A stretch of DNA of 64,000 bases. Origin: Pyrinomonadaceae bacterium (lineage in GTDB: Bacteria > Acidobacteriota > Blastocatellia > Pyrinomonadales > Pyrinomonadaceae). A program made the translations under genes and the position numbers. Shown here in pieces: positions 1-64,000 of the stretch. How positions within the stretch are numbered: the first letter of the stretch is position 1; each line of letters opens with the position of its first letter. Below the pieces are notes generated by a model. That model saw nothing but the letters and a program-made list of their open reading frames with translations. It had not been told where the DNA came from and did no database searches. The stretch spans positions 62,001 to 126,000 of the forward strand of contig JACMJZ010000009.1 of assembly GCA_014380365.1 (NCBI GenBank), given 5' to 3'.

Positions 1-4132
<4,132 letters not shown>

Positions 4133-4637
4133 TGTTTCCTTCCCAAGTTAGTTAAAGAGAATCAAGCAGAAGCCCGACCGTCAGGAAGGGCTGTGTCAGA
4201 ACCACCTGCGGTAGCGGGTGGGCAGGGTGGAGCCCTTGCTGACGCGCGGGCTTCTGCTTGGCACTAGTCAGCCAAAGCTGGCCAGATCGGCATGGGCAAG
4301 ACACCTGGATACATCCAGCGACCGCAAATCCCGGTGCTGAACACAGTACGAAACTGTGCCGGGCTTAATCGGGAGAGTATTGAAATTGGTTTGGGGGATG
4401 CAGAAACAAATCAATGTCACTGCTATTTGATATTCTATACCGAGCGCGCACAGATTTGTAAATCCCTTTTCAAAAACCGACGCAGGGGGGTCTCATCTGG
4501 GCGACAGCCAGAACTGCCTCAGAAAACTACTTGGCATCTGACGAAATTCACAGTACATTATGGCTTCTCAAAGATAGGCCCCAGACTCACCAAGGTTTCA
4601 AATATTAGGTAACTAACTCAAACTCCGGAGGACACGA
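4133..4637. promoter_or_regulatory. 505-bp divergent intergenic region
   Basis: This region separates the kinase from the M43 protease and should hold both promoters. It contains an inverted-repeat element at 4164-4259 and a block at 4195-4226 related to the CAGAACC/GCGGTAGCG repeat. A 106-codon open frame at 4292-4612 has no ribosome site and no family resemblance. I do not call a gene here. Confidence 0.5.
4164..4259. repeat. palindromic intergenic element, 29-bp arms
   Basis: Arms 4164-4192 and 4231-4259 are reverse complements at 26 of 29 positions. The arm sequence, starting AGCAGAAGCCCG, recurs as a single arm at 56869-56896, just after the matrixin gene. This marks a dispersed repeat family. 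Confidence 0.85.
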
Positions 4638-5690
4638 ATGAAGAAGTTTATCTTTTCGGTTGCTTTTATTGCGCTTGGCCTTGCGTTCCTGCTGGTAAGC
4701 GTACCCACCAAAGACGTCGGCGCCCAGGGCCGGCCAGATGACCCAGGTAGCCAGTCAGCCGTCCGAGCGGACGGTAAGGTAGTGGCTCCTGACGGCGCAG
4801 TTTTCGAATCTCACAAAGCCTTTATCGATGCCGGCAGGAAGTGCAGCACGCGCCACGTCGATGAAATCGAGATGGACGAAGTTAACCGGCATGCTGCCAA
4901 CAATGGCCGCGCCTTAGGCCGGCAAGGTAACGGAGGCGGCGGCGATGGAAATGAGGGAGCCAGAATTTACCCGGATGGCTCCATTTTGATCCCAGTTTAT
5001 TTTCACGTCGTTTACCGCTCAGACGGCGTAGGGAATATTCCGGAATCACGCCTTGATGCGCAGATCGCTGCGATGAATGAACATTTCTCCGGCTTGGACA
5101 CTCCCGTTTATCGAGGGGGCGCGGCGAACACGTCGTTCCGTTTCGTCAAGCAAGGCCTGGCGACGCGCACACAAAATGACACCTGGTATGCAGCAGGTTA
5201 TGGCTCAGCCGCCCAAACCGCGATGAAGAATGCGCTGCACACGGGTTCCGCAGACGATTTGAATTTCTATACCAACAGTGGCGGCGGCGACCTGGGCTGG
5301 GCCACATTCCCGAATGAATACGCCGGCGCACCACTTCAGGATGGCGTGGTTTGTTACTGGGCCTCGCTTCCCGGCTCCACTTATGTTCCCTACAACGAAG
5401 GCGACACGGGAACTCACGAAGTTGGTCACTGGGTGGGTCTCTATCACACGTTCCAGGGTGGCTGCACTTTGCCTAACGACGGTGTAGCAGACACTCCGTT
5501 GGAACGTAGTCCCTTCTTCGGCTGTCTCGGCCGAAAGGCACCGGACACATGCAAAGGAGCAAACGGTTCTGGTGTCGATCCGGTTGAAAACTTCATGGAC
5601 TACACAGACGATCCCTGCATGTACAAGTTTAGCTTGGGACAATCGGATCGTGCTGACACGATGTGGTCAACGTATCGCGCCGGCAACTAG
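4638..5690 (+). CDS. secreted M43-family (pappalysin-like) zinc metalloprotease
   Basis: This 350-residue preproprotein has an N-terminal signal peptide (about 1-30), a short propeptide-like region and a catalytic domain. It carries the extended zinc motif HEVGHWVGLYH (His260, Glu261, His264, His270) and a downstream Met-turn candidate in NFMDYTDD (Met320), the metzincin arrangement of peptidase family M43. Cys pairs near CLGRKAPDTCKG fit an exported fold. A CCGGAGGA ribosome site precedes the ATG by a normal distance, and a strong terminator follows at 5719. It is probably monocistronic and probably degrades extracellular protein. The substrate is unknown. Confidence 0.9.
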   Translation: MKKFIFSVAFIALGLAFLLVSVPTKDVGAQGRPDDPGSQSAVRADGKVVAPDGAVFESHKAFIDAGRKCSTRHVDEIEMDEVNRHAANNGRALGRQGNGGGGDGNEGARIYPDGSILIPVYFHVVYRSDGVGNIPESRLDAQIAAMNEHFSGLDTPVYRGGAANTSFRFVKQGLATRTQNDTWYAAGYGSAAQTAMKNALHTGSADDLNFYTNSGGGDLGWATFPNEYAGAPLQDGVVCYWASLPGSTYVPYNEGDTGTHEVGHWVGLYHTFQGGCTLPNDGVADTPLERSPFFGCLGRKAPDTCKGANGSGVDPVENFMDYTDDPCMYKFSLGQSDRADTMWSTYRAGN

Positions 5691-5718
5691 CGCTGTCTGA
5701 AAGGCTGGAAAACAGATA

Positions 5719-5758
5719 GAAGGAGTGTTTCTTCGGAGACACTCCTTCTTATCTTTTT
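5719..5758 (+). terminator. rho-independent terminator after M43 protease
   Basis: A 13-bp stem (5719-5731 with 5736-5748, one G-U pair) is closed by a UUCG tetraloop and followed by CTTATCTTTTT. It lies 29 bp after the protease stop codon. Confidence 0.93.
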
Positions 5759-5776
5759 GACGGCGAGGAAATCTCG

Positions 5777-6211
5777 ATGCGTATCTTAATCGTCCTGCTA
5801 ATCGGAGTAATGACGCTTTCCCTGGCCGGTGGCGTCTCTCTACCTCAAGAGCGCGGTCGAATCATGCCGCCGGCTCAGTTGAGGTGTGATCGGAATGATC
5901 TGACGTCATATGACGGACGCGTGCTCGTCTATCGCCGTCGCAAAGGAAGCACTTTCCTGAGGATGCGAACGAACTTCGATACAACTGAAAATGTCACTAT
6001 TCGTCATCCGTGGACGAACGACCCATCGAAGTTCTATCTGATAAATGGCAACGCGTTTATGAGCAGCGATTGGCGTCGCATAGAAACGAGAGCTGGGGTT
6101 TTGAAACGAGGCATGCGCGCGAATGTTTGGGTATGCCGGGGAAACCCGTCAATTCAGCCTGTCGTTGATTGGCGGCCGGATGACACCGGCGCGAATCCAC
6201 GAAGTCGCTAA
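5777..6211 (+). CDS. small secreted protein of unknown function
   Basis: This 144-residue protein begins with a clear signal peptide (hydrophobic residues 2-18, then GGVSLPQE). The mature part is basic, with one Cys near residue 34 and one near 122, and I recognise no family. It starts 19 bp after the upstream terminator, so it must have its own promoter or rely on read-through. It is probably periplasmic or extracellular. No function can be assigned. Confidence 0.65.
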   Translation: MRILIVLLIGVMTLSLAGGVSLPQERGRIMPPAQLRCDRNDLTSYDGRVLVYRRRKGSTFLRMRTNFDTTENVTIRHPWTNDPSKFYLINGNAFMSSDWRRIETRAGVLKRGMRANVWVCRGNPSIQPVVDWRPDDTGANPRSR

Positions 6212-6270
6212 CCACAATTCGAGAGAAAACTAGTGGATGCGGGACTTCAGAAACCGTTGCTCGGTGAGAT

Positions 6271-6741
6271 CTACTCTTTGATCTCCTCCAATAGATCGCC
6301 GGGCTGAATCACTTTGAGCGTTCGGAAGCGTTGCCGAAATTCTTTGCAGTCCTCCCCGTAACCTGTCATTAAACTCAACAAGTCCCGATCTCGACTGACT
6401 ATGAAATCGGCGCCGACCCTAGCCGCCAGGTTTATGTAGGCCTCATCATCTTCATCACGTAAGTATCGAAATGTCCGTGGCACGTTGGAGACAAAATCGC
6501 TGAAGTTTCGTAAGCGCTCGATGAACGCACCGGCGATCTCATCGCTTAGGTTAGGAAAACACGCGCGAACTTCGGGACGGTTGAGCACATCCTCAATCTC
6601 CAAAAGGATTTCCTTGCTGACAAAAAGCTGAACAAGACCTTTTTCAGCGAGAGTCAAACAACTAGCGGCAACGCTTTGCTGTCGCGCCGCCGCTTGTAAG
6701 AGCACATTACAGTCAAAGACCACTCGAAGCTTTTCCGCCAC
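6271..6741 (-). CDS. PIN-domain toxin (COG1569/TIGR00305-type)
   Basis: This 156-residue PIN ribonuclease-like protein has the acidic residues expected of the fold: Asp10 in FDCNVLL, a Glu in KEILLEIEDVL, the DEDDEAY segment and Asp in SRDRDLL. It matches the family called putative toxin component, PIN family. Its start lies 2 bp after the stop of the antitoxin-like gene, so the two are translationally coupled. PIN toxins usually cleave tRNA or other RNA; the target here is unknown. Confidence 0.87.
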   Translation of the reverse strand: MAEKLRVVFDCNVLLQAAARQQSVAASCLTLAEKGLVQLFVSKEILLEIEDVLNRPEVRACFPNLSDEIAGAFIERLRNFSDFVSNVPRTFRYLRDEDDEAYINLAARVGADFIVSRDRDLLSLMTGYGEDCKEFRQRFRTLKVIQPGDLLEEIKE

Positions 6742-6743
6742 GT

Positions 6744-7025
6744 TCAGCTAGCCCTTTCCTTCCTGGCCCGAGAAGCTTGTTTCCGCGCTTCGGTGAATAA
6801 GGCTTCGAGTGTTTCATCGTTCATCCCGCTTTCTTCAACATCGCGGCGGAATGGAGCTAGGATTTCATCAAAAGATTTCTCAGCCAGCAGATCGATACGG
6901 TCCCGCCTCCGGGAACCTTTCTCGACGAGCGACTCGACGTAATCCTCAAGTGGTTTTCCGTCTTTATTCGCTTGTGATTTCACCGATTCTTCAATTTCCG
7001 GTGGCAAGCTAATTGTTATTGTCAT
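6744..7025 (-). CDS. antitoxin of the PIN toxin-antitoxin pair
   Basis: I start this at the ATG at 7025, which gives MTITISLPPEIEESVKSQ. This matches the N-terminal beta-strand and helix of a ribbon-helix-helix DNA-binding domain, and a GAGGG site lies upstream. An in-frame start at 7058 would add 11 unlikely residues. The C-terminal half is charged and helical (KQASRARKERAS), as expected for a toxin-wrapping tail. It probably autorepresses the operon and neutralises the PIN protein (inference from family). Confidence 0.8.
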   Translation of the reverse strand: MTITISLPPEIEESVKSQANKDGKPLEDYVESLVEKGSRRRDRIDLLAEKSFDEILAPFRRDVEESGMNDETLEALFTEARKQASRARKERAS

Positions 7026-7106
7026 ATTTCTGGCCCTCTGAGCCGGACATTTTAGCATTTAGCAAGATGAGGCAGGAACGTAGCTTAGAAGGCAACGCCA
7101 AACCGG

Positions 7107-7685
7107 CTAATTCTGAAGACTGTCGGAGTCATCCATAGCCTTGGGTTCGACCCGGACTAGTGGTGGACCGTTTGGACAGGAGCTCCTTGGAAATCCATCC
7201 CCCTCTGAATAGCCGCAAGAATAAGTCTTATGGGTGACTATGGCGTGCTCATCTGCATAGTCAACTTGGCCCACGCTCAAAAGCGATGCCTCACAATAGG
7301 GACATTCATCAACTCGTGAAGCCTTCTCCGCATATTCTTCCATTACATCTCTTAGAACCTCGATGCCGGCATTTAGCGTAGTGATTTCACGGTGTTTTTC
7401 CTCGATAAGTCTTCGACTAGTTTGGTCATCGGCATCTAGCTTTGAAAGTTCAGATTCAAGCATCCCTATCTTTCTATAATATCGATCTAACAGGGCGTCG
7501 GAGGTTGTAGTCTTCGCAGAGTCTAATTGTTTTTCAAGCCCCGTCGCCCTCTCTCGTAAGAGTTCAATTGTGGCATCTTTCTGTTGGACAATTTGCTGGA
7601 CCATTAGCCGAAAGAAACCGAAGAGACTGCCAATAACAATTATCACTTGGGCTATCTGGGTAAAGAAAATTAGCTTGTTTGACAT
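7107..7685 (-). CDS. membrane-anchored coiled-coil protein with C-terminal Cys motifs
   Basis: This 192-residue protein has an N-terminal transmembrane helix (about 5-28), a long heptad coiled coil (about 35-110) and a C-terminal segment with CPYC and two further Cys residues, suggesting a small zinc-binding fold. No family is recognised. It lies 52 bp downstream of the secreted protein at 7738-8268 on the same strand and may be co-transcribed with it. Its role is unknown. Confidence 0.65.
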   Translation of the reverse strand: MSNKLIFFTQIAQVIIVIGSLFGFFRLMVQQIVQQKDATIELLRERATGLEKQLDSAKTTTSDALLDRYYRKIGMLESELSKLDADDQTSRRLIEEKHREITTLNAGIEVLRDVMEEYAEKASRVDECPYCEASLLSVGQVDYADEHAIVTHKTYSCGYSEGDGFPRSSCPNGPPLVRVEPKAMDDSDSLQN

Positions 7686-7737
7686 TACTACTCTCCTGTT
7701 CTGGAGAATGTTCCGGCTGGTCTCTTTCCGGGTGCCA

Positions 7738-8268
7738 TCATTTAGGATTGACGGCTAAGTAATCATTAATAAACTTATCAACATAATCTCCGATTCCTTC
7801 ACGGATGGTCCGTATGTTTCGTTTCGATGTCATCCCTACGGCACTTGCTGACCATGTTGTTACAGGAAATACTTTGTTATCGGTGGAATGGTACAACGTG
7901 GCCGCTTGCTTAAACTCAACCTGAATGGAAAATGAGTATAAATTCTCTCCAAGGAGTTTGGTCAGCGCCTCACTCTTGGAGGCAAGAAGCGTAACAGATA
8001 ACGCCGGCCTCCGTGCTACCACTTTTGTTTCCTCGATTGTGAGTACTCGGATCCCCGCCTTTCGCAGCCGTATTTCTACGTCTGTTCGGATTTGAGTTTC
8101 GGTAAGTCCATCCTTTTCTAAGCTGGGGCTATCCTCAGACAAATTCAAAAACACGTAGACTCCGGAAAGACCCTTGAGGCTTTCCTTTTCGAGTGGATCA
8201 TTTGATTGAGCACAGACAGAGACGCTAGCGAAAAGCAAAACTATCACCACAAACAATACTCTCTTCAT
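7738..8268 (-). CDS. secreted hypothetical protein
   Basis: This 176-residue protein starts with a signal peptide (MKRVLFVVIVLLFASVSVCAQS). The mature part alternates beta and alpha segments and includes the stretch EKDGLTETQIRTDVEIRLRKAG, which resembles uncharacterised periplasmic proteins of about this size. I see no catalytic motif. The ATG follows an AGGAGACAAC ribosome site. Its function is unknown. Confidence 0.7.
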   Translation of the reverse strand: MKRVLFVVIVLLFASVSVCAQSNDPLEKESLKGLSGVYVFLNLSEDSPSLEKDGLTETQIRTDVEIRLRKAGIRVLTIEETKVVARRPALSVTLLASKSEALTKLLGENLYSFSIQVEFKQAATLYHSTDNKVFPVTTWSASAVGMTSKRNIRTIREGIGDYVDKFINDYLAVNPK

Positions 8269-8399
8269 GTTGTCTCCTGACCCGTCCTAAATCTAGAGAA
8301 AGAGCTTCCGCATGATACACCTTGTGGGCGCGTGATCAAGATTTGTTCGGCCTCTGGAGCGGCTTGCTTTGTAAGAGGTCATAGCAACATAATTTTCGC

Positions 8400-8585
8400 A
8401 TGACAGAGAAGGAAATGGTGCCGAGAACCGTGCGCGAGCTGCCGGACGATTGCTCTATCGTCGAGATCGCTGACCGCATTGAGTTCCTAGCTGCAGTGCA
8501 GAAGGGTTTCGATCAGCTAGACCGCAGCGAAGGCATTCCCAACGAGCAGATCAAGAAACAGTTGGCCTCATGGCTTACAAGCTAA
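8400..8585 (+). CDS. small antitoxin-like protein (orphaned)
   Basis: This 61-residue acidic protein ends in NEQIKKQLASWLTS and looks like the small antitoxins encoded just before RelE/ParE toxins. Its last 16 bases overlap a second frame that starts MAYKLIWSPA, a typical RelE/ParE N-terminus. That toxin frame is destroyed 9 codons in by a palindromic element, so the antitoxin seems to have lost its partner. The antitoxin assignment is inferred from the neighbour, not from a recognised domain. Confidence 0.6.
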   Translation: MTEKEMVPRTVRELPDDCSIVEIADRIEFLAAVQKGFDQLDRSEGIPNEQIKKQLASWLTS

Positions 8586-8600
8586 TTTGGTCTCCGGCTC
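8570..8600 (+). pseudogene. RelE/ParE toxin remnant cut by a palindromic element
   Basis: The start codon overlaps the antitoxin end. The first residues, MAYKLIWSPA, match the start of RelE/ParE-family toxins. From 8596 the reading frame runs into a 155-bp palindromic element. After it no toxin-like sequence remains before the aldehyde dehydrogenase end at 8767, so the rest of the gene has been lost. Confidence 0.6.
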
Positions 8601-8750
8601 CGCCGCCCGATGTGCGGTGGCGGCTATGCCCCACCGTCCATGCCTCTCTTAGAATTCCTGGGGCTGCGCCCCGACATCAGGGCATAGCCCCGAAATTACA
8701 GAGACTTATCCGGAAGGTCACAGACTTTCCGCACATCGGACGGCATAGCC
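8596..8750. repeat. palindromic element family A, copy 1
   Basis: Terminal arms 8596-8617 and 8729-8750 are inverted repeats (core CCGATGTGCGG). Between them lie at least three smaller hairpins, including GGGGC-TGC-GCCCC and CGGAAGG...CTTTCCG. Copies 2 and 3, with the same nested-hairpin layout, lie at 15995-16152 and 38346-38506. No open frame is inside, so this resembles a MITE or REPIN-type element. Confidence 0.75.
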
Positions 8751-8766
8751 GTTCGGGCTGGAACGA

Positions 8767-10131
8767 CTACTTGATCCAGATCGTTTTCACGTTGACGAAT
8801 TCGCGAATTCCAAATTCGCCGAGTTCACGGCCGTAACCGGAGTTTTTGATCCCGCCAAACGGAAGCCTGGGGTCAGAAGCCACCATGCCGTTGATGAACA
8901 CGCAGCCGGCTTCGAGCTCATCAATGAATCGCTCGCGCTGTTGTTCATCATTAGTCCAGGCGGATGCGCCCAGGCCGAAGGTTGTGCTGTTTGCGAGTTC
9001 AATCGCTTCGTCGATTGAATCGACACGGAAGAGAAGCGCCACCGGTCCGAACACTTCTTCACAGTAGGCAGGCGAGTCGTGTGGAATATTTGCCAACACG
9101 GTCGGCTCATAAAAATTGCCTGGGCCGTCTATTCTCTTGCCCCCAGTTAACATCAATGCGCCCGCTGCAACTGAAGTCTTGACCTGGTCGTCCACGTCTT
9201 TCAGAATCTGCTCCGTTGCCAACGGTCCGATCTCAGTAGACTCCTTGAGTGGATCCCCAACGTTCAACGCCTTCATTCCTTCCACAAATTGCCGCTCAAA
9301 CTCGTCGTAGATTTCCGATGCGATTATGAAACGCTTAGCGGCGATACATGATTGCCCGTTATTGATGGTTCGAGCTTTGACGCCTGTGCTAACTGCTTCG
9401 TCAACGTTGGCTGACGGCATTACAATAAATGCATCGCTGCCGCCCAGTTCCAATACCGTCGGCTTGATTTGTTTGCCGGCGATGCTCGCAACACTGCGCC
9501 CCGCGGGTTCACTCCCAGTGAGCGTTGCTGCGGCAACCCGCGGGTCTTCGAGCACGCGCTGGACAGCTTCGGATCCGATCAGCAGCGTTTGAAATGCGCC
9601 GACAGGAAATCCTGCACGTCGAAAAATGTCTTCAATTGCTAGTGCGCAACCCGGAACATTTGAAGAGTGCTTCAGAAGCCCGACGTTTCCGGCCATCAGC
9701 GCGGGCGCCGCAAAACGAAAAACCTGCCAGAAGGGAAAATTCCAGGGCATCACCGCCAGCACCGGCCCAAGCGGTTGAAAACGCACGTAGCTTCTCGCTG
9801 CATTTGTCTCGACTATCTGATCCGCCAGGTGCTGGCTCGCGGACTCCGCATAGTAACGGCAAACCCACGCGCACTTTTCCACTTCGCCCACTGCGCCTTT
9901 GATCGGTTTACCCATTTCTGTCGTCATCAACCGCGCGAAGTCTTTTTTCTCGGTCTCGAGTATCTCAGCTGCGCGCAGCAGCCAGGCTGCGCGGTCGGCC
10001 ATTGATGTTTGCCGGTAGGCGGCAAATGTCTCCGCAGCTTGCTTTAACTTCTCATCGATCTGCGCTTCGCTGAGCGCCTCGAAAGTCTCCATGGTTTCGC
10101 CGGTAGCCGGGTTGATAGAAGCGATAGGCAT
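8767..10131 (-). CDS. NAD(P)-dependent aldehyde dehydrogenase, succinate-semialdehyde type
   Basis: This is a 454-residue cytoplasmic enzyme of the aldehyde dehydrogenase superfamily. The catalytic Glu (about 228, in LELGGSD) and Cys (about 262, in NNGQSCIAAKR) are present, with the cofactor-binding PWNFPFWQ segment and a C-terminal PFGGIKNSGYGRELG. The pattern is closest to succinate-semialdehyde dehydrogenases of the Sad/YneI branch, which oxidise the aldehyde to succinate. I use the ATG at 10131, preceded by GAGGATCAATT, rather than the in-frame start at 10161. It is divergent from the PolX gene, 77 bp apart. Substrate specificity is inferred. Confidence 0.9.
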   Translation of the reverse strand: MPIASINPATGETMETFEALSEAQIDEKLKQAAETFAAYRQTSMADRAAWLLRAAEILETEKKDFARLMTTEMGKPIKGAVGEVEKCAWVCRYYAESASQHLADQIVETNAARSYVRFQPLGPVLAVMPWNFPFWQVFRFAAPALMAGNVGLLKHSSNVPGCALAIEDIFRRAGFPVGAFQTLLIGSEAVQRVLEDPRVAAATLTGSEPAGRSVASIAGKQIKPTVLELGGSDAFIVMPSANVDEAVSTGVKARTINNGQSCIAAKRFIIASEIYDEFERQFVEGMKALNVGDPLKESTEIGPLATEQILKDVDDQVKTSVAAGALMLTGGKRIDGPGNFYEPTVLANIPHDSPAYCEEVFGPVALLFRVDSIDEAIELANSTTFGLGASAWTNDEQQRERFIDELEAGCVFINGMVASDPRLPFGGIKNSGYGRELGEFGIREFVNVKTIWIK

Positions 10132-10208
10132 AATTGATCCTCGAATTGGATTCGTTGTCACATCACCGCATTGAATTGCGAAAGAATTCTTGTATTCTGT
10201 GCTCAGTG

Positions 10209-11972
10209 ATGACTAAGAACAAGCGTTTGGATAAATTCGCCGTCGCCGCCGCGCTGCAGGAGATTGCTGCCTTGCTGGAGTTGAAAGGCGGCAAGGATCT
10301 TTTCAAAGCCCGTGCCTATCAAACCGGGGCTCGCGTTGTTGCCGGAATGACTGAAGACTTGGGCGAAGTGGTGCTTGCGAATTGTCTGACCGCGATGCGT
10401 GGAATTGGCGATGCGCTTGCTTCACAAATCGAACAGCTCTACCTCAATGGTGAGTCTTCAGTTTTGCGAGGACTGAAGAAAGAGTTTCCTCCGGGCATCA
10501 TCGAACTGTCAGGCATTCCCGGGCTTTCGACCAGCAAGATCAAGACCCTTCACGAGACGTTAGGAATCACCTCAATCGCCGAACTTAAGTCTGCGGCTGA
10601 AGCCGGCAAGATAAGAGAGATCAAAGGCTTTGGCGCGAAGACAGAAGAAAAACTGCTGGAGACAATCGCCAGTCATCGCCAGCGCGGGAAAGCGGATCGA
10701 CTCCACTTGCACCGCGCATTGCAAACGGCGGAACAGATTTCAAACTATCTTCAGACATCGCGTGACACCACGAGTATTAGTTTTGCCGGCTCCCTGCGGC
10801 GTTGGAAAGAAACTGTCGGCACGATCCGCATCGTCGTCAACACGAAACGCCCTGCCACTTTGATCGAACACTTCCTGCGCTTTCCGCTGATTGTTGAAAC
10901 CCTGGAGAAAATGGAAGAGGCTTGCACTGTTCGACTCACTGAAGGAGCGCGCGTTTCACTTGTTGCCGCGCGTCCCGCCGAGTTTGCGCTGGCATTGTTA
11001 ACTGAAACCGGCTCGAAAGCGCACCTCAACAAATTGCAGCAGATTGCGAGCGATGGAGGTGAGGGAGCAAAGGCAAGAGGTAAACGAAGCAGAACTTCGG
11101 GCCGAAAATCAGGAGCGCCTAAGGAACTGCTGGCTGAGGAAGATATCTATCACCAACTCGGCATGCAGTACATTCCACCGGAGTTGCGGGAAGACGAGGG
11201 CGAGCTCGAAGCTGCGATTGCCGGGAAGTTACCAAGAGATCTGATTACTCTGGAAGACATTCAGGGCATGGTGCATTGTCATACGACCTATTCTGACGGA
11301 AAGCATTCGGTCGAGGAGATGGCGCGCGCGGCGGAAGCCATGGGAATGAAGTATGTAACCATAACCGATCATTCGCCGACCGCGTCCTATGCTGGCGGTG
11401 TAACTCTAGATCGACTGAGGCGCCAATGGGACGAGATCGCCGAGGTGCAGGAGAAAGTGAAGGTAAAGATTCTTCGCGGCACTGAATCCGACATAGTTGC
11501 CAGCGGCCAGCTGGATTACCCCGACAAGATACTCGAACAGTTTGACGTAATCGTGGCCAGCATTCACTCCCGCTACAAGATGGACTCGGCGAAGATGACC
11601 AAGCGGATCGTGACTGCAATGCAGCACCCGGTCTTCAAGATTTGGGGACACGCGTTGGGACGCAAACTTCAGCAACGTCCGCCTTTTGACTGCGACGTCG
11701 AACAAATACTTGATGTCATTGCCGAATCGAGCGCCGCGATCGAAGTAAATGGCGATCCGCATCGGCTGGACATGGAGCCGCGTTGGATACGTGAGGCGCG
11801 CAAACGAAAAATCAAGTTCGTGATTTCGGTTGATGCGCATTCGACTGGCGCGATGAATAATCTGAAATATGGAGTGGGAATTGCGCGACGTGGTTGGCTA
11901 ACTAAGGGTGAGATTTTGAACACGCTGGGAACAAAAGCTTTCGCAAACGCCGTAAGACCACTAGTCAGTTGA
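10209..11972 (+). CDS. PolX-like protein with intact PHP domain and dead polymerase site
   Basis: The domain order is that of bacterial DNA polymerase X: N-terminal helix-hairpin-helix 8-kDa region, palm, then a C-terminal PHP phosphoesterase (from about residue 354). The PHP metal ligands look intact: HCHTTYSDG, TDHS, a Glu in GTESDI, SIHS, GHALGR and VDAHS. The palm keeps AGSLRR and KETVG, but the two catalytic Asp that normally follow are Thr205 and Arg207 (GTIRIV instead of GDIDIL), and the third Asp is Ser250 (RVSLV). Polymerisation is therefore probably lost while nuclease or phosphoesterase activity remains (inference). Length is 587 residues, about normal for the family. The start at 10209 removes 25 unsupported residues. 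Confidence 0.9.
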   Translation: MTKNKRLDKFAVAAALQEIAALLELKGGKDLFKARAYQTGARVVAGMTEDLGEVVLANCLTAMRGIGDALASQIEQLYLNGESSVLRGLKKEFPPGIIELSGIPGLSTSKIKTLHETLGITSIAELKSAAEAGKIREIKGFGAKTEEKLLETIASHRQRGKADRLHLHRALQTAEQISNYLQTSRDTTSISFAGSLRRWKETVGTIRIVVNTKRPATLIEHFLRFPLIVETLEKMEEACTVRLTEGARVSLVAARPAEFALALLTETGSKAHLNKLQQIASDGGEGAKARGKRSRTSGRKSGAPKELLAEEDIYHQLGMQYIPPELREDEGELEAAIAGKLPRDLITLEDIQGMVHCHTTYSDGKHSVEEMARAAEAMGMKYVTITDHSPTASYAGGVTLDRLRRQWDEIAEVQEKVKVKILRGTESDIVASGQLDYPDKILEQFDVIVASIHSRYKMDSAKMTKRIVTAMQHPVFKIWGHALGRKLQQRPPFDCDVEQILDVIAESSAAIEVNGDPHRLDMEPRWIREARKRKIKFVISVDAHSTGAMNNLKYGVGIARRGWLTKGEILNTLGTKAFANAVRPLVS

Positions 11973-12070
11973 TCCTCCTTGGGAAGTCTCGCCTAACCAG
12001 GACGGAAGGCGTATCCTTACTGCGCACAGAGGAGAGGCCTCGCGTTTTTTCACCCTTTGCCGGAGAGAAT

Positions 12071-12601
12071 ATGAAACATCCATTCATCGGATTGCTTGTC
12101 GCACTCGCTTTTTCCTCCATCTCGGTTTCGCCTCCGTCAATGGCTGGAATTTCCGAATTTCAATCGCGCAACTCTGTGTTTACCCTGACGCCATATGATC
12201 CAAAACGCGTGGGATATGAAGTCCTGCCTGTCCGAGTAATAGGGACTGGCGGAGGCAGGCTCGCTCCCAACGAGAAACTCGAAATCTTCGCCACTTGGTT
12301 TGCGAATGAATCCTCCAAACCCGTCAAAGCAGTCAGATTCGGCTATTACGTCTTCAAATCTGACAACCGCAGTGATGTGATAGAAACCGGCCAAACCAGT
12401 CTCATCCCGCTTCTTCAACCTTTCGAGAAGCGCAGGGTGCGAATTCATGTACTCGATGTCGATGACATTCCTTCGCTGGGGTATAAGCCAAGCGAGCAAT
12501 TTCACCTTGAAGTGGCCGTTACAGAAGCTCATTACGAAGATGGAACTATTTGGCAAGCAACGAACTTGCCGGGGAAGTTAAGTAGTCCCAAGGCTCCTTG
12601 A
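12071..12601 (+). CDS. secreted hypothetical protein
   Basis: This 176-residue protein has a signal peptide (about 1-25) and a mature part predicted to be beta-rich, with an Ig-like look (GTGGGRLAPNEKLEIFATW...). I start it at the ATG at 12071, which has GGAG five bases upstream. The longer frame from a TTG inside the polX stop gives an N-terminus unlike a real protein. No family is recognised. Confidence 0.7.
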   Translation: MKHPFIGLLVALAFSSISVSPPSMAGISEFQSRNSVFTLTPYDPKRVGYEVLPVRVIGTGGGRLAPNEKLEIFATWFANESSKPVKAVRFGYYVFKSDNRSDVIETGQTSLIPLLQPFEKRRVRIHVLDVDDIPSLGYKPSEQFHLEVAVTEAHYEDGTIWQATNLPGKLSSPKAP

Positions 12602-12630
12602 GCAGTGGCGTCTTTCGGTCTGCGTCAGGA

Positions 12631-13263
12631 TCATTGCCACAGCAGTTTGGACGAGCCGGCAAATTCCTGATTGAGCTTCAGCATCCGTTCTTCCAATACC
12701 TTCCTAGCTCTGGCAGGGGGAACGCTCGGGTTCTTAAATCCAACTCGCGCCGCCCAATGGGACCACGTCTCCAGGCCCTTCGCATGCGTTCCGTTCGCGG
12801 TGTGAATCTGGGCTCCATGTATTAGAAGTTTCTTCTCGAGTTCACGGGCCAGGTCTCCAATCTTCACATTACCCGCTGGCGGGGACGGAAGCTTATCAGT
12901 CGTCACCGAACCTCGTTCGTCGATCGTTTGAAGGAGCCGGCGCGCCGCCTTCGAAAGACTCTTCAATTGCCAGGGCTCGCGCGACGTGCCAATGGAAAGA
13001 ATCTCCGGCCAAAGCTTCCGATGAACGAAAGTCACTTTGCCGGCCACCAGCTTGGTGATGATGACGTCCTTGTGATCTTCGAGTTGCTCATTGACCTGAA
13101 ATATTACCGGCGCCATAGGATGCGACCACCACGAACTCTTCAAGGGTCCACCAGTGATCAGGGTACAAACGCTGGGCAGCTTCGGGTCGGATTCGAGCAG
13201 GAAGCCAAACCCCGTTAACTGTTGAAGGACTCGCTGGAAGTGAGTGGCTGTGTCTGTTCCCAC
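12631..13263 (-). CDS. conserved hypothetical protein, possibly nucleic-acid related
   Basis: This 210-residue soluble protein starts at a GTG. The motifs LTGFGFLLESDPKLPSV, SWWSHP and TKLVAGKVTFVHRKLWP look like a conserved stand-alone family seen in soil bacteria. The C-terminal half (ARRLLQTIDERGSVTTDKL and onward) resembles a winged-helix segment. I cannot name a function. It is divergent from the HIT gene, with 93 bp between the starts. Confidence 0.7.
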   Translation of the reverse strand: MGTDTATHFQRVLQQLTGFGFLLESDPKLPSVCTLITGGPLKSSWWSHPMAPVIFQVNEQLEDHKDVIITKLVAGKVTFVHRKLWPEILSIGTSREPWQLKSLSKAARRLLQTIDERGSVTTDKLPSPPAGNVKIGDLARELEKKLLIHGAQIHTANGTHAKGLETWSHWAARVGFKNPSVPPARARKVLEERMLKLNQEFAGSSKLLWQ

Positions 13264-13356
13264 GAAGGGGATACTACTCTAGAATGAGCTTCTCAATCTC
13301 GCGTCAATTCGTCCGGAGGCGCGCACGGAGGAGCTGCGGAGCACAGGTACAACCAA

Positions 13357-13803
13357 ATGGGCTGTCGATTTTGTGGGATCATTAGCGGCGAAGCAGGCGC
13401 AACGATCGTGTATCAGGACGAAGTCTGCATCGCCTTTCTGGACCATCGTCCACTGTTTCCGGGCCACTGTTTGTTAGTTCCCAGAAGTCATTTCGAAACT
13501 CTGAGCGACCTACCATCCGAGCTGGTGTCGCCGGTTTTTGAGACTGTGCAACTACTCGCTCGCGCTGTAGAAACCGCACTTGGCGCCGAAGGCTCGTTTG
13601 TGGCCATGAACAATCGCGTGAGCCAAAGCGTTCCACATTTGCACGTGCACGTCGTTCCGAGAAAAAGAAGAGATGGCTTGAAGGGTTTCTTCTGGCCGCG
13701 CACTAAATACGGAAACGAAGCAGAGATGCTTGCAGTGCAAGAGGCAATTCGCACGGCGATTGCGGAAACTCCAAAAACATCACCACGTTCCAAAGAACTT
13801 TGA
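13357..13803 (+). CDS. HIT-family nucleotide hydrolase/transferase
   Basis: This 148-residue cytoplasmic protein has the histidine triad HLHVHV (His94, His96, His98; His96 is the expected nucleophile), an upstream Asn86 in MNNR, and an N-terminal CxxC pair (Cys3, Cys6) that binds zinc in many bacterial HIT proteins. The family hydrolyses nucleoside phosphoramidates or dinucleoside polyphosphates. The DUF6265-like gene begins 13 bp downstream, so the two are probably co-transcribed. Confidence 0.93.
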   Translation: MGCRFCGIISGEAGATIVYQDEVCIAFLDHRPLFPGHCLLVPRSHFETLSDLPSELVSPVFETVQLLARAVETALGAEGSFVAMNNRVSQSVPHLHVHVVPRKRRDGLKGFFWPRTKYGNEAEMLAVQEAIRTAIAETPKTSPRSKEL

Positions 13804-13816
13804 AGGAGAACCCCCA

Positions 13817-14293
13817 ATGATTCTGAAACGTTTGGCGTTTTCAGTTTTTACTCTTCTGTTCTTGGCTGGCGTCGGATCGCCCCAAAGCAAGGTATCGCTG
13901 AGTGATCTGTCCTGGCTTAGTGGCTGCTGGCAAGGCCGGGAAGGAAATGCTGTCATCGAAGAGATTTGGTCAAAGCCGGCTGGCGGATCGATGCTGGGAC
14001 TGGGCCGGACCGTCAAAGGGAATCGCACGGTTTCGTTTGAGTTTATGCAGTTTCGGGAAGAAAACGGAAGTCTAGTTTTCCTGCCGCAACCGCAGGGTGG
14101 CGCGCGCGTTTCGTTTCCACTCAAAGATTCTTTTGGAGGCAAAGCGACGTTTGAGAATCTGAAACACGATTTTCCGCAGCGAGTAATCTACGAACGCAAG
14201 GGAAAAGCACTGATGTGGGCAAGTATTGAGGGCATGCAGAATGGAAAAGCGGAACGCCAGGAATTTGTTATGCACAAAGTGCGGTGCAACTAA
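13817..14293 (+). CDS. DUF6265-like secreted protein
   Basis: This 158-residue protein has a signal peptide (about 1-21) followed by LSWLSGCWQGREGNAVIEEIW, the typical opening of DUF6265 lipocalin-like proteins. A later pair of Phe-rich strands (FENLKHDFPQRVIY) also fits the family. It starts at the ATG at 13817, preceded by AAGGAG. It is probably periplasmic and its ligand is unknown. It follows the HIT gene closely. Confidence 0.83.
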   Translation: MILKRLAFSVFTLLFLAGVGSPQSKVSLSDLSWLSGCWQGREGNAVIEEIWSKPAGGSMLGLGRTVKGNRTVSFEFMQFREENGSLVFLPQPQGGARVSFPLKDSFGGKATFENLKHDFPQRVIYERKGKALMWASIEGMQNGKAERQEFVMHKVRCN

Positions 14294-14322
14294 ATAATCC
14301 AGGCATTCTCCTGATTGCAGTT

Positions 14323-14421
14323 TTCTCTGTGTAACCGCAGTGTTCTCTGTGTCTCTGTGGTGAGCCGTCGATAATAAAGATTCACCACAGAGGCACTGAG
14401 AACACAGAGGACGCACAGAGA
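14323..14421. repeat. palindromic CACAGAG-type repeat
   Basis: Arms about 14323-14361 and 14382-14421 form a long inverted repeat built of CACAGAG/CTCTGTG-type units. It lies directly after the DUF6265-like gene and may act as its transcript end. A half-copy with similar units is in frame inside dnaE2 at about 23380-23430. Confidence 0.75.
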
Positions 14422-14474
14422 TTAGAAAAGACTTCGCAAAAAAACCTCTACGTAAAAATAAAACACACAAAAGT

Positions 14475-14503
14475 TTGACCTAAAAAAACGATTCGCGTAT
14501 AAA
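14475..14503 (+). promoter_or_regulatory. sigma70-type promoter of the structured RNA
   Basis: TTGACC at 14475-14480 and TATAAA at 14498-14503 are separated by exactly 17 bp. The expected start is near G14511. No open frame follows, but a run of stable hairpins does. Confidence 0.8.
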
Positions 14504-14510
14504 CCTCCCT

Positions 14511-15037
14511 GTCACGAGGGTCGCGGCCTTCGAGACCGACAAAGGGATCGGCAACCGATGTGGTGACACACGGAAGAGGGAATTAGCAGGCGGCTGTTGG
14601 TTCTATTGACGCCCTGAGTCGAAGCCGAAAGGCTTTGCTAGAGAAGGCTGAAAGGTCTTCTTGAGCTACTCGGATCAAAACGAGTAGCGCCCCTTTGGAC
14701 AGGACCCGCCGAAGGGGGCGAACAGCTCGATGAAAGTTGAGCTAACGTTGCCGAGGTCGTAACCGGAGGTGGAGGAAAAGCCACCGAAACAACAACCTAA
14801 CGGCACCGCATTCGAAAGGATGCGAGGATTGCGAAAGCAGTCCGTGTGCTGACCGAGGTTCAAACTTAACCGCAAGTGAACTTCGGGATATAAATCCGGC
14901 AGCCTAGTGTGTACATGCGAAGCTGCCATCCTTTTGAAAGCTTTGGCTTGAGAGTTTCGGCTTGAGAGCTTGAGCGATTAGATAGGAAACGGACTGCGCT
15001 ACTTTCGGCTTGCCGGAGGTAGCGTTTTCCGTTTTTG
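14511..15037 (+). ncRNA. candidate large structured non-coding RNA, unknown family
   Basis: About 527 bases lie between a consensus promoter and a terminator, with no credible reading frame. Many hairpins can be drawn by eye, most capped by GNRA loops on the + strand only: GUGA at about 14570, GAAA at about 14627, 14651, 14732, 14815 and 14833. Other stems include GCTACTCG with CGAGTAGC (14665-14688), the CGCCCC...GGGGGCG stem (about 14688-14720) and GGCAGC with GCTGCC (14898-14927). The GAAA loops on one strand fix the sense. I checked it against RNase P, tmRNA, 6S, SRP and group I/II intron landmarks and none fits. The 5' end is inferred from the promoter. Confidence 0.65.
14985..15037 (+). 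terminator. terminator of the structured RNA
   Basis: The stem CGCTAC (14997-15002) with GTAGCG (15019-15024) is extended inward by TCGG/CCGG and outward by GGAAAC/GTTTTCC. It is followed by GTTTTT at 15031-15036. Confidence 0.75.
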
Positions 15038-15157
15038 CATACCTCGAAAGAGCGGTTATCATAAAGCTCCACCACCCGATTCGTAATTTGAAACGCCGCG
15101 CAAACGCTCGCAGTCTCCCTTAAGTTTTTGCGCCCTAGCCCTCGAGGAGATGAAGCA

Positions 15158-15964
15158 ATGACTGAAGCAAGAATGCAGGAGTCGCCGGAGTATGCGCCGG
15201 GAACATTTTGTTGGGTTGAACTGGCCACGACCGATGGGGAGGCAGCGAAGAAGTTTTACACGGAACTCTTCGGCTGGAGTTTCGATGATAAACCGATTGG
15301 CCCGGATGGGGTCTATACGATGCTGCAGCAGGACGGCAGGGATATCGGAGCGCTTTTCCAAATGCCTGCGGAAATGACATCGCAGGGCATCCCGCCAAAT
15401 TGGCTGTCATATGCATCGGTAGCGAGTGCGGACGAAACCGCTGCGAAGGCAAAAGAGTTAGGCGCGACTTTGATGAAAGAGCCGTTTGATGTCATGGACG
15501 TGGGCCGCATGGCAGTCGTTCAGGATCCGACAGGAGCTGTGTTTGCGCTGTGGCAGGCGGGATCGAACAAAGGGGCGGGAATAGCAAACGTGCCGAATTC
15601 CTTTTGTTGGAATGAGCTCGCCACTCCCGACGTCGAGAAGGCCGGCGACTTTTACACAGGTCTTTTCGGCTGGGGCAAGAATGTTCAGCAGATGGGGCCG
15701 ATGACGTATACGTCGTTCATGAATGGCGAGCGGCCGGCCGGCGGAATGTACACGCCACCGCCGGAAATGGGCGAGATGCCGCCACATTGGCTGGTCTACT
15801 TTGCAGTTGATGATACTGATGCGATGGTGGCTAAGGCGACCGAGCTTGGCGCCAAGACTTCCGCACCTCCCATGGACATTCCCGGCACCGGACGCTTCGC
15901 GATTCTTCAGGACCCCCAGGGAGCAGCCTTTGCGGTTATCAAGCTGGCGAATCCACCAACGTAA
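15158..15964 (+). CDS. VOC-family protein with two glyoxalase-like domains
   Basis: This 268-residue cytoplasmic protein has two tandem vicinal-oxygen-chelate domains (about 10-130 and 140-265). Each opens with a similar segment (GTFCWVELAT and NSFCWNELAT) followed by FYTxLFGW, and ends in QDPxGAxFA. It resembles the CFP32-like glyoxalase/bleomycin-resistance group, whose substrates are mostly unknown. The ATG at 15158 is used, with GAGGAG upstream, instead of the longer frame from 15128. It lies 121 bp after the structured RNA terminator. Confidence 0.9.
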   Translation: MTEARMQESPEYAPGTFCWVELATTDGEAAKKFYTELFGWSFDDKPIGPDGVYTMLQQDGRDIGALFQMPAEMTSQGIPPNWLSYASVASADETAAKAKELGATLMKEPFDVMDVGRMAVVQDPTGAVFALWQAGSNKGAGIANVPNSFCWNELATPDVEKAGDFYTGLFGWGKNVQQMGPMTYTSFMNGERPAGGMYTPPPEMGEMPPHWLVYFAVDDTDAMVAKATELGAKTSAPPMDIPGTGRFAILQDPQGAAFAVIKLANPPT

Positions 15965-15994
15965 AAACCAGCCCGGGTTTCCTGGAATGCTCTT

Positions 15995-16152
15995 GCGGCT
16001 TTGCCGCAGTACAGTGCGGAAAGCCTCTGGCTTTCCGTGGAGCGCAACATTATCAGTGAGGCTATGCCTCGGCCAGAGGCATAGCCTCATTGAAATTTCG
16101 GGGGCAGTCGGGAAAGGCGTAGCCTTTCCGCACTGTGCGGCGGCCGAGCCGC
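15995..16152. repeat. palindromic element family A, copy 2
   Basis: The ends contain GCACTGTGCGG or its inverse (15995-16019 and about 16128-16152). Internal hairpins include GGCTATGCCTC with its complement and GGAAAGGCGTAGCCTTTCC. It fills the gap between the VOC gene and the transporter, ending 21 bp before the transporter start. Confidence 0.85.
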
Positions 16153-16173
16153 TGCAGGTCAGTTGCGAACAGT

Positions 16174-17067
16174 ATGAAACCACGTCTTGTCTGGCTTCTT
16201 TTGTGTGTGATCTGGGGCTCGACGTGGCTATTTATCAAGCTCGGCCTCAGCGATCTTCCGCCATTCACGTTTGCAGGCATCAGGTTTGTAATTGCCTCCG
16301 TCATCCTCTTTGCGATTGTGAAGGCCCGGCGGTTATCTCTGCCCCGCACGCGCGCCGACCGGCTGTTCCTCGCTATCACCGGCGTTTTATCTTTCAGTCT
16401 TAACTACGGATTACTGTTTTGGGGTGAACAATACATTTCTTCCGGCCTCGCCGCCCTGCTGCAAGCTACGATTCCTGCCTTCGGACTTGTCATCGCCCAT
16501 TTCTACCTGCCCGGCGAACAAATGACGCCCGCCAAGATTTTTGGAGTGGTCATGGGCGTTGCGGGTGTGGGAGTTATTTTCTCAAGCCAACTGAGCCTGG
16601 CGGGACCAAGAGCGCTGGCGGGTTGTGCCGCCCTGGTAGTTGGTTCTGCTTGCGCCGCATATGCGAACGTGCTGGTGAAGGCGCGCGGCGCGAAGCTTGA
16701 TCCGGCAATCCTCGCGGGCGGGCAAATGTTCTTTGGCCTGATACCGTTGTTGCTTATCGGTATTCCTCTGGAAGGAAATCCTCTGCACTATCGCTGGACG
16801 GGAATGGCCGTGGTGTCGTTGTTCTATCTCGCCATCGTCGGTTCCGTTATTGCCTTCCTGCTTTACTACTGGCTGGTGCAGCACATGGAAGTTACCAACA
16901 CCATGTTGATTGCTTTGGTGACGCCGGTGTTTGCAGTAATTCTGGGTATGCTGGTCTTAAATGAAGAACTGGATTGGCGCACCGTTGCCGGCGGCGCCAT
17001 GATCATGTCAGGGATTGGATTGATCGTCCTGCGACGAGCTAAGCCTGCGCCAGTACCTTTGGGTTAA
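16174..17067 (+). CDS. EamA-family (DMT) transporter
   Basis: This 297-residue inner-membrane protein has ten hydrophobic segments arranged as two EamA repeats. The first opens with LLCVIWGSTWLFIKLGL and the second with ALVVGSACAAYANVLVKA. The drug/metabolite transporter superfamily exports small metabolites. The substrate cannot be read from sequence. The ATG at 16174 is chosen because the frame upstream of it runs into the palindromic element. Its 3' end overlaps the convergent tcmP gene by 29 bp. Confidence 0.9.
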   Translation: MKPRLVWLLLCVIWGSTWLFIKLGLSDLPPFTFAGIRFVIASVILFAIVKARRLSLPRTRADRLFLAITGVLSFSLNYGLLFWGEQYISSGLAALLQATIPAFGLVIAHFYLPGEQMTPAKIFGVVMGVAGVGVIFSSQLSLAGPRALAGCAALVVGSACAAYANVLVKARGAKLDPAILAGGQMFFGLIPLLLIGIPLEGNPLHYRWTGMAVVSLFYLAIVGSVIAFLLYYWLVQHMEVTNTMLIALVTPVFAVILGMLVLNEELDWRTVAGGAMIMSGIGLIVLRRAKPAPVPLG

Positions 17068-18226
17068 TGACCACGGCACGGAAATCTTCGGAAGGCTTGG
17101 GCTTCCTCCTTGTTCGGAGTCCGGCCAGCTGAATCTCTACACCTGGCTCCAATGCTTCGAGCCAGCCAACTAGATCACTAGGAGTTACGAGCGGAAAGAA
17201 CATTGCCTCACAGAATAAATCTTTGTATTCCACACCAGCAGGGTTTGTGTTAGCGGCCAAAAGGGCAACAACCTTCTTACGGGCTATTTCGGCATATCGA
17301 GATTGCAAAGCCAGAGCTTTTCGCGATTTCGGAGGGTCGGAGTCGAACGCTAAATCCGGCTGCCGGGTTTTCTGGATGTGTGCCTCATGTCGAACATCAT
17401 CTTGAATCATTGCAGCCTTCATCTCCGCTGCTTTGAAGACCTCGATGCCGCGATGATGTTTGGTTCCGTACACCAAGAAATATCGGATTGACTCCTTGTT
17501 GGGTTCCAGCACCACGGCCGCCGACACATGTTTGAAGTTACATAGCTCCTTTAGACTCTGAGAGTACTCGAGCACAGCTTGTTCAGCCCGATCCTCCGAA
17601 GTGTTTCTTAGTCTCTCAAGAACCCCAGGTCGTCCGAATAGCTGCCGATAGCTTTCGGCACGATCTTCTTCGCCCAGAAAACGGTTAATGTCCCGGATCA
17701 TTAGGGTGACTAATACTTCAGAGCTGCGTTCATTCAGGAAGGACTTTAGTTTCTCCATCGGCACCTGAGCCCAACCAGTCGGATCGAGAAGGACGAATTT
17801 GAACGGATCCCTGCTACCACCTTTAGCTATCTGATCAATAGCGGGAATCGTATTAATGAATTCACCATGAATAGCGTGCACCTCAAAATTGGCGGTGGTC
17901 TCACGTGACGCGAATCTTTCAAGTTCTGCGAACGCGACATTGTTTTGTTCGACCAGAATGCATGTAACATGAATCTCTCGGCCATGGACATTGCGCAGGC
18001 CCACCTGCGCCTGACGCAACGCATCAACAGCAATAGCAAATGAAGAATCAGCGTGTGTAGGGTCTTGAGTCTTCCATGGCCCTGCAAAGCCGTCCACATA
18101 AGCAAATGAATCCCATGTTCTACCGACTCGATAAACCAAATCAGGCAGGTAAGTCTCCAGCAAGCTGTGCTTCACAAGTGCCGGCTCGCGTCCGCCTTCA
18201 TAGTTTGAGAGATCAAGTTTAGGCAT
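17039..18226 (-). CDS. tcmP: three-Cys-motif partner protein TcmP
   Basis: This 395-residue protein starts at the ATG at 18226, giving MPKLDLSNYEGGREPALVKH. Features typical of the TcmP family (TIGR04474) are the conserved KHxLLETYL region, the YVDGFAGPW motif, which resembles a methyltransferase-like nucleotide-binding strand, and FKFVLLDPTGWAQVP. Its start overlaps the stop of the DUF5131 gene by 8 bp, the neighbour after which the family is named. The biochemical role of the pair is not known to me. Such pairs often sit on accessory or mobile DNA. Confidence 0.88.
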   Translation of the reverse strand: MPKLDLSNYEGGREPALVKHSLLETYLPDLVYRVGRTWDSFAYVDGFAGPWKTQDPTHADSSFAIAVDALRQAQVGLRNVHGREIHVTCILVEQNNVAFAELERFASRETTANFEVHAIHGEFINTIPAIDQIAKGGSRDPFKFVLLDPTGWAQVPMEKLKSFLNERSSEVLVTLMIRDINRFLGEEDRAESYRQLFGRPGVLERLRNTSEDRAEQAVLEYSQSLKELCNFKHVSAAVVLEPNKESIRYFLVYGTKHHRGIEVFKAAEMKAAMIQDDVRHEAHIQKTRQPDLAFDSDPPKSRKALALQSRYAEIARKKVVALLAANTNPAGVEYKDLFCEAMFFPLVTPSDLVGWLEALEPGVEIQLAGLRTRRKPKPSEDFRAVVINPKVLAQA

Positions 18227-19070
18227 GAGTGAGAGGGGCGAGAGGTACGCCGTCCCAGGTGGTTCCTTCGAGAATGCGGCCTGCAAGCTTCTTGCCGACC
18301 CGCGCCATGGTAATTGGTCGCTCGTTGCCTAGTTCGAGGATTCTCGGTCGGACTGGTTCGTTTATAAGGTCAGCGGGGACCCAGTTGCCCCATTGCTTGA
18401 AATGAAACGGCACATCGAACTTTTCGCACTGATTCAAGAGACTGACTACCCAATCGGGATGCATTGGGCGCGAATGCCCGCCGCTCTCACCGCCAGCTAT
18501 GACCCAATCAATAGGGTGAAGACCTTTCTTCTTAAACCAGGGCCGCAGATTGAGTTCACCAAGCAATGGTTCGCATGAGAGAAAACGAACCGCGGCTGGA
18601 TTTTTTAGAAGGAAAGGAAGTCGCTTCTCGGCCAAGGTTTGGTTTTCTACGCTCGTGCCCAACCAAACGTTTGCAGGCCAATCATTTTTCCATGGGACAA
18701 GTCTTTCGATGTTCTGGGGACGCTTTGTCAGAAGCAGCCAATCAAGATTCGGCGTATTGTGGATGAGCTGCCAGAGACGTGCCCGTGCCGGATTAAGGTC
18801 AGCACGGCGTTCGAATACGTCAGCCATGCTTGCGCAGAAGACTCTCTCACGCCGACCAGCGAGTGCAGCTTCTTCATTCCATGCGAGTGGCTCGCGCCAA
18901 TGAGCGTCACTGAAGAACCGGCGCGGCGCATCCGTCCCCCAAAGCTGATGTCCCATCCTCTTCGCCCACAATTCCGCATAGCAGTTGTCACAAGCAGCCG
19001 AAACTTTCTTGCAGCCCCACCAGGGGTTGAAGGTGTGGTGAGTCCATTCAATGTGAGAATTCTTTGCCAT
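18219..19070 (-). CDS. DUF5131 / phage Gp37-Gp68-like three-Cys protein
   Basis: This 283-residue protein has an N-terminal three-Cys motif, C20-x6-C27-x2-C30, in WWGCKKVSAACDNCYA. This is reminiscent of an iron-sulfur site in radical-SAM-like proteins. Other family marks are FCASMADVFE, LLLTKRP, WLGTSVENQ, LSCEPLLG and VIAGGESGG. It starts in a TAATG overlap with the gene upstream and overlaps tcmP by 8 bp, so the three are translationally coupled. The family is common in phages and accessory islands. The activity is unknown. Confidence 0.9.
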   Translation of the reverse strand: MAKNSHIEWTHHTFNPWWGCKKVSAACDNCYAELWAKRMGHQLWGTDAPRRFFSDAHWREPLAWNEEAALAGRRERVFCASMADVFERRADLNPARARLWQLIHNTPNLDWLLLTKRPQNIERLVPWKNDWPANVWLGTSVENQTLAEKRLPFLLKNPAAVRFLSCEPLLGELNLRPWFKKKGLHPIDWVIAGGESGGHSRPMHPDWVVSLLNQCEKFDVPFHFKQWGNWVPADLINEPVRPRILELGNERPITMARVGKKLAGRILEGTTWDGVPLAPLTHA

Positions 19071-19462
19071 TAGAGATCGATTGTAGCTTTAAGGTCGTTT
19101 GATAGCGAAGGATTTTGAGCAGGTGAAGTTTCCGAGTGATAAAAGACTCCTGGTAGGAGCAGAGCCTCAGTTTGCGCCAGCAGGAAAGCCTCAATAGCAT
19201 CCTCTACTAAATCCACCTCATTCGCGGGGTAGCATTCCGGTAGTTTCTGCAGCTGATGAATCTGCTCAGGCGTCAGCCAGTATCCTCCGATCTCAAGACC
19301 AAAGAGATTAGGGACGGCCAACTCCAAAGCTGTTCGGTGAACAGCACGCAGAAACTTTGCTGACTGTGGCGGGACGTGGACTAGGCAATCAGATAAGGCA
19401 AACGCACAGAACCTTACGTCTGCCAGGTTGCTCTGAAGGTCAGTGGCTTCGCTTTTAGACAT
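19070..19462 (-). CDS. small hypothetical protein between lexA and DUF5131
   Basis: This 130-residue soluble protein belongs to no family I recognise. It is acidic, with a central helix-rich segment (TPEQIHQLQKLPECYPANE). It begins 17 bp after the lexA stop and ends in a TAATG overlap with the DUF5131 gene. It is therefore the first gene of a three-gene unit and probably shares the lexA transcript. Confidence 0.65.
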   Translation of the reverse strand: MSKSEATDLQSNLADVRFCAFALSDCLVHVPPQSAKFLRAVHRTALELAVPNLFGLEIGGYWLTPEQIHQLQKLPECYPANEVDLVEDAIEAFLLAQTEALLLPGVFYHSETSPAQNPSLSNDLKATIDL

Positions 19463-19479
19463 TGACGGTACGCCGGGTC

Positions 19480-20127
19480 TCAGACTTGAGCGGGACCAGG
19501 GTAGGTGCGAATAAGTCCGCGCACGACGCCTTGAAGCTGAAGCCGGCCTGGAGTCTTGATGAAGATTGCTTTGAACTGCGGATTGGCCGGCTCCAGGCGA
19601 ATGAAGTCAGGCTCCCGATAAAACTTCTTCACCGTCGCATAGTTTCCGTCGATCAGCGCCACTACCACCTGACCGTTTTCCGCCGTCTCCTGAGACGAAA
19701 CGATGATGATGTCGTTGTCCTGAATGTTTTCTTCAATCATTGAATCGCCGCGAACGCGCAATGCGAACATTCGGCCGCGTCCTATCATGTTCTTTGGCAC
19801 CGCGACAGTTTCAGGGGCGAGGATTGCCTCAATTGGTTGACCAGCGGCGACCAGGCCCAACAGCGGAATCTCAAATTCGTCGCTGGAGTTTTCCGGGTTG
19901 ACGGGCGTGGTGATCTCAATGCCGCGGCTGACGTTGGGAATGCGCCTGATGAGTCCTTCGCGCTCAAGCACCGACAAGATGCTGTGGACGCTAGCTGAAG
20001 AAGTCATCTGAAATTGCTTTCCAATCTCGGCAATTGTGGGAGGTTGTTTGTGGCTTTCGTTGTACCGGCAGATGTATTCGTAAATTTGCCTTTGCCGCGC
20101 TGTGACAGGCATCTCCATTCCCTCCAA
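19480..20127 (-). CDS. lexA: LexA, SOS transcriptional repressor
   Basis: This 215-residue protein has an N-terminal winged-helix DNA-binding domain (about 8-70) and a C-terminal S24 peptidase domain. The autocleavage bond is Ala95-Gly96 (LVAAGQP), the nucleophile is Ser129 (GDSM), and the base is Lys167 (ATVKKFY). RecA filaments trigger self-cleavage after DNA damage. The start could be Met1, Met4 or Met6. It is divergent from imuA and lies immediately upstream of the DUF5131/TcmP genes. Two candidate operators lie at 20165-20199 in its promoter region. Confidence 0.95.
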   Translation of the reverse strand: MEGMEMPVTARQRQIYEYICRYNESHKQPPTIAEIGKQFQMTSSASVHSILSVLEREGLIRRIPNVSRGIEITTPVNPENSSDEFEIPLLGLVAAGQPIEAILAPETVAVPKNMIGRGRMFALRVRGDSMIEENIQDNDIIIVSSQETAENGQVVVALIDGNYATVKKFYREPDFIRLEPANPQFKAIFIKTPGRLQLQGVVRGLIRTYPGPAQV

Positions 20128-20164
20128 TAAAGTCTTGCTTCACGCCAAGCCGCTGTGCTATTTT

Positions 20165-20199
20165 CGCCGATAAGCGAAAATCATGCGAATATTATCGAA
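20165..20199 (-). promoter_or_regulatory. candidate LexA operators upstream of lexA
   Basis: On the minus strand, 20199-20186 reads TTCGATAATATTCG. 20178-20165 reads TTCGCTTATCGGCG, a weaker copy embedded in a palindrome. They match the sites found ahead of imuB (TTCGNTAATNTTCG). They lie 38-72 bp from the lexA start codon. Assignment to LexA is inferred from position. Confidence 0.6.
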
Positions 20200-20226
20200 G
20201 ATAAGAGGCAAGGTCAAGCGAAAGTT

Positions 20227-20313
20227 GTAACGCAAACTGTTAGTTTGCGTTGACGGAGGTAACTCTCAAGTTGGGGAGTGACGCACTTCACGCAAACTAA
20301 CAGGCGTGCGTTA
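20227..20313. repeat. inverted repeat between lexA and imuA
   Basis: AACGCAAACT-GTT-AGTTTGCGTT (about 20229-20251) is a perfect small hairpin. Together with 20290-20313 it also forms the outer arms of a larger inverted repeat. It ends 15 bp before the imuA start and could affect imuA expression. Confidence 0.7.
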
Positions 20314-20328
20314 CCCGGGTCATAAATC

Positions 20329-21165
20329 ATGAGAGCTGCACTTTCCAAAGCCGAAATTGAAACTGAAGTTGCCTCGCGCTTCGGTTCTGCCTTCAAGCTT
20401 CATGAGAAAGGCCCGGCGGAAGTACTTCCCTCAGGGATTCCCCAAATCGACTCTTTCACCGGCGGAGGATTGCCACGCGGCGCCATAACTGAAATTTTCG
20501 GACCAGCATCTTCGGGTCGTACGAGCTTCATGCTTTCTGCCCTGGCCCACGCAACCACGCACGAAGAAGTGTGCGCCCTCGTCGATACCAGCAATGTGTT
20601 CGATCCTGACTCCGCCTCGCAGGCAGAAATCAATTTGGAGCGATTGCTCTGGATACGCTGCGCCAACAATCTTGAGCATGCATTCAAGGCTACTGATTTA
20701 TTGTTGCAAGGTGGCGGCTTTGGACTGGTTATGCTCGACCTCGGAGATGTGCCCACAAAAGATGCGCGACGGATCATCTCCTCCTGGTGGTATCGCTTCC
20801 GGCGTACTCTAGAAGCCACGCCGACTGTGCTGGTTGTGATCGCTGAGGAGAGTTGTGCGAAATCCTGCGCCGCTCTGGCTTTGGAATTAAAACAAGAAAC
20901 GGGTCTCTGGTCGGGAAACTCCGAAACATTGAAAGTGTCTGAGTTTACTACTCGCTCAAGCAGACCAACTTGGGGCTCTCCGAGATTTCCCGGAAGAGAT
21001 GCTCCATCACCATCCGCTTTGGGAAGGCTAAATAGTCGCAGATTGAATTTGCTCTCACCGCCTCAGGCGACACTCTTGCAGGGGTTGAATTTTCAGGTCG
21101 AATGCCAGCGCCCGCTCCACCTCACCAGGAGAGATAAAGAGGTGCTAATCAAAGTAGCCCGCTAG
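20329..21165 (+). CDS. imuA: ImuA, RecA-like mutasome protein
   Basis: This 278-residue protein has a RecA-like fold. A Walker-A-like loop, GPASSGRTS, lies at about 58-66 and a Walker B-like strand in FGLVMLDLGD. The N-terminus (VLPSGIPQIDSFTGGGLPRGAITEIFG) is characteristic of ImuA/SulA-like proteins. In the ImuA-ImuB-DnaE2 mutasome it helps organise translesion synthesis on damaged DNA. It is first of three genes in order imuA, imuB, dnaE2, the canonical cassette, and is divergent from lexA. Confidence 0.9.
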   Translation: MRAALSKAEIETEVASRFGSAFKLHEKGPAEVLPSGIPQIDSFTGGGLPRGAITEIFGPASSGRTSFMLSALAHATTHEEVCALVDTSNVFDPDSASQAEINLERLLWIRCANNLEHAFKATDLLLQGGGFGLVMLDLGDVPTKDARRIISSWWYRFRRTLEATPTVLVVIAEESCAKSCAALALELKQETGLWSGNSETLKVSEFTTRSSRPTWGSPRFPGRDAPSPSALGRLNSRRLNLLSPPQATLLQGLNFQVECQRPLHLTRRDKEVLIKVAR

Positions 21166-21167
21166 AA

Positions 21168-21215
21168 GTGGCACGGGCGTCCCGCCCGTGAACACGCGCA
21201 AGATGCGCGTGCCAC
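21168..21215. repeat. palindromic GTGGCAC element
   Basis: The outer arms GTGGCAC and GTGCCAC (21168-21174, 21209-21215) enclose a CACGGGCG...CGCCCGTG hairpin. It lies directly after the imuA stop and before the imuB promoter. Confidence 0.75.
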
Positions 21216-21230
21216 ACATCGCTTGACGCA

Positions 21231-21254
21231 TTCGGTAATTTTCGCTAATCTTCG
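21231..21254 (+). promoter_or_regulatory. candidate LexA operators upstream of imuB
   Basis: Two overlapping sites, TTCGGTAATTTTCG (21231-21244) and TTCGCTAATCTTCG (21241-21254), share the middle TTCG, so TTCG recurs three times at 10-bp spacing. They end 37 bp before the imuB ATG, a normal repressor position. The same motif occurs upstream of lexA. Confidence 0.65.
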
Positions 21255-21291
21255 GTATCCGTTATTTATCCCCCATCTTCTGAAAAAGTCC

Positions 21292-22698
21292 ATGTTTGCG
21301 AGCGTCTATTGTCAGCATATCCCGGCGAAACTGTCTTTGGCGGAGTTTGCTTACGCGTTCTCCCCGGTGGTTGAAGAGGTGAGCTCCGACACTGTGGTGA
21401 TGGATGTGGAAGGGTGCACTTTACGCTTTGGATCCCACTACGAACTGGCTAATCAAATTGCGAAACAAGCAAAGTCGAAAGGGACAGGCGGGTTGGGATG
21501 TAAGGTCAATGTCGCACTCGCCGCCAACCCAGATGCTGCGATCCATGCGGCGAGGTTTTGCCGTGGCATCACCTTTACTGCTCCCGGCGAGGAACTCACT
21601 TGCCTTGGTGGTCTGCCGTTAAAAGCTTTGCAATGTTTCCTGGTGGGTATTGAGGAAAAGCAGGCAACGGAAATTCTAGAAACCCTGAGGCTCTGGGGCG
21701 TGCGTACCTTCAGAGAGTTTGCGGAGTTGCCCATTGCCGGAGTTTCCGAACGCCTGGGCCAGGATGGAGTAAGGCTCCAACAACTGGCGAGCGGAAAAAC
21801 TAATCGTCACTTAAAACTCCGGCCGTCCGCTCCAGTTTTCAAAAACTCAATCGAGCTGGATTATCCCATCGCCGAGTTGGAACCTCTTTCGTTCATACTG
21901 GCGCGACTGCTCAATCAGCTCTGCGCGAGCCTGAATGCGTATGCGCTGGCCACGAACGTCCTACAAGTAAAGTTGAAACTGGAAACAGGGACTTCCCATG
22001 AACTCAACCTCAACCTGCCTTATCCGATGCGCGATCACAAAGTGTTTCTCAAACTTTTATTACTCGACACGGAAATGCATCCGCCGCCGTCAGCAGTGGT
22101 GGCAATTGCCATAAGTTGTGAACCCGTGAAGCCGCGCTTGTTGCAGACGGGGTTATTTATTCCGCTGGCCCCTGAGCCAGAGAAACTGGAACTCATGCTG
22201 GCGCGGCTCGCCAAACTGGTGGGACCGACAAATATCGGCTCGCCTGAGTTGCTCAATACGCATCGTCCGGATGCGTTTCGGGTGAACAGGTTTGAACTGA
22301 AAGAGCCGAAGCGGAAAAACAGCAAACAGCAAACAGCAAACAGCAATCAGCAATCGGGGAGTAGCAATCCGAAATTCGAAATCCGAAATTCGAAATTCCC
22401 ACTGGGCTTTCGTGTTTTTCGACCGCCGTTGCGCGCCATCGTGCAGGCGGAAAAAGGATGTCCACGGGAGATCAGCGCCTGGGACAAAAATAGAAGCGTG
22501 TATGGAAAAGTTATTTGTGTAGCCGGCCCGTGGCGCACGTCGGGTGACTGGTGGCGTTCGGATTTTTGGGCGCGGGACGAGTGGGATGTGGGAGTTGAAT
22601 CTAATTCGAAAGTTGGCGGGTCTTCCCCACAACTGCTCTATCGCATTTTTCGTGAGTTGAGTAGTGGGTCATGGTTTGTCGAAGGGGGTTATGACTAG
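21292..22698 (+). CDS. imuB: ImuB, Y-family polymerase homologue of the mutasome
   Basis: I use the ATG at 21292 (468 residues). The longer frame from a TTG at 21223 would place the operator sites inside the gene. The N-terminal half resembles the Y-family palm (VVMDVEGCTLRFG), without the DxD catalytic pattern of active polymerases, as expected for ImuB, which acts as a scaffold binding the beta clamp and DnaE2. The C-terminal part carries an in-frame insert of 7-bp repeats (22318-22399) coding KQQTANSNQQSGSS and following residues. A palindromic spacer of 153 bp separates it from dnaE2. Confidence 0.9.
   Translation: MFASVYCQHIPAKLSLAEFAYAFSPVVEEVSSDTVVMDVEGCTLRFGSHYELANQIAKQAKSKGTGGLGCKVNVALAANPDAAIHAARFCRGITFTAPGEELTCLGGLPLKALQCFLVGIEEKQATEILETLRLWGVRTFREFAELPIAGVSERLGQDGVRLQQLASGKTNRHLKLRPSAPVFKNSIELDYPIAELEPLSFILARLLNQLCASLNAYALATNVLQVKLKLETGTSHELNLNLPYPMRDHKVFLKLLLLDTEMHPPPSAVVAIAISCEPVKPRLLQTGLFIPLAPEPEKLELMLARLAKLVGPTNIGSPELLNTHRPDAFRVNRFELKEPKRKNSKQQTANSNQQSGSSNPKFEIRNSKFPLGFRVFRPPLRAIVQAEKGCPREISAWDKNRSVYGKVICVAGPWRTSGDWWRSDFWARDEWDVGVESNSKVGGSSPQLLYRIFRELSSGSWFVEGGYD
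22318..22399 (+). repeat. in-frame heptanucleotide array in imuB
   Basis: Units of about AGCAAAC (22318-22355) are followed by CGAAATT/CGAAATC units (22370-22398). The frame stays open and the insert codes a Gln/Asn/Ser-rich linker. It lies C-terminal to the polymerase-like core. Confidence 0.85.
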
Positions 22699-22706
22699 GA
22701 GTTATC

Positions 22707-22834
22707 CGCAGATTACGCCGATTACACAGATTCAAAACCAGAAGAATAAAGAACTGTTTTGAGTAAGCTAAAACCCGTGAGCCGATTTGCATTCCTGATC
22801 TTTTAAATCTGTGTAATCTGCGAAATCTGCGGAT
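22707..22834. repeat. palindromic CCGCAGATT element between imuB and dnaE2
   Basis: Left arm about 22707-22733 and right arm about 22806-22834 are inverted repeats built on ATCCGCAGATT and AATCTG units. The loop is about 70 bp. No gene is inside. Confidence 0.8.
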
Positions 22835-22851
22835 AGTAATCGTCAATCGAA

Positions 22852-25800
22852 ATGAATTACGTCGAACTACACGCGCGGTCGGCATTTAGTTTTCTCGAAG
22901 GCGCTTCGGTGCCAGAAGAGCTAATTGCGGCGGCGCTTGAATTAGAAATGCCGGCGATGGCTTTGTTGGATCGGGACGGGGTGTATGGGAGTCCGCGCTT
23001 TCATCTGGCGGCGAAGAAGAATGGAATCAAGGCGCATATCGGGGCGGAAATAACAGTCCAAAGTCCCGGCATCGTCCAAAGTCCAAAGTCCAAGGTCCAA
23101 AGTCGAAAACAAGACGAGCCAGCGGACGTTGGACGTTGGACCTTGGACTTTGGACAAAAACGCTCGGCGGCACCGAAAGAAACTTTTTCCATCCCCCTCA
23201 TCGTTCAAAACCGAACGGGCTATAAAAATCTTTGTCGGCTAATCACTCTAATGAAACTGCGGGTGCCGAAACATGCGAAGCCAGGGGAGTGTGCCGTCAC
23301 GCCGGACGAGTTGGCGGAATATGCTGAAGGGTTGGTTTGTTTGACAGGCGATCACGATGGACCGTTAGCCAAAGCATTTCACCGCAGAGACGCGGAGCGC
23401 GCAGAGGAAGCGCAGAGAAGAGCAGAGTGGTTGGTTGACGTATTTGGAAAAGGAAATGTCTATGCCGAGTTGCAGCGCCATCTCAATCGGGACGAAGAAG
23501 CGCACAATCAAACAGTAGTAGAGATAGCGAAGCGCTTAAGTTTGCCGTTGTTGGCGACAAATGGCGTGAGCCAGGCGAGCCGTGCGCAACGCGAAGTTGC
23601 CGACGTGTTCACCTGCATTCGAAATCACGTGCGTCTGGAAACTGCGGGGCGTTTACTTGCCAGAAATTCCGAACGCTATTTGAAGTCGCCAAAAATAATG
23701 GCGCGGATATTTGCAGACCTACCTGAAGCTATTGCCAACACCGTCGAGCTCTCGTCGCGTCTTGAGTTTACCCTGGCAGATCTCGGTTACGAATTTCCCA
23801 AATACGAAGTCCCTGAAGGAGAGACGATGACATCGTTTCTGCGACACCGCACCGCAGAGGGCGCCCGTCTGCGTTATCCCGGGACAAACGGAAAACCAAA
23901 GTATGAAGTTGCGTGGCGGCAGATTGAGCGCGAGCTGGCGCTGATCGAAAAGCTGAAACTCGAAGGTTATTTCCTGATCGTTTGGGACATCGTTCAGTTT
24001 TGCCGGCGACAGGGAATTCTAATTCAGGGGCGCGGCTCGGCGGCAAACAGCGCCGTCTGTTACAGCCTCGGCATCACGGCTGTCGATCCGGTGGGGATGG
24101 AGTTGTTGTTTGAACGATTTCTTTCCGAAGAGCGCGGCGAGTGGCCGGACATCGATCTTGATTTACCGAGCGGAGACCAGCGCGAGCGCGCGATTCAATA
24201 TGTTTACGAGCGTTATGGAAAACTTGGCGCGGCGATGACCGCCAACGTGATTACCTATCGTGGCAAATCGGCGGCGCGGGAAGTTGGGAAAGTTCTCGAT
24301 TTTGATGATGAGACGCTCGGGAAGCTATCGGGCCTGGTGCACACATGGGAATGGAAAGATCCAAAGGATACAACCGAACGCCAGTTTCGTGACGCAGGGT
24401 TGGATATTAGAAATTCACGCATCAGAAAATTTTTTGAGCTTTATCAAAGAGTGCAGGATCTGCCGCGGCACCTGGGCCAGCATTCCGGCGGCATGGTTAT
24501 ATGCCAGGGCCAACTCAATTCGGTTGTGCCGCTTGAGCCGGCCGCCATGCCCGGCCGCGTCGTAGTGCAGTGGGACAAAGAGGATTGCGCCGATCTCGGA
24601 CTGATAAAAGTTGATCTGTTGGGGCTGGGAATGATGGCAGTGCTGGAAGATTCGATCCAGCTGATTCGAGATTCTTATAAGGAAGAAGTTGATCTCGCCC
24701 AGCTACCGCAGAATGACCCGAAAGTTTATACGGCGCTGCAAAAAGCCGACACGATTGGATTGTTCCAGGTGGAAAGTCGCGCGCAAATGTCTTGTTTGCC
24801 GCGGCTGCATCCGAAAAAGTTTTACGACATCGTGGTGCAGATTGCGATCATCCGTCCCGGGCCGATCGTTGGAAATATGGTCAATCCATATTTGAAACGC
24901 CGGCAGGGGCGAGCGCCAGTGGTTTATGCGCACCCTTTGTTGGAACCGGTACTAAAACGAACACTGGGCATCCCGCTGTTCCAGGAGCAACTATTAAAGA
25001 TGGCGATGATCTGTGCCGACTTTTCCGGAGGTGAGGCAGAAGAGCTGCGGCGCGCGTTTGGGTTCAAACGCTCGGAAGCACGCATGAAAGAAATTGAAGT
25101 GAAACTACGTCGCGGCATGGCGCGCAATGGGATTCCTCAGAAGACGCAGGATGAGATCGTGCAGTCGATCACATCGTTTGCGGTTTATGGTTTTCCCGAA
25201 TCACATGCGGCGAGTTTTGCTTTGATTGCCTATGCGAGCGCCTATCTGAAATGTCATTACCTGGCGGCGTTTACGGTGGCAATTCTAAACAATCAGCCGA
25301 TGGGATTTTACCAGCCGTTCACATTGGTTAAGGACGCGCAACGGCATGGGTTGAAAGTAAGGCCGGTGGATGTGTGCCGATCAGATTGGTTATGCACCAT
25401 CGAAGAAGAGGAAAGTCCAAAGTCCAAAGTCCAAAGTCCAAAGTTAAAAACACGCGATCATGAAGCAGCATTGGACAAGCTGGTTCTTCGTCTCGGACTC
25501 CGATATGTAAAAGGGTTGAGCGAGACTTCTGGGAAGGCAATCGTGAGGGAACGCGAGAAGCGCGGCTTTACCGGCATCGATGATTTACACCAGCGCGTGC
25601 CGGAGCTTCGAAAGGACGAGATGAGGAAGCTGGCGGCGGTCGGGGCGTTGAATTTCATTCAAGGCATTAGTCCAAAGTCCAAAGTCCAAAGTCCAAAAGA
25701 AAGTCCAATGTCCAAAGTCCAAAGTCCAAAGTCGAGAAAACAAGAAAGTCCTGCCGTTGGAAAGACTTTGGACCTTGGACTTTGGACTTTGGACAAAAAG

Positions 25801-26352
25801 AATGCAGACAGGATGTCTGCGGTCTCAGCGGTTACGCGTCGGGATGCGCTGTGGCAGGTGGAGCGAGTGGCGCGACCTGCCGGAGAGTTGTATGAAGAGT
25901 TGCATGAACAGGATGCCAACTCACCTTTACTCCCCATGACGCGTCCGGAAAGGATGGACGCCGACTTTCGCGGTACCGGGTTAACCATCGGGCGACATCC
26001 GGTTGCTTATCATCGCCATGAGTTGCACAAGTTGGGCGCGTGCCGCGCCATAGATATTCAGCAGTTGCGCAATGGCAGTGCGATCAAGGTTGCCGGTTGG
26101 GTGATAGTGAGGCAGCGTCCCGGTACAGCCAAAGGATTTGTATTTTTAACTTTGGAAGATGAGACGGGAGTGACAAACATCATCATCACGCCACAGCTCT
26201 TCGATAAGAACCGTCTCACCGTGGTAGACCATCCGTTTCTTTTAATCGAAGGCACATTACAGAACCAGAACAATGTTGTTTCTGTAAAGGCAAGACGCAT
26301 CCAGTCGCTCTCATTCAAAGTTGCGGCGGCGCCATCGCACGATTTCCATTGA
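22852..26352 (+). CDS. dnaE2: DnaE2, error-prone DNA polymerase III alpha-like subunit
   Basis: This 1166-residue C-family polymerase has an N-terminal PHP domain (YVELHARSAFSFLEGAS), a palm with PDIDLD (catalytic Asp433 and Asp435), an HhH/beta-binding region and a C-terminal OB fold (about 1060-1150). The short length and pairing with imuA and imuB mark it as DnaE2, which does mutagenic translesion synthesis in the SOS response. Four low-complexity inserts keep the frame: 23056-23155, about 23380-23430, 25412-25447 and 25670-25794. Three are GTCCAAA-type heptads and one is a CGCAGAG-type half palindrome. All seem to lie in loops, judging from the intact motifs around them. Confidence 0.95.
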   Translation: MNYVELHARSAFSFLEGASVPEELIAAALELEMPAMALLDRDGVYGSPRFHLAAKKNGIKAHIGAEITVQSPGIVQSPKSKVQSRKQDEPADVGRWTLDFGQKRSAAPKETFSIPLIVQNRTGYKNLCRLITLMKLRVPKHAKPGECAVTPDELAEYAEGLVCLTGDHDGPLAKAFHRRDAERAEEAQRRAEWLVDVFGKGNVYAELQRHLNRDEEAHNQTVVEIAKRLSLPLLATNGVSQASRAQREVADVFTCIRNHVRLETAGRLLARNSERYLKSPKIMARIFADLPEAIANTVELSSRLEFTLADLGYEFPKYEVPEGETMTSFLRHRTAEGARLRYPGTNGKPKYEVAWRQIERELALIEKLKLEGYFLIVWDIVQFCRRQGILIQGRGSAANSAVCYSLGITAVDPVGMELLFERFLSEERGEWPDIDLDLPSGDQRERAIQYVYERYGKLGAAMTANVITYRGKSAAREVGKVLDFDDETLGKLSGLVHTWEWKDPKDTTERQFRDAGLDIRNSRIRKFFELYQRVQDLPRHLGQHSGGMVICQGQLNSVVPLEPAAMPGRVVVQWDKEDCADLGLIKVDLLGLGMMAVLEDSIQLIRDSYKEEVDLAQLPQNDPKVYTALQKADTIGLFQVESRAQMSCLPRLHPKKFYDIVVQIAIIRPGPIVGNMVNPYLKRRQGRAPVVYAHPLLEPVLKRTLGIPLFQEQLLKMAMICADFSGGEAEELRRAFGFKRSEARMKEIEVKLRRGMARNGIPQKTQDEIVQSITSFAVYGFPESHAASFALIAYASAYLKCHYLAAFTVAILNNQPMGFYQPFTLVKDAQRHGLKVRPVDVCRSDWLCTIEEEESPKSKVQSPKLKTRDHEAALDKLVLRLGLRYVKGLSETSGKAIVREREKRGFTGIDDLHQRVPELRKDEMRKLAAVGALNFIQGISPKSKVQSPKESPMSKVQSPKSRKQESPAVGKTLDLGLWTLDKKNADRMSAVSAVTRRDALWQVERVARPAGELYEELHEQDANSPLLPMTRPERMDADFRGTGLTIGRHPVAYHRHELHKLGACRAIDIQQLRNGSAIKVAGWVIVRQRPGTAKGFVFLTLEDETGVTNIIITPQLFDKNRLTVVDHPFLLIEGTLQNQNNVVSVKARRIQSLSFKVAAAPSHDFH
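23056..23155 (+). repeat. in-frame heptad array 1 in dnaE2
   Basis: GTCCAAA-type units are followed by their inverse, GTTGGAC/CTTGGAC/TTTGGAC, so the insert is itself palindromic. It codes peptides with SPKSKVQ repeats within the PHP region. Confidence 0.9.
25412..25447 (+). repeat. in-frame heptad array 2 in dnaE2
   Basis: Four to five tandem GTCCAAA units code SPKSKVQSPK between DEEE-like and TRDHE residues. Confidence 0.9.
25670..25794 (+). repeat. in-frame heptad array 3 in dnaE2
   Basis: A GTCCAAA array, a short unrelated centre and the inverse array CTTTGGAC sit in frame before the OB domain, coding about 42 residues. The layout is the same as in array 1. Confidence 0.9.
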
Positions 26353-26377
26353 GAGCTGAGGTCTGCAGTTTAGAGTA

Positions 26378-26444
26378 CACGGGTTTACGTTGCTCTTTAG
26401 GGAAAGCCGCAAGCTGAAGCTTGTACTCTAAACTGCTGTTTCGC
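26378..26444. repeat. palindromic GTTTAGAGTACA element
   Basis: GCAGTTTAGAGTACA and TGTACTCTAAACTGC are perfect 15-bp inverted arms. A related half lies at 27152-27182 and a relative at 44343-44425. Confidence 0.85.
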
Positions 26445-26558
26445 AGCTTCGAGACGCAATCATCCTAATAAAGCTTTACAGGGTTCCGCCAGGAGCATAG
26501 TGTGCTAGCGCTCGCGTATGACCTTCGATTCCGCAACCCCCAAAAGGAGAAAAACAGA

Positions 26559-26999
26559 ATGAAGATAAACTACCCGGCAGTGATTGTGGCAGCCATTGTC
26601 CACTTCATGATCGGCGGCCTTTGGTATGGAGCTCTCTTTGAAAAAAAGTTCATCGAGCTGATTGGATGGACGCCGGCCCAGGTGGAACAGATCGCGGCAC
26701 AGAGTCATGTGCGGGAGTTGGTGTTTGCTTTCCTGTGTTCACTGGTGCTGGTTTACATCCTGGCCCACTTTGTTCAGTACACGAAAGCAACGGGAGTGGC
26801 TGGCGGCATGCAGACAGCTTTTTGGCTCTGGCTCGGTTTCGTCGCCACCACACAGCTGGCCACGGTCCTCTTTGAACAGAGGAAACTTGGTTTGTATTTA
26901 CTTAATGTGAGTTATCAGTTGGTTGCGTGCTTAATCTGCGGCGCAATTCTCGGGGCATGGAAGCCTAAACGGGGGGCCGAGCCAGCCAACGCGTCCTGA
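26559..26999 (+). CDS. DUF1761-family membrane protein
   Basis: This 146-residue integral membrane protein has four hydrophobic helices (about 5-23, 50-72, 80-100, 115-135) and the N-terminal GGLWYGALFEKKFIELIGWT segment typical of DUF1761. The ATG at 26559 follows AAAGGAGAAAAACAGA. The upstream 19 codons of the longer frame lack a plausible start. Its function is unknown. It stands alone between repeat-rich gaps. Confidence 0.85.
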   Translation: MKINYPAVIVAAIVHFMIGGLWYGALFEKKFIELIGWTPAQVEQIAAQSHVRELVFAFLCSLVLVYILAHFVQYTKATGVAGGMQTAFWLWLGFVATTQLATVLFEQRKLGLYLLNVSYQLVACLICGAILGAWKPKRGAEPANAS

Positions 27000-27151
27000 G
27001 CGGTAGTAAGGTAGAGCACAACGTTTACTCGCCCTTTGGGATGCGGCAAAGTCGAAAGTTCAAGCGTGCATCCTAAAACGAGTTACGCTGCCCTCGGCGT
27101 TATTCATTTTAATGGTCTTCTCAGAAGTGCGTGGCAGTTCGACTTCTTGTG

Positions 27152-27182
27152 CAAAGCCGCAAGCTAAAGCTTGTACTCTAAA
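27152..27182. repeat. half-copy of the GTTTAGAGTACA repeat, supplies a stop codon
   Basis: This segment is nearly identical to the right half of the 26378-26444 element. The TAG stop of the next minus-strand gene falls inside it (27178-27180), so the repeat ends that coding region. Confidence 0.75.
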
Positions 27183-29793
27183 CTACCTGTTTGACCTCGA
27201 GCGGCAAGACGAGTGGTTCGGAGCCCTGCTGTTCGAACCAGGCGACGTGCTGGGCCACGAGGTCCACTTTCAGCCTGTACTTGCCCGGGACGGCCGGCGC
27301 GCGAAATCTGATCACAGTTTCAACGCTCTCCCCGGCCGCGAGGGCTCGCGGCAGCGGTGGTTCACCGTGACGCTCGCTAATGGTAGACCCGGCCTCGTCA
27401 AGCAGCATGACTCCCAGCATCACCGCACCTTTGCGGCGCGCGGGACCCGTCAGCCAGATCGTGTCGCCGGTATTCTCGATCCGTAGTCGTACCGAAATTT
27501 CTGTATCGGGAATTACTGCTGTCGGGAAACTGTCGACGACGTTGATGCGCGCAGCCAGCTTGCCGGGAGCTCGGCTGTCCGGCACGTCCGCCGCCGTGCT
27601 GATGCCGTCGACAACTTTCTTGCAGAGCAGATAATTGATCTGATCAGGGTCTATCGCAACCTGACCGGCCTCAACCGTTTCGCGTTCGAAGAGTCCATTC
27701 GCGCTGACGTAGTCGCCAATCACCTTGAAGCCGTGTTCGACGATGAGCTCGCGCAGGTATTCAGGATCGAAAGGCGATTCGAGCGTCGCAAACTCGCGCA
27801 TCACCCCAACCAGCTCCTCTTCAGTCGCGGAACCCTCCTCGGGCTTGTCGCCTTCGAGAATGAAAAGCAGGCCACCGCGCGCGACCATCGCAGACAGATG
27901 GCGCATCACCGCATGCTCGTCTACGAAGTGATGCAATGAGTCGTAACAGATTACTGCGTCAAACTTTTCCGCGAGCGGAGCTATCTCCACGTCGTGCGTG
28001 ACGAAGCGGCACTTGAGCGGTGTTTCATGGTCGACGTTGTAAGGGATGCGCTCCACCCTTTCGCGGGCCATCTGAATCAGGTCGTCGCTAATATCGATGC
28101 CGGTCATTTCGTAGCCGAGGCGCGCGAAGTACTCGCTGAGCCAGCCTGAGCCGCAACCGACATCCAGAATCCTGGCGCCCGCAGGCAGTGCGAGCGCGAC
28201 AGCCATGTTTGCGAAGTCGGTGAAGTGGCGATGGGTCTCCGGATCCATGCCGTCGCCCGTGTGCTTCACCGGTTTGTTGGCAAGGTTGTAGAAAGGTTTG
28301 GTGCGCAAATAATAATTACGCTCGGCATCGAGCAGGCTGGGGTATTCAACGGCAGCACGTTTGTAATCGAGGCCTTCGATCTTGGGTAGACGACCCGCCG
28401 GCTTGGGAATCGGCGGCGCGGATGCCGAGTGTCCGTTTCCGCTGTTGACGGCGAGTGGGTCGGCTAATACAGAGGTAGCAACCGGTACCGATGGCGCAAG
28501 TAAAGCTACCTCGGCGGCCACTCCGCGCAGCAGCGCTTCATCGTTAGCGCGAAAGCCAAGGTTGGATAATTCGTCAGCGACGTCGTTAAGGAAATGTTTG
28601 CGCGGCCGGCGCTCGATTACCTCGCGGATAAAGTCAACGTAACTCGCGGCGCTCTTTTCGATGGTGTGATTGGCGCGCACATGCCGGCGCGCGTTCTTTC
28701 CTATTTGCCGGCGCAACCGTGCATTTTCCATGAGTTCGCGCAGATAGGCTTCGAGCAGAGGCTCGGCGTATTGGCCGTGTTCAATCTTGACTACCGCGTT
28801 GTCCGGTAACTCGGTAAAGGCCCCGACATTGGACACGATCGCCGGCACGCCAGCCGCCATGATGCGGCAGAGACTGCCGGAGGTCGCTCCCACGGGACGC
28901 TCACGAAGGTTGATGGCGATGTCGGTCTCCGCAATCCGCTCTTCAAACTCAGTTAACGAAACATGACCCGTGACCGTCACGCGATCGCGGAGGTTGTAGC
29001 GTTGTATCAATTGAGACAACTCGGGAAAGTTTCCTGCGGAACCCACAAGCGTATAGTGGAAAGAGAACTCGTTGCGTAACCCTGCGAGAGCGCGCAGGGC
29101 GCGTTCGATTCCTTTCTCCGGAGTGATAAGTCCGAAAGACGCAATACGCACTGGACTGTCTTTGTCGTCTCTGTGATTGGCGCTTCCCGCGGCGGCGTGG
29201 GCCGTGATGTGGTGATTGATGCGCGCGGTTGGGACGGCGGGCGCGATAACGGAAAGTCGTTCGCGGCTCCATTCCGAGTGGACGATAATCCCTTCGGCTG
29301 CGCGTGCGAGACCTGCGTTGAGCGGGAAGGTGAGCGGCGATGCGGCTTGCGGCGGAGTGGCGCCGCGGCGCACATACTCTTCGGCCTTCGCTCGCTCGCG
29401 CCTTCCATGGCAGACCTCTAATTCGTCGAGATAACTCCTCATGTCGCCCTGTTCGCGGGCTTGCCCGAGAAAGAAGTCCTGCAGTGCGAAGTCATGAAAG
29501 ACGACCACACCGGGGTGCGCGCGCATCACGCTAACTATGCCCGTGTGGTAACGATGATCGTTGCCCATGTGGTAGACGATTGCGTCGTACTCCGGCAGGC
29601 GTTCAAGACTTGCCGGGTTCGCTCCGAAGTCAAAACAACGAAAGCGCGCCAGCATTTCCAGGTTGCTCGGTTGGAACCCATCAACGAAGAGGTCAATATC
29701 TGCGTGGGCGGCGAGATAGGGAAGCAACTCCTCACTGTAATCAGAAACACCGGAAGGCTGTGGATTGAACGGACTGAAGTAAGCAAGCTTCAT
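27178..29793 (-). CDS. glycosyltransferase-methyltransferase-Ig fusion protein
   Basis: This 871-residue cytoplasmic protein has three parts. Residues 1-370 are a GT-B fold (GT4-like), with SPFNPQPSGVSDYSEELLP at the start and a donor-binding region around TPEKGIERAL. Residues about 500-690 are a SAM methyltransferase (ILDVGCGSGW at about 540, TGIDIS). Residues about 745-871 are an Ig-like beta domain (IPDTEISVRLRIENTG), as in Wzt-like or NBR1-like modules. It opens the surface-glycan region and probably both transfers a sugar and methylates the glycan. The substrate is unknown. The order could also reflect gene fusion in this lineage. Confidence 0.87.
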   Translation of the reverse strand: MKLAYFSPFNPQPSGVSDYSEELLPYLAAHADIDLFVDGFQPSNLEMLARFRCFDFGANPASLERLPEYDAIVYHMGNDHRYHTGIVSVMRAHPGVVVFHDFALQDFFLGQAREQGDMRSYLDELEVCHGRRERAKAEEYVRRGATPPQAASPLTFPLNAGLARAAEGIIVHSEWSRERLSVIAPAVPTARINHHITAHAAAGSANHRDDKDSPVRIASFGLITPEKGIERALRALAGLRNEFSFHYTLVGSAGNFPELSQLIQRYNLRDRVTVTGHVSLTEFEERIAETDIAINLRERPVGATSGSLCRIMAAGVPAIVSNVGAFTELPDNAVVKIEHGQYAEPLLEAYLRELMENARLRRQIGKNARRHVRANHTIEKSAASYVDFIREVIERRPRKHFLNDVADELSNLGFRANDEALLRGVAAEVALLAPSVPVATSVLADPLAVNSGNGHSASAPPIPKPAGRLPKIEGLDYKRAAVEYPSLLDAERNYYLRTKPFYNLANKPVKHTGDGMDPETHRHFTDFANMAVALALPAGARILDVGCGSGWLSEYFARLGYEMTGIDISDDLIQMARERVERIPYNVDHETPLKCRFVTHDVEIAPLAEKFDAVICYDSLHHFVDEHAVMRHLSAMVARGGLLFILEGDKPEEGSATEEELVGVMREFATLESPFDPEYLRELIVEHGFKVIGDYVSANGLFERETVEAGQVAIDPDQINYLLCKKVVDGISTAADVPDSRAPGKLAARINVVDSFPTAVIPDTEISVRLRIENTGDTIWLTGPARRKGAVMLGVMLLDEAGSTISERHGEPPLPRALAAGESVETVIRFRAPAVPGKYRLKVDLVAQHVAWFEQQGSEPLVLPLEVKQVV

Positions 29794-29798
29794 AACGC

Positions 29799-29836
29799 AG
29801 AAGTCAGTGGTCAGTGGTCAGTGGTCAGTGGTCAGA
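29799..29836. repeat. GTCAGTG heptad array
   Basis: Five tandem GTCAGTG or near-identical heptads lie just upstream of the fusion gene start codon, between it and the divergent gene at 30004. Confidence 0.85.
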
Positions 29837-30003
29837 ATACTACAGAATTCTCTGGGGCTAATGTCACCAGATTTGACCTTCGGGCAGGGCGTCAAAGTTT
29901 TTGGGCGAGTGAGGACATTGTAGCCCAAAAGGATAAGTGATATAAGCCCTGACGTTCCTCGCGTTCCAAACCTTCTGATCTCAAGCCAGAAAGGATTAAC
30001 AAA

Positions 30004-30369
30004 ATGCGTCTTTCACTATTCGTTCTATGGGGAATTGTCGGGTGGTGTATCACCGGCGTGCTCAGGTGGCGGTGGTGGTTTCGGGATTGGTGGGTAGTGC
30101 CCCCGCTTGATACTCCCGAGCGCCCTCCGCGCCCAAACTGGCTCGTTCTCGGGCTCATAGGTGTCGCGGGTGGAGTCATCGGCGGATGGGTCTTTACGGT
30201 CGTGTTCGGGCCTCAACCTGAACCCTGGATCATACATGGCCCCAGCCCTGAGCCCTGGATGAGAATTGTCTCCGCCGCTGCGACATCAGTGGGAGCATTC
30301 CTCGGGGCAAGTCTGTTAACTGATCTTTACGGGTTAGCTACGGGCAACAGGAAAGCGCCAAGAGGCTAG
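30004..30369 (+). CDS. small membrane protein, unknown
   Basis: This 121-residue protein has three hydrophobic segments (about 5-20, 48-68, 90-108). A Trp- and Pro-rich loop (RWRWWFRDWWVVPPLDTPERPP) follows the first. AAAGGA lies before the ATG. I recognise no family. It lies inside the glycan region and may or may not serve it. Confidence 0.65.
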   Translation: MRLSLFVLWGIVGWCITGVLRWRWWFRDWWVVPPLDTPERPPRPNWLVLGLIGVAGGVIGGWVFTVVFGPQPEPWIIHGPSPEPWMRIVSAAATSVGAFLGASLLTDLYGLATGNRKAPRG

Positions 30370-30469
30370 CCAGCTCCTAACAAGGTTTGCGCGCCGGGTG
30401 ATGTTGCTGGCTATCACGTTGCCCGGCCGTCCTTGTGTTTGAACTCGTAACGACCCACTTCCTACCGTC

Positions 30470-30510
30470 GACCTGACCGCTGACTTCTGACATCCGATCT
30501 CTGACCTCCG
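30470..30510. repeat. CTGAC heptad array after a small membrane gene
   Basis: Heptads of the type TCTGACC/TCTGACA are repeated about five times in the gap between 30370 and 30514, just downstream of the convergent glycosyltransferase. Confidence 0.75.
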
Positions 30511-30514
30511 TTCC

Positions 30515-31840
30515 TCAAGCCATTGCGACGCTATGGTGTGCGGCGAAGAGCGCCAACATCAAACTGAACAGGATAAGCGAAACGACGCGATAGACTTCGT
30601 CAAAGCGCTCGCGGCGCCCGGCCATGGCCAACACCAAAAAAACCGGAAACAGCACCATCGTGTATCGACCTTGCGACTGCAAGATCTGCGACGAAAGGGA
30701 AACGACAACCGACATCAGAGTGTAACAGGCAAGCGGCCACCACTCCCGTCGCCTGAGCAGCACGATACCGCAGACGATGGCGGTCATCGCGAAAATGAAA
30801 TTAAGAACGCGAAAATCCCATGGAATTCCGATCAGCGTGGGCTCCCGGACAAACTGATAAAGCGTGTTCAGGAAAAATCCGCTGGTGCGTCCCCAGGTGA
30901 CCAGAATATCTTTGAACGCGAACGCATTGCCCGTATGCAAATGGAGAAAGCACATAAAAGCGAACAGGCCGGCGGGGAGGATCGCCAGACACAATAGTCT
31001 CGGCTTCCAAAAGTCTCGCCGCAGAAAGTCGCGCAAGGAAAAACTTCCGTACGTGTGCCAGTAGATCAGGAACAGTGCCGGTAGCAAGAGTACGCCAGTG
31101 ACGCGCGTCGCGGAAGCGAGTGCGCCACAAAGGCCGGCCAGCCACCAACGTTCACGACGCGCCGCAAAGAAACTACCGAGCGTAAGAAAAAGGAAAAGCG
31201 ATTCGGTGAGCGGCAGGGAAAAGAAATAACTTGTGGGAAAGATTGCCAGGTAAAAGAGAGTGCGGCGTGCATCCTTTTCATCGAGGCCAAAAGTAAGCGC
31301 CAATTTGTAAAGCAGAATGAGCGCGCCGAAGAAGAAGAGGTTGGACAAGAAAATCCCGGTAATCATAAACTCGCCGGTCAAACGGGAGGCGGCGCGCCAG
31401 ACCATTGGGAACATCGGGAAGAATGCCCAGTTGCGCTGCTCGTCAACTCTGAAAGGGCCCGCATGGTAGCCGAGTTCCGCGATGCCCAAATACCAGTTGA
31501 CGTCGGCAACTTGCGTGTTTTCTCTCAGCAGTTGCGCGACCGGCGTTTTGTCGAAATGGAAATCAAACCCGCGGCTCGTGTCGTAAGAACCGGTCGTGAT
31601 GCGTCCTATCTGTCCACCGATGATCATCACGGCGAAGACGAATACACGGGTGAGCAGGAAAACGTAGAGTGCGGTCCGCAGCGCCCGATCGCGGGTGATG
31701 CGAGACAGAATTCTGCCGGGGGAGCCTGGACCCTTGCCTGTTGCGCTTGCGGCCCGCAGAGGTGGAGGGGCGGCTTCTAGCGTGCTGGGACCGCGGGCGC
31801 CCTCGCCCGCATTCGTGGGCGCGGGTTCTTCTGTGGACAT
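30515..31840 (-). CDS. PIG-V-like membrane mannosyltransferase
   Basis: This 441-residue integral membrane protein has about ten helices and resembles bacterial homologues of GPI mannosyltransferase 2. The fold is GT-C: an acidic/His loop after the first helix (DVNWYLGIAELGYHAGP), then WAFFPMFP and FPTSYFFSLPLTESLF. It probably adds a mannose-like sugar from a polyprenyl-phosphate donor at the outer face of the membrane. I start at the ATG at 31840. The longer frame to 31933 adds 31 residues with no support. It is divergent from the GT2 gene. Confidence 0.83.
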   Translation of the reverse strand: MSTEEPAPTNAGEGARGPSTLEAAPPPLRAASATGKGPGSPGRILSRITRDRALRTALYVFLLTRVFVFAVMIIGGQIGRITTGSYDTSRGFDFHFDKTPVAQLLRENTQVADVNWYLGIAELGYHAGPFRVDEQRNWAFFPMFPMVWRAASRLTGEFMITGIFLSNLFFFGALILLYKLALTFGLDEKDARRTLFYLAIFPTSYFFSLPLTESLFLFLTLGSFFAARRERWWLAGLCGALASATRVTGVLLLPALFLIYWHTYGSFSLRDFLRRDFWKPRLLCLAILPAGLFAFMCFLHLHTGNAFAFKDILVTWGRTSGFFLNTLYQFVREPTLIGIPWDFRVLNFIFAMTAIVCGIVLLRRREWWPLACYTLMSVVVSLSSQILQSQGRYTMVLFPVFLVLAMAGRRERFDEVYRVVSLILFSLMLALFAAHHSVAMA

Positions 31841-31970
31841 GATTGACTGAATCCTTTGCCGCACCTGCAAGTGAAAAAACGAAGGGCGCGTGGAAGGAAC
31901 AAGATATGATAAAGTCCGCGCCACTCGCAACAACGCCGTTACAGGAGCCCGTTTGAGGACTGACGATCGA

Positions 31971-32939
31971 ATGCTCGTATCAATTGTAGTGCCGTGTTAC
32001 AACGAGGAGGCCGTGCTGGCAGAGTTGCACGGCAGGCTCATTTCAATGCTCGAAGGCGTTGAAACCGTGAGCTTCGAAATCATATATACCGACGACGGTA
32101 GTCGGGACCGGACACCTGAGATTCTGAGGGGACTGCAAGCCGCCGACAACCGCGTTCGCGTCGTTTCACTCTCGCGAAACTTCGGACACCAGGTTGCGGT
32201 GACTGCCGGGCTCGAACACACGAGCGGCGACGCGGTAGTTATTATCGATGCGGATCTGCAGGACCCACCCGAAGTGATTCCCGAGATGATTGCGCGCTGG
32301 CAGGATGGTTACCAGGTGGTGTATGGATTGCGCGCTAAGCGCGAGGGCGAGACGACGTTTAAGCTTTGGACCGCGAAGGCTTTTTACCGGCTCATCAACC
32401 GCGTTTCAGAAGTTGAAATCCCGATCGACGTCGGCGACTTCCGCCTGATAGATCGCCGGGTGGTCGATGTGTTGCTCGCGATGCCGGAGCGCGATCGTTT
32501 TTTGAGAGGGATGATTAGCTGGGTGGGTTTCAAGCAGGTAGCCGTGATCTATGATCGCGCGGCACGCCACGCCGGCGAAACAAAGTACTCGCTGATAAAG
32601 ATGCTGCGGTTTGCCGTGGATAGCGTGATCTCGTTTTCCTTCGCCCCGCTGCGACTCGCTATCTGGGTCGGCTTCGCGGCGATTGCCGCCGCAGTCGTTG
32701 GTATCGTTTACGCACTCGTTATTCGCTTCTACACCACGACGTGGGTGCGCGGGTGGGCGTCAATTTTCACCGCCGTGCTTTTCCTCGGAGGTATTCAACT
32801 GATCACGCTGGGCATCGTCGGCGAATATGTCGGGCGCATTTATGCCGAAGTTAAGCTGCGACCGCTTTATGTCGTGGGGGAGCGGCTGGGTTTTGACGAA
32901 CCCAAGCAGACGCCGGACGCGTCGACAGAGGTTGAGTAA
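31971..32939 (+). CDS. GT2 polyprenyl-phosphate glycosyltransferase with membrane tail
   Basis: This 322-residue protein is a GT2 domain (MLVSIVVPCYNEE; DADLQDPPE with the DxD-like metal site) followed by two C-terminal transmembrane helices (about 235-260, 270-295). This is the layout of GtrB/ArnC-like enzymes that make polyprenyl-phosphate sugars. It could supply the donor for the neighbouring GT-C enzymes. The start is at the ATG at 31971, with GAGGA about ten bases upstream. The large membrane protein starts about 60 bp downstream, suggesting an operon. Confidence 0.88.
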   Translation: MLVSIVVPCYNEEAVLAELHGRLISMLEGVETVSFEIIYTDDGSRDRTPEILRGLQAADNRVRVVSLSRNFGHQVAVTAGLEHTSGDAVVIIDADLQDPPEVIPEMIARWQDGYQVVYGLRAKREGETTFKLWTAKAFYRLINRVSEVEIPIDVGDFRLIDRRVVDVLLAMPERDRFLRGMISWVGFKQVAVIYDRAARHAGETKYSLIKMLRFAVDSVISFSFAPLRLAIWVGFAAIAAAVVGIVYALVIRFYTTTWVRGWASIFTAVLFLGGIQLITLGIVGEYVGRIYAEVKLRPLYVVGERLGFDEPKQTPDASTEVE

Positions 32940-33001
32940 TCGAGTTGACTCGTCTTTCGAATGAAAAAACGGATGAAGAGAAGCGGCGCGGAGTGATCGC
33001 A

Positions 33002-35674
33002 ATGATCTCATCGCGCCGCAGGTTCTTCGGCAGCGAACTCTCAATCGTCATCGCCTTTCTCGCCCTCGCGGCACTGATGACCTGGCCCTGGGTACTCCAC
33101 CTCCGCGACGCCGTTCCGGATACCGGTGATCCATATCTCATCAGTTGGATCATGTGGTGGGACTACTACCAAACATTTCACGATCCGCTGAATCTCTTCC
33201 AGGCGCCGCTTTTTTATCCCTATAGCTACACGCTCGCCTTCAGCGAACACAGTTATGGCCTGGCGCTTCCTTTCTTTCCACTCTATGCCCTCGGCGCTTC
33301 GCCACTCATGGTCCTCGGCATAGCGACCATCACCGGGTTCGCATTTTCCGGCTATGGCGCGTTTCGTTTGGCCCGCACACTGACCGGCTCCAACGGCGTC
33401 GCCTGGGTTGCGGGAATAGTCTTCGCATTTATCCCGTATCGCTTTCATCAGTTATCGCACACGCAGTACCTCTTCGCCGGATGGATTCCGCTCCTGCTCG
33501 AGGCCTTCGTTCTTTTTGCTCGCGAGCGGAGCTGGAAAAGGGCGATTTGGCTGGGAGCTGCGTTTACGATGAACGCGCTGACGTGCATACACTGGTTTGT
33601 CCTGACACTAATTCCGCTTGGTGCATCCGCAGCATACTTACTCACGCGTTATCGCATCTGGACTGATCGAAAACTATGGTTGCGAGGCGGCGCGTGTTTG
33701 GCGGTGGGCACGCTGGTGTTGCTGCCATTCCTGATTCCCTATCAAAGGGTTTCGCAGCTTTATAAGTTCACGCGCAACCCCGACGAAGCGATCGGCTACT
33801 CCGCCAATGTCGGAAACTGGCTATCAGCCGACAAGCTGAACAAGATTTGGAACGGCTTTGGACCTTCCGGTGGCCCGGGCGAGCGGGCGCTGTTCCCCGG
33901 CATGCTGCCGTTGCTTCTGATGCTTGCGGCGATATTTATTTCCAGACCAAAGAGCGGCCGTACGGGCGTCCCTCCGTGGGCGCCCCCGGCCACCGCAAAT
34001 TCGGGGCGCCCACAGAGGGACGCCCCTACAGTCCATTTGCGGGAGCGCTCGAAAACGCTTCTGATATTGGATACGCTGATCATCGCTTCGCTCATGATCG
34101 CAGCGCTTGCCTACGGTTTCGAGGATGGCGTCCGGCTGCCCGGATTGAAAAAACCTCACGTTACCGACGAAGGCGAAGCGCTCCTTGTTGGCGCGATACT
34201 ACTCTTCATTCGTCTTTGCCTGGCCTACCCCGAGGTCACGCGGTTCCGCGGAGATCATTGTTTGATCGAGACGCTCCTCGCGAAACGACGCTCGGAAGCC
34301 TTTGGCATTGGAATGATCTGGCTGGTCCTCGGATTTCTTGGTTCCCTGGGAATGAACTTTATCTTTCACCGTCTTCTGTTTGAGAACGTCTTCCTTTTCA
34401 GAAGCATGCGCACCCCGGCACGTTGGGCGATGATTGCTTACGTCGGCCTTGCCCTGCTCGCCGGGCTCGGCGCGAAGCGGCTGGCCGAAATGATCGCCCG
34501 ACATCGTCCGCGTTTCCGTCCCGAGTTTACCTTCGCAATTATTTGTCTTGTCGTGTTATTCGAGCAGAGGGCTGCGCCGCTCCCGCTCATGCGCGGCGAA
34601 CCCAATCCCGATGAAGTAACGCTCTACTTGAGAGACACGCCGATGCGGGGTGGCATCGTCCACCTTCCGGCGGGAGGCAAGGTGGGAAACTACCGTTACG
34701 TGCTGCGACAGGCCGATCACCGGCGGCCGCTGGTCACTGCGATTTCCGGCTTCGGAACGCCAATCCTGACCGAAGTCGAATCACTTTCGCAGAGCAACCC
34801 GATACCCGACAGGTTTCTCAACTTGCTTGAAGAAATCCCCGCGTCATATCTCGTCGTTCACGATTCGTTATTGGAGCCACCCGCTCGCGATGCAGTCAGC
34901 GATTTGCTCCAACGCGGAATTGCGAGCGGTCGTTTGCGATACATCAGACGATTTGCCGGCAGCAGCATCAATGGAAACGAAGCCGCCGACCTTTATGCCG
35001 TCACGAAGGTGGAACCAAGTGCCATCAGTCAGTCGCTTCCACCTACGGCCTCAGCGCGACCTGAACTCCTCGTTCAGCTTCAGGAGGAACCGGCGGTGCT
35101 TGTTTCTCAGTTTGACGTCTGGAGTTTTCCACTCGAACGCTTCTACCAAGTTTCCTACGGGCGGCTGCCGAAGTATGCCGAGTTCATCAAGGATGCACGC
35201 GCGACTGCGAACAGCGTGACGGTGGGTCGCCAGGGATGGCAGGAGAAGTTACGCGAAAACTTTAAGACTTTCGGAGAGATGTGGGTGAAACGGCCGGAGT
35301 TTGCAAAGTACTACGCGGGAAAGTCGGATGAAGATTTCGTGGCCCAACTCTTTCGGAACGGCGGCGAGACTCCCGACGAAGCAGAGCGAACCGCACTTGT
35401 GCGCGGACTCAGCGAACGCAGAGAAACTCGCGCCTCAGTGTTGTGGAAAGTGATGTCGAATGAAGGCGTCGCGCGGCACGAACAGGACCGGGCGTTAGTG
35501 CTGATGCACTACTTCGGCTATCTTCGTCGCAATCCGGACGACCCGCCAGACAACGACTGGAACGGCTTTAACTTCTGGCTGGAAGAGTTTCGCAAGACCG
35601 GCGATGCAGAGCAGTTGCGGCGTGCCTTCATGCTGACCGGCGAATATATATCAATTCTGGAAAAGAAAAAGTGA
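33002..35674 (+). CDS. large membrane protein, GT-C-like, with C-terminal DUF4214
   Basis: This 890-residue protein has about twelve transmembrane helices (about 1-530) in an arrangement like GT-C/ArnT family enzymes. A soluble middle follows, then a DUF4214 domain (about 720-890) ending in HYFGYLRRNPDDPPDN and FNFWLEE. An in-frame palindromic element (33960-34029) codes a Pro/Gly/Arg-rich loop of about 23 residues between helices. The in-frame TTG at 32945 is an alternative start. Its stop overlaps the next gene start (GTGA). I infer a role in transfer or display of surface glycan. The activity is not proven. Confidence 0.8.
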   Translation: MISSRRRFFGSELSIVIAFLALAALMTWPWVLHLRDAVPDTGDPYLISWIMWWDYYQTFHDPLNLFQAPLFYPYSYTLAFSEHSYGLALPFFPLYALGASPLMVLGIATITGFAFSGYGAFRLARTLTGSNGVAWVAGIVFAFIPYRFHQLSHTQYLFAGWIPLLLEAFVLFARERSWKRAIWLGAAFTMNALTCIHWFVLTLIPLGASAAYLLTRYRIWTDRKLWLRGGACLAVGTLVLLPFLIPYQRVSQLYKFTRNPDEAIGYSANVGNWLSADKLNKIWNGFGPSGGPGERALFPGMLPLLLMLAAIFISRPKSGRTGVPPWAPPATANSGRPQRDAPTVHLRERSKTLLILDTLIIASLMIAALAYGFEDGVRLPGLKKPHVTDEGEALLVGAILLFIRLCLAYPEVTRFRGDHCLIETLLAKRRSEAFGIGMIWLVLGFLGSLGMNFIFHRLLFENVFLFRSMRTPARWAMIAYVGLALLAGLGAKRLAEMIARHRPRFRPEFTFAIICLVVLFEQRAAPLPLMRGEPNPDEVTLYLRDTPMRGGIVHLPAGGKVGNYRYVLRQADHRRPLVTAISGFGTPILTEVESLSQSNPIPDRFLNLLEEIPASYLVVHDSLLEPPARDAVSDLLQRGIASGRLRYIRRFAGSSINGNEAADLYAVTKVEPSAISQSLPPTASARPELLVQLQEEPAVLVSQFDVWSFPLERFYQVSYGRLPKYAEFIKDARATANSVTVGRQGWQEKLRENFKTFGEMWVKRPEFAKYYAGKSDEDFVAQLFRNGGETPDEAERTALVRGLSERRETRASVLWKVMSNEGVARHEQDRALVLMHYFGYLRRNPDDPPDNDWNGFNFWLEEFRKTGDAEQLRRAFMLTGEYISILEKKK
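33960..34029 (+). repeat. palindromic element inserted in frame in a membrane protein
   Basis: Arms 33960-33986 and 34003-34029 match as reverse complements at 25 of 27 positions. The frame stays open through the element. The length is about 70 bp, but the frame continues to the end of the gene. Confidence 0.9.
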
Positions 35675-36489
35675 AAGTGAACGACGGCGAACCACCACTG
35701 ACAACTCTGGACGACCAGGATCAAGCGTGCCTGTCCGTTGTCATTCCGGTTTACAACGAAGCAGCTACGCTGGCCGAGGTGGTCCGAAAAGTCCTGCTCA
35801 TCCCGCAGATCCTCGAAGTGATTATCGTCGATGATTGTTCGACGGATGGCACCAGCGACTTAGCGCTGGAGTTAAGCGCGCAAGATCGCCGCGTACGCGT
35901 GGCGCGTCACCAACGAAATTCTGGCAAGACCGAGGCGTTGAAGACGGGCTTCGCTCTGACCACCGGCGAAATCGTTATCGTGCAGGATGCCGATTTGGAA
36001 TACGACCCAGGGGAAATCGGCGGCGTGATTCAGCCGATCATCGATGGTCACGCCGACGTTGTTTATGGTTCGCGGTTCCTCGTTAAGAAGGCGTCTCGAG
36101 TGCTCTACTTCTATCATTACGTGGCCAACAAACTGCTGACTTACACGTCCAATGTCTTGACGAATCTGAATATGACGGATGTGGAAACCGGGTATAAAGC
36201 TTTTCGTGGCGAGATAATTCGTGCGATGACCATCAGCTCGCACGGCTTTGGTTTTGAGATTGAAGTTACCGCGAAGGTCGCCAAGCTGGGCTGCGCGGTT
36301 TATGAGGTGCCCATCAGTTACTACGGCCGGACCTACGAGGAAGGGAAGAAGATTCGCGCGCGCGACGGGTTGATCGCCTTCTGGTTTGTCTTGCGCTTCA
36401 ACCTCCTATGCTCGCGGCGCGCTTCTTTCCGGAGTTTTCCTGACCTGACCCGTCGAGCGATGACGCTACATCAGAACCGAGAGCGGTAG
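35671..36489 (+). CDS. GT2 family glycosyltransferase (DPM1-like)
   Basis: This 272-residue soluble protein starts at a GTG overlapping the previous stop by 4 bp. It has the GT2 fold: SVVIPVYNEAATLAEVV, VDDCSTDGT and QDADLEYDPGEIG (DxD region). It lacks the C-terminal membrane helices of the GT2 at 31971. It resembles dolichol-phosphate mannosyltransferase-type enzymes that charge a polyprenyl carrier. Donor and acceptor are unknown. Translational coupling suggests a shared job with the membrane protein upstream. Confidence 0.88.
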   Translation: MKVNDGEPPLTTLDDQDQACLSVVIPVYNEAATLAEVVRKVLLIPQILEVIIVDDCSTDGTSDLALELSAQDRRVRVARHQRNSGKTEALKTGFALTTGEIVIVQDADLEYDPGEIGGVIQPIIDGHADVVYGSRFLVKKASRVLYFYHYVANKLLTYTSNVLTNLNMTDVETGYKAFRGEIIRAMTISSHGFGFEIEVTAKVAKLGCAVYEVPISYYGRTYEEGKKIRARDGLIAFWFVLRFNLLCSRRASFRSFPDLTRRAMTLHQNRER

Positions 36490-36511
36490 AGTCGAACAGT
36501 GACTCAACCAT

Positions 36512-36717
36512 TCAAGCTGAGACAATTTGCAGGTAGGGAAGGTGGGCAAGCGCAGCGCGCCCCCGCTCCAGCCTGGCGTAGTTCTCCTCAAGATTTAGAA
36601 ATTAGATAGGCCTCATAGCTTGAGCCTTTCCCAAGAGAGAAGCACGACGCTGCACTGGAGCGGGGGCGCGCGTCGCTTGCCCACCTTCCCCACCCCGCAA
36701 AATTGTTTTAGCTTGAG
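36512..36717. repeat. palindromic element family C, copy 1
   Basis: Arms 36532-36571 and 36655-36694 match at about 37 of 40 positions (core CCCCCGCTCCAG). The pairing extends outward to about 36512 and 36717. It occupies nearly the whole gap between two convergent genes. Confidence 0.87.
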
Positions 36718-36764
36718 CGGCTAAGTCGTTGTTGAGTGGGTCAGGATTCAGCGTTCAGCGTTCA

Positions 36765-38243
36765 TCATTTCTGCACGTAGACCTTAAACTGGCCGCGCTC
36801 CTGGATGATCTCGCAGTTTTCACAGGGTAACCCGTGACCGATGACGACTGCGCCCGGCGGAGGCGGCTCGTCGCGGGGGATGCGGTGGAAGCTGTCGATA
36901 CTGACGCCGCGCAGCGTCGCATACCAGAAGGCGTAGACATAAGCGGCCGGAGTATGATCACGAAGATAAATCGGACGTTCGGGTCGATTCAGAGCGCTGG
37001 CAAGAAGTTCCGGGTAGTAACTGTCAAAAGCATCGACTCGCGGCGGCGCCTGGTGGAAACTCTGTTGAAAAATCGCGCCCTGCAAAAGTATTGCAAGCAC
37101 CAAAACCGCTAAGGTAATCTGGCGCGCTTTTCTAAACCGCTGGTTTGTGTCCAACAAAAACTCGACTGCGGGCACGGTCAACACGAGCAGAAAAATCGGA
37201 AGCGCTATCAGGCGCAGCGTGTGAAAGTGATCGAGCGTGAGGGATGCAGGGATGGGGGAGACTGCCAGGCCGTAAAGCACAAAACGCCACCACGCTTCGC
37301 GCCGGCGCCTTAACAGGATGAAAACGAAACCAAGCAACGCGAGGATCGTTGCGCCCGCCAGCAAGCTGCCCATTTTGCCGGGTAAGTGATGGCGCGGTTC
37401 CGGGTCGCCCTTTACGAGCCAACTGCGAGGACTGAAATTCTGCACGTAGTTTTGAACGAACCGAACCGCTATTTGGGTGCGCGTGTCGCCGGGCTTGATG
37501 TAAGTGACATCTTTGAACCGCTCACCTAGCGCTGAGGGGTTGCGCACCATGAAAACTGCCAGCGGGAGAAGCGTAAGACCAAAGACTACCAACGTGAGGA
37601 CCACGCTGCGCCAGCGACGTTTGGTCAAGAAGAATAAAAGGCCCAGGCCCAATAGCGCCGCCAGCAGCCTGCCGCCCGGGTAAGTGTAAACCATCAGACC
37701 GAGCAACAAGCCGAGACCCGCGGAAATGGGCCACGACCACTCGTCTCGCTTCGAGGCGGCGTGCAAAAGCACCAGGAAGAGAACCAGCAAGGCAGGGAGG
37801 AGCGCGACTTCGAACACCAGGCGGCTCACCTCGAAGAACCAGGGAGTAAGTCCTGCGGCAATGAAGACTATGAGGCCGGCAACGCGTTGGCCGGTAATCC
37901 GCAGCGCCAGCAATCCCAGCAGCAACACGGTGGCCAGACCGAGTATGGCGCTGAATATTCGAGCGACGAAGATGCTCGGTCCCGTAAACTTGAATATCGC
38001 GGCCAGCGCGTAGATGTAGACCGGGCTCTTGTATTCGCCGAACGCGCGAAAGTAGAGTGGGAAGGCGTGGCCATACTCGTCGACGCCCCGGTTCGCAATG
38101 GTGTGAGCGTTGTAAGCGATCGAAGCTTCGTCAACGAAGAAGCCGGCCGGGTTGTTTGGCACTGCTGCAAAATAAGTCGCCGCAACCAGTAAACTCGCGG
38201 CCAACAGAATCATCTCGATGCGACTCAGTCGAGCTTGTTTCAT
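36765..38243 (-). CDS. GT-C (ArnT/PMT-like) membrane glycosyltransferase
   Basis: This 492-residue protein has about eleven transmembrane helices. Its N-terminal periplasmic loop has the Asp-containing motif FFVDEASIAYNAH expected of the catalytic Asp in ArnT/PMT-like enzymes. It probably transfers a sugar from a polyprenyl-phosphate donor to a lipid, protein or glycan in the periplasm. A C-terminal soluble segment follows (about 380-492). It is convergent with the GT2 gene upstream across a palindromic gap. Confidence 0.85.
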   Translation of the reverse strand: MKQARLSRIEMILLAASLLVAATYFAAVPNNPAGFFVDEASIAYNAHTIANRGVDEYGHAFPLYFRAFGEYKSPVYIYALAAIFKFTGPSIFVARIFSAILGLATVLLLGLLALRITGQRVAGLIVFIAAGLTPWFFEVSRLVFEVALLPALLVLFLVLLHAASKRDEWSWPISAGLGLLLGLMVYTYPGGRLLAALLGLGLLFFLTKRRWRSVVLTLVVFGLTLLPLAVFMVRNPSALGERFKDVTYIKPGDTRTQIAVRFVQNYVQNFSPRSWLVKGDPEPRHHLPGKMGSLLAGATILALLGFVFILLRRRREAWWRFVLYGLAVSPIPASLTLDHFHTLRLIALPIFLLVLTVPAVEFLLDTNQRFRKARQITLAVLVLAILLQGAIFQQSFHQAPPRVDAFDSYYPELLASALNRPERPIYLRDHTPAAYVYAFWYATLRGVSIDSFHRIPRDEPPPPGAVVIGHGLPCENCEIIQERGQFKVYVQK

Positions 38244-38281
38244 ACTAAAGGAACCGTGATCAAGCGAAAGTAATCCTTGAT

Positions 38282-38532
38282 GAGGTCAGTACCACCACGC
38301 GGTAGCGGATGGATCAAAACTCCAGAAATCCCACCAACGGTCAGCGCGGCTCTGCCGCCGCACAGTGCGGAAAGGCTCCGCCTTTCCGTCGCTTCCGCTT
38401 TTTCTTCTTGAGGCTGTGCCTCAACTGGAGGCGTAGCCTCCGTTAATTCTTAGAGAGACTCAACGGTAAGGCAGAGCCTTACCGCACTGTGCGGCGGCAG
38501 AGCCGCAGCTCCCGCGTGGGGGTACTGACCTC
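38282..38532. repeat. palindromic element family D (outer arms)
   Basis: Outer arms 38282-38302 and 38511-38532 (GAGGTCAGTACC with its complement) enclose the family A element. The GTCAGAACC/GCGGTAGCG block at 4195-4226 and the element at 60635-60730 look related. Confidence 0.75.
38346..38506. repeat. palindromic element family A, copy 3
   Basis: Ends contain GCACAGTGCGG and GCACTGTGCGG (38346-38370, about 38484-38506), with internal hairpins AAAGGC/GCCTTT and GGTAAGGC/GCCTTACC. It has the same nested layout as copies 1 and 2. Confidence 0.9.
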
Positions 38533-38781
38533 GTCGGACCGGGTACGAGTGACTGCGCCACACCCACTTCAGTGCTAATTAGACTTTGAAGGTTACCCAA
38601 TCCAGTTCCTCAATACCCTAAAGGACTAACATGCACTTGAGAAAAATGCGGCTGCCGTATGATACTTCAATCGCTCCACCCGGGTCTTTGGTTTGATCCC
38701 GGGCCGTTTCAACGAGGCAAAAATAGCGACAACTGCCTTAATGCTTTGGCCCAACCTAAACAAAGCGCTTCCACGTAGCAC

Positions 38782-41436
38782 ATGTTGACCGGAATAGCAT
38801 TTTTGATTGGCGCAACTCTACTGGGCACCGGACTCGTCCGTCGTCTGGGGCCGCTCCGCCGCTCGCTTAATCACGCGGAGCAGGTGGCGTGGGGAATGGT
38901 CGTTGGCTGGATGCTTACGACGTTGGGTGCCTACGTGATAGCTCGTGTGCTCGGTCGCTTATCTTTCAGACCGATGCTGGCGTTTACCATCGCGGTCTGG
39001 ATCATCGCCGTCCTGCTCTGGCTCGAGTTGCTGCGACGCATTAGACGCGAAGATCTGCTGCTGAAGACTCTTTGGCGCCGGGAATACGCCGGACTTGCTC
39101 TCGTGCTCGCGCTGTTCGCCCCCATCTACTGGCGTCTGTTCTCGAGGCACATGCTCTGGCCCGGCGCGGGCGGCGTTTATTCTGGGGGCGGCGCCTACTA
39201 CGATTTGCCTCTGCACCTGGCGGTTAGCACTTCGTTTCTTTACGGCGGAAACTTCCCGCCCATCTACACGCCGCTCCCGCCCGAGCCGCTGCTCTACCCC
39301 TTCCTGCCCGACTTCATGACGGCCTTGCTCGCCGCACTAGGGATGAACTTCCGCTGGGCTCTGCTCTCGACCTCCATCCCGCTAGCGCTCGCCACCACTG
39401 GTCTTTTCTATCTGCTGGCCCAGCGTATCTTGTCATGCGCCGTCGCACCCGCGGTCCATGCGTCAGACGCCTCGCACCGCTCACCGTGGGGCCATGTCGC
39501 GCTCGTCCCCGCCGCGGCGGTGCTTGCGACGATCCTGTTCCTGCTCGATGGTGGCTTAGGCTTCCTTTACTTTTTCGAGGACTGGCGCACGAGCAAGCAG
39601 GGCTTTCTGGAGTTCTGGTCGCACCTGGCGACGAATTACGGCAACATGAACGTCAAGCAGATCCACTGGACGAACGTCATCTCGGACGCCTTTCTGCCGC
39701 AGCGCACTTTCCTCTTCGGCTTTCCTGTAGCCATGATGGCCTTCTCACTCTTCGCCGTTGTCTGGCACGGGGGTTGGGAAGGGAAGGGGAACGGGCGCTG
39801 GGACGGCTGGAATATTCTGCTGCCCGCGGGGGTGCTCGTCGGGCTGCTGCCGCTCTTCCACACGCACACTTACATCGCGGTCGGGCTGGTGAGCGGTTTC
39901 CTCTTCCTGCTGCGTCCCCGCGTCGCGTGGGTCGCCTTCTGGCTGCCGGCCCTGCTGCTTGCGGCCCCACACATCCTGAGCCTTACGGGGCACGTCGGCT
40001 CAATGGGCTTCATGCACATACAGCTCAACTGGAGGGGCGGCAGCAGCGGCAACTGGTTGCTGTATTGGCTACGCAACCTCGGCACACCGCTGTTGATGAT
40101 CGGCCCGGCCTGGGTGGCGGCGCCGCGCGAGTGGCGAACCTTCTACCTCGCCTTCGTGGGCTTGATGGCCTTCAGCCTGGTCGTCATTGTCTCGCCGAAC
40201 CCTTACGACAACATCAAGCTGATGTACTACTGGTACGCGGCGAGCTCAATCCTCATCGCCGCGTGGCTGGTGAGGCTGGCGCACGTCCACCGGCAGCGCC
40301 TCCTGGCCTCCCTCCTCGCCCTTAGCGCCATCGCCTCGGCGCTGCTCGCCCTCCAATATGAAGACGTGAACCGCAAGCTCGTCTTCAGCCACGAAGAAAT
40401 GGAGGCTGCCCGCTTCGTGCGCGAGAACACCGCGCCCGCCGCGCTCTTCCTGGCCGCTCCCGCCAACCATCAACCCGTCCTCAGTCTCGCCGGCCGTCCC
40501 GTCCTGCGCGGGCCCACCGCCTGGCTCTGGAGCCATGGCTACGACTTCATTCAGCGCGAGGCGGACGTCAGGGCCATCTACACTGGGAGCCCCGAAGCTC
40601 CCGAGCTGCTGAGCTATTACCGCGTTGACTTCGTCTCCCTCGGCCCGCGCGAGCGCGAGACCTTCCGCGCCGACCAGGCTTTCTTCGACGAACGCTTCCC
40701 CGTCTTCTACCATCGCGGGCAGTTGACGATCTACGACACGCGCCCGCCGGAACTGAGGATCGGCGCGGCGGTGGAGGGAGAGTACTGGGCCAAGCTCCGC
40801 GCTCCGTACGCGCCGCGCGAGTTCGCGTCGCGTGTCGGGAAAGACCCGGCGCAACTGCTCGTCGAGTTCCCGCGCGCAGCCTACGCCGTTTACCGCTATT
40901 ACCAGGTCGCGCGCGGGGGTTGGCCGGAGTACCGCGAATTCATGGAGGACATGCGCGCGCTGGGGCGCGGCGTCTACGTCGGCGCCTCGGGGTGGGAGCG
41001 CGTCCTCGAAGAGAACAAGCTTGCGCTGACGGACGCGTGGCCCACGCGTGAGGAGTTCCGCAGGTCGTTCGAGGAAGTCGGCGCAGGCGAGTTCGTAGAT
41101 GCGCTTTACACCAACGCGGGCTTGACGCCAGGCGCGTCGGAGCGCGCCGCGCACGTACGCGCGCTCGACGGCGGGGTGGAGACGCGCGCCTCCATCCTGC
41201 GCCGGGTCGCCGAAGACCCGCGGCTCCGCCGGCGCGAGCACAGCAGCGCTTTCGTGCTAATCCACTACTTCGGCTACCTCCGACGCAACCCGGATGATCC
41301 ACCCGACAACGATCTGACGGGCTTCAACTTCTGGCTGAATGAGCTGAATAGCACTGGCGACTATCGCAGCCTCAGTCGGGTGTTTATTGAGTCAGGGGAA
41401 TACAAGGATCAGTCGGCAGTCGGCAGTGGGCAGTGA
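38782..41436 (+). CDS. large membrane protein, GT-C-like, with DUF4214 C-terminus
   Basis: This 884-residue protein has an N-terminal multi-helix domain (about 1-520), a soluble middle and a C-terminal DUF4214 region ending in HYFGYLRRNPDDPPDN, close to the protein at 33002. The last eight or so residues (SAVGSGQ) are coded by the start of a heptad array and its stop codon. The stretch 39100-41280 is visibly richer in G and C than its neighbours, which may indicate a different origin. I infer a glycan or surface role. No enzymatic motif is certain. Confidence 0.8.
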   Translation: MLTGIAFLIGATLLGTGLVRRLGPLRRSLNHAEQVAWGMVVGWMLTTLGAYVIARVLGRLSFRPMLAFTIAVWIIAVLLWLELLRRIRREDLLLKTLWRREYAGLALVLALFAPIYWRLFSRHMLWPGAGGVYSGGGAYYDLPLHLAVSTSFLYGGNFPPIYTPLPPEPLLYPFLPDFMTALLAALGMNFRWALLSTSIPLALATTGLFYLLAQRILSCAVAPAVHASDASHRSPWGHVALVPAAAVLATILFLLDGGLGFLYFFEDWRTSKQGFLEFWSHLATNYGNMNVKQIHWTNVISDAFLPQRTFLFGFPVAMMAFSLFAVVWHGGWEGKGNGRWDGWNILLPAGVLVGLLPLFHTHTYIAVGLVSGFLFLLRPRVAWVAFWLPALLLAAPHILSLTGHVGSMGFMHIQLNWRGGSSGNWLLYWLRNLGTPLLMIGPAWVAAPREWRTFYLAFVGLMAFSLVVIVSPNPYDNIKLMYYWYAASSILIAAWLVRLAHVHRQRLLASLLALSAIASALLALQYEDVNRKLVFSHEEMEAARFVRENTAPAALFLAAPANHQPVLSLAGRPVLRGPTAWLWSHGYDFIQREADVRAIYTGSPEAPELLSYYRVDFVSLGPRERETFRADQAFFDERFPVFYHRGQLTIYDTRPPELRIGAAVEGEYWAKLRAPYAPREFASRVGKDPAQLLVEFPRAAYAVYRYYQVARGGWPEYREFMEDMRALGRGVYVGASGWERVLEENKLALTDAWPTREEFRRSFEEVGAGEFVDALYTNAGLTPGASERAAHVRALDGGVETRASILRRVAEDPRLRRREHSSAFVLIHYFGYLRRNPDDPPDNDLTGFNFWLNELNSTGDYRSLSRVFIESGEYKDQSAVGSGQ

Positions 41437-41458
41437 GCAGTGAGCAGTGAGCAGTGGG
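41410..41458. repeat. GCAGTGA heptad array, left half of a palindromic pair
   Basis: Tandem CAGTCGG and GCAGTGA heptads include the stop codon of the preceding gene. They face the inverse array at 41569-41613. Confidence 0.88.
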
Positions 41459-41568
41459 AGTAAAGATATTTTCCACATGTCATTTCACATTTCTCATTGG
41501 TTTGGCGCGCGATGCATCTCAATGACAGATGAAAACTGATTAAATGACAAATGGAAAATCTATATCTT

Positions 41569-41613
41569 CTGCCGACTGCCGACTGCCGACTGCCGACTGC
41601 CGACTGCCGACTC
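41569..41613. repeat. TGCCGAC heptad array, right half
   Basis: Six tandem CTGCCGA heptads, the reverse complement of the CAGTCGG units at 41410. Together the two arrays make a large inverted repeat around 41437-41568, directly before the next minus-strand gene's stop. Confidence 0.9.
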
Positions 41614-41616
41614 TCC

Positions 41617-44256
41617 TTACGGTGGGCCAAACCTTCGGCGATATTCAGCAGACTTGATAAAGGCCTTCACCATCTCTGACTTTACATAGTCTCCGTTAAA
41701 GCTATTGAGCTTATTGAGCCAGAAGTTGTAGCCGGAGAGATTGTTGTCGGGTGGATCGTCAGGATTTCTTCGCAGATATCCAAAGTATTCCATCAGGACA
41801 AAGGCGCGGTTGAGTTCGTTCATCCTGAAATAATCGGATTCGGCAATCAGGCGGAGCGCCTGTGCGCGCGTAATGATGCCGGCCTCCAGACTCCTGACGA
41901 TCATGTCGGTAACGAACAGGTTTGACGGCAGTTGGGCGCGAATCTCGCCGTTGGGAAAGTTCGTCGTATGGACGTCGACGTAAATCGAACCGCGGGACAA
42001 ATCCAGGAACTGCGAATTACTGAGCGCGGTTTGGAAGTCGACAAACTGTCCGTTGGGCAGCGTGACAATCGTGGGCGCGTTCGAGCCTGCCGTGGCTGGC
42101 CCGTGGATGTGTGCTTCCGTCTGCGCGCTGGTAAGGCCACTGAGGTAGAGCGATACAGAGATATTGGGGTGGTTTAAAGCCTGCCGCAATATGACGACGC
42201 CCGTAGCAGGCGAGCCGGTTGGCGGCACAGCCTGTGCGCCGTTGAGTCGCGCGATATACAGCTCTGCGGTCGTCGAGTTGATTTGGCCATTTCCGAAGAG
42301 CGCGAATACGTATTGCGTGTTCGTCAGGCCGGCGTATTTCGCCACGAACTCCGGGCGGGTGATGAACTCGTCAAAGAAGGCCCGCTTGTTGGCTTCTACT
42401 TGAGCGTCGGCGCCCGGCGCGCCGAAAACGAAATCTTTCTGTAGCGCCTGCACGTCGCGCATGAAGGGGCCATAGCGTGGCAGTCCGCCGAAAGCAGCCT
42501 TCTCCGTCAGGTAGGCAAGCAAACCCGTGTGTTGGAATTCAATGGAAAGGAAGAACGCGGCCGAAACGTTAATCCGCTTGAGCTCAATGCACGCTTGATC
42601 GCTTCCGCAGGATGTAATCTGATTCAACCAGAAGTTGAAACCCGCATCGTCAGGGAGTCGATTGAGGAAATCGTAATACTGCTGGCGAACGAATAGAGAC
42701 TGATCGTCGCTGGCGTTTGGCGGCTGGCCGGGCGTGTCAAACTCATTGTCCTGGATAAAGAGCTTGGCGATGCCGGGAGTCGCCAGTCCGGCGCCAGTCG
42801 CATTACTCAAAACCAGGCTCAAATCCACCGGCGTACCCCCCGCCAAATCCTTGTCTTCGACAATCAGGACCCGGAAGGTTTTGCTGGTTTCGCCAGGATT
42901 GAAAGTCAGTTTACCGAGTGCGATTTCATAGTCCGCAGACTGCATGGCCGAGCCGTCAACAGTCGCATAGTTCACAGTCGCTGTGCCCGAAACGTCGCTG
43001 CCCGAGCGCGTCACTGTGATGTCGATGTGTCCGGCGCCTTCGGAAACGAAGTAGTCCGTGGCGCTGAATTTTACAGTCGATGACGGGAACGCGGTCACCG
43101 GTTTCAACGAGCCGAACAGGCCGTGTCGTTCCGAGAAGATGCCGGCGGTAAAGTAAAGCGTGTTGGGATCACCACCATTTACGCCATTGCCGAAAGCGAG
43201 CGACCAAAGGCTATCGATGTTAAGGTTTGCGCCGCCTTCGTTCCACATTAATCCAAACTGTGCGCCGGTCGTGGGGTCAAACGCGCCAATGCTGGGGTAA
43301 AAGCCGCCGCCATCGCCGAAGTTCCCGATGAGCAACTTATTACTGAAGGCGCCGAAGTTGGCTGGCGCCAGCGCGATTCCCCACGGCGCATTCAGTGTCA
43401 CGCCGTTTGCCGCAAACGTAGTGTCGCGGACGCCGTCGGTATTGAATCTACGCACGAAGCCTCTCCCGGCTCCCTCATTCGGGCGCTGGGAGTTCGAATT
43501 AAACTCTGCGTAGGTGACGTATAGCTGCCCGCCGATGTTTTGAATATTGAACGGGTGAAAAAGTCCCGGAACGTCCTCAGCAAAGTTACCGGGAACACTC
43601 GTCAGATTAAAATCCTTGTCGAAGACGTCTATGTTCCCGTTACGGAAGTCGGCGGCGTAGAGGAGATTGCCAGACGCATTGCTGCCGATGGCCAGCCCGG
43701 TGTGCATATGGCCCTGCACAAACTTGACGACGAATGCGCCCGAACCAGAGAACGGCCGCCACGCGGTGATAACGCCCCACTCGGAGGCGAAAATGAAATG
43801 CGTCGGGGCTGGCGGAAGATCGGCGCCGCGAACGACAAAGTCGTTGGTAGTGTTGGCGACCACCGCGGTCGGCAATGTCGGCACAGGGGCAACTGTCGGT
43901 ATTGTCTCAATGCCGACGGACTGCAGCGGCGTATTCCTGACCAGCGGGCTGCCTGCGACATCTCCTTTGTAGAGGGTGGCAAGATTTTTCCCATTATTGA
44001 CAACCCAAAACGGCGAGCTGGAAGTTAACGTGGCGCCCCAGGGATTCTTGAGAAACGGATCTTCCGTGAAAGCAACTCCGGGCAGATCGGAGATAAGGTT
44101 GGTCTGACGGTAAGGGGCGACAACGAGAACTGCCTGTGGCGTCGGCGGCGCGCTCGAGACAGACGCCGTGTGCAAGCCGCTCAACAAGAGCAGGAACAAA
44201 ATCGCGATAGCAAATAGAGTTCTGGCGGGGAGGGAGTCGGATCGGTGATTCTTCAT
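41617..44256 (-). CDS. secreted TIGR03118/Calx-beta/DUF4214 protein with nested CHRD
   Basis: This 879-residue exported protein has a signal peptide (about 1-36), a TIGR03118 domain (about 40-390, YRQTNLISDLPGVA; HTGLAIG; LLYAADFRNGNIDVFD), a Calx-beta domain (about 395-505), and a DUF4214 region from about 515 onward. A CHRD domain (NGAQAVPP...HIHGPATAG...GEIRAQLP) is inserted into the DUF4214 region. It ends EYFGYLRRNPDDPPDN and FNFWLNK, as in the two membrane proteins. It is probably a cell-surface or extracellular protein. A GGAAGGGG site precedes the ATG. Confidence 0.9.
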   Translation of the reverse strand: MKNHRSDSLPARTLFAIAILFLLLLSGLHTASVSSAPPTPQAVLVVAPYRQTNLISDLPGVAFTEDPFLKNPWGATLTSSSPFWVVNNGKNLATLYKGDVAGSPLVRNTPLQSVGIETIPTVAPVPTLPTAVVANTTNDFVVRGADLPPAPTHFIFASEWGVITAWRPFSGSGAFVVKFVQGHMHTGLAIGSNASGNLLYAADFRNGNIDVFDKDFNLTSVPGNFAEDVPGLFHPFNIQNIGGQLYVTYAEFNSNSQRPNEGAGRGFVRRFNTDGVRDTTFAANGVTLNAPWGIALAPANFGAFSNKLLIGNFGDGGGFYPSIGAFDPTTGAQFGLMWNEGGANLNIDSLWSLAFGNGVNGGDPNTLYFTAGIFSERHGLFGSLKPVTAFPSSTVKFSATDYFVSEGAGHIDITVTRSGSDVSGTATVNYATVDGSAMQSADYEIALGKLTFNPGETSKTFRVLIVEDKDLAGGTPVDLSLVLSNATGAGLATPGIAKLFIQDNEFDTPGQPPNASDDQSLFVRQQYYDFLNRLPDDAGFNFWLNQITSCGSDQACIELKRINVSAAFFLSIEFQHTGLLAYLTEKAAFGGLPRYGPFMRDVQALQKDFVFGAPGADAQVEANKRAFFDEFITRPEFVAKYAGLTNTQYVFALFGNGQINSTTAELYIARLNGAQAVPPTGSPATGVVILRQALNHPNISVSLYLSGLTSAQTEAHIHGPATAGSNAPTIVTLPNGQFVDFQTALSNSQFLDLSRGSIYVDVHTTNFPNGEIRAQLPSNLFVTDMIVRSLEAGIITRAQALRLIAESDYFRMNELNRAFVLMEYFGYLRRNPDDPPDNNLSGYNFWLNKLNSFNGDYVKSEMVKAFIKSAEYRRRFGPP

Positions 44257-44342
44257 TTCACCCCTTCCTGGGTTAGTGGGAGTGCCGCCATCTTACGCTG
44301 ATCTAGTTCCAGCCGCTAGTTAGGCCCAGGCGTTCCAGTAGG

Positions 44343-44425
44343 CCAGAATTCAAGAAGTTCAGAGTTCGACCTTTAGGTTGTGCTTTGTTACCCGGACAAG
44401 CTAAAGGCTTGAACTCTGAACTCCT
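44343..44425. repeat. palindromic element of the GTTCAGAGTTC type
   Basis: An inverted repeat with arms about 44343-44375 and 44395-44425 (AGTTCAGAGTTC with GAACTCTGAACT). It is related to the GTTTAGAGTACA element at 26378. Confidence 0.7.
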
Positions 44426-44459
44426 TGGGCGCTGAGCTGGTTGAACGCTGAAGTTCAGA

Positions 44460-45512
44460 TCATGTGGCGGCGTCGATGAGACTGCTGATGACATGCTGCC
44501 AGGAGAGATTCATTGCCTTGAGTTTTTCCTGGCCGCGTTGACCCATCGCTTGAGCCCGCTGGCGGTCGGCGTAAAGCGAGTCTAAAGCCTCGGCGATGGC
44601 GCGCGGCTCGGGCTCCACGATGAAGCCTTCATGCTCGTGTTCGATAAACTCAGTGGCGCCGCCGCCGTCGTTCGCGACCACGATTGGCTTTCCTGAAAGC
44701 ATTCCCTCGAGCGTGACGTAACCATAGTCTTCATCAAAGGGCAGATAACAGACGCCGAGCGAGTTTGCATAAAGCTCGATCATCTCCGACTCCGAAACGA
44801 AACCTCGCAGACTCACGCGATCACCGACGCCATGCTTCTTCGCCAACGACTCGTAATGTTGCGCGTTGCCCGAGCCTCCCGCGAACACGATTTTCACCGG
44901 CGTGCGCAGGTATTGCGCGGCCTCGATCAAAAGCTCCTGTCGTTTCTGCGGTTCCAGCCGGCTTGGGTAAAAGATGTAGTCTCCCTGTTCGCGGCAGCGC
45001 AGGCGTTCGGCGCGCGGAGGCGGATGATAGAGCGGCGCACTTTCGATCTTATTGTAACGACGGAGCCGGTCGGCGACAGTTTGAGAGTTTGCAAAAACTT
45101 TCTTCGCTTCCGGAATGAAACGGCTGTCACAATCCCGAATCCATTCGCGCACGCGCGGCCCATCCGGGTAAGTTGAAAGATCGTCGAAGGGAGTGTTCCA
45201 GAGATTGTAGGCGGAGCGGTGTTGATGAATGATCCAGAGAACTTTGCGCTCATGCGCCACCAGATAAGCAGGAAACTTCATTCCGATCACCAGATCGACG
45301 GGCTTGCCATTCGCCTCGCCCAGATCGAGCATCCGCCAGGCCAGCGCGCTGCGCATGATCTCTTCGGGCGGATACCACTTGAACGGCAGGGCAACCACCT
45401 CGGCGTTGTAGCCGGCCTCGATAAAGGCGCGTCGCAGTCCCTCCACATGTGACTCCGCGCCGCCGCTAGTGAAGGGGACCTGGGTGGTGCAGATGAGAAT
45501 GTTGCGAAGCAT
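44460..45512 (-). CDS. GT4 family glycosyltransferase
   Basis: This 350-residue cytoplasmic GT-B enzyme has an N-terminal QVPFTSGGAESHVEGLRRAF segment (acceptor side) and a C-terminal nucleotide-sugar site with SRLEPQKRQELLIEAA and the EGMLSGKPIVVANDGGGATEFI helix typical of GT4. It probably adds a sugar to the surface glycan from a nucleotide donor. It is the last gene of a same-strand run that starts with the Wzt-like ATPase at 49212. Confidence 0.93.
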   Translation of the reverse strand: MLRNILICTTQVPFTSGGAESHVEGLRRAFIEAGYNAEVVALPFKWYPPEEIMRSALAWRMLDLGEANGKPVDLVIGMKFPAYLVAHERKVLWIIHQHRSAYNLWNTPFDDLSTYPDGPRVREWIRDCDSRFIPEAKKVFANSQTVADRLRRYNKIESAPLYHPPPRAERLRCREQGDYIFYPSRLEPQKRQELLIEAAQYLRTPVKIVFAGGSGNAQHYESLAKKHGVGDRVSLRGFVSESEMIELYANSLGVCYLPFDEDYGYVTLEGMLSGKPIVVANDGGGATEFIEHEHEGFIVEPEPRAIAEALDSLYADRQRAQAMGQRGQEKLKAMNLSWQHVISSLIDAAT

Positions 45513-45521
45513 AGAAAGACA

Positions 45522-45637
45522 GAGATCAGAAGTCAGAAGTCAGAGGTCGGAGATCAGAGGTCAGCTGTCATGGAGTTCTGACTCCGATTTCCTATCTCTG
45601 CCTTCTGACCGCTGATCTCTGACCTCTGACTTCTGAA
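45522..45637. repeat. palindromic GTCAGA heptad arrays
   Basis: Left GTCAGAA/GATCAGA heptads (45522-45568) face right CTGACC/TCTGACT heptads (45599-45637). The right arm is inside the methyltransferase C-terminus and supplies about 25 low-complexity residues. Confidence 0.88.
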
Positions 45638-46979
45638 TTACGATATTGCAGACCGCGACTGACAGCTCACGATCGTCGCGTGTTTCGTCGTTCGTGGGGC
45701 GCGGCTGCCACGTGCGTTCGGCGCGCAACTCAAGTTCAAATTCATCGGCAACTGTTGCGCTAATCGTCTCCGGGACTGGAACACGCAACTCGAGCCAGCC
45801 ATACCGGCAAAGGGAGAAGGCGCACAGTTTTACTCCGTTCAGGAAAAGTTCGAGCCCGAGCGCACGCTCGTCCAGCCCGGGCATGTGTGTGGCGAGATCG
45901 AGTCGGATTTCGGTAAGCCGCGATGATCGGAAACGCACGCGACCGCTGCGGTTCATCCAGCGCGCAACTGGCGGCAGCAGGTTTGGTTCGTACCAGCCGT
46001 CGTCGAAAGTAACTTCGTGATTTCGATCCAGGCAAACAGTTTCGCTCTCCGCAGCCTCAAACGTTTCGACCTTGGTTTCCGTGGATGAAAACAGCGCGCT
46101 ACGCGAACGGTGCTCATTGTAGAAAGCACCAAGCGGCACATCGGAAGCCTTCAGGAAAACATACAGTCCGCTTGGCGGTAGGCGAAGATTGAGATCCGAG
46201 ATCTTGTTAAAGACGTAGCCCATTGCCATATCGAAGGCCCGGCGCTCACTAAACGAAAGGGTACGCAGGTAGTCGAGGAAATCGTCTTCGAAGGGCAGTC
46301 CATACTTGTCCGCCTGTTTGAGAAATTCTTCGCTGCTGAGGTTGAGCGCGTAGCGCGGCTCCCAGGCAACATGCGCGAAGAACCGTCGAAATCTTGCCGC
46401 GTGCTCTTCTTCTTCCTCCAGTCCGACATGGCCATCCACTTCAATGAAGCGGCGCAACTCGTCTGGTTCCATTTCGTCGTAACTTTTCCGCGCGCTATGG
46501 TCAGTGCACTCAATGCCGTGCATGGTTACGCCGCCGGGTCGCAACACGCGCTTCACTTCGGCGAGCACTGCATCCTTTTCTTCGAAGTCGACGTGACCAA
46601 TTACATCGAGACTCACAACGTAGTCGAAGCTCGCATCGGGGAAAGGCAGTTGAGAAAGTTCAGCGCGGTAGGTTGCGTCATAGCCGTTGCGGCGGGCTGC
46701 TAAAGCACACTCATTTGAGATGTCAACGCCCGTCAACGTCACTCCCTTTCGTTTCAACAGGGCCAGCATGCCTGCGCCGCAACCAAGATCAAGCACCGAG
46801 GAGCCTTCGCGCACGTTGTCGTAAACCCACATCGTGCGGGCAAAGCGAATGTCGAAACGGTCGAGTGCCTTGAAGTAGCGTTCGTCAAGCACCTCATCCG
46901 AAACAAACTTCGTGCGATAAAACTCGGCCAGGTCGTCGATGCCGGCGCGTTGATACAGATTGTCTTTTGGTGCAGGCAT
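45561..46979 (-). CDS. class I SAM methyltransferase with repeat-coded tail
   Basis: This 472-residue cytoplasmic protein has a Rossmann-like methyltransferase core (SSVLDLGCGAGMLALL, TGVDIS) at about 60-200, then an unfamiliar beta-rich C-terminal half, perhaps a sugar- or acceptor-binding domain. The last 25 or so residues (KSEVRDQRSEGRDRK...) are coded by heptad repeats and look added rather than conserved. It probably methylates a glycan or its carrier. It is in the same-strand run with Wzt, the coiled-coil protein and the GT4. Confidence 0.85.
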   Translation of the reverse strand: MPAPKDNLYQRAGIDDLAEFYRTKFVSDEVLDERYFKALDRFDIRFARTMWVYDNVREGSSVLDLGCGAGMLALLKRKGVTLTGVDISNECALAARRNGYDATYRAELSQLPFPDASFDYVVSLDVIGHVDFEEKDAVLAEVKRVLRPGGVTMHGIECTDHSARKSYDEMEPDELRRFIEVDGHVGLEEEEEHAARFRRFFAHVAWEPRYALNLSSEEFLKQADKYGLPFEDDFLDYLRTLSFSERRAFDMAMGYVFNKISDLNLRLPPSGLYVFLKASDVPLGAFYNEHRSRSALFSSTETKVETFEAAESETVCLDRNHEVTFDDGWYEPNLLPPVARWMNRSGRVRFRSSRLTEIRLDLATHMPGLDERALGLELFLNGVKLCAFSLCRYGWLELRVPVPETISATVADEFELELRAERTWQPRPTNDETRDDRELSVAVCNIVIQKSEVRDQRSEGRDRKSESELHDS

Positions 46980-46984
46980 AGGGG

Positions 46985-47052
46985 AAAGTCAGAAGTCAGA
47001 AGTCAGAAGTCAGGAGTCAGAATTCACGAACTACAGACTTCGGACTGCAGAC
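46985..47052. repeat. GTCAGAA heptad array with partial inverse
   Basis: Four to five GTCAGAA heptads are followed by CAGACTTCGGACTGCAG-like inverse units, filling the gap between the methyltransferase start and the coiled-coil gene end. Confidence 0.85.
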
Positions 47053-47820
47053 TCACGACTGTTTCTCAATTTGTGCTACGCGGCGCTTGAATTCTTCCAG
47101 CAATGTCTCTGTTTTACGACGGGCGCGATCTTCCAGCACCGCTGTCTCGGTCGCTTCCAATGAAAGTTGTTTGAAGCATACGCGCTGCTCCTCCTGCAGG
47201 TGCTCGAAGCGTTCATTCAGCTCCTGAGCAAGCTCTGAGAGGCGCGCATCCATTTCTTTTCTTTGCCCCACGGCGTGGCTTGCACGTTGCGCTTCAAGCT
47301 CCGCGCGCTGCGCCTTAAGTTGCGCGCGTTCCGACTGAAACTCCTCATGCTGCGCCTTGAACTCGGCGCGGTTCTGCTCAACCATCGTGCGCTGGCCTTC
47401 AGTCTCCGCACGCAGCTTTTCCAACGCCTGCTCATAAGCGGACAGCGCAGCAACCGTATCCCGCAGGGCATGGTGCACAGCCGAGTTGAAATTAATTTGT
47501 TCCCAGGTAAACCAGTGGGCGGCGCGTTTGATCTGCCGCTTCACCCAAAGCTCGACACGCGCGATGCTGCCACTCCGGTTACTCACCAGTGGGGGCAGGC
47601 GATCCCATGCGCGCGAGGTAATGGTGAGGTAGGAATCGATGCGCGCCAGGGCTTCACTCGCCGACGTTGCCACAGCTTCACGCGTTGCGATTGAAGAAAC
47701 GGAAGAATCGCCGGCGACGCCGTCCGACGTCGAGTTAACCATCGCCGGCGCTGGTAGCTCCTGAGCCCGGACACGCTCGCGTATCTCAGCCAGAATATTT
47801 TCTACTTCTTCATCGACCAT
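47053..47820 (-). CDS. coiled-coil protein next to the Wzt-like ATPase
   Basis: This 255-residue soluble protein has low-complexity Ser/Thr/Val residues at the N-terminus, a middle with Trp-rich helices (about 90-120), and a long C-terminal coiled coil (about 125-250, rich in Gln, Glu and Arg). No family is recognised. It starts 3 bp after the wzt-like stop, so it probably works with the exporter. The role could be structural or regulatory. Confidence 0.7.
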   Translation of the reverse strand: MVDEEVENILAEIRERVRAQELPAPAMVNSTSDGVAGDSSVSSIATREAVATSASEALARIDSYLTITSRAWDRLPPLVSNRSGSIARVELWVKRQIKRAAHWFTWEQINFNSAVHHALRDTVAALSAYEQALEKLRAETEGQRTMVEQNRAEFKAQHEEFQSERAQLKAQRAELEAQRASHAVGQRKEMDARLSELAQELNERFEHLQEEQRVCFKQLSLEATETAVLEDRARRKTETLLEEFKRRVAQIEKQS

Positions 47821-47823
47821 AAC

Positions 47824-49212
47824 TCACGCTTTCGACGCGGGCTCCCACCACACGCGGGCCTCTTGCGCCACGCCGCCATTGACAGCTTCACTCCGCTCCA
47901 GTGCTGCGGAAATTTCGGCGGCCCGATTCTCATCAACCGCAGCGGTATCAATCTGGTGCCGCCGCACAGTTGCCCGGGCATTCAGGTTAGCTACGCCTTC
48001 AACCAGTGACATGCTGGTGACGCGAAAGAAAAGAGCTGCATCGAGCCAATCATATGCCTTGCCGTCGCGGCTGTGGACCGCCAGCGAGATCGAATACTGA
48101 TCGATGCCCAGCCAACAGTCGAAGCCGAAGGCGACCTCCAGCGTTTCGCCACGGCGGATCGTGCCAAATTCGAATTCCTGCTCCTTGGTGTTGGTCCCAT
48201 AGACGTGAATTCCGTGACGGTTCTTGATCAGAAACCCGATGACAGGTTCTCCCAGCGTCTGGTGAAACCGCGCGACCAGCCGCAGCGTCAATGGCTCACC
48301 GCTTTCGACTATCTCAACGGCGCTCTGTGCCGAGTCGGTGAGCTCGGCGGAGACGATCTCGGCGCTGCCATCACCGTGCCGGTAGGTATAGTTCAAAGGC
48401 TTTGAAGTTTGTGAGGCAGTTGGTTGCGCCAGGTTTGATGAACGAATTGACGCAGGCGATTCAGCCACGTAAGCCTCCTCGCGTTCCATGATGATCTTTT
48501 GGTAGCGGTTAAGCACGTCGGCGGGTTTACCGTCGGCAATGACGCGTCCGGCTTTCAGCAGCAGCGCGCGGGAGCAGAGCGCGCGCACGGCTGCGGCGTC
48601 GTGCGAGACGAAGAGTACTGTCGTGCCGCGCTCATGGAGTTCCTTCAGCCGGCGCAGGCAGCGATGCTGGAAAACTGCGTCGCCGACGGCCAGCGCTTCA
48701 TCGATGACGAGAATATCAGGCTCGACGCTCGCTGCGATGGCGAAGGCAAGGCGGACAAACATACCGCTCGAATAAGTCTTCACCGGCTGATGCAGGAACG
48801 GACCGATTTCCGCGAACCGCTCGATGGCCGGAAAGACAGCTTCCGTCTCGCGGCGCGTCAGCCCCAGCAACGACGCATTCATGAAAACGTTCTCTACGCC
48901 CGTAAACTCCGGGTCAAATCCCGCGCCCAACTCCAACAACGCCGCAACGCGGCCTTCGTGCCAAACGTCGCCGTGGGTTGGCGCGAGTGTGCCGGAGATG
49001 ATCTGAAGCAGCGTGGATTTCCCACAGCCGTTTGGACCGACAATGCCAACTGTCGTTCCCGCTTCGACTTCGAAGTCAACATCGCGCAACGCCCAAAATT
49101 CTTTGTGCCGGCGCAGAAAGCCGCGGGTCAGCGATTCCTTGAGGCGATCACCGGGGCGTTCGTAAATGCGGTATTGCTTTGAGACTTTCTCGACACGCAG
49201 GGCGACTGTCAT
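47824..49212 (-). CDS. Wzt-like ABC transporter ATPase for polysaccharide export
   Basis: This 462-residue cytoplasmic ATPase has Walker A GPNGCGKST (about 59-67), Q-loop, signature SSGMFVRLAFA (about 148-158), Walker B ILVIDEALA (about 167-175) and an H-loop. The C-terminal half (about 280-430) is a Wzt-like beta-sandwich that in relatives binds the glycan terminus and selects the substrate. The likely partner permease is the gene at 58186, more than 9 kb away. The family exports O-antigen-like glycans from the inner membrane. Confidence 0.93.
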   Translation of the reverse strand: MTVALRVEKVSKQYRIYERPGDRLKESLTRGFLRRHKEFWALRDVDFEVEAGTTVGIVGPNGCGKSTLLQIISGTLAPTHGDVWHEGRVAALLELGAGFDPEFTGVENVFMNASLLGLTRRETEAVFPAIERFAEIGPFLHQPVKTYSSGMFVRLAFAIAASVEPDILVIDEALAVGDAVFQHRCLRRLKELHERGTTVLFVSHDAAAVRALCSRALLLKAGRVIADGKPADVLNRYQKIIMEREEAYVAESPASIRSSNLAQPTASQTSKPLNYTYRHGDGSAEIVSAELTDSAQSAVEIVESGEPLTLRLVARFHQTLGEPVIGFLIKNRHGIHVYGTNTKEQEFEFGTIRRGETLEVAFGFDCWLGIDQYSISLAVHSRDGKAYDWLDAALFFRVTSMSLVEGVANLNARATVRRHQIDTAAVDENRAAEISAALERSEAVNGGVAQEARVWWEPASKA

Positions 49213-49251
49213 GCGCTGAATGTAGCAGACTTGAGGAAAGGCAGGCTACTT

Positions 49252-49360
49252 GCTTCGCGCACCTTTGCGCAGACTTTGCGACCTTTGCGGTTTATGTGTT
49301 CTGCCTTGGACAAAGCCAAACCGCAAAGAACGCAAAGGGTACGCAAAGGATCGCAAAGGA
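49252..49360. repeat. CGCAAAG heptad palindrome
   Basis: CTTTGCG units (49262-49296) face CGCAAAG units (49321-49360), forming an inverted repeat in the gap between Wzt and the TIGR03118 gene. No gene is inside. Confidence 0.85.
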
Positions 49361-49385
49361 AAAGGGAGCGCCGTCGCTCCCTTTT
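49360..49385 (-). terminator. hairpin terminator of the frameshifted TIGR03118 gene
   Basis: AAAAGGGAGCG-CCGT-CGCTCCCTTTT is an 11-bp perfect stem. Read on the minus strand it lies 34 bp after the stop at 49419 and ends in T-rich sequence. It may act in both directions. Confidence 0.75.
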
Positions 49386-49418
49386 CTGTTACCGATTAGC
49401 CTGAGCTATTCGGTCAGT

Positions 49419-52243
49419 TTAGTTTGGGCCGAAGCGTTGCCGATACTCGAGGGAACCGATGAAAGCCTTCACCATCTCGGCGTTAATGAAGTTGCCGTTG
49501 AAGGCATTCAGTTTGTTGAGCCAGAAGTTGAAGCCGGCCGTGTCCGGATCGCGCCGGAGATAGCCGAAGTATTCCATCAACACGAAGGCCTTGTTGAATT
49601 CGAGGTTTTTCAGCTCCTCTTGTTCAGAGACTTTCCGCAGCACTGTGGCCCGCGTTTCTGTCGCCGCATTCAGGCCCGCCACCAGCGCATCGCGGAAAGC
49701 GCTTTCCGTCGGGAAATTCCCGCGGATTTCGCCACCAGCGAATTGCGTGGTGTGGAAGTTGATGTACGCGCGCCCATTTCGAAGGTTCGCAAGTTGAGCC
49801 GCAAGCGTAGTCCCGTTGCCTTCGGGCGCGTCCCACTTACCGCTGAAGAAACCGCCAACTCCGCTGGCGAACGGCGTGAACACCTGGTCGTTCGGGTTGT
49901 TATCGTTGAACGGAGTACTGAAGAAACCCCAGACGACTGGCCCATTGACGCCCGGCGCCACGGCTGCACCGGCATGGATGTGGGCCGCGGACAAGTTGTC
50001 GTTCCCGTCGCTCGTCTGCGAACGCGTGATGTCGATATTGTTGACTGTGGCCGTGAACGTCATGGCTGTCTGCGCGGCGTTGAATTGGAACTTCGCCGTG
50101 CCGAATGACGCCGGCCTGGCGCCTCCCGCTGCCAGGGTGGGTACCGCGGGCGGAACCTCCTGACCATTGGTCATATTCACGACGAAGAGACGCACCTCGC
50201 TCGGTGATAAATTTGCCGATGCGAGCAGGTTGTCCACATATTGGGCGTTAGTCAGACTCGCCGGGTATTTCGTGACGAACTCAGGACGAGCAACAAACTC
50301 GTTGTAGAAGGCCACCTTGTTAGCTTCCAACTGCGCGTCAGCACCGGCCTGACCGACAATGACGTCGCGATTAATAGCCTGCAAATCGCGCATGAACGTG
50401 CCGTAAAAGACAGGCGCCGGCGAGCCGCCAATGGTGGGGCCGTAAGCGGCCCGGTGTGTTAGATAAGCAGCCAGCCCCGAGTTCTGAAACTCGATGGACA
50501 GGAAGAAGGCCGCCGACACATTGATGCGCTTGACTGCAATGCAGCCGGCGTCTGAGCCGCACGAGGTAATCTGCGCCGTCCAAAAGGCGAGGCCGGCTGC
50601 GTCGGGCTCGCGGTTGAGGAAGTCGAGATAATGCTGCCGTACGAAAAACTGGGCGGCGTCAATGGGATTGGTCGTTGGCGCCACAGCATCGTTGTCGGTG
50701 ATCGTCAGCGTGGCAGCGTTGGGACTGCCCAGCCCCACTAAGCTGCCGGTAACATTGCTCAGCACCAGGTTCACCGTCTCCGCGCCTTCTTCAAAGGTGT
50801 CGTCAACGATCAGGATTCTGAAAGACTTGCTCGTCTCTCCGGGTGCAAAAGTAAGTTTGCCGAGCTCGATTTCGTAGTCAGATTTCTGCGAGGCATTACC
50901 GGGAGCGCTTTGATCGAATGTCGCATAGTTAACCGAGGCGGAATTCGAAGCGTCGCCGTCACGTGTGACGGTAATCTGGATGCTTCCGCTGCCCTCGCCG
51001 ATGACGTAGCTGTCCGTGCTGAACTGAATGAGTGAAGTGGCCGAAGCGGTGGTCGGCTTGAGCGATCCGAAGAGGCCATGCTCTTCTCGAACAATCCCCG
51101 CGGCGAAGTAGAGCGTGTTGACGTCGCCGCCATTGCCGCCGTTACCAAACGTGAGTGCCCACAGTTCATCGATCTCGATACCCTCGCCCGCCTCGTTCTG
51201 GACCGTGCCGAGGAAGGCCCCGGTGGTCGGGTTGAAGGCGTGGATGCTCGGGTTGCCCCTCCCGAAGTTGCCGATGAGCAGCGCGCCGCCGAAGATCCCG
51301 AAGCTGGCCGGCGCTACCGTCACCCCCCAGGGCGAGTTGAGCGGGCCGTTGTTGATACCGAACGTCAGGTCGCGGACGCCGTCGGTGTTGAACCGCCGCA
51401 CGAACCCGTTGCCGACGCCCTCCTCTTGAAGTCCGCCCACGCCCACCTTGGCGTAGGTGACGTACAGCGGGAAGGTCCCGCCGAGGTTCTGGATGTTGTG
51501 CGGATGATAAGTGTTCCCCGCAGTTTGCGGGATGGTCGGATCTACGAATCCGCCGGTCGTAGTTGTGAGCGCGAAGCTGGTGTTGTAGACGTCAATATTG
51601 CCATTCGCGAAGTCGGCGGCGTAGAGTCGATTTCCTCCGCCGTTGGTGCCGTAGGCGAGGCCCAGGTAGACGCGTCCGGGGTGGCTCGCGCGATGACTGC
51701 GGTGGTCGAGCCTGCTGCGGGGGCGTTCGGGTCCCAGCCTGAGATGTTGCCAGTGATGGAGGCGAAGATGAAATTCGCCCCGCACGGCGCGGCGGCACAG
51801 GCGCCAGGGAGAACAAACTCCGTTGCTACGGGATTCGAGACCGTGCCCGTCGGCAATCCGCCGGGAACAGTAATACCAGCCAAGCCCGGGTTCTTTACAA
51901 ATGGAGTCGTAGCAGTTTCACGATACAGAGTAGACGTACTCGTCCCGGCGTTTGCCACCCAAAACGGACTGGAACCTGTTAGCGAGATTCCCCAGGGATT
52001 GACCAACAGCGGATCCTGGATAGTTGCGACGCCGGGCAGATCCGAAACGTGATTCGTCTGCCTGTACGCCGATCCCGGCGCAATGACTGGAATGGCGTCA
52101 GGTGCAATTCCGTCTCCCGGCGACTGTGCGACGGTTCGCGGCCCGGATGAAACGCCGGGCAGCATTAGGATGTAGAGAGCAAGACTCAGCATCACGCTGA
52201 GCAGTTTTCTAGCCGATTGATTTTTTGATTGCTGGTGAAACAT
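49419..52243 (-). pseudogene. TIGR03118/Calx-beta/DUF4214 secreted protein, frameshifted
   Basis: Two overlapping frames, 51542-52243 (signal peptide and TIGR03118 start) and 49419-51785 (the rest), together match one protein like that at 41617: TIGR03118, Calx-beta, DUF4214 with a nested CHRD domain (HIHAGAAVAPG) and the C-terminus EYFGYLRRDPDTAGFNFWLNK. The frames join near 51678-51681, where a run of four G (four C on the coding strand) seems to have lost one base: five C would give TPGRVYLGLAYG. This could be a real inactivating change, programmed slippage or a sequencing error. The segment about 51150-51480 is noticeably G+C rich. Confidence 0.85.
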
Positions 52244-52703
52244 ACGTTCTCCTCGTGGCGTCCTGACTCAAGTTATTTTTCTGTCAAATCTGAAGATTCA
52301 CTCAAGCGAAACTGATTCGTCGAAGCTTTGAGTTGCCGAAAATCGACAAGGCTTCGCTTCGGATCCATGAGGTATTCAGTTCTCGGGTGAGTCCAATCCC
52401 GGAACGAGATTGCGTAGCTCTAAGCTGTGGAGGATGGAAACGGCAAAACTCTAAGCCGGACTCACCGGCGCTGTCAAGATTTTTGTTCGGCTCGTAACGG
52501 GCTCATAAAGCGCGTGAGAGTCGTCGGCAACTTGATTTTGCTCAACCTTTTGGCAGCTTGCGATTAAACGAAGCTCTGCGTAGAATGTCGGTTCTTTAAC
52601 GCTGGGTGACAACAAGAACCTTTTTCGCCCGCACGTAGCTGCTGCTCGCTCCCCGAGGGCATCCAAACTGCTTGTATCCGCGTCTTTATTCCGGAGGATT
52701 TTT
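52244..52703. promoter_or_regulatory. 460-bp divergent gap
   Basis: This lies between the frameshifted gene and the GTG start of the secreted propeller protein. I see no gene and no clear repeat. The frame at 52451-52666 has no ribosome site and is rejected. Confidence 0.5.
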
Positions 52704-55238
52704 GTGAAGCAAGTCTTTAAGTCTCAGTGCGCTATTGCGGCCTTTGTGCTCGTGTTAGGCACTTTTTCATATGTTCTTGGGCAGGCGCCCAGCGCAACTC
52801 CCAACCCCTTCGTGGTTCAATTGACGTCGAGTCCCAGCGGGTTTCAATCCTTCGCGGGAGACATCAGTCTCAACGGCCGTTTCGTAGTCGTCGAATCGAA
52901 TGGAGATATATCCACGGAGAAGGTGCCGACGAGGAATTCGGATGGAACTCTGAACCCAAACCCGCGAAACAATGAAGACGGCAATCGGGAACTCTTTTTG
53001 ATCGACTACGCCCAGCGGCGCATCTTTCAAATTACGAACACCAGAAACGTTCAAAAACCAGCTACGACACCAACGCCAACACCGACACCGACTCCCAGTC
53101 CAAGCCCCACGCCGACCCCTGGGCCGACGCCCGCTGACCCAACTCTGGTTAAGTATGAGATCAGCATTAATCGGCCGATGATCAGTTTTGAACCGGTACT
53201 TGTTGGCGCCCCGCCTGGATCCCGAACGTATACGATTGTTTTTAGTTCCAACTCGCCGACTCTGCCAAACTTCGAGGGAACCGACTTAGCGGGTTTTGTC
53301 GGGACAACTACCAACCCGGCGAGGGAAGGCAATCAGGAACTTTGGATTTATCAGTTTACGGCTACGGAGGTTGCGGACCTTTCCGCCGGCGCGGATGTAG
53401 CGTTTCAGGACCTCAGCAGCGGCGCCTTTACGCGGTTGACGGACACCACATGCAGTCGTCCGACGGGACTCGATCCGAATATTCGCCTACACGCAATCGA
53501 CGATAATCGAGAGGCTTCGATCAGCGACAATGGGAGTACGATTGCTTTCATCTCGACCGCCGATTTAGTTTCCGCGGTCGGAAACGCGGATCGAAATCCC
53601 GAGCTTTTCTTTTGGACACCTGCCGGAATCACACAGGGCACCAAGACTCAGGACGAGTTTGATGGTCCGACTCTCATGTCCCGCTTCCAACAGAACCCTT
53701 CATTGTCCGCAGACGGTACCAGAGTCGCTTTCATCTCTACTGCCGATCTAGCTACACCCGGCACCAATAACGATAACGGACGTGGGAAAGGGAACGAAGA
53801 AGTCTACCTGGCCACCGTCGGTTCGGGTCTCAGCAATGTTCGCCAGGTTACGAAAACAAAGAAAGATGCCCTGGCACTGACCGTGAACAAGATGTCATTT
53901 GGTCGTCGCATGAGCCGAGACGCAAGATTTATTGCGTTTGAATCAATAGCAGAAGTGCCGGACGCTAACACCGGCACAAATAAATTAAGCTTCGTAATGT
54001 TCGTTTTTGACTTAACTGACCAGTCTATCAAGCAGGTGGGAGTTAGAGAGGCGGACGACTCTGGTGACATCTTTCATGAACCAACATTTACTGACTACAA
54101 AGGCACGCTGACGCCGGCCACTCTGATTTTCGCTTCTGTTCAGAATATCAAACCAGACGGAACGTTGCTGGCCTTTGGTGATACCGCGGGTTTGAATCCT
54201 ACAAATCAGCCGCAGCTTTTTGTCACACAGCTTCCGGTCGGTTCAGGAAACACATTTGCCAGACTGACGACGAATCCCATCGGGGCTTTCGCCGGACTGC
54301 GTCCTTTGGGCAGCGACACTATCAAACGAATAGCCTTCAGCCTCGGCGGCACTGAATTCGGCACTGGCAATTCAGATCTCTCCACCGAGGCTTTCTATTT
54401 GCTGACGCCTTCCGTGTTGCCTCCCGATTCCAGTGCCGCGCTATCGTTTTTCGCAAAGCCCAGCACTTTCCCGGTGGCCGCCGCAACTCCCGCTCCGAGT
54501 CCGTCGCCATCCCCAACACCGCTGCCCACTCCCGGCACAATCGCACTGGGATTGGCTGCAGGCGAGTTTAGTATGATCCGGTCTACGGTTGGTCTCGCCA
54601 ACTCAGACCCGCCCCAGGTTACCAGCGCTGACGAGACGAAGCGCAGCCCAATACTGCCGGCAGAGCTGGCAGGCGTTTCGGTTTCTGTGAACGGGGCAGC
54701 CGCAGGACTTTATTTCGTAGGAAACACCGACAAGCGGATCGACTTTGTGATGCCTCCGGGCCTGGCGCCAGGATTGGGCACCGTGGTCATAAACAACAAC
54801 GGCACAGTTTTTCGTGGCCTCGTGCAAATTGTCCCAGCGCAACCTGACATCTTAAATCCTCCTACGAATGATGCCGGAGGTCGGGCGTATGTTTGCAATG
54901 TGACGAACACCTCGGTTTCGGGTTGCGTGAGGGAACCCTTTAAGGTGATGTCAACGGATAGTACAGGCGCGAGCGTGGCTACCGTACTCGAGGTTCATTT
55001 GACCGGGGTTAGAGGGATCCTTCCCGGCGAAACGAAGATTACGATCGGTACGACTGACATCATACCGACCTCCGTCAGGCGCAACACCAACATGTATGGG
55101 TTGGATATTATTACCTTTACCCTCCCTTCGACGCTTGTGCCTGGGGATTATCCAATCATCGTCACGGTGACTAAGAGCGGCACCTTCTCGAGCAGGGCTG
55201 CCGCCACAGCACCGCGCATCGAGATAATTGGCCCGTAA
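52704..55238 (+). CDS. secreted beta-propeller protein with TIGR03437-like C-terminus
   Basis: This 844-residue exported protein starts at a GTG with GGAGG six bases upstream. It has a signal peptide (about 1-26), a beta-propeller-like region (about 30-570, many Asp-rich strands) interrupted by a Thr/Pro linker (TPTPTPTPSPSPTPTPG at about 120), a second Pro linker near 600, and a C-terminal region (about 640-840) resembling the TIGR03437 domain that is common in Acidobacteriota. It is probably extracellular or on the cell surface. Its role is unknown. Confidence 0.82.
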   Translation: MKQVFKSQCAIAAFVLVLGTFSYVLGQAPSATPNPFVVQLTSSPSGFQSFAGDISLNGRFVVVESNGDISTEKVPTRNSDGTLNPNPRNNEDGNRELFLIDYAQRRIFQITNTRNVQKPATTPTPTPTPTPSPSPTPTPGPTPADPTLVKYEISINRPMISFEPVLVGAPPGSRTYTIVFSSNSPTLPNFEGTDLAGFVGTTTNPAREGNQELWIYQFTATEVADLSAGADVAFQDLSSGAFTRLTDTTCSRPTGLDPNIRLHAIDDNREASISDNGSTIAFISTADLVSAVGNADRNPELFFWTPAGITQGTKTQDEFDGPTLMSRFQQNPSLSADGTRVAFISTADLATPGTNNDNGRGKGNEEVYLATVGSGLSNVRQVTKTKKDALALTVNKMSFGRRMSRDARFIAFESIAEVPDANTGTNKLSFVMFVFDLTDQSIKQVGVREADDSGDIFHEPTFTDYKGTLTPATLIFASVQNIKPDGTLLAFGDTAGLNPTNQPQLFVTQLPVGSGNTFARLTTNPIGAFAGLRPLGSDTIKRIAFSLGGTEFGTGNSDLSTEAFYLLTPSVLPPDSSAALSFFAKPSTFPVAAATPAPSPSPSPTPLPTPGTIALGLAAGEFSMIRSTVGLANSDPPQVTSADETKRSPILPAELAGVSVSVNGAAAGLYFVGNTDKRIDFVMPPGLAPGLGTVVINNNGTVFRGLVQIVPAQPDILNPPTNDAGGRAYVCNVTNTSVSGCVREPFKVMSTDSTGASVATVLEVHLTGVRGILPGETKITIGTTDIIPTSVRRNTNMYGLDIITFTLPSTLVPGDYPIIVTVTKSGTFSSRAAATAPRIEIIGP

Positions 55239-55279
55239 AGCCGCGGGACGATCAGAGCTTGAGCTAAACATCGAACCAG

Positions 55280-55345
55280 ACCCACAAAGACACGAAGCCA
55301 ACTGAGGGATTCCTTCTCTTGTTTGACTTCGTGTCTTTGTGGTTA
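55280..55345. repeat. palindromic CACAAAGACACGAAG element
   Basis: CCACAAAGACACGAAG and CTTCGTGTCTTTGTGG are perfect 16-bp arms (55281-55296, about 55328-55343) in the gap before the matrixin gene. Confidence 0.88.
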
Positions 55346-55485
55346 ACGGTCTAATTGTGGGAATTCAGCTCCAAGCCGACTCACAAAAATGTTATTATCC
55401 GGCGAGCTAGTTCAGCATTACCTTGCTCTGCAGCCCACTCGATACGCGCGACAACTCTTAGTAACACTTTAGATTGGCGCTCACC

Positions 55486-56862
55486 ATGCGACGTCCAAAC
55501 CCGATTCTGGCATTAATGGCGATGCTGGCGTGCGTTACCGCCGGTTATCCTTCGTCATTTGAATTTGCTGCGGGCGCGTCTGAAAAGCAGACGAAGTGGC
55601 CAACCAGGACGATCCAAATATCTATTTCAAACTCGCTGACTCCCTTCGCTCAGGGTATCAAGCAGGGAAGCGACGTGGCGGGCGCGATTAGAAGAGCGCT
55701 CGACAGCTGGGCCAGGGTCGCCAACGTCGCTTTCGTCGAAGTTTCTTCCAACCTTCAGTCAATCAGCCCCACTAGCGCCGGCGACGGCGTAAGTCTGATC
55801 ACGATTGCTCCCACGCCGCAGAACCTCGCTGTATTCAGTGAGGGAAATAATACTGCGCGCACGCGGATGTTTTACGACGCGGTGACCGGGGCTATCAGCG
55901 AAGCCGATATAGTGATCAACCCTTTCCCGTATTCAGTCGAGGGCACTCCACTCCAGTTCTCAACCGACGGCAGTTTCGGTACTTATGATCTGGAGTCGAC
56001 CCTGGCGCATGAAATCGGACATCTGCTCGGCCTGGGTCATTCCGGTGTCATAGGATCAACCATGCAGGCATCGCAGGGGCTTAATGGAACCTATGGCCTC
56101 GCGGCAGTCACCGAGCGCTCGCTGAGCGATGTAGACCGCGTGGCGATTCGCGAGGTGTATGGACCCTGCGAGAATCAGGGCCTGGTCGATGGCAAGGTAT
56201 TCAATAGCGTCGACGGGCGCCTGCTGCCTATCAACGGCGCGCATATTTGGCTCGAAGACTCGAATTCCGGCCGGATCGTGGCCAGTGGCCGTACAGACTT
56301 AAGTGGGGCTTTCCGGATTGGGTGTATCCCACCGGCTACCTATCGAGCGATGATCGAATATCTCGATAGGCCGACAGATTCGATGGCCTTGACCGGAGTC
56401 AGTGCTGGCGACTACAAGTTTGGTGTTGGCGGACGCGCCTTTCGCAGCGTTGAGATAAACACTCAGTTGCAGATCGCCGCAGACAAGACAACGCCGCTCA
56501 ATTACGTTTTTGTCCCTCCACAGAATGCTCTGCCGTTGCTTAACCCGCGCTTCCTCGGCACCAATGGCGAACTCTCGACTATTCCCGTGCCAGCCGGCGC
56601 TGGCACAAAAGTTACCCTGCAAGTTGCCGGCGAGGGCCTTGATCAAATTCCCGGCACTGGCTTGTCAGTTTCATCTCCCTTCATTACGGTCGACGCCGCG
56701 AGTTTGACGTTGCAACGTTTCGCCAATTCCCCGCCGATGATTAGTTTTGAAGTGACTGTAGGCGCGAACGTACCCGCCGGTGACTACAGCATCCGGTTGC
56801 AGTCCAACTCGGGTGAGGTGGCGTTTCTTGCCGGCGGCATCACCGTAAATCCCGGCCCGTGA
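55486..56862 (+). CDS. secreted matrixin-type (M10-like) metalloprotease
   Basis: This 458-residue exported protein has a signal peptide (about 1-26) and a catalytic domain (about 40-225). The zinc motif is HEIGHLLGLGH (His175, Glu176, His179, His185) and a Met-turn lies near Met193 (GSTMQAS). A carboxypeptidase-regulatory-like beta domain (about 230-320) and a C-terminal Ig-like domain follow. The ATG at 55486 is used; an upstream in-frame TTG would add four residues. It probably cleaves extracellular protein. Confidence 0.9.
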   Translation: MRRPNPILALMAMLACVTAGYPSSFEFAAGASEKQTKWPTRTIQISISNSLTPFAQGIKQGSDVAGAIRRALDSWARVANVAFVEVSSNLQSISPTSAGDGVSLITIAPTPQNLAVFSEGNNTARTRMFYDAVTGAISEADIVINPFPYSVEGTPLQFSTDGSFGTYDLESTLAHEIGHLLGLGHSGVIGSTMQASQGLNGTYGLAAVTERSLSDVDRVAIREVYGPCENQGLVDGKVFNSVDGRLLPINGAHIWLEDSNSGRIVASGRTDLSGAFRIGCIPPATYRAMIEYLDRPTDSMALTGVSAGDYKFGVGGRAFRSVEINTQLQIAADKTTPLNYVFVPPQNALPLLNPRFLGTNGELSTIPVPAGAGTKVTLQVAGEGLDQIPGTGLSVSSPFITVDAASLTLQRFANSPPMISFEVTVGANVPAGDYSIRLQSNSGEVAFLAGGITVNPGP

Positions 56863-56868
56863 TTACCG

Positions 56869-56896
56869 GGCAGAAGCCCGCGCGTCAGCAAGGGCT
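56869..56896. repeat. single arm of the AGCAGAAGCCCG repeat
   Basis: This 28-bp segment matches the reverse complement of the right arm at 4231-4258 except for its first base. It directly follows the matrixin stop. Confidence 0.85.
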
Positions 56897-57012
56897 CCGT
56901 CTTACCTCGCTTGCACGACTTCCAAGCAGAGTTAAATCGATCCACGCTTGTCCTCCCTTTCCAACTGCCATACATTGAAGACGCTCCAACTAAAACTGTC
57001 TGCCGCCGGCGA

Positions 57013-58011
57013 ATGAAACGTAAACTACTCGAGTATCTAAGTTGTCCTTCCTGCGCGGGCGAAATCGCTTTGCAGTCGGTCGCGCAAGAAGAGGTTCTGG
57101 AAATACTAGAAGGTGTACTTGCCTGTGACTCCTGCGCGCGCACTTTTCCAATTGTTCGTGGAGTCCCGCGCTTCGCTGCGCCGGAAAAGCTAGAACCCGA
57201 CAAAGCCGCCACCGCCGAGAATTTCGGCTGGCAGTGGCAACACTTCACCCACGGCGACGAGCTCTACGCCGAACAGTTTCTGGGCTGGATCGCACCTGTG
57301 CGTCCTGAGTTTTTCAATGACAAGCTGGTGCTCGAAGGCGGTTGCGGAAAGGGCCGGCACACTTTATTAGCCGCGGGCTGGGGCGCGCGCGAAGTTATTG
57401 GAGTGGATTTGAGCGATGCCGTCGAGACTGCTTTTGCCGCCACCAGGGAACTGCCAAATGCGCACGTCGTTCAGGCTGACATTTATCATCTGCCGTTCGC
57501 GCGCGCGTTTGACTATGCGTTCTCTGTTGGCGTGCTGCACCACCTGCCCGATCCGCGAGCGGGTTTTCGATGGTTAGCCTCGACAGTAAAGCCGGGCGGT
57601 CATTTGTCGGCGTGGGTCTATGGGGCTGAAAACAACGAATGGATCACCCGGGGAATAAATCCGCTGCGCGAAAAGTTCAGCTCCAAAATTGACCAGCGGG
57701 TGCTGCTGCATCTTTCAAAACTTCCGACCGCGCTCGTGTATCTGGCAACGAAACTGGTTTATGGACCCCTTAACAGTTTCCAGAGCGGATCCGCGTTGGC
57801 GCGCCACCTTTTCTATAACGACTACCTCAGCGCGATTTCAAAATTTGGCTGGCGCGAACAGCACACCATCGTTTTCGATCACCTCGTGGCGCCTACGTCG
57901 CATTACATTCGCCGGGAGGAGTTTGAGGAATGGTGGCGGGAGATTGAAGCAAAGGAAGTGGCGATAGGTTGGCACAACAGGAATAGCTGGCGCGGCTTTG
58001 GCCGAGTTTAA
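57013..58011 (+). CDS. class I SAM methyltransferase with zinc-ribbon N-terminus
   Basis: This 332-residue cytoplasmic protein has a Trm112-like N-terminal segment with two CxxC pairs (CPSC, CDSC), then a Rossmann methyltransferase core (LVLEGGCGKGRHTLLAA, VIGVDLSD, VLHHLPDP). A C-terminal helical domain follows. It starts at the ATG at 57013; the longer frame from 56911 overlaps repeat sequence. It probably methylates a glycan or lipid precursor of the surrounding locus. The acceptor is unknown. Confidence 0.87.
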   Translation: MKRKLLEYLSCPSCAGEIALQSVAQEEVLEILEGVLACDSCARTFPIVRGVPRFAAPEKLEPDKAATAENFGWQWQHFTHGDELYAEQFLGWIAPVRPEFFNDKLVLEGGCGKGRHTLLAAGWGAREVIGVDLSDAVETAFAATRELPNAHVVQADIYHLPFARAFDYAFSVGVLHHLPDPRAGFRWLASTVKPGGHLSAWVYGAENNEWITRGINPLREKFSSKIDQRVLLHLSKLPTALVYLATKLVYGPLNSFQSGSALARHLFYNDYLSAISKFGWREQHTIVFDHLVAPTSHYIRREEFEEWWREIEAKEVAIGWHNRNSWRGFGRV

Positions 58012-58021
58012 GTAGTGGCAC

Positions 58022-58157
58022 GAGCGGGGGCAAGCCCGCCTTCCCAACTGAGAGACATTCCCCCTCGTTCAGCTGATCCGAGTTGGAACACTGCAAGGGC
58101 GAAATAGAATCAACTATGATCCGCTCTCAGGTGGGGAAGGCGGGCTTGCCCCCGCTC
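58022..58157. repeat. palindromic element family C, copy 2
   Basis: Arms 58022-58046 and 58132-58157 (core GAGCGGGGGCAAGC) form a long inverted repeat in the gap between the methyltransferase and the permease. It is related to the element at 36512. Confidence 0.85.
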
Positions 58158-58185
58158 TTACTCTTCCGCTTACAATGCACTTTCG

Positions 58186-59010
58186 ATGATCTCAGCCCAA
58201 ACAGCACGACGCGCGGTCTGGCGACCCCTCTGGGAACTCCCGCGCCAGTTTGAATTAATCCTAATGCTCGCGCGTCGCGAGCTGCTCGCGCGTTACAAAG
58301 GCTCGGCCCTCGGGATCATCTGGGCCCTGGTGACTCCGGTCGTAACCATCGCCATCTTCACGTTCATCTTCGCCGGACTCTTTGGCGCACGCTTCGGCGC
58401 CCGCGGCACCTCCTGGGACTACGCGCTTTATCTATTCTGCGGCTTGTTGCCCTGGACAATGTTTCAGGAAACGCTGCAACAGTCGTCAACTACGATCGTC
58501 ACTCATGCGAACCTGGTGAAGCGCGTCATCTTTCCGCTTGAAACGTTGCCGGTCGCTCAAGCGTTAGCGGCCTTGGGCAATCAGATGTTCGGAACGCTCG
58601 CCCTGCTGGTGGCAACTCTCGTCGTCAATCATCAATTACACGTTACGATTCTTTGGCTGCCAGTCCTGGTTATTCCGCAGTTCATTGCCACGCTCGGCGC
58701 CGCCTGGCTGGTGGCGTCTCTCGGCGTATTTTGGCGCGACATTGCACAGGGCCTTGCGCTCGTGTTGATGGCCTGGATGTTCCTGACCCCGATTATTTAC
58801 CCGGAATCGATCGTACCAGAACGTTACCGGCCCTTCATCAATGCGAATCCGTTCACCGCGCTCGTGCGCAGCTATCGCCGCATCTTCCTCGAAGGCGCCG
58901 GTCCCGATTGGCGCGGCGTTGCATTCTTCACAGCCTTCGCCGCCGTCCTGTTTGTTTTTGGTTACTGGTGGTTCGCTAAAACCCGCCGCAACTTCGCCGA
59001 CGTAATTTGA
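58186..59010 (+). CDS. Wzm-like ABC-2 transporter permease for polysaccharide export
   Basis: This 274-residue inner-membrane protein has six hydrophobic helices and the ABC-2 family layout. LARRELLARYKGSALGIIWA is the N-terminal amphipathic helix typical of Wzm/TagG-type permeases. ATPase partner candidates nearby are limited to the Wzt-like gene at 47824, on the other strand. Together they would export the glycan built by the glycosyltransferases of this region. Confidence 0.9.
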   Translation: MISAQTARRAVWRPLWELPRQFELILMLARRELLARYKGSALGIIWALVTPVVTIAIFTFIFAGLFGARFGARGTSWDYALYLFCGLLPWTMFQETLQQSSTTIVTHANLVKRVIFPLETLPVAQALAALGNQMFGTLALLVATLVVNHQLHVTILWLPVLVIPQFIATLGAAWLVASLGVFWRDIAQGLALVLMAWMFLTPIIYPESIVPERYRPFINANPFTALVRSYRRIFLEGAGPDWRGVAFFTAFAAVLFVFGYWWFAKTRRNFADVI

Positions 59011-59031
59011 AAGGTCACAATCCGAATGTGC

Positions 59032-60534
59032 CTACCGCGGATTTCCTGTGTGCTTATTGTTCATAGGCGACAGCACCACCACAATCCCCATTAGCCACCA
59101 GAATACCAGCGCGACTTCGCCGTCGCCGAAGTTGTAATTGACCAATGAGCTGGCGAAGAAGCCTGCGATTGCGCCGGTGGCGCCGAGCAAAATGCCATAG
59201 CGGTTGGTATCGCTCGAATCGCGCAACGATTTTTCCCCGCGCGAGGCGGTGCGCCAGAATATCCACATGATCCAAAGCCAGAAGACAAGCGCGGGCAGAC
59301 CGCGATCGAAAGCTAACTGTAGCGGAGTTGAATGCAGGTGAAGCAGGTCTTTGCCGGGGAAGCCCCACTCGTTCCAATGCGCCTGCATCGCGTCCATGCC
59401 GTGTCCGAAGAGGGGGTGAAGCATGACGCGACCCAGCCCAACCTTCGCCACCTGTGCGCGCAGCGAAGAGCTGTCGTCTTGCAACCACAACGCATCCCGG
59501 GCACGAGTTTGATAGACAACAAACGCGCCTACAGATAGAAGTATCAGAAGACTCGCAAGGCTTATTACCCTGGCTCTTCTGCCGAGCGCGCGGAAACTGA
59601 TCACACAAGCGCCGATAGCAAAAGCTACCAATACGGTCCGCATGGCCGTCAACGCGACCCCCAAAGCGATTACTATCACCGCCGCAAAGGCCAACCGGGA
59701 CCAACGATTGAAGCGGTGGTTGTTGAAGTTTGCCAGAGCAAGACCGAAGGCCAGTTGGGCCAGGATCTGCAGGATCTCCGCATAGGTGGAGTAGTGACGC
59801 GTCCATCCCGAAGCGCGAAATCTGTGAGTTGCTTTATGACCTATGATCCCCGAGGGCGAAGCGCGCGCTTTAGTCGCCTCGCTGACGACGAGCCCCGGTC
59901 GCTCCACGTGTTCGCCCAAAGAGATCACGCTAATGCTTACACTTTGTCCGACGACTAACCCGCTAATGATCTGGTCGATCTCAACGACCGAGCCGATACG
60001 CCGCCCACCCACGCGCCACACAGCATCTCCCGGACCTACGTGCAACCGTTGTAAAGGACTGTCCGGAGAGATTGATTCGACAACAATGCCGCGTCCCCTC
60101 GCCAGGTCATAGAGACTGTAAGCTGTTCCCGCCACGCCCGAGAGGATCATTACCGCTACCAACCAAACCGCGATGCGTCGGGTGACGATTGCCTGCGTCA
60201 GGTAAAAAAGGAAGATCACGCAGGTTGACTGGATCTTCGCGATGCTGATGCGCGGTTCCTCGGAAAGGAAACACGAGGCGACAGTCCAGAAAAAAAACAG
60301 CCAGATGGGAAGGTCGAATCGAGTGCGGCGCAGTCCCGTCTCTCGCGTAGCGATTGTGCGAGTCAGCCAGCCGCCGGCGGCAATGGCCAGCGAGATTTCG
60401 GCGGCAGCGATCGAGTGGGGCGCAAAAGCCGAAAACAGGAGCATCCCACCCACGGCAACCCCTTGCCCCAGGCGCGACCATGAGGCCGGTTTCGAGGCGG
60501 TTAGAGATTTGCTGGGCGGGTGTTCTGGTTGCAT
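59032..60534 (-). CDS. O-antigen ligase-like protein with PDZ-like insert
   Basis: This 500-residue membrane protein has about ten helices and the WaaL/O-antigen ligase layout, including a late periplasmic loop with GHGMDAMQAHWNEWG. Between helices (about residues 148-218) is a segment resembling a PDZ domain: VVESISPDSPLQRLHVGPGD, then VGGRRIGSVVEI. Such an insert is unusual for ligases and might bind a partner or peptide. The family joins completed glycans to lipid A-core or other carriers. It is convergent with the permease. Confidence 0.85.
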   Translation of the reverse strand: MQPEHPPSKSLTASKPASWSRLGQGVAVGGMLLFSAFAPHSIAAAEISLAIAAGGWLTRTIATRETGLRRTRFDLPIWLFFFWTVASCFLSEEPRISIAKIQSTCVIFLFYLTQAIVTRRIAVWLVAVMILSGVAGTAYSLYDLARGRGIVVESISPDSPLQRLHVGPGDAVWRVGGRRIGSVVEIDQIISGLVVGQSVSISVISLGEHVERPGLVVSEATKARASPSGIIGHKATHRFRASGWTRHYSTYAEILQILAQLAFGLALANFNNHRFNRWSRLAFAAVIVIALGVALTAMRTVLVAFAIGACVISFRALGRRARVISLASLLILLSVGAFVVYQTRARDALWLQDDSSSLRAQVAKVGLGRVMLHPLFGHGMDAMQAHWNEWGFPGKDLLHLHSTPLQLAFDRGLPALVFWLWIMWIFWRTASRGEKSLRDSSDTNRYGILLGATGAIAGFFASSLVNYNFGDGEVALVFWWLMGIVVVLSPMNNKHTGNPR

Positions 60535-60965
60535 CTGGCAAACGAAGACTTATACCAAGTGGGTCGACAAAGTCAGAACCCCGACTCGTCGGGGCAGCGA
60601 CCGGATAACATCAAACAAGCAACGTGGGACGAATAAATCAGAACCGGGAGCGGTAGCGACCGGGTGATTGGTTCGTAAGAACAATCAGCGGAGTGTCTCA
60701 CCCGGTCGCTACCGCTCCCGGTTCTGATTTTGTGGGCGACCAACGGGCTTTGTGCCTGGGTGTGTTGACTCCGGCGCATCATATCGCCATTGACCTTGCG
60801 AAAACGACTCCGTTGACAGCGATATTTTGGGCGTGTTAGCGTAGCTTTTAGCTTTTTCCCGTGGGAAAAAAGCTACCGCCCTGGCAAGTGTTTCATTATT
60901 CCCCCTGGTTAACCCGCCCTTGCGTTTGACTCCGCTCCCATACTTGATGGTACATAATACTCCTG
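60535..60965. promoter_or_regulatory. 431-bp repeat-rich gap
   Basis: This gap holds a partial repeat block at 60568-60606, a perfect 32-bp inverted repeat at 60635-60730 and a smaller hairpin at about 60841-60881. The TPR gene promoter should lie in the final 60 bp. TTGACT at 60926 and a possible -10 near 60953 are poorly spaced. Confidence 0.5.
60635..60730. repeat. perfect 32-bp inverted repeat, family D
   Basis: Arms 60635-60666 and 60699-60730 are perfect reverse complements separated by 32 bp. They start with TCAGAACCGGGAGCGGTAGC. A partial single arm lies at 60568-60606. Confidence 0.95.
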
Positions 60966-63296
60966 ATGGCTTTCGAAAAAGCGAAGGTTCTAAAGGCCGC
61001 TGAGAAATTCCTTTCGCAAGGAAAGATTCCCGCCGCCATTAAAGAGTATCGTCAAATCGTTGATAACGATCCGGACGATCTCACCGCTCTCAACATGTTG
61101 GGAGATCTTTTGGCGCGCGCCGGTGAAAAGGAGGAAGCCGTTACTTGCTTCACAGGCATCGCAGATCACTTTCGTGAACAGGGATTCTTTACGAAAGCCA
61201 TCGCGATGTACCGGAAGATCGAGAAACTAAAACCTCGCGATCCCGCAACAGCAAGCAAGCTTGCTGATCTCTACGCCAATCAAGGCCTGGTTGTTGATGC
61301 CCGCGCGCAGTATCTCGTAGTTTCCGATGCTTATACGAAAGCCGGCGATACGAAGCGAAGTCTGGAGGTGCTGCATAAGATCGCGGACCTCGACGGGCAG
61401 AACACCGAAGTACGACTCAAGCTTGCGGAGGGTTACCTGAAAGAGCACATGCAGGCTGATGCGGCCAAGGCGTTTACCGAGGCCGCCACTCGCATGTTCG
61501 AAAATGGTGAGTATGAAAAGGCGCTCGCTGCCTTCTCGCGGGCGCGCGAACTTCGCCCTAACGATAGGGCCGTCCTCAAGGGATTGGTTTCTGCTCACAC
61601 AGCTTTGGGCGCGGCCGACGATGCGGCTGAACTCCTGGAGAAGGCCATTGCGGACGGGGCTGACGATCCCGACGTCGCTGTGATGCTCGCGCAGGCTTAC
61701 ATCGATGCAGAAGACGCCGCAGGTGCGGAACGCATCACCGGTCTGATCGTGGCGGAAGATTCGAGAGAGTATCGACGTTATGCGGAAGTGGCTCGACTCT
61801 ATCTGAAACTGGGTAATGACAACGATGCAGCCAGAGTTCTGGGGGTCATTACTGAAACGATGCTGGCGGGTCGCGAAGAAAACGACCTGCTCGAACTGGT
61901 CAACGAGGTTCTGGCACGCGCCCCAGAACAAGTGGCTAGTCTACGTTTACTCTCGAGAATTTACTGGTGGCAACGCGATACTGAGAACCTTCGCTCAGCC
62001 CTCGAACGCCTGGCTGAGTCGGCTGAAACTGCCGGACTCGACGATGACGAGCGCTATGCTCTGACGCAACTCGTTCGTCTCGCGCCCGATGAACCACGTT
62101 TTGTGGAGCGTTTGACCGCGCTGGGAGGTTTTATAGATGAACCCTCCGAAGCACCCAATCCGGCGCGCGATCCTTCGTTAGCTGGCGTGCCCTCCTTTGA
62201 AAGCTTTGCCATTATCAGCGACGCTGCGCCTGAGGTGCCGCACACGCCGGCTGCGGGGACGAGCGTCTCAGATGAGTTTGAATTTAACTCGGTGACGGAT
62301 GAACGAGTTTCTGACGCCAGCGCTTCTTTTGCCGATCTGAATGATGAGATTGAGGACAACCAGGCAGGAAGTAAACTGGTGCCTGACGCGACGTCGCCCG
62401 GCCCCGCCTCGAGCTTATTCAAGTTCGATGATGGATCCGAGCAGCCGCCGGCGATGGAGAAGCGAAGTGCTTCCAGCGTTGAGGCTCTCCTGCGGCAGGA
62501 ACTCGAGAGCGTGGATTTTTACATTACGCAGGGCTATTCCGACATTGCCCTCGACACGCTGGAGCTGTTGGAGCGGCAAGTTGGCTCTCATCCGGAAATC
62601 ACTGCCCGAAGAGAACAGCTTGCGGCAGGAAAGCCGGGCGTTTCAGTTGCGGACACTTTTTCGGCTGGTTCTGAGGTTGTCACGAGTGGTTCGCAGCTTG
62701 ACGCTGGAATAGAGTCAACGGTCGACATCACCTTGGGTGAGTTAGATGGTTCCGGCCTGGCGCGAGAGAAATCTCCGACGGTTGAAAGATCGCCAACGGT
62801 GGTCTCAAGCGGGATCGATTCCGGGCTCGCCGAAATCTTCGAGGAATTTCGTCTTGAAGCTGAGGAAGACGACTCGTCGCCTACTGAGGACTTTGAAACT
62901 CACTACAACATGGCAACTGCTTACCAGGAGATGGAACTCCTTGACGAGGCCATCCGCGAGTTTCAAACCGCCGCGGGTTTAGCCAGTCCGGTCGACGGCA
63001 CGGCCAAATACTTCCAATGCTGTAACATGCTTGGCCACTGCTTTGTCAAAAAGGACATGCCGCAGGCAGCGGTCATTTGGTTTAAGAAGGGCCTCGAATC
63101 TCCTGGCCGCAGCGCGGAAGAATACACAGCCTTGCAGTATGAACTCGGTTCCGCCTACGAGCACATGGGCGACCTGACGCGCGCCGAGGCAGTGTTTACC
63201 GAGGTCTACGGTGTAGACGTTGGCTATCGCGATATTGCCGACAGGCTCCATGCTCTTCAGGTGCGCAAGATGGAGAAGAAAAAGAAGAAGCGTTAG
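60966..63296 (+). CDS. soluble TPR-repeat protein
   Basis: This 776-residue cytoplasmic protein has no signal peptide. The N-terminal 340 residues contain about eight TPR-like helix pairs (for example AIKEYRQIVDNDPDDLTALNMLGDLLARAG and AIAMYRKIEKLKPRDPATASKLADLYANQG). An acidic low-complexity middle (about 390-600) and a last TPR block (about 645-750) follow. The protein ends in a Lys tail. It is probably a scaffold. Its partners are not evident. No ribosome site is visible. Confidence 0.82.
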   Translation: MAFEKAKVLKAAEKFLSQGKIPAAIKEYRQIVDNDPDDLTALNMLGDLLARAGEKEEAVTCFTGIADHFREQGFFTKAIAMYRKIEKLKPRDPATASKLADLYANQGLVVDARAQYLVVSDAYTKAGDTKRSLEVLHKIADLDGQNTEVRLKLAEGYLKEHMQADAAKAFTEAATRMFENGEYEKALAAFSRARELRPNDRAVLKGLVSAHTALGAADDAAELLEKAIADGADDPDVAVMLAQAYIDAEDAAGAERITGLIVAEDSREYRRYAEVARLYLKLGNDNDAARVLGVITETMLAGREENDLLELVNEVLARAPEQVASLRLLSRIYWWQRDTENLRSALERLAESAETAGLDDDERYALTQLVRLAPDEPRFVERLTALGGFIDEPSEAPNPARDPSLAGVPSFESFAIISDAAPEVPHTPAAGTSVSDEFEFNSVTDERVSDASASFADLNDEIEDNQAGSKLVPDATSPGPASSLFKFDDGSEQPPAMEKRSASSVEALLRQELESVDFYITQGYSDIALDTLELLERQVGSHPEITARREQLAAGKPGVSVADTFSAGSEVVTSGSQLDAGIESTVDITLGELDGSGLAREKSPTVERSPTVVSSGIDSGLAEIFEEFRLEAEEDDSSPTEDFETHYNMATAYQEMELLDEAIREFQTAAGLASPVDGTAKYFQCCNMLGHCFVKKDMPQAAVIWFKKGLESPGRSAEEYTALQYELGSAYEHMGDLTRAEAVFTEVYGVDVGYRDIADRLHALQVRKMEKKKKKR

Positions 63297-63298
63297 AA

Positions 63299-63385
63299 GG
63301 CAGTGAATAGTGAATGGTAAATAGTAAATAGTCGTTCGGTTCACCTGGTTTTGACTATTCACTCTTTACCATTCACTATTTACCA
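63299..63385. repeat. AGTGAAT/AGTAAAT heptad palindrome
   Basis: Left heptads AGTGAAT/GGTAAAT/AGTAAAT (63302-63332) face the inverse TATTCAC/CATTCACTATTTACC units (63354-63384) in the gap between the TPR gene and the small membrane gene. Confidence 0.88.
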
Positions 63386-63392
63386 GTACATC

Positions 63393-63797
63393 ATGTCGGC
63401 AAAGTTAAGCGTAATTTTCTATATCATACTCTGCCTCGAAATCGGCATCGTGCTCACCCTCTTGCCATGGATTCCTCAAGGCACGCTGGGCTTGAGCGAC
63501 TGGGGCAATAACTATTTTCTTCTCTACGCTGCGCGGAAAACAGGCTCGTACACCTTGCAGACTGTAGTCGCTTCCGGATGGATGCGCGGCGCCGTTACTG
63601 GCATTGGGCTATTGAACCTGGGAATCGCCTTCTGGGAGATTTTCCACTTCAAGCAGACTGTTCGTGCGCTTCAGGAAAGTGTTGAGCCGGTGGGTTCCAC
63701 CAAAAATGCCGAGCGATATTCATCATCATCTTCATCGAAAACTGATCTATCTCGTAACGAGCGGCCAGACGACGCCCGCGACCACTCCGGCAACTGA
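63393..63797 (+). CDS. small membrane protein, unknown
   Basis: This 134-residue protein has two or three hydrophobic segments (about 5-28, 70-90) and a hydrophilic C-terminus (VGSTKNAERYSSSSSS and onward). I use the ATG at 63393. Its last 92 bp overlap the thiE start in another frame, so the C-terminal tail may be non-native or the thiE start may be wrong. No family is recognised. Confidence 0.65.
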   Translation: MSAKLSVIFYIILCLEIGIVLTLLPWIPQGTLGLSDWGNNYFLLYAARKTGSYTLQTVVASGWMRGAVTGIGLLNLGIAFWEIFHFKQTVRALQESVEPVGSTKNAERYSSSSSSKTDLSRNERPDDARDHSGN

Positions 63798-64000
63798 AGA
63801 TTTCGCTCGCCTTCGCGCGCTCGCCAAAGCGGCAGTTAAAGCAAAGATCGACCTACTTCAGATCCGGGAAAAAGATTTGAGCGCCGGCGTTCTCTATGCG
63901 CTGACGGCGAGCATCGCCGATATCACCCGCGGGACGGAGACCAAACTTCTGGTAAACGATCGCGCTGATATTGCCGCGTCGGCCGGCGCCGATGGAGTTC
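63706..64000 (+). CDS. thiE: thiamine phosphate synthase (partial, N-terminus)
   Basis: The frame from the ATG at 63706 reads MPSDIHHHLHRKLIYLVTSG and continues to the window edge. LLQIREKD and LLVNDRADIAASAGADGV are the conserved ThiE substrate-binding strands. ThiE joins the thiazole and pyrimidine phosphates to form thiamine phosphate. The start overlaps the previous gene by 92 bp, which is unusual. The N-terminal 29 residues before EDFARLRAL are not family-like and may include a misplaced start. The gene runs off the window. Confidence 0.87.
   Translation, partial: MPSDIHHHLHRKLIYLVTSGQTTPATTPATEDFARLRALAKAAVKAKIDLLQIREKDLSAGVLYALTASIADITRGTETKLLVNDRADIAASAGADGV

Follow-up and report, generated by a model that had tools for sequence, protein, structure and literature searches.

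The genome of a Pyrinomonadaceae bacterium is rich in tandem heptad arrays, most of which face an inverse array of the same heptad, and the two arms of such a hairpin follow one another nearly always in the same order. A scan of 1.64 Mb of this host genome found 132 arrays of period 7, and no other period from 2 to 12 gave more than 17. An inverse array faced 89 of the 132, which merge into 55 loci belonging to 25 heptad families. Single arrays are common as well, as the other 43 had no inverse partner. The host arrays resemble heptameric LSSR/STRR repeats in that heptads exceed all other unit lengths and lie mainly outside called genes (98/132). However, slippage of a single array, for which a partner is needless, does not describe arrays that are mostly paired and fixed in order.

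The window, that is, the whole 64-kb stretch of DNA that was analyzed, contained 15 period-7 segments with a score of at least 13 and 14 segments of period 14, a multiple of 7. The remaining periods from 4 to 20 gave 0 or 1, and five shuffles of the window tested at periods 5 to 11 gave 0 segments. Strong facing inverse arrays start at 23074/23124, 25669/25764, 41410/41569, 45520/45597, and 63302/63353 (Table 1). A preliminary description had reported heptad arrays with facing inverses at intergenic loci. The period-7 excess and the pairing were confirmed, but details of several loci needed correction. CGCAAAG, listed as a heptad, belongs to an inverse pair with a longer period, and GTCAGTG, placed within 41410-63385, lies outside that span and is unpaired. 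The GTCAGAA array is present, but its facing inverse is weak. Not every locus is intergenic, as some arrays lie in the ImuB-like and DnaE2 frames. An Rfam search gave no match, and a tRNA search found none.

Table 1. Repeat loci and associated genes of the window (positions counted from its first nucleotide).
Feature	Position	Strand	Remark
AAACAGC array within ImuB-like ORF	22317..22355	+	no inverse partner
AATTCGA array within ImuB-like ORF	22366..22398	+	
GTCCAAA left arm, DnaE2 site 1	23074..23108	+	
Inverse right arm, DnaE2 site 1	23124..23155	+	
AAAGTCC array, single, DnaE2 site 2	25412..25444	+	
AGTCCAA left arm, DnaE2 site 3, two adjoining arrays	25669..25733	+	
GACTTTG right arm (inverse), DnaE2 site 3	25764..25794	+	
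GTCAGTG array, unpaired	29803..29835	+	best inverse score 6
CAGTCGG/CAGTGAG left arm, between convergent genes	41410..41458	+	
Inner hairpin, AAATG-type repeats, nested in CAGTCGG pair	41468..41559	+	score 14.5; fold
CTGCCGA right arm (inverse) of CAGTCGG pair	41569..41612	+	
CAGAGGT left arm, GTCAGAG family	45520..45570	+	
Inverse right arm of CAGAGGT pair	45597..45639	+	
GTCAGAA array	46986..47026	+	weak inverse after it, to ~47060, score 11.5
CTTTGCG...CGCAAAG inverse pair, related hairpin type	49253..49360	+	period ~10, no heptad
AGTGAAT left arm	63302..63332	+	
Inverse right arm of AGTGAAT pair	63353..63383	+	
ImuA candidate, RecA-like	20329..21165	+	ImuA model 48.8 bits, below cut-off 150
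ImuB-like ORF	21223..22698	+	IMS domain 24.8 bits, cut-off 23.2
DnaE2, error-prone DNA polymerase, three in-frame repeat insertions	22852..26352	+	

Does the pairing exceed random expectation, as the preliminary description had asked? A 0.86-Mb sample, made up of the window and two 400-kb stretches, contained 89 arrays, and for 63 of them an inverse match scoring at least 14 lay within 250 bp. Chance pairing is ruled out, as the rate was 8.0% when flanks were taken from other arrays and 0.7% at random positions. A direct match nearby was found for just 8 of the 89 arrays. An assembly artefact is unlikely because similar arrays recur across many separately assembled genomes.

The same arm came first in all 10 multi-locus families of the host genome (40 loci, 0 inconsistent). 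Across the class, 52 of 162 genomes had close GTCAG...CTGAC pairs and none had them reversed; likewise, GTCCAA pairs had one order in 23 of 158 genomes and the reverse in 0 of 158. CAGTC is an exception, since its pairs in the class are GACTG-first in 15 cases and CAGTC-first in 2. GTCAG pairs were also found in several phyla, and in stretches from many phyla two of eight families with several pairs were mixed in order. CAGTC excepted, the host pairs are of the Xanthomonas type, in which arrays of one heptad face each other in a single order. Among long simple repeats, heptads are described as the most frequent in many bacteria, with slippage offered as their cause (PMC4692102, PMC4679880). 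Slippage alone predicts neither inverse pairing nor an order that stays unreversed over 162 genomes for GTCAG and 158 for GTCCAA. The fixed order points to a polar process at the DNA level, beyond simple repeat slippage. For any mechanism, arm order is a hard constraint, and one open to laboratory testing.

The preliminary description had proposed that a common mechanism, not sequence descent, makes the arrays. The first half is borne out, as the 25 families are alike in period, pairing, and arm order, and neither loop sequence nor the order of variant units is shared among host loci beyond controls, a few overlapping or nested cases excepted. The second half finds no such support. Individual heptads turn up repeatedly within the host (AAAGTCC at 12 merged loci) and across the class, and GTCAG pairs reach several phyla. 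In the relative G018, two loci have a 30-nt arm in common, down to its variant units, and loops share 6-mers above shuffles in G018, G019, and G088/G025. Copying is a possible source of heptads that recur at many loci.

The mutation spectrum had been suggested earlier as a check for slippage or template switching. Of eight heptads inspected, five vary mainly in one or two columns. The arms of 25 array pairs did not mirror one another in unit order, although in many of these pairs the units hardly vary, and unit-by-unit mirroring was absent in the 55 host loci too. The idea that the arms are recent inverse copies was rejected on the evidence of the 25 pairs. Identical arms were found in G018 at three of 10 loci (L290, L293, and L296; pooled z 3.0); a pooled test for inverse copying over 54 hairpins gave z 3.6 but is biased, as the alignment itself cuts the right arm. 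At 44 of the 55 host loci the left units are rich in purines, a bias that is weak per family (18/25, p=0.04), and the main heptads, GTCCAAA and GTCAGAG, have no G-runs of three. Loops matched the rest of the genome over at least 15 nt in 11 of 37 cases against 32% of control windows, so that their origin as captured genomic DNA was dropped.

Comparison of reading frames suggests that the hairpins behave as insertions. Arrays occupy 22317-22398 in the ImuB-like frame and 23074-23155, 25412-25444, and 25669-25794 in that of DnaE2. At the three DnaE2 sites, where the window has in-frame repeats, relatives are empty or have unrelated repeats. The site-1 loop is missing from the empty orthologue of G006, and at site 3 the same genome has a REPIN-like GTAG...CTAC hairpin. 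Deletion from the empty orthologues is also possible. That the DnaE2 comparison gave only lengths divisible by three follows from its construction and is not taken as evidence; it shows an open frame. Among the 20 arrays within called genes, eight of which sit in the two genes of the window, heptads are stop-free, which for the sense strand is partly by construction. Each hairpin inserted in frame in DnaE2 adds roughly 30-55 residues and hence a new protein segment in the lineage; a mutagenic DNA polymerase is itself a target of the repeat units.

Turnover of the hairpins is fast. At one gap, relatives that are 82-92% identical in the flanking genes mostly have unrelated hairpins, which are replaced more quickly than the genes. 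Most relatives have some hairpin there despite differing heptads, as would be expected if hairpins were kept because they serve the stability, termination, or translation of mRNA from co-directional neighbors and were simply easy to build from heptads. Array density also favors co-directional gaps (80 arrays in 208 kb) over convergent (9 in 52 kb) and divergent ones (9 in 65 kb). However, mismatches on the mRNA strand show no G.U excess (48 versus 62 A.C in 34 hairpins of G000, 25 versus 23 in 17 hairpins of G004). Occupancy of 36 orthologous gaps, based on gene calls from a simple in-house caller for G000 and G004, is uncorrelated between the two genomes (11 gaps filled in both, 11 and 8 in just one, and 6 in neither), and the same kind of units also lies within coding sequence. 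Selection for RNA structure was rejected because of the missing G.U excess and the uncorrelated gaps, and an mRNA role is very unlikely. The hairpins also do not match intrinsic terminators, which concentrate between convergent genes ahead of a T-run, since density is lower in convergent than in co-directional gaps (T-runs were checked by eye). The gap filled in most relatives, a methyltransferase/glycosyltransferase gap, was considered a conserved hairpin site, a reading that was dropped because 22 of 36 gaps in G000 and 19 of 36 in G004 contain a hairpin anyway.

How could both arms be laid down in one order? The favored mode is extension of both 3' ends at a break. By this route the hairpins would form as insertions into DNA, with slippage of the arms afterwards, a tentative reading whose probability is put well short of even. 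A break or gap would have both 3' ends lengthened by repeated synthesis of one heptad from a putative template, and the extended ends would be joined via a short filler, the later loop. Since the strand added is the same at either 3' end, heptads would come first on the top strand, then the loop, and last the reverse-complement heptads, and the order would be fixed. Each arm would then lengthen or shorten separately by 7-nt slippage, and inside genes only in-frame, stop-free insertions would survive. One-sided extension would leave single arrays, matching the 43 without a partner. The insertion model is based on sites at which some relatives lack both arrays as well as the loop, and on heptads and hairpin types that vary by site and species. 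The fixed order, the site-1 loop that is missing from G006, the host loops and unit order that differ among loci, the unmirrored arms, and the missing G.U excess also speak for it. The identical arms and the shared arm of G018 fit copying of finished units instead and count against end extension. The mixed orders of CAGTC and of two of the eight families across phyla count against it as well. A dedicated form of end extension, in which a telomerase-like bacterial repair process present in several phyla adds heptads to both broken 3' ends from a single-stranded template, is highly improbable. If true, it would account jointly for fixed order, recurring heptads, unique loops, and independently built arms, and the one or two free heptad columns would reflect misreading at one template position.

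Fixed order would also follow if REPIN- or MITE-like non-autonomous hairpins were copied whole by a transposase, which might belong to the Y1/RAYT type, with loops diverging or being exchanged later. Filled and empty sites, the REPIN-like hairpin of G006, and the shared arm and related loops of G018, G019, and G088/G025 are in keeping with such mobility, and the Y1 transposase family is present in 139 of 162 genomes, including the host. However, host loci share neither loops nor unit order, arm length is highly variable, conserved ends were not seen, and of the 20 genomes listed as lacking a Y1 match six carry GTCAG pairs, all of them drafts that are 87-93% complete. Whole-unit movement is rather unlikely. 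Slippage could instead build direct arrays that a strand foldback (template switching) copies inversely, with the order fixed if foldback is limited to the purine-rich strand. The reported prevalence of period 7 and its link to slippage (PMC4692102, PMC4679880) agree with this route, as do the purine-rich left units and the identical arms in G018. It predicts a native loop, yet the DnaE2 site-1 loop is missing from the empty orthologue; moreover, mirrored unit order is absent, the purine bias per family is weak, and slippage leaves the recurring heptad sequences unexplained. This combination is judged unlikely.

The host hairpins differ from known mobile ones. REPIN/RAYT and Rickettsia palindromic elements are small hairpins scattered between genes as copies of conserved sequence, and the Rickettsia elements also lie in frame within genes. 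The host arms, in contrast, are tandem heptads and their loops are not shared; inspected by eye with their flanks, the heptad hairpins have no common end or loop of the kind of the terminal GTAG/CTAC tag of REPINs.

Heptad arrays, found in distant phyla, also lie between genes in marine Beggiatoaceae, whose TAACTGA repeats sit near start codons and form 169 direct sets and one inverse pair (PMC4679880). Nearly all of these are direct, whereas host arrays are mostly inverse pairs. Intergenic GGGAATC heptamers of Xanthomonas form 70 and 75 close convergent array pairs in two genomes (Rehm et al. 2015, PMC4692102). Like the host pairs, they keep one arm order (G-rich arm first) and differ in length and sequence among related genomes. 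Unlike the 25 host families, they consist of one heptad, which forms G-quadruplexes and prefers four units, and their loci are termed stable (PMC4692102), whereas host hairpins are rapidly replaced. In-frame insertion into a polymerase, as in the host, is not described in the accessible part of that source. Nostoc has only a few convergent heptamer pairs (PMC4692102). The P6b stem-loop of its trnL intron has a stem made of either of two degenerate heptads, TDNGATT or NNTGAGT, with one class repeatedly replaced by the other (PMC4476775). NNTGAGT fits the host AGTNATG family, including the free column, although P6b is a single intron locus and part of a ribozyme (PMC4476775). The convergent GGGAATC pairs of Xanthomonas and the heptad-built P6b stems of Nostoc are precedents for the host hairpins.

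A self-match scan of the window (G+C 55%) found 15 period-7 segments, and 14 segments at period 14, a multiple of 7. No other period between 4 and 20 gave more than 1 segment, and five shuffles of the window gave none at periods 5-11. Tandem Repeats Finder recovered the same arrays. The preliminary description placed different heptads, most with a facing inverse array, at about ten intergenic loci between 41410 and 63385. The named heptads are indeed present, but CGCAAAG has a period near 10 rather than 7, the GTCAGTG array lacks an inverse partner and lies beyond that span, and the array at 46986 has only a weak inverse. Several arrays also fall within ORFs and thus are not intergenic.

The window's own genome (G000, 4.98 Mb) was sampled over 1.64 Mb at an array score of at least 13. 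The sample contained 132 period-7 arrays and 0-17 arrays of each other period from 2 to 12. By the gene calls of this analysis, co-directional gaps (208 kb) contain 80 of the arrays, convergent gaps (52 kb) 9, and divergent gaps (65 kb) 9; the other 34 of the 132 are in or overlap genes. Arrays cluster along the chromosome, as at 100-119 kb and 262-282 kb of contig C5, and long stretches such as 119-233 kb are array-free.

Of 89 arrays in a 0.86-Mb part of this genome, 63 showed an inverse match (score at least 14 within 250 bp); the rate was 8.0% when the flanks were those of other arrays and 0.7% at random positions. A direct match accompanied 8 of the 89. In the full sample, 89 of the 132 arrays had an inverse partner within 300 bp, giving 61 heptad hairpins (array, loop, and facing inverse array) at 55 loci when those within 150 bp were merged. 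These belong to 25 families, each built on one heptad.

A pair can be ordered as w...rc(w) or rc(w)...w. Arm order was uniform within all 10 multi-locus families (40 loci); by our own arithmetic, the chance of this is about 2^-30 if order is random and families are independent. The left unit contained at least four purines at 44 of 55 loci and in 18 of 25 families. Class-wide searches, covering exact matches with loops of 0-30 nt, found 52 of 162 genomes with GTCAGNNGTCAG...CTGACNNCTGAC pairs and none of the 162 with pairs in the reverse order. Likewise, GTCCAAN pairs occurred in the usual order in 23 of 158 genomes and in the opposite order in 0 of 158. These searches also carried two further heptads as controls: CAGGTT-first pairs gave 8 matches in 7 genomes versus 0 reversed, and CAGTC pairs were mixed (15 GACTG-first, 2 CAGTC-first). 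The window itself has a CAGTC-first pair, with a loop longer than that search covered. Because CAGTC pairs are found both ways, not every heptad has an absolute arm order.

How do the two arms arise? One model is slippage with foldback, and an idea of slippage for 7-nt units has been reported (PMC4679880). Mirrored unit order between arms was seen in 0 of 25 array pairs at p<0.05, and the longest strings common to the arms of a locus were 14.4, versus 14.5 after unit shuffling (n=55). Common strings between loci were near the shuffled level in 7 of 7 families tested. Variation concentrates in particular columns: column 4 of AGTGATG (0.34), 7 of AGTTTCG (0.35), 7 and 1 of GTCAGAG (0.32, 0.16) and GTCAGAA (0.36, 0.25), and 7 and 4 of GTCCAAA (0.18, 0.13). 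In AGGCAGA most columns vary; concentration is weak in GTCAGTG, and CAGTCGG is nearly invariant.

A second model is transposition of finished hairpins. In the window's own genome, loops matched sequence elsewhere no more often than control windows did, and 5 of 100 same-family loop pairs scored at least 12, some being nested hairpins of one locus. Y1 transposases were found in 139 of 162 genomes and showed no association with GTCAG pairs, which occur in 46 of the 139 genomes that have a Y1 match and in 6 of the 23 that lack one (three unlisted genomes were assigned by elimination). Evidence in favor of this model comes from other genomes. In G018, identical 30-nt arms occur at 3 of 10 loci (L290, L293, L296), and the left arm of L290, variants included, recurs at L294. 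Loop pairs with common 6-mers numbered 16 of 45 in G018, 20 of 45 in G019, and 22 of 28 in G088/G025 (shuffle means 5.1, 6.7, and 8.9); the pooled mirrored-order z was 3.0, 0.4, and 3.1, respectively, and 1.3 in a GTCCAA set. In these genomes, finished units may therefore be copied. In two related genomes, the apparently orthologous GTCCAA hairpins L325 (G009:C152) and L326 (G010:C289) have a loop that by eye appears inverted relative to its flanks; template switching or recombination involving both arms would have this effect.

Insertions were compared in the DnaE2 gene (NCBIfam 'error-prone DNA polymerase', 1197.6 bits, cut-off 939), which lies downstream of an ImuB-like ORF and an ImuA candidate that is RecA-like and falls short of the cut-off of the ImuA model. 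Within the genus, 13 loci were aligned, of which G002, G007, and G013 are partial. The reading frame is open across site 1 in 12 of 12 loci, the G013 segment being shortened by the motif used, and across site 3 in 10 of 10 covering loci. At site 3 of G006 (L332), a REPIN-like GTAG...CTAC palindrome lies in frame where other species have heptad repeats. The empty site 1 of G006 reads GTCC-AAAAACGC, and the G000 hairpin fits between the two parts. This comparison suggests that the site-1 loop in G000 is not native, with deletion in G006 as the alternative. Heptads were stop-free on both strands in 17 of 20 arrays deep in called genes versus 52 of 112 others (p=0.0014), a difference arising partly by construction.

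Features of the window and their counterparts in related genomes
Position	Feature	Details
1826-3700	Tandem array	276-bp unit, 6.8 copies, 82% matches; probably encodes repeated protein domains
22700-22835	Gap between ImuB-like ORF and DnaE2	inverse pair of CGCAGATTA-type repeats, period 9
22852-26352	DnaE2 ORF
about 23074-23155	DnaE2 site 1	paired GTCCAAA arrays: G000, G004, G007, G010, G012, G013; single arrays: G008, G014; without such array: G003, G005, G006, G015; G002 left out of scoring
about 25412-25444	DnaE2 site 2	GTCCAAA: G000 (single), G004; other repeats: G002, G010, G012; no insert: G005, G014; different inserts in remaining loci
about 25669-25794	DnaE2 site 3 (10 of 13 loci compared)	GTCCAAA repeats: G000, G004, G010, G012 (left arm degenerate); without comparable insert: G003, G005, G015; short non-heptad sequence: G008, G014
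36500-36730	Very long intergenic hairpin, not heptad-built	36500-36780 folds at -148.6 kcal/mol as RNA
41617-44256, 49419-51785	Two large proteins alike in make-up (CHRD, Calx-beta, DUF4214)	each adjoins a hairpin
44340-44430	Hairpin, arms GTTCAGAG...	resembles GTTCAGAGTACAAGCTTTAGCTTGC... hairpins found repeatedly at intergenic positions of the window's own genome and G004
44460-45512, 45561-46979	Glycosyltransferase and methyltransferase; gap between them in relatives	GTCAGAG: G012, G149; GTCAGTG: G004, G151; TTTTGAT: G007; AGTCTGG: G002; TCTAATC: G153; mixed hairpins: G013; other hairpins: G088; one arm: G001; remnant: G009; small stem only: G008

Turnover is evident in the methyltransferase/glycosyltransferase gap. 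Both genes were located in 14 relatives and are adjacent in 12. Among G001, G002, G007, G009, and G013, the flanking genes are 82-92% identical and the gap contents differ, save for a loop common to G001 and G007. A GCAAAG...CTTTGC hairpin shows clean presence/absence between G001 (C22 51825-51987) and G009 (C312), and its arms run in the opposite order to those of the window's CTTTGCG pair.

A third model is selection of the pairing at the RNA level. Heptad hairpins in co-directional gaps fill the available space, with median distances of 0 bp on the stop-codon side and 9 bp on the side of the next start. Pairing selected in mRNA should leave more G.U than A.C mismatches on the transcribed strand. 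The counts in co-directional gaps were 48 versus 62 in G000 (34 heptad hairpins, p=0.22) and 25 versus 23 in G004 (17 heptad hairpins, p=0.89). As a control, G000 and G004 were compared at 54 gene pairs whose adjacency is conserved (median protein identity 74%). Of their gaps, 36 were at least 40 bp in both genomes; a hairpin, in many cases not heptad-built, was present in both at 11, in G000 only at 11, in G004 only at 8, and in neither at 6. Because hairpins are common and their presence in these orthologous gaps is uncorrelated, position is no evidence of selection.

That heptad hairpins insert at the DNA level is well supported. In the preferred model, both 3' ends of a break would be lengthened with the same heptad and then joined via filler. 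This model is preferred over slippage with foldback, transposition, and RNA-level selection because it would account together for the constant arm order, the lack of shared loops, and arms built independently of each other.

Similar pairs appear beyond the class. GTCAG-pair contigs, among the matches listed, include Pyrinomonadaceae and Blastocatellia as well as Cyanobacteria, Acidobacteria, Planctomycetes, Verrucomicrobia, Bacteroidetes, Gemmatimonadetes, Chloroflexi, and other labels. In 117 stretches from many phyla retrieved by the GTCAG pattern, the DNA outside matched pairs held 112 period-7 arrays, and no other period between 4 and 12 exceeded 22. Of the period-7 arrays, 41 were paired. 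Among the 8 families represented by several pairs, 2 showed mixed order.

Among top-ranked matches in the open-licence literature, no description of heptad hairpins in Acidobacteriota was found. Precedents exist elsewhere. Inverted repeats are widely over-represented, with template switching discussed (PMC4060949), and one inverse pair of TAACTGA heptads has been described (PMC4679880). Two Xanthomonas genomes contain 70 and 75 convergent heptamer pairs, and heptamers are cited there as over-represented in many bacteria (PMC4692102). Nostoc P6b stems are reported to consist in every case of one of two heptad motifs, with repeated replacement (PMC4476775).
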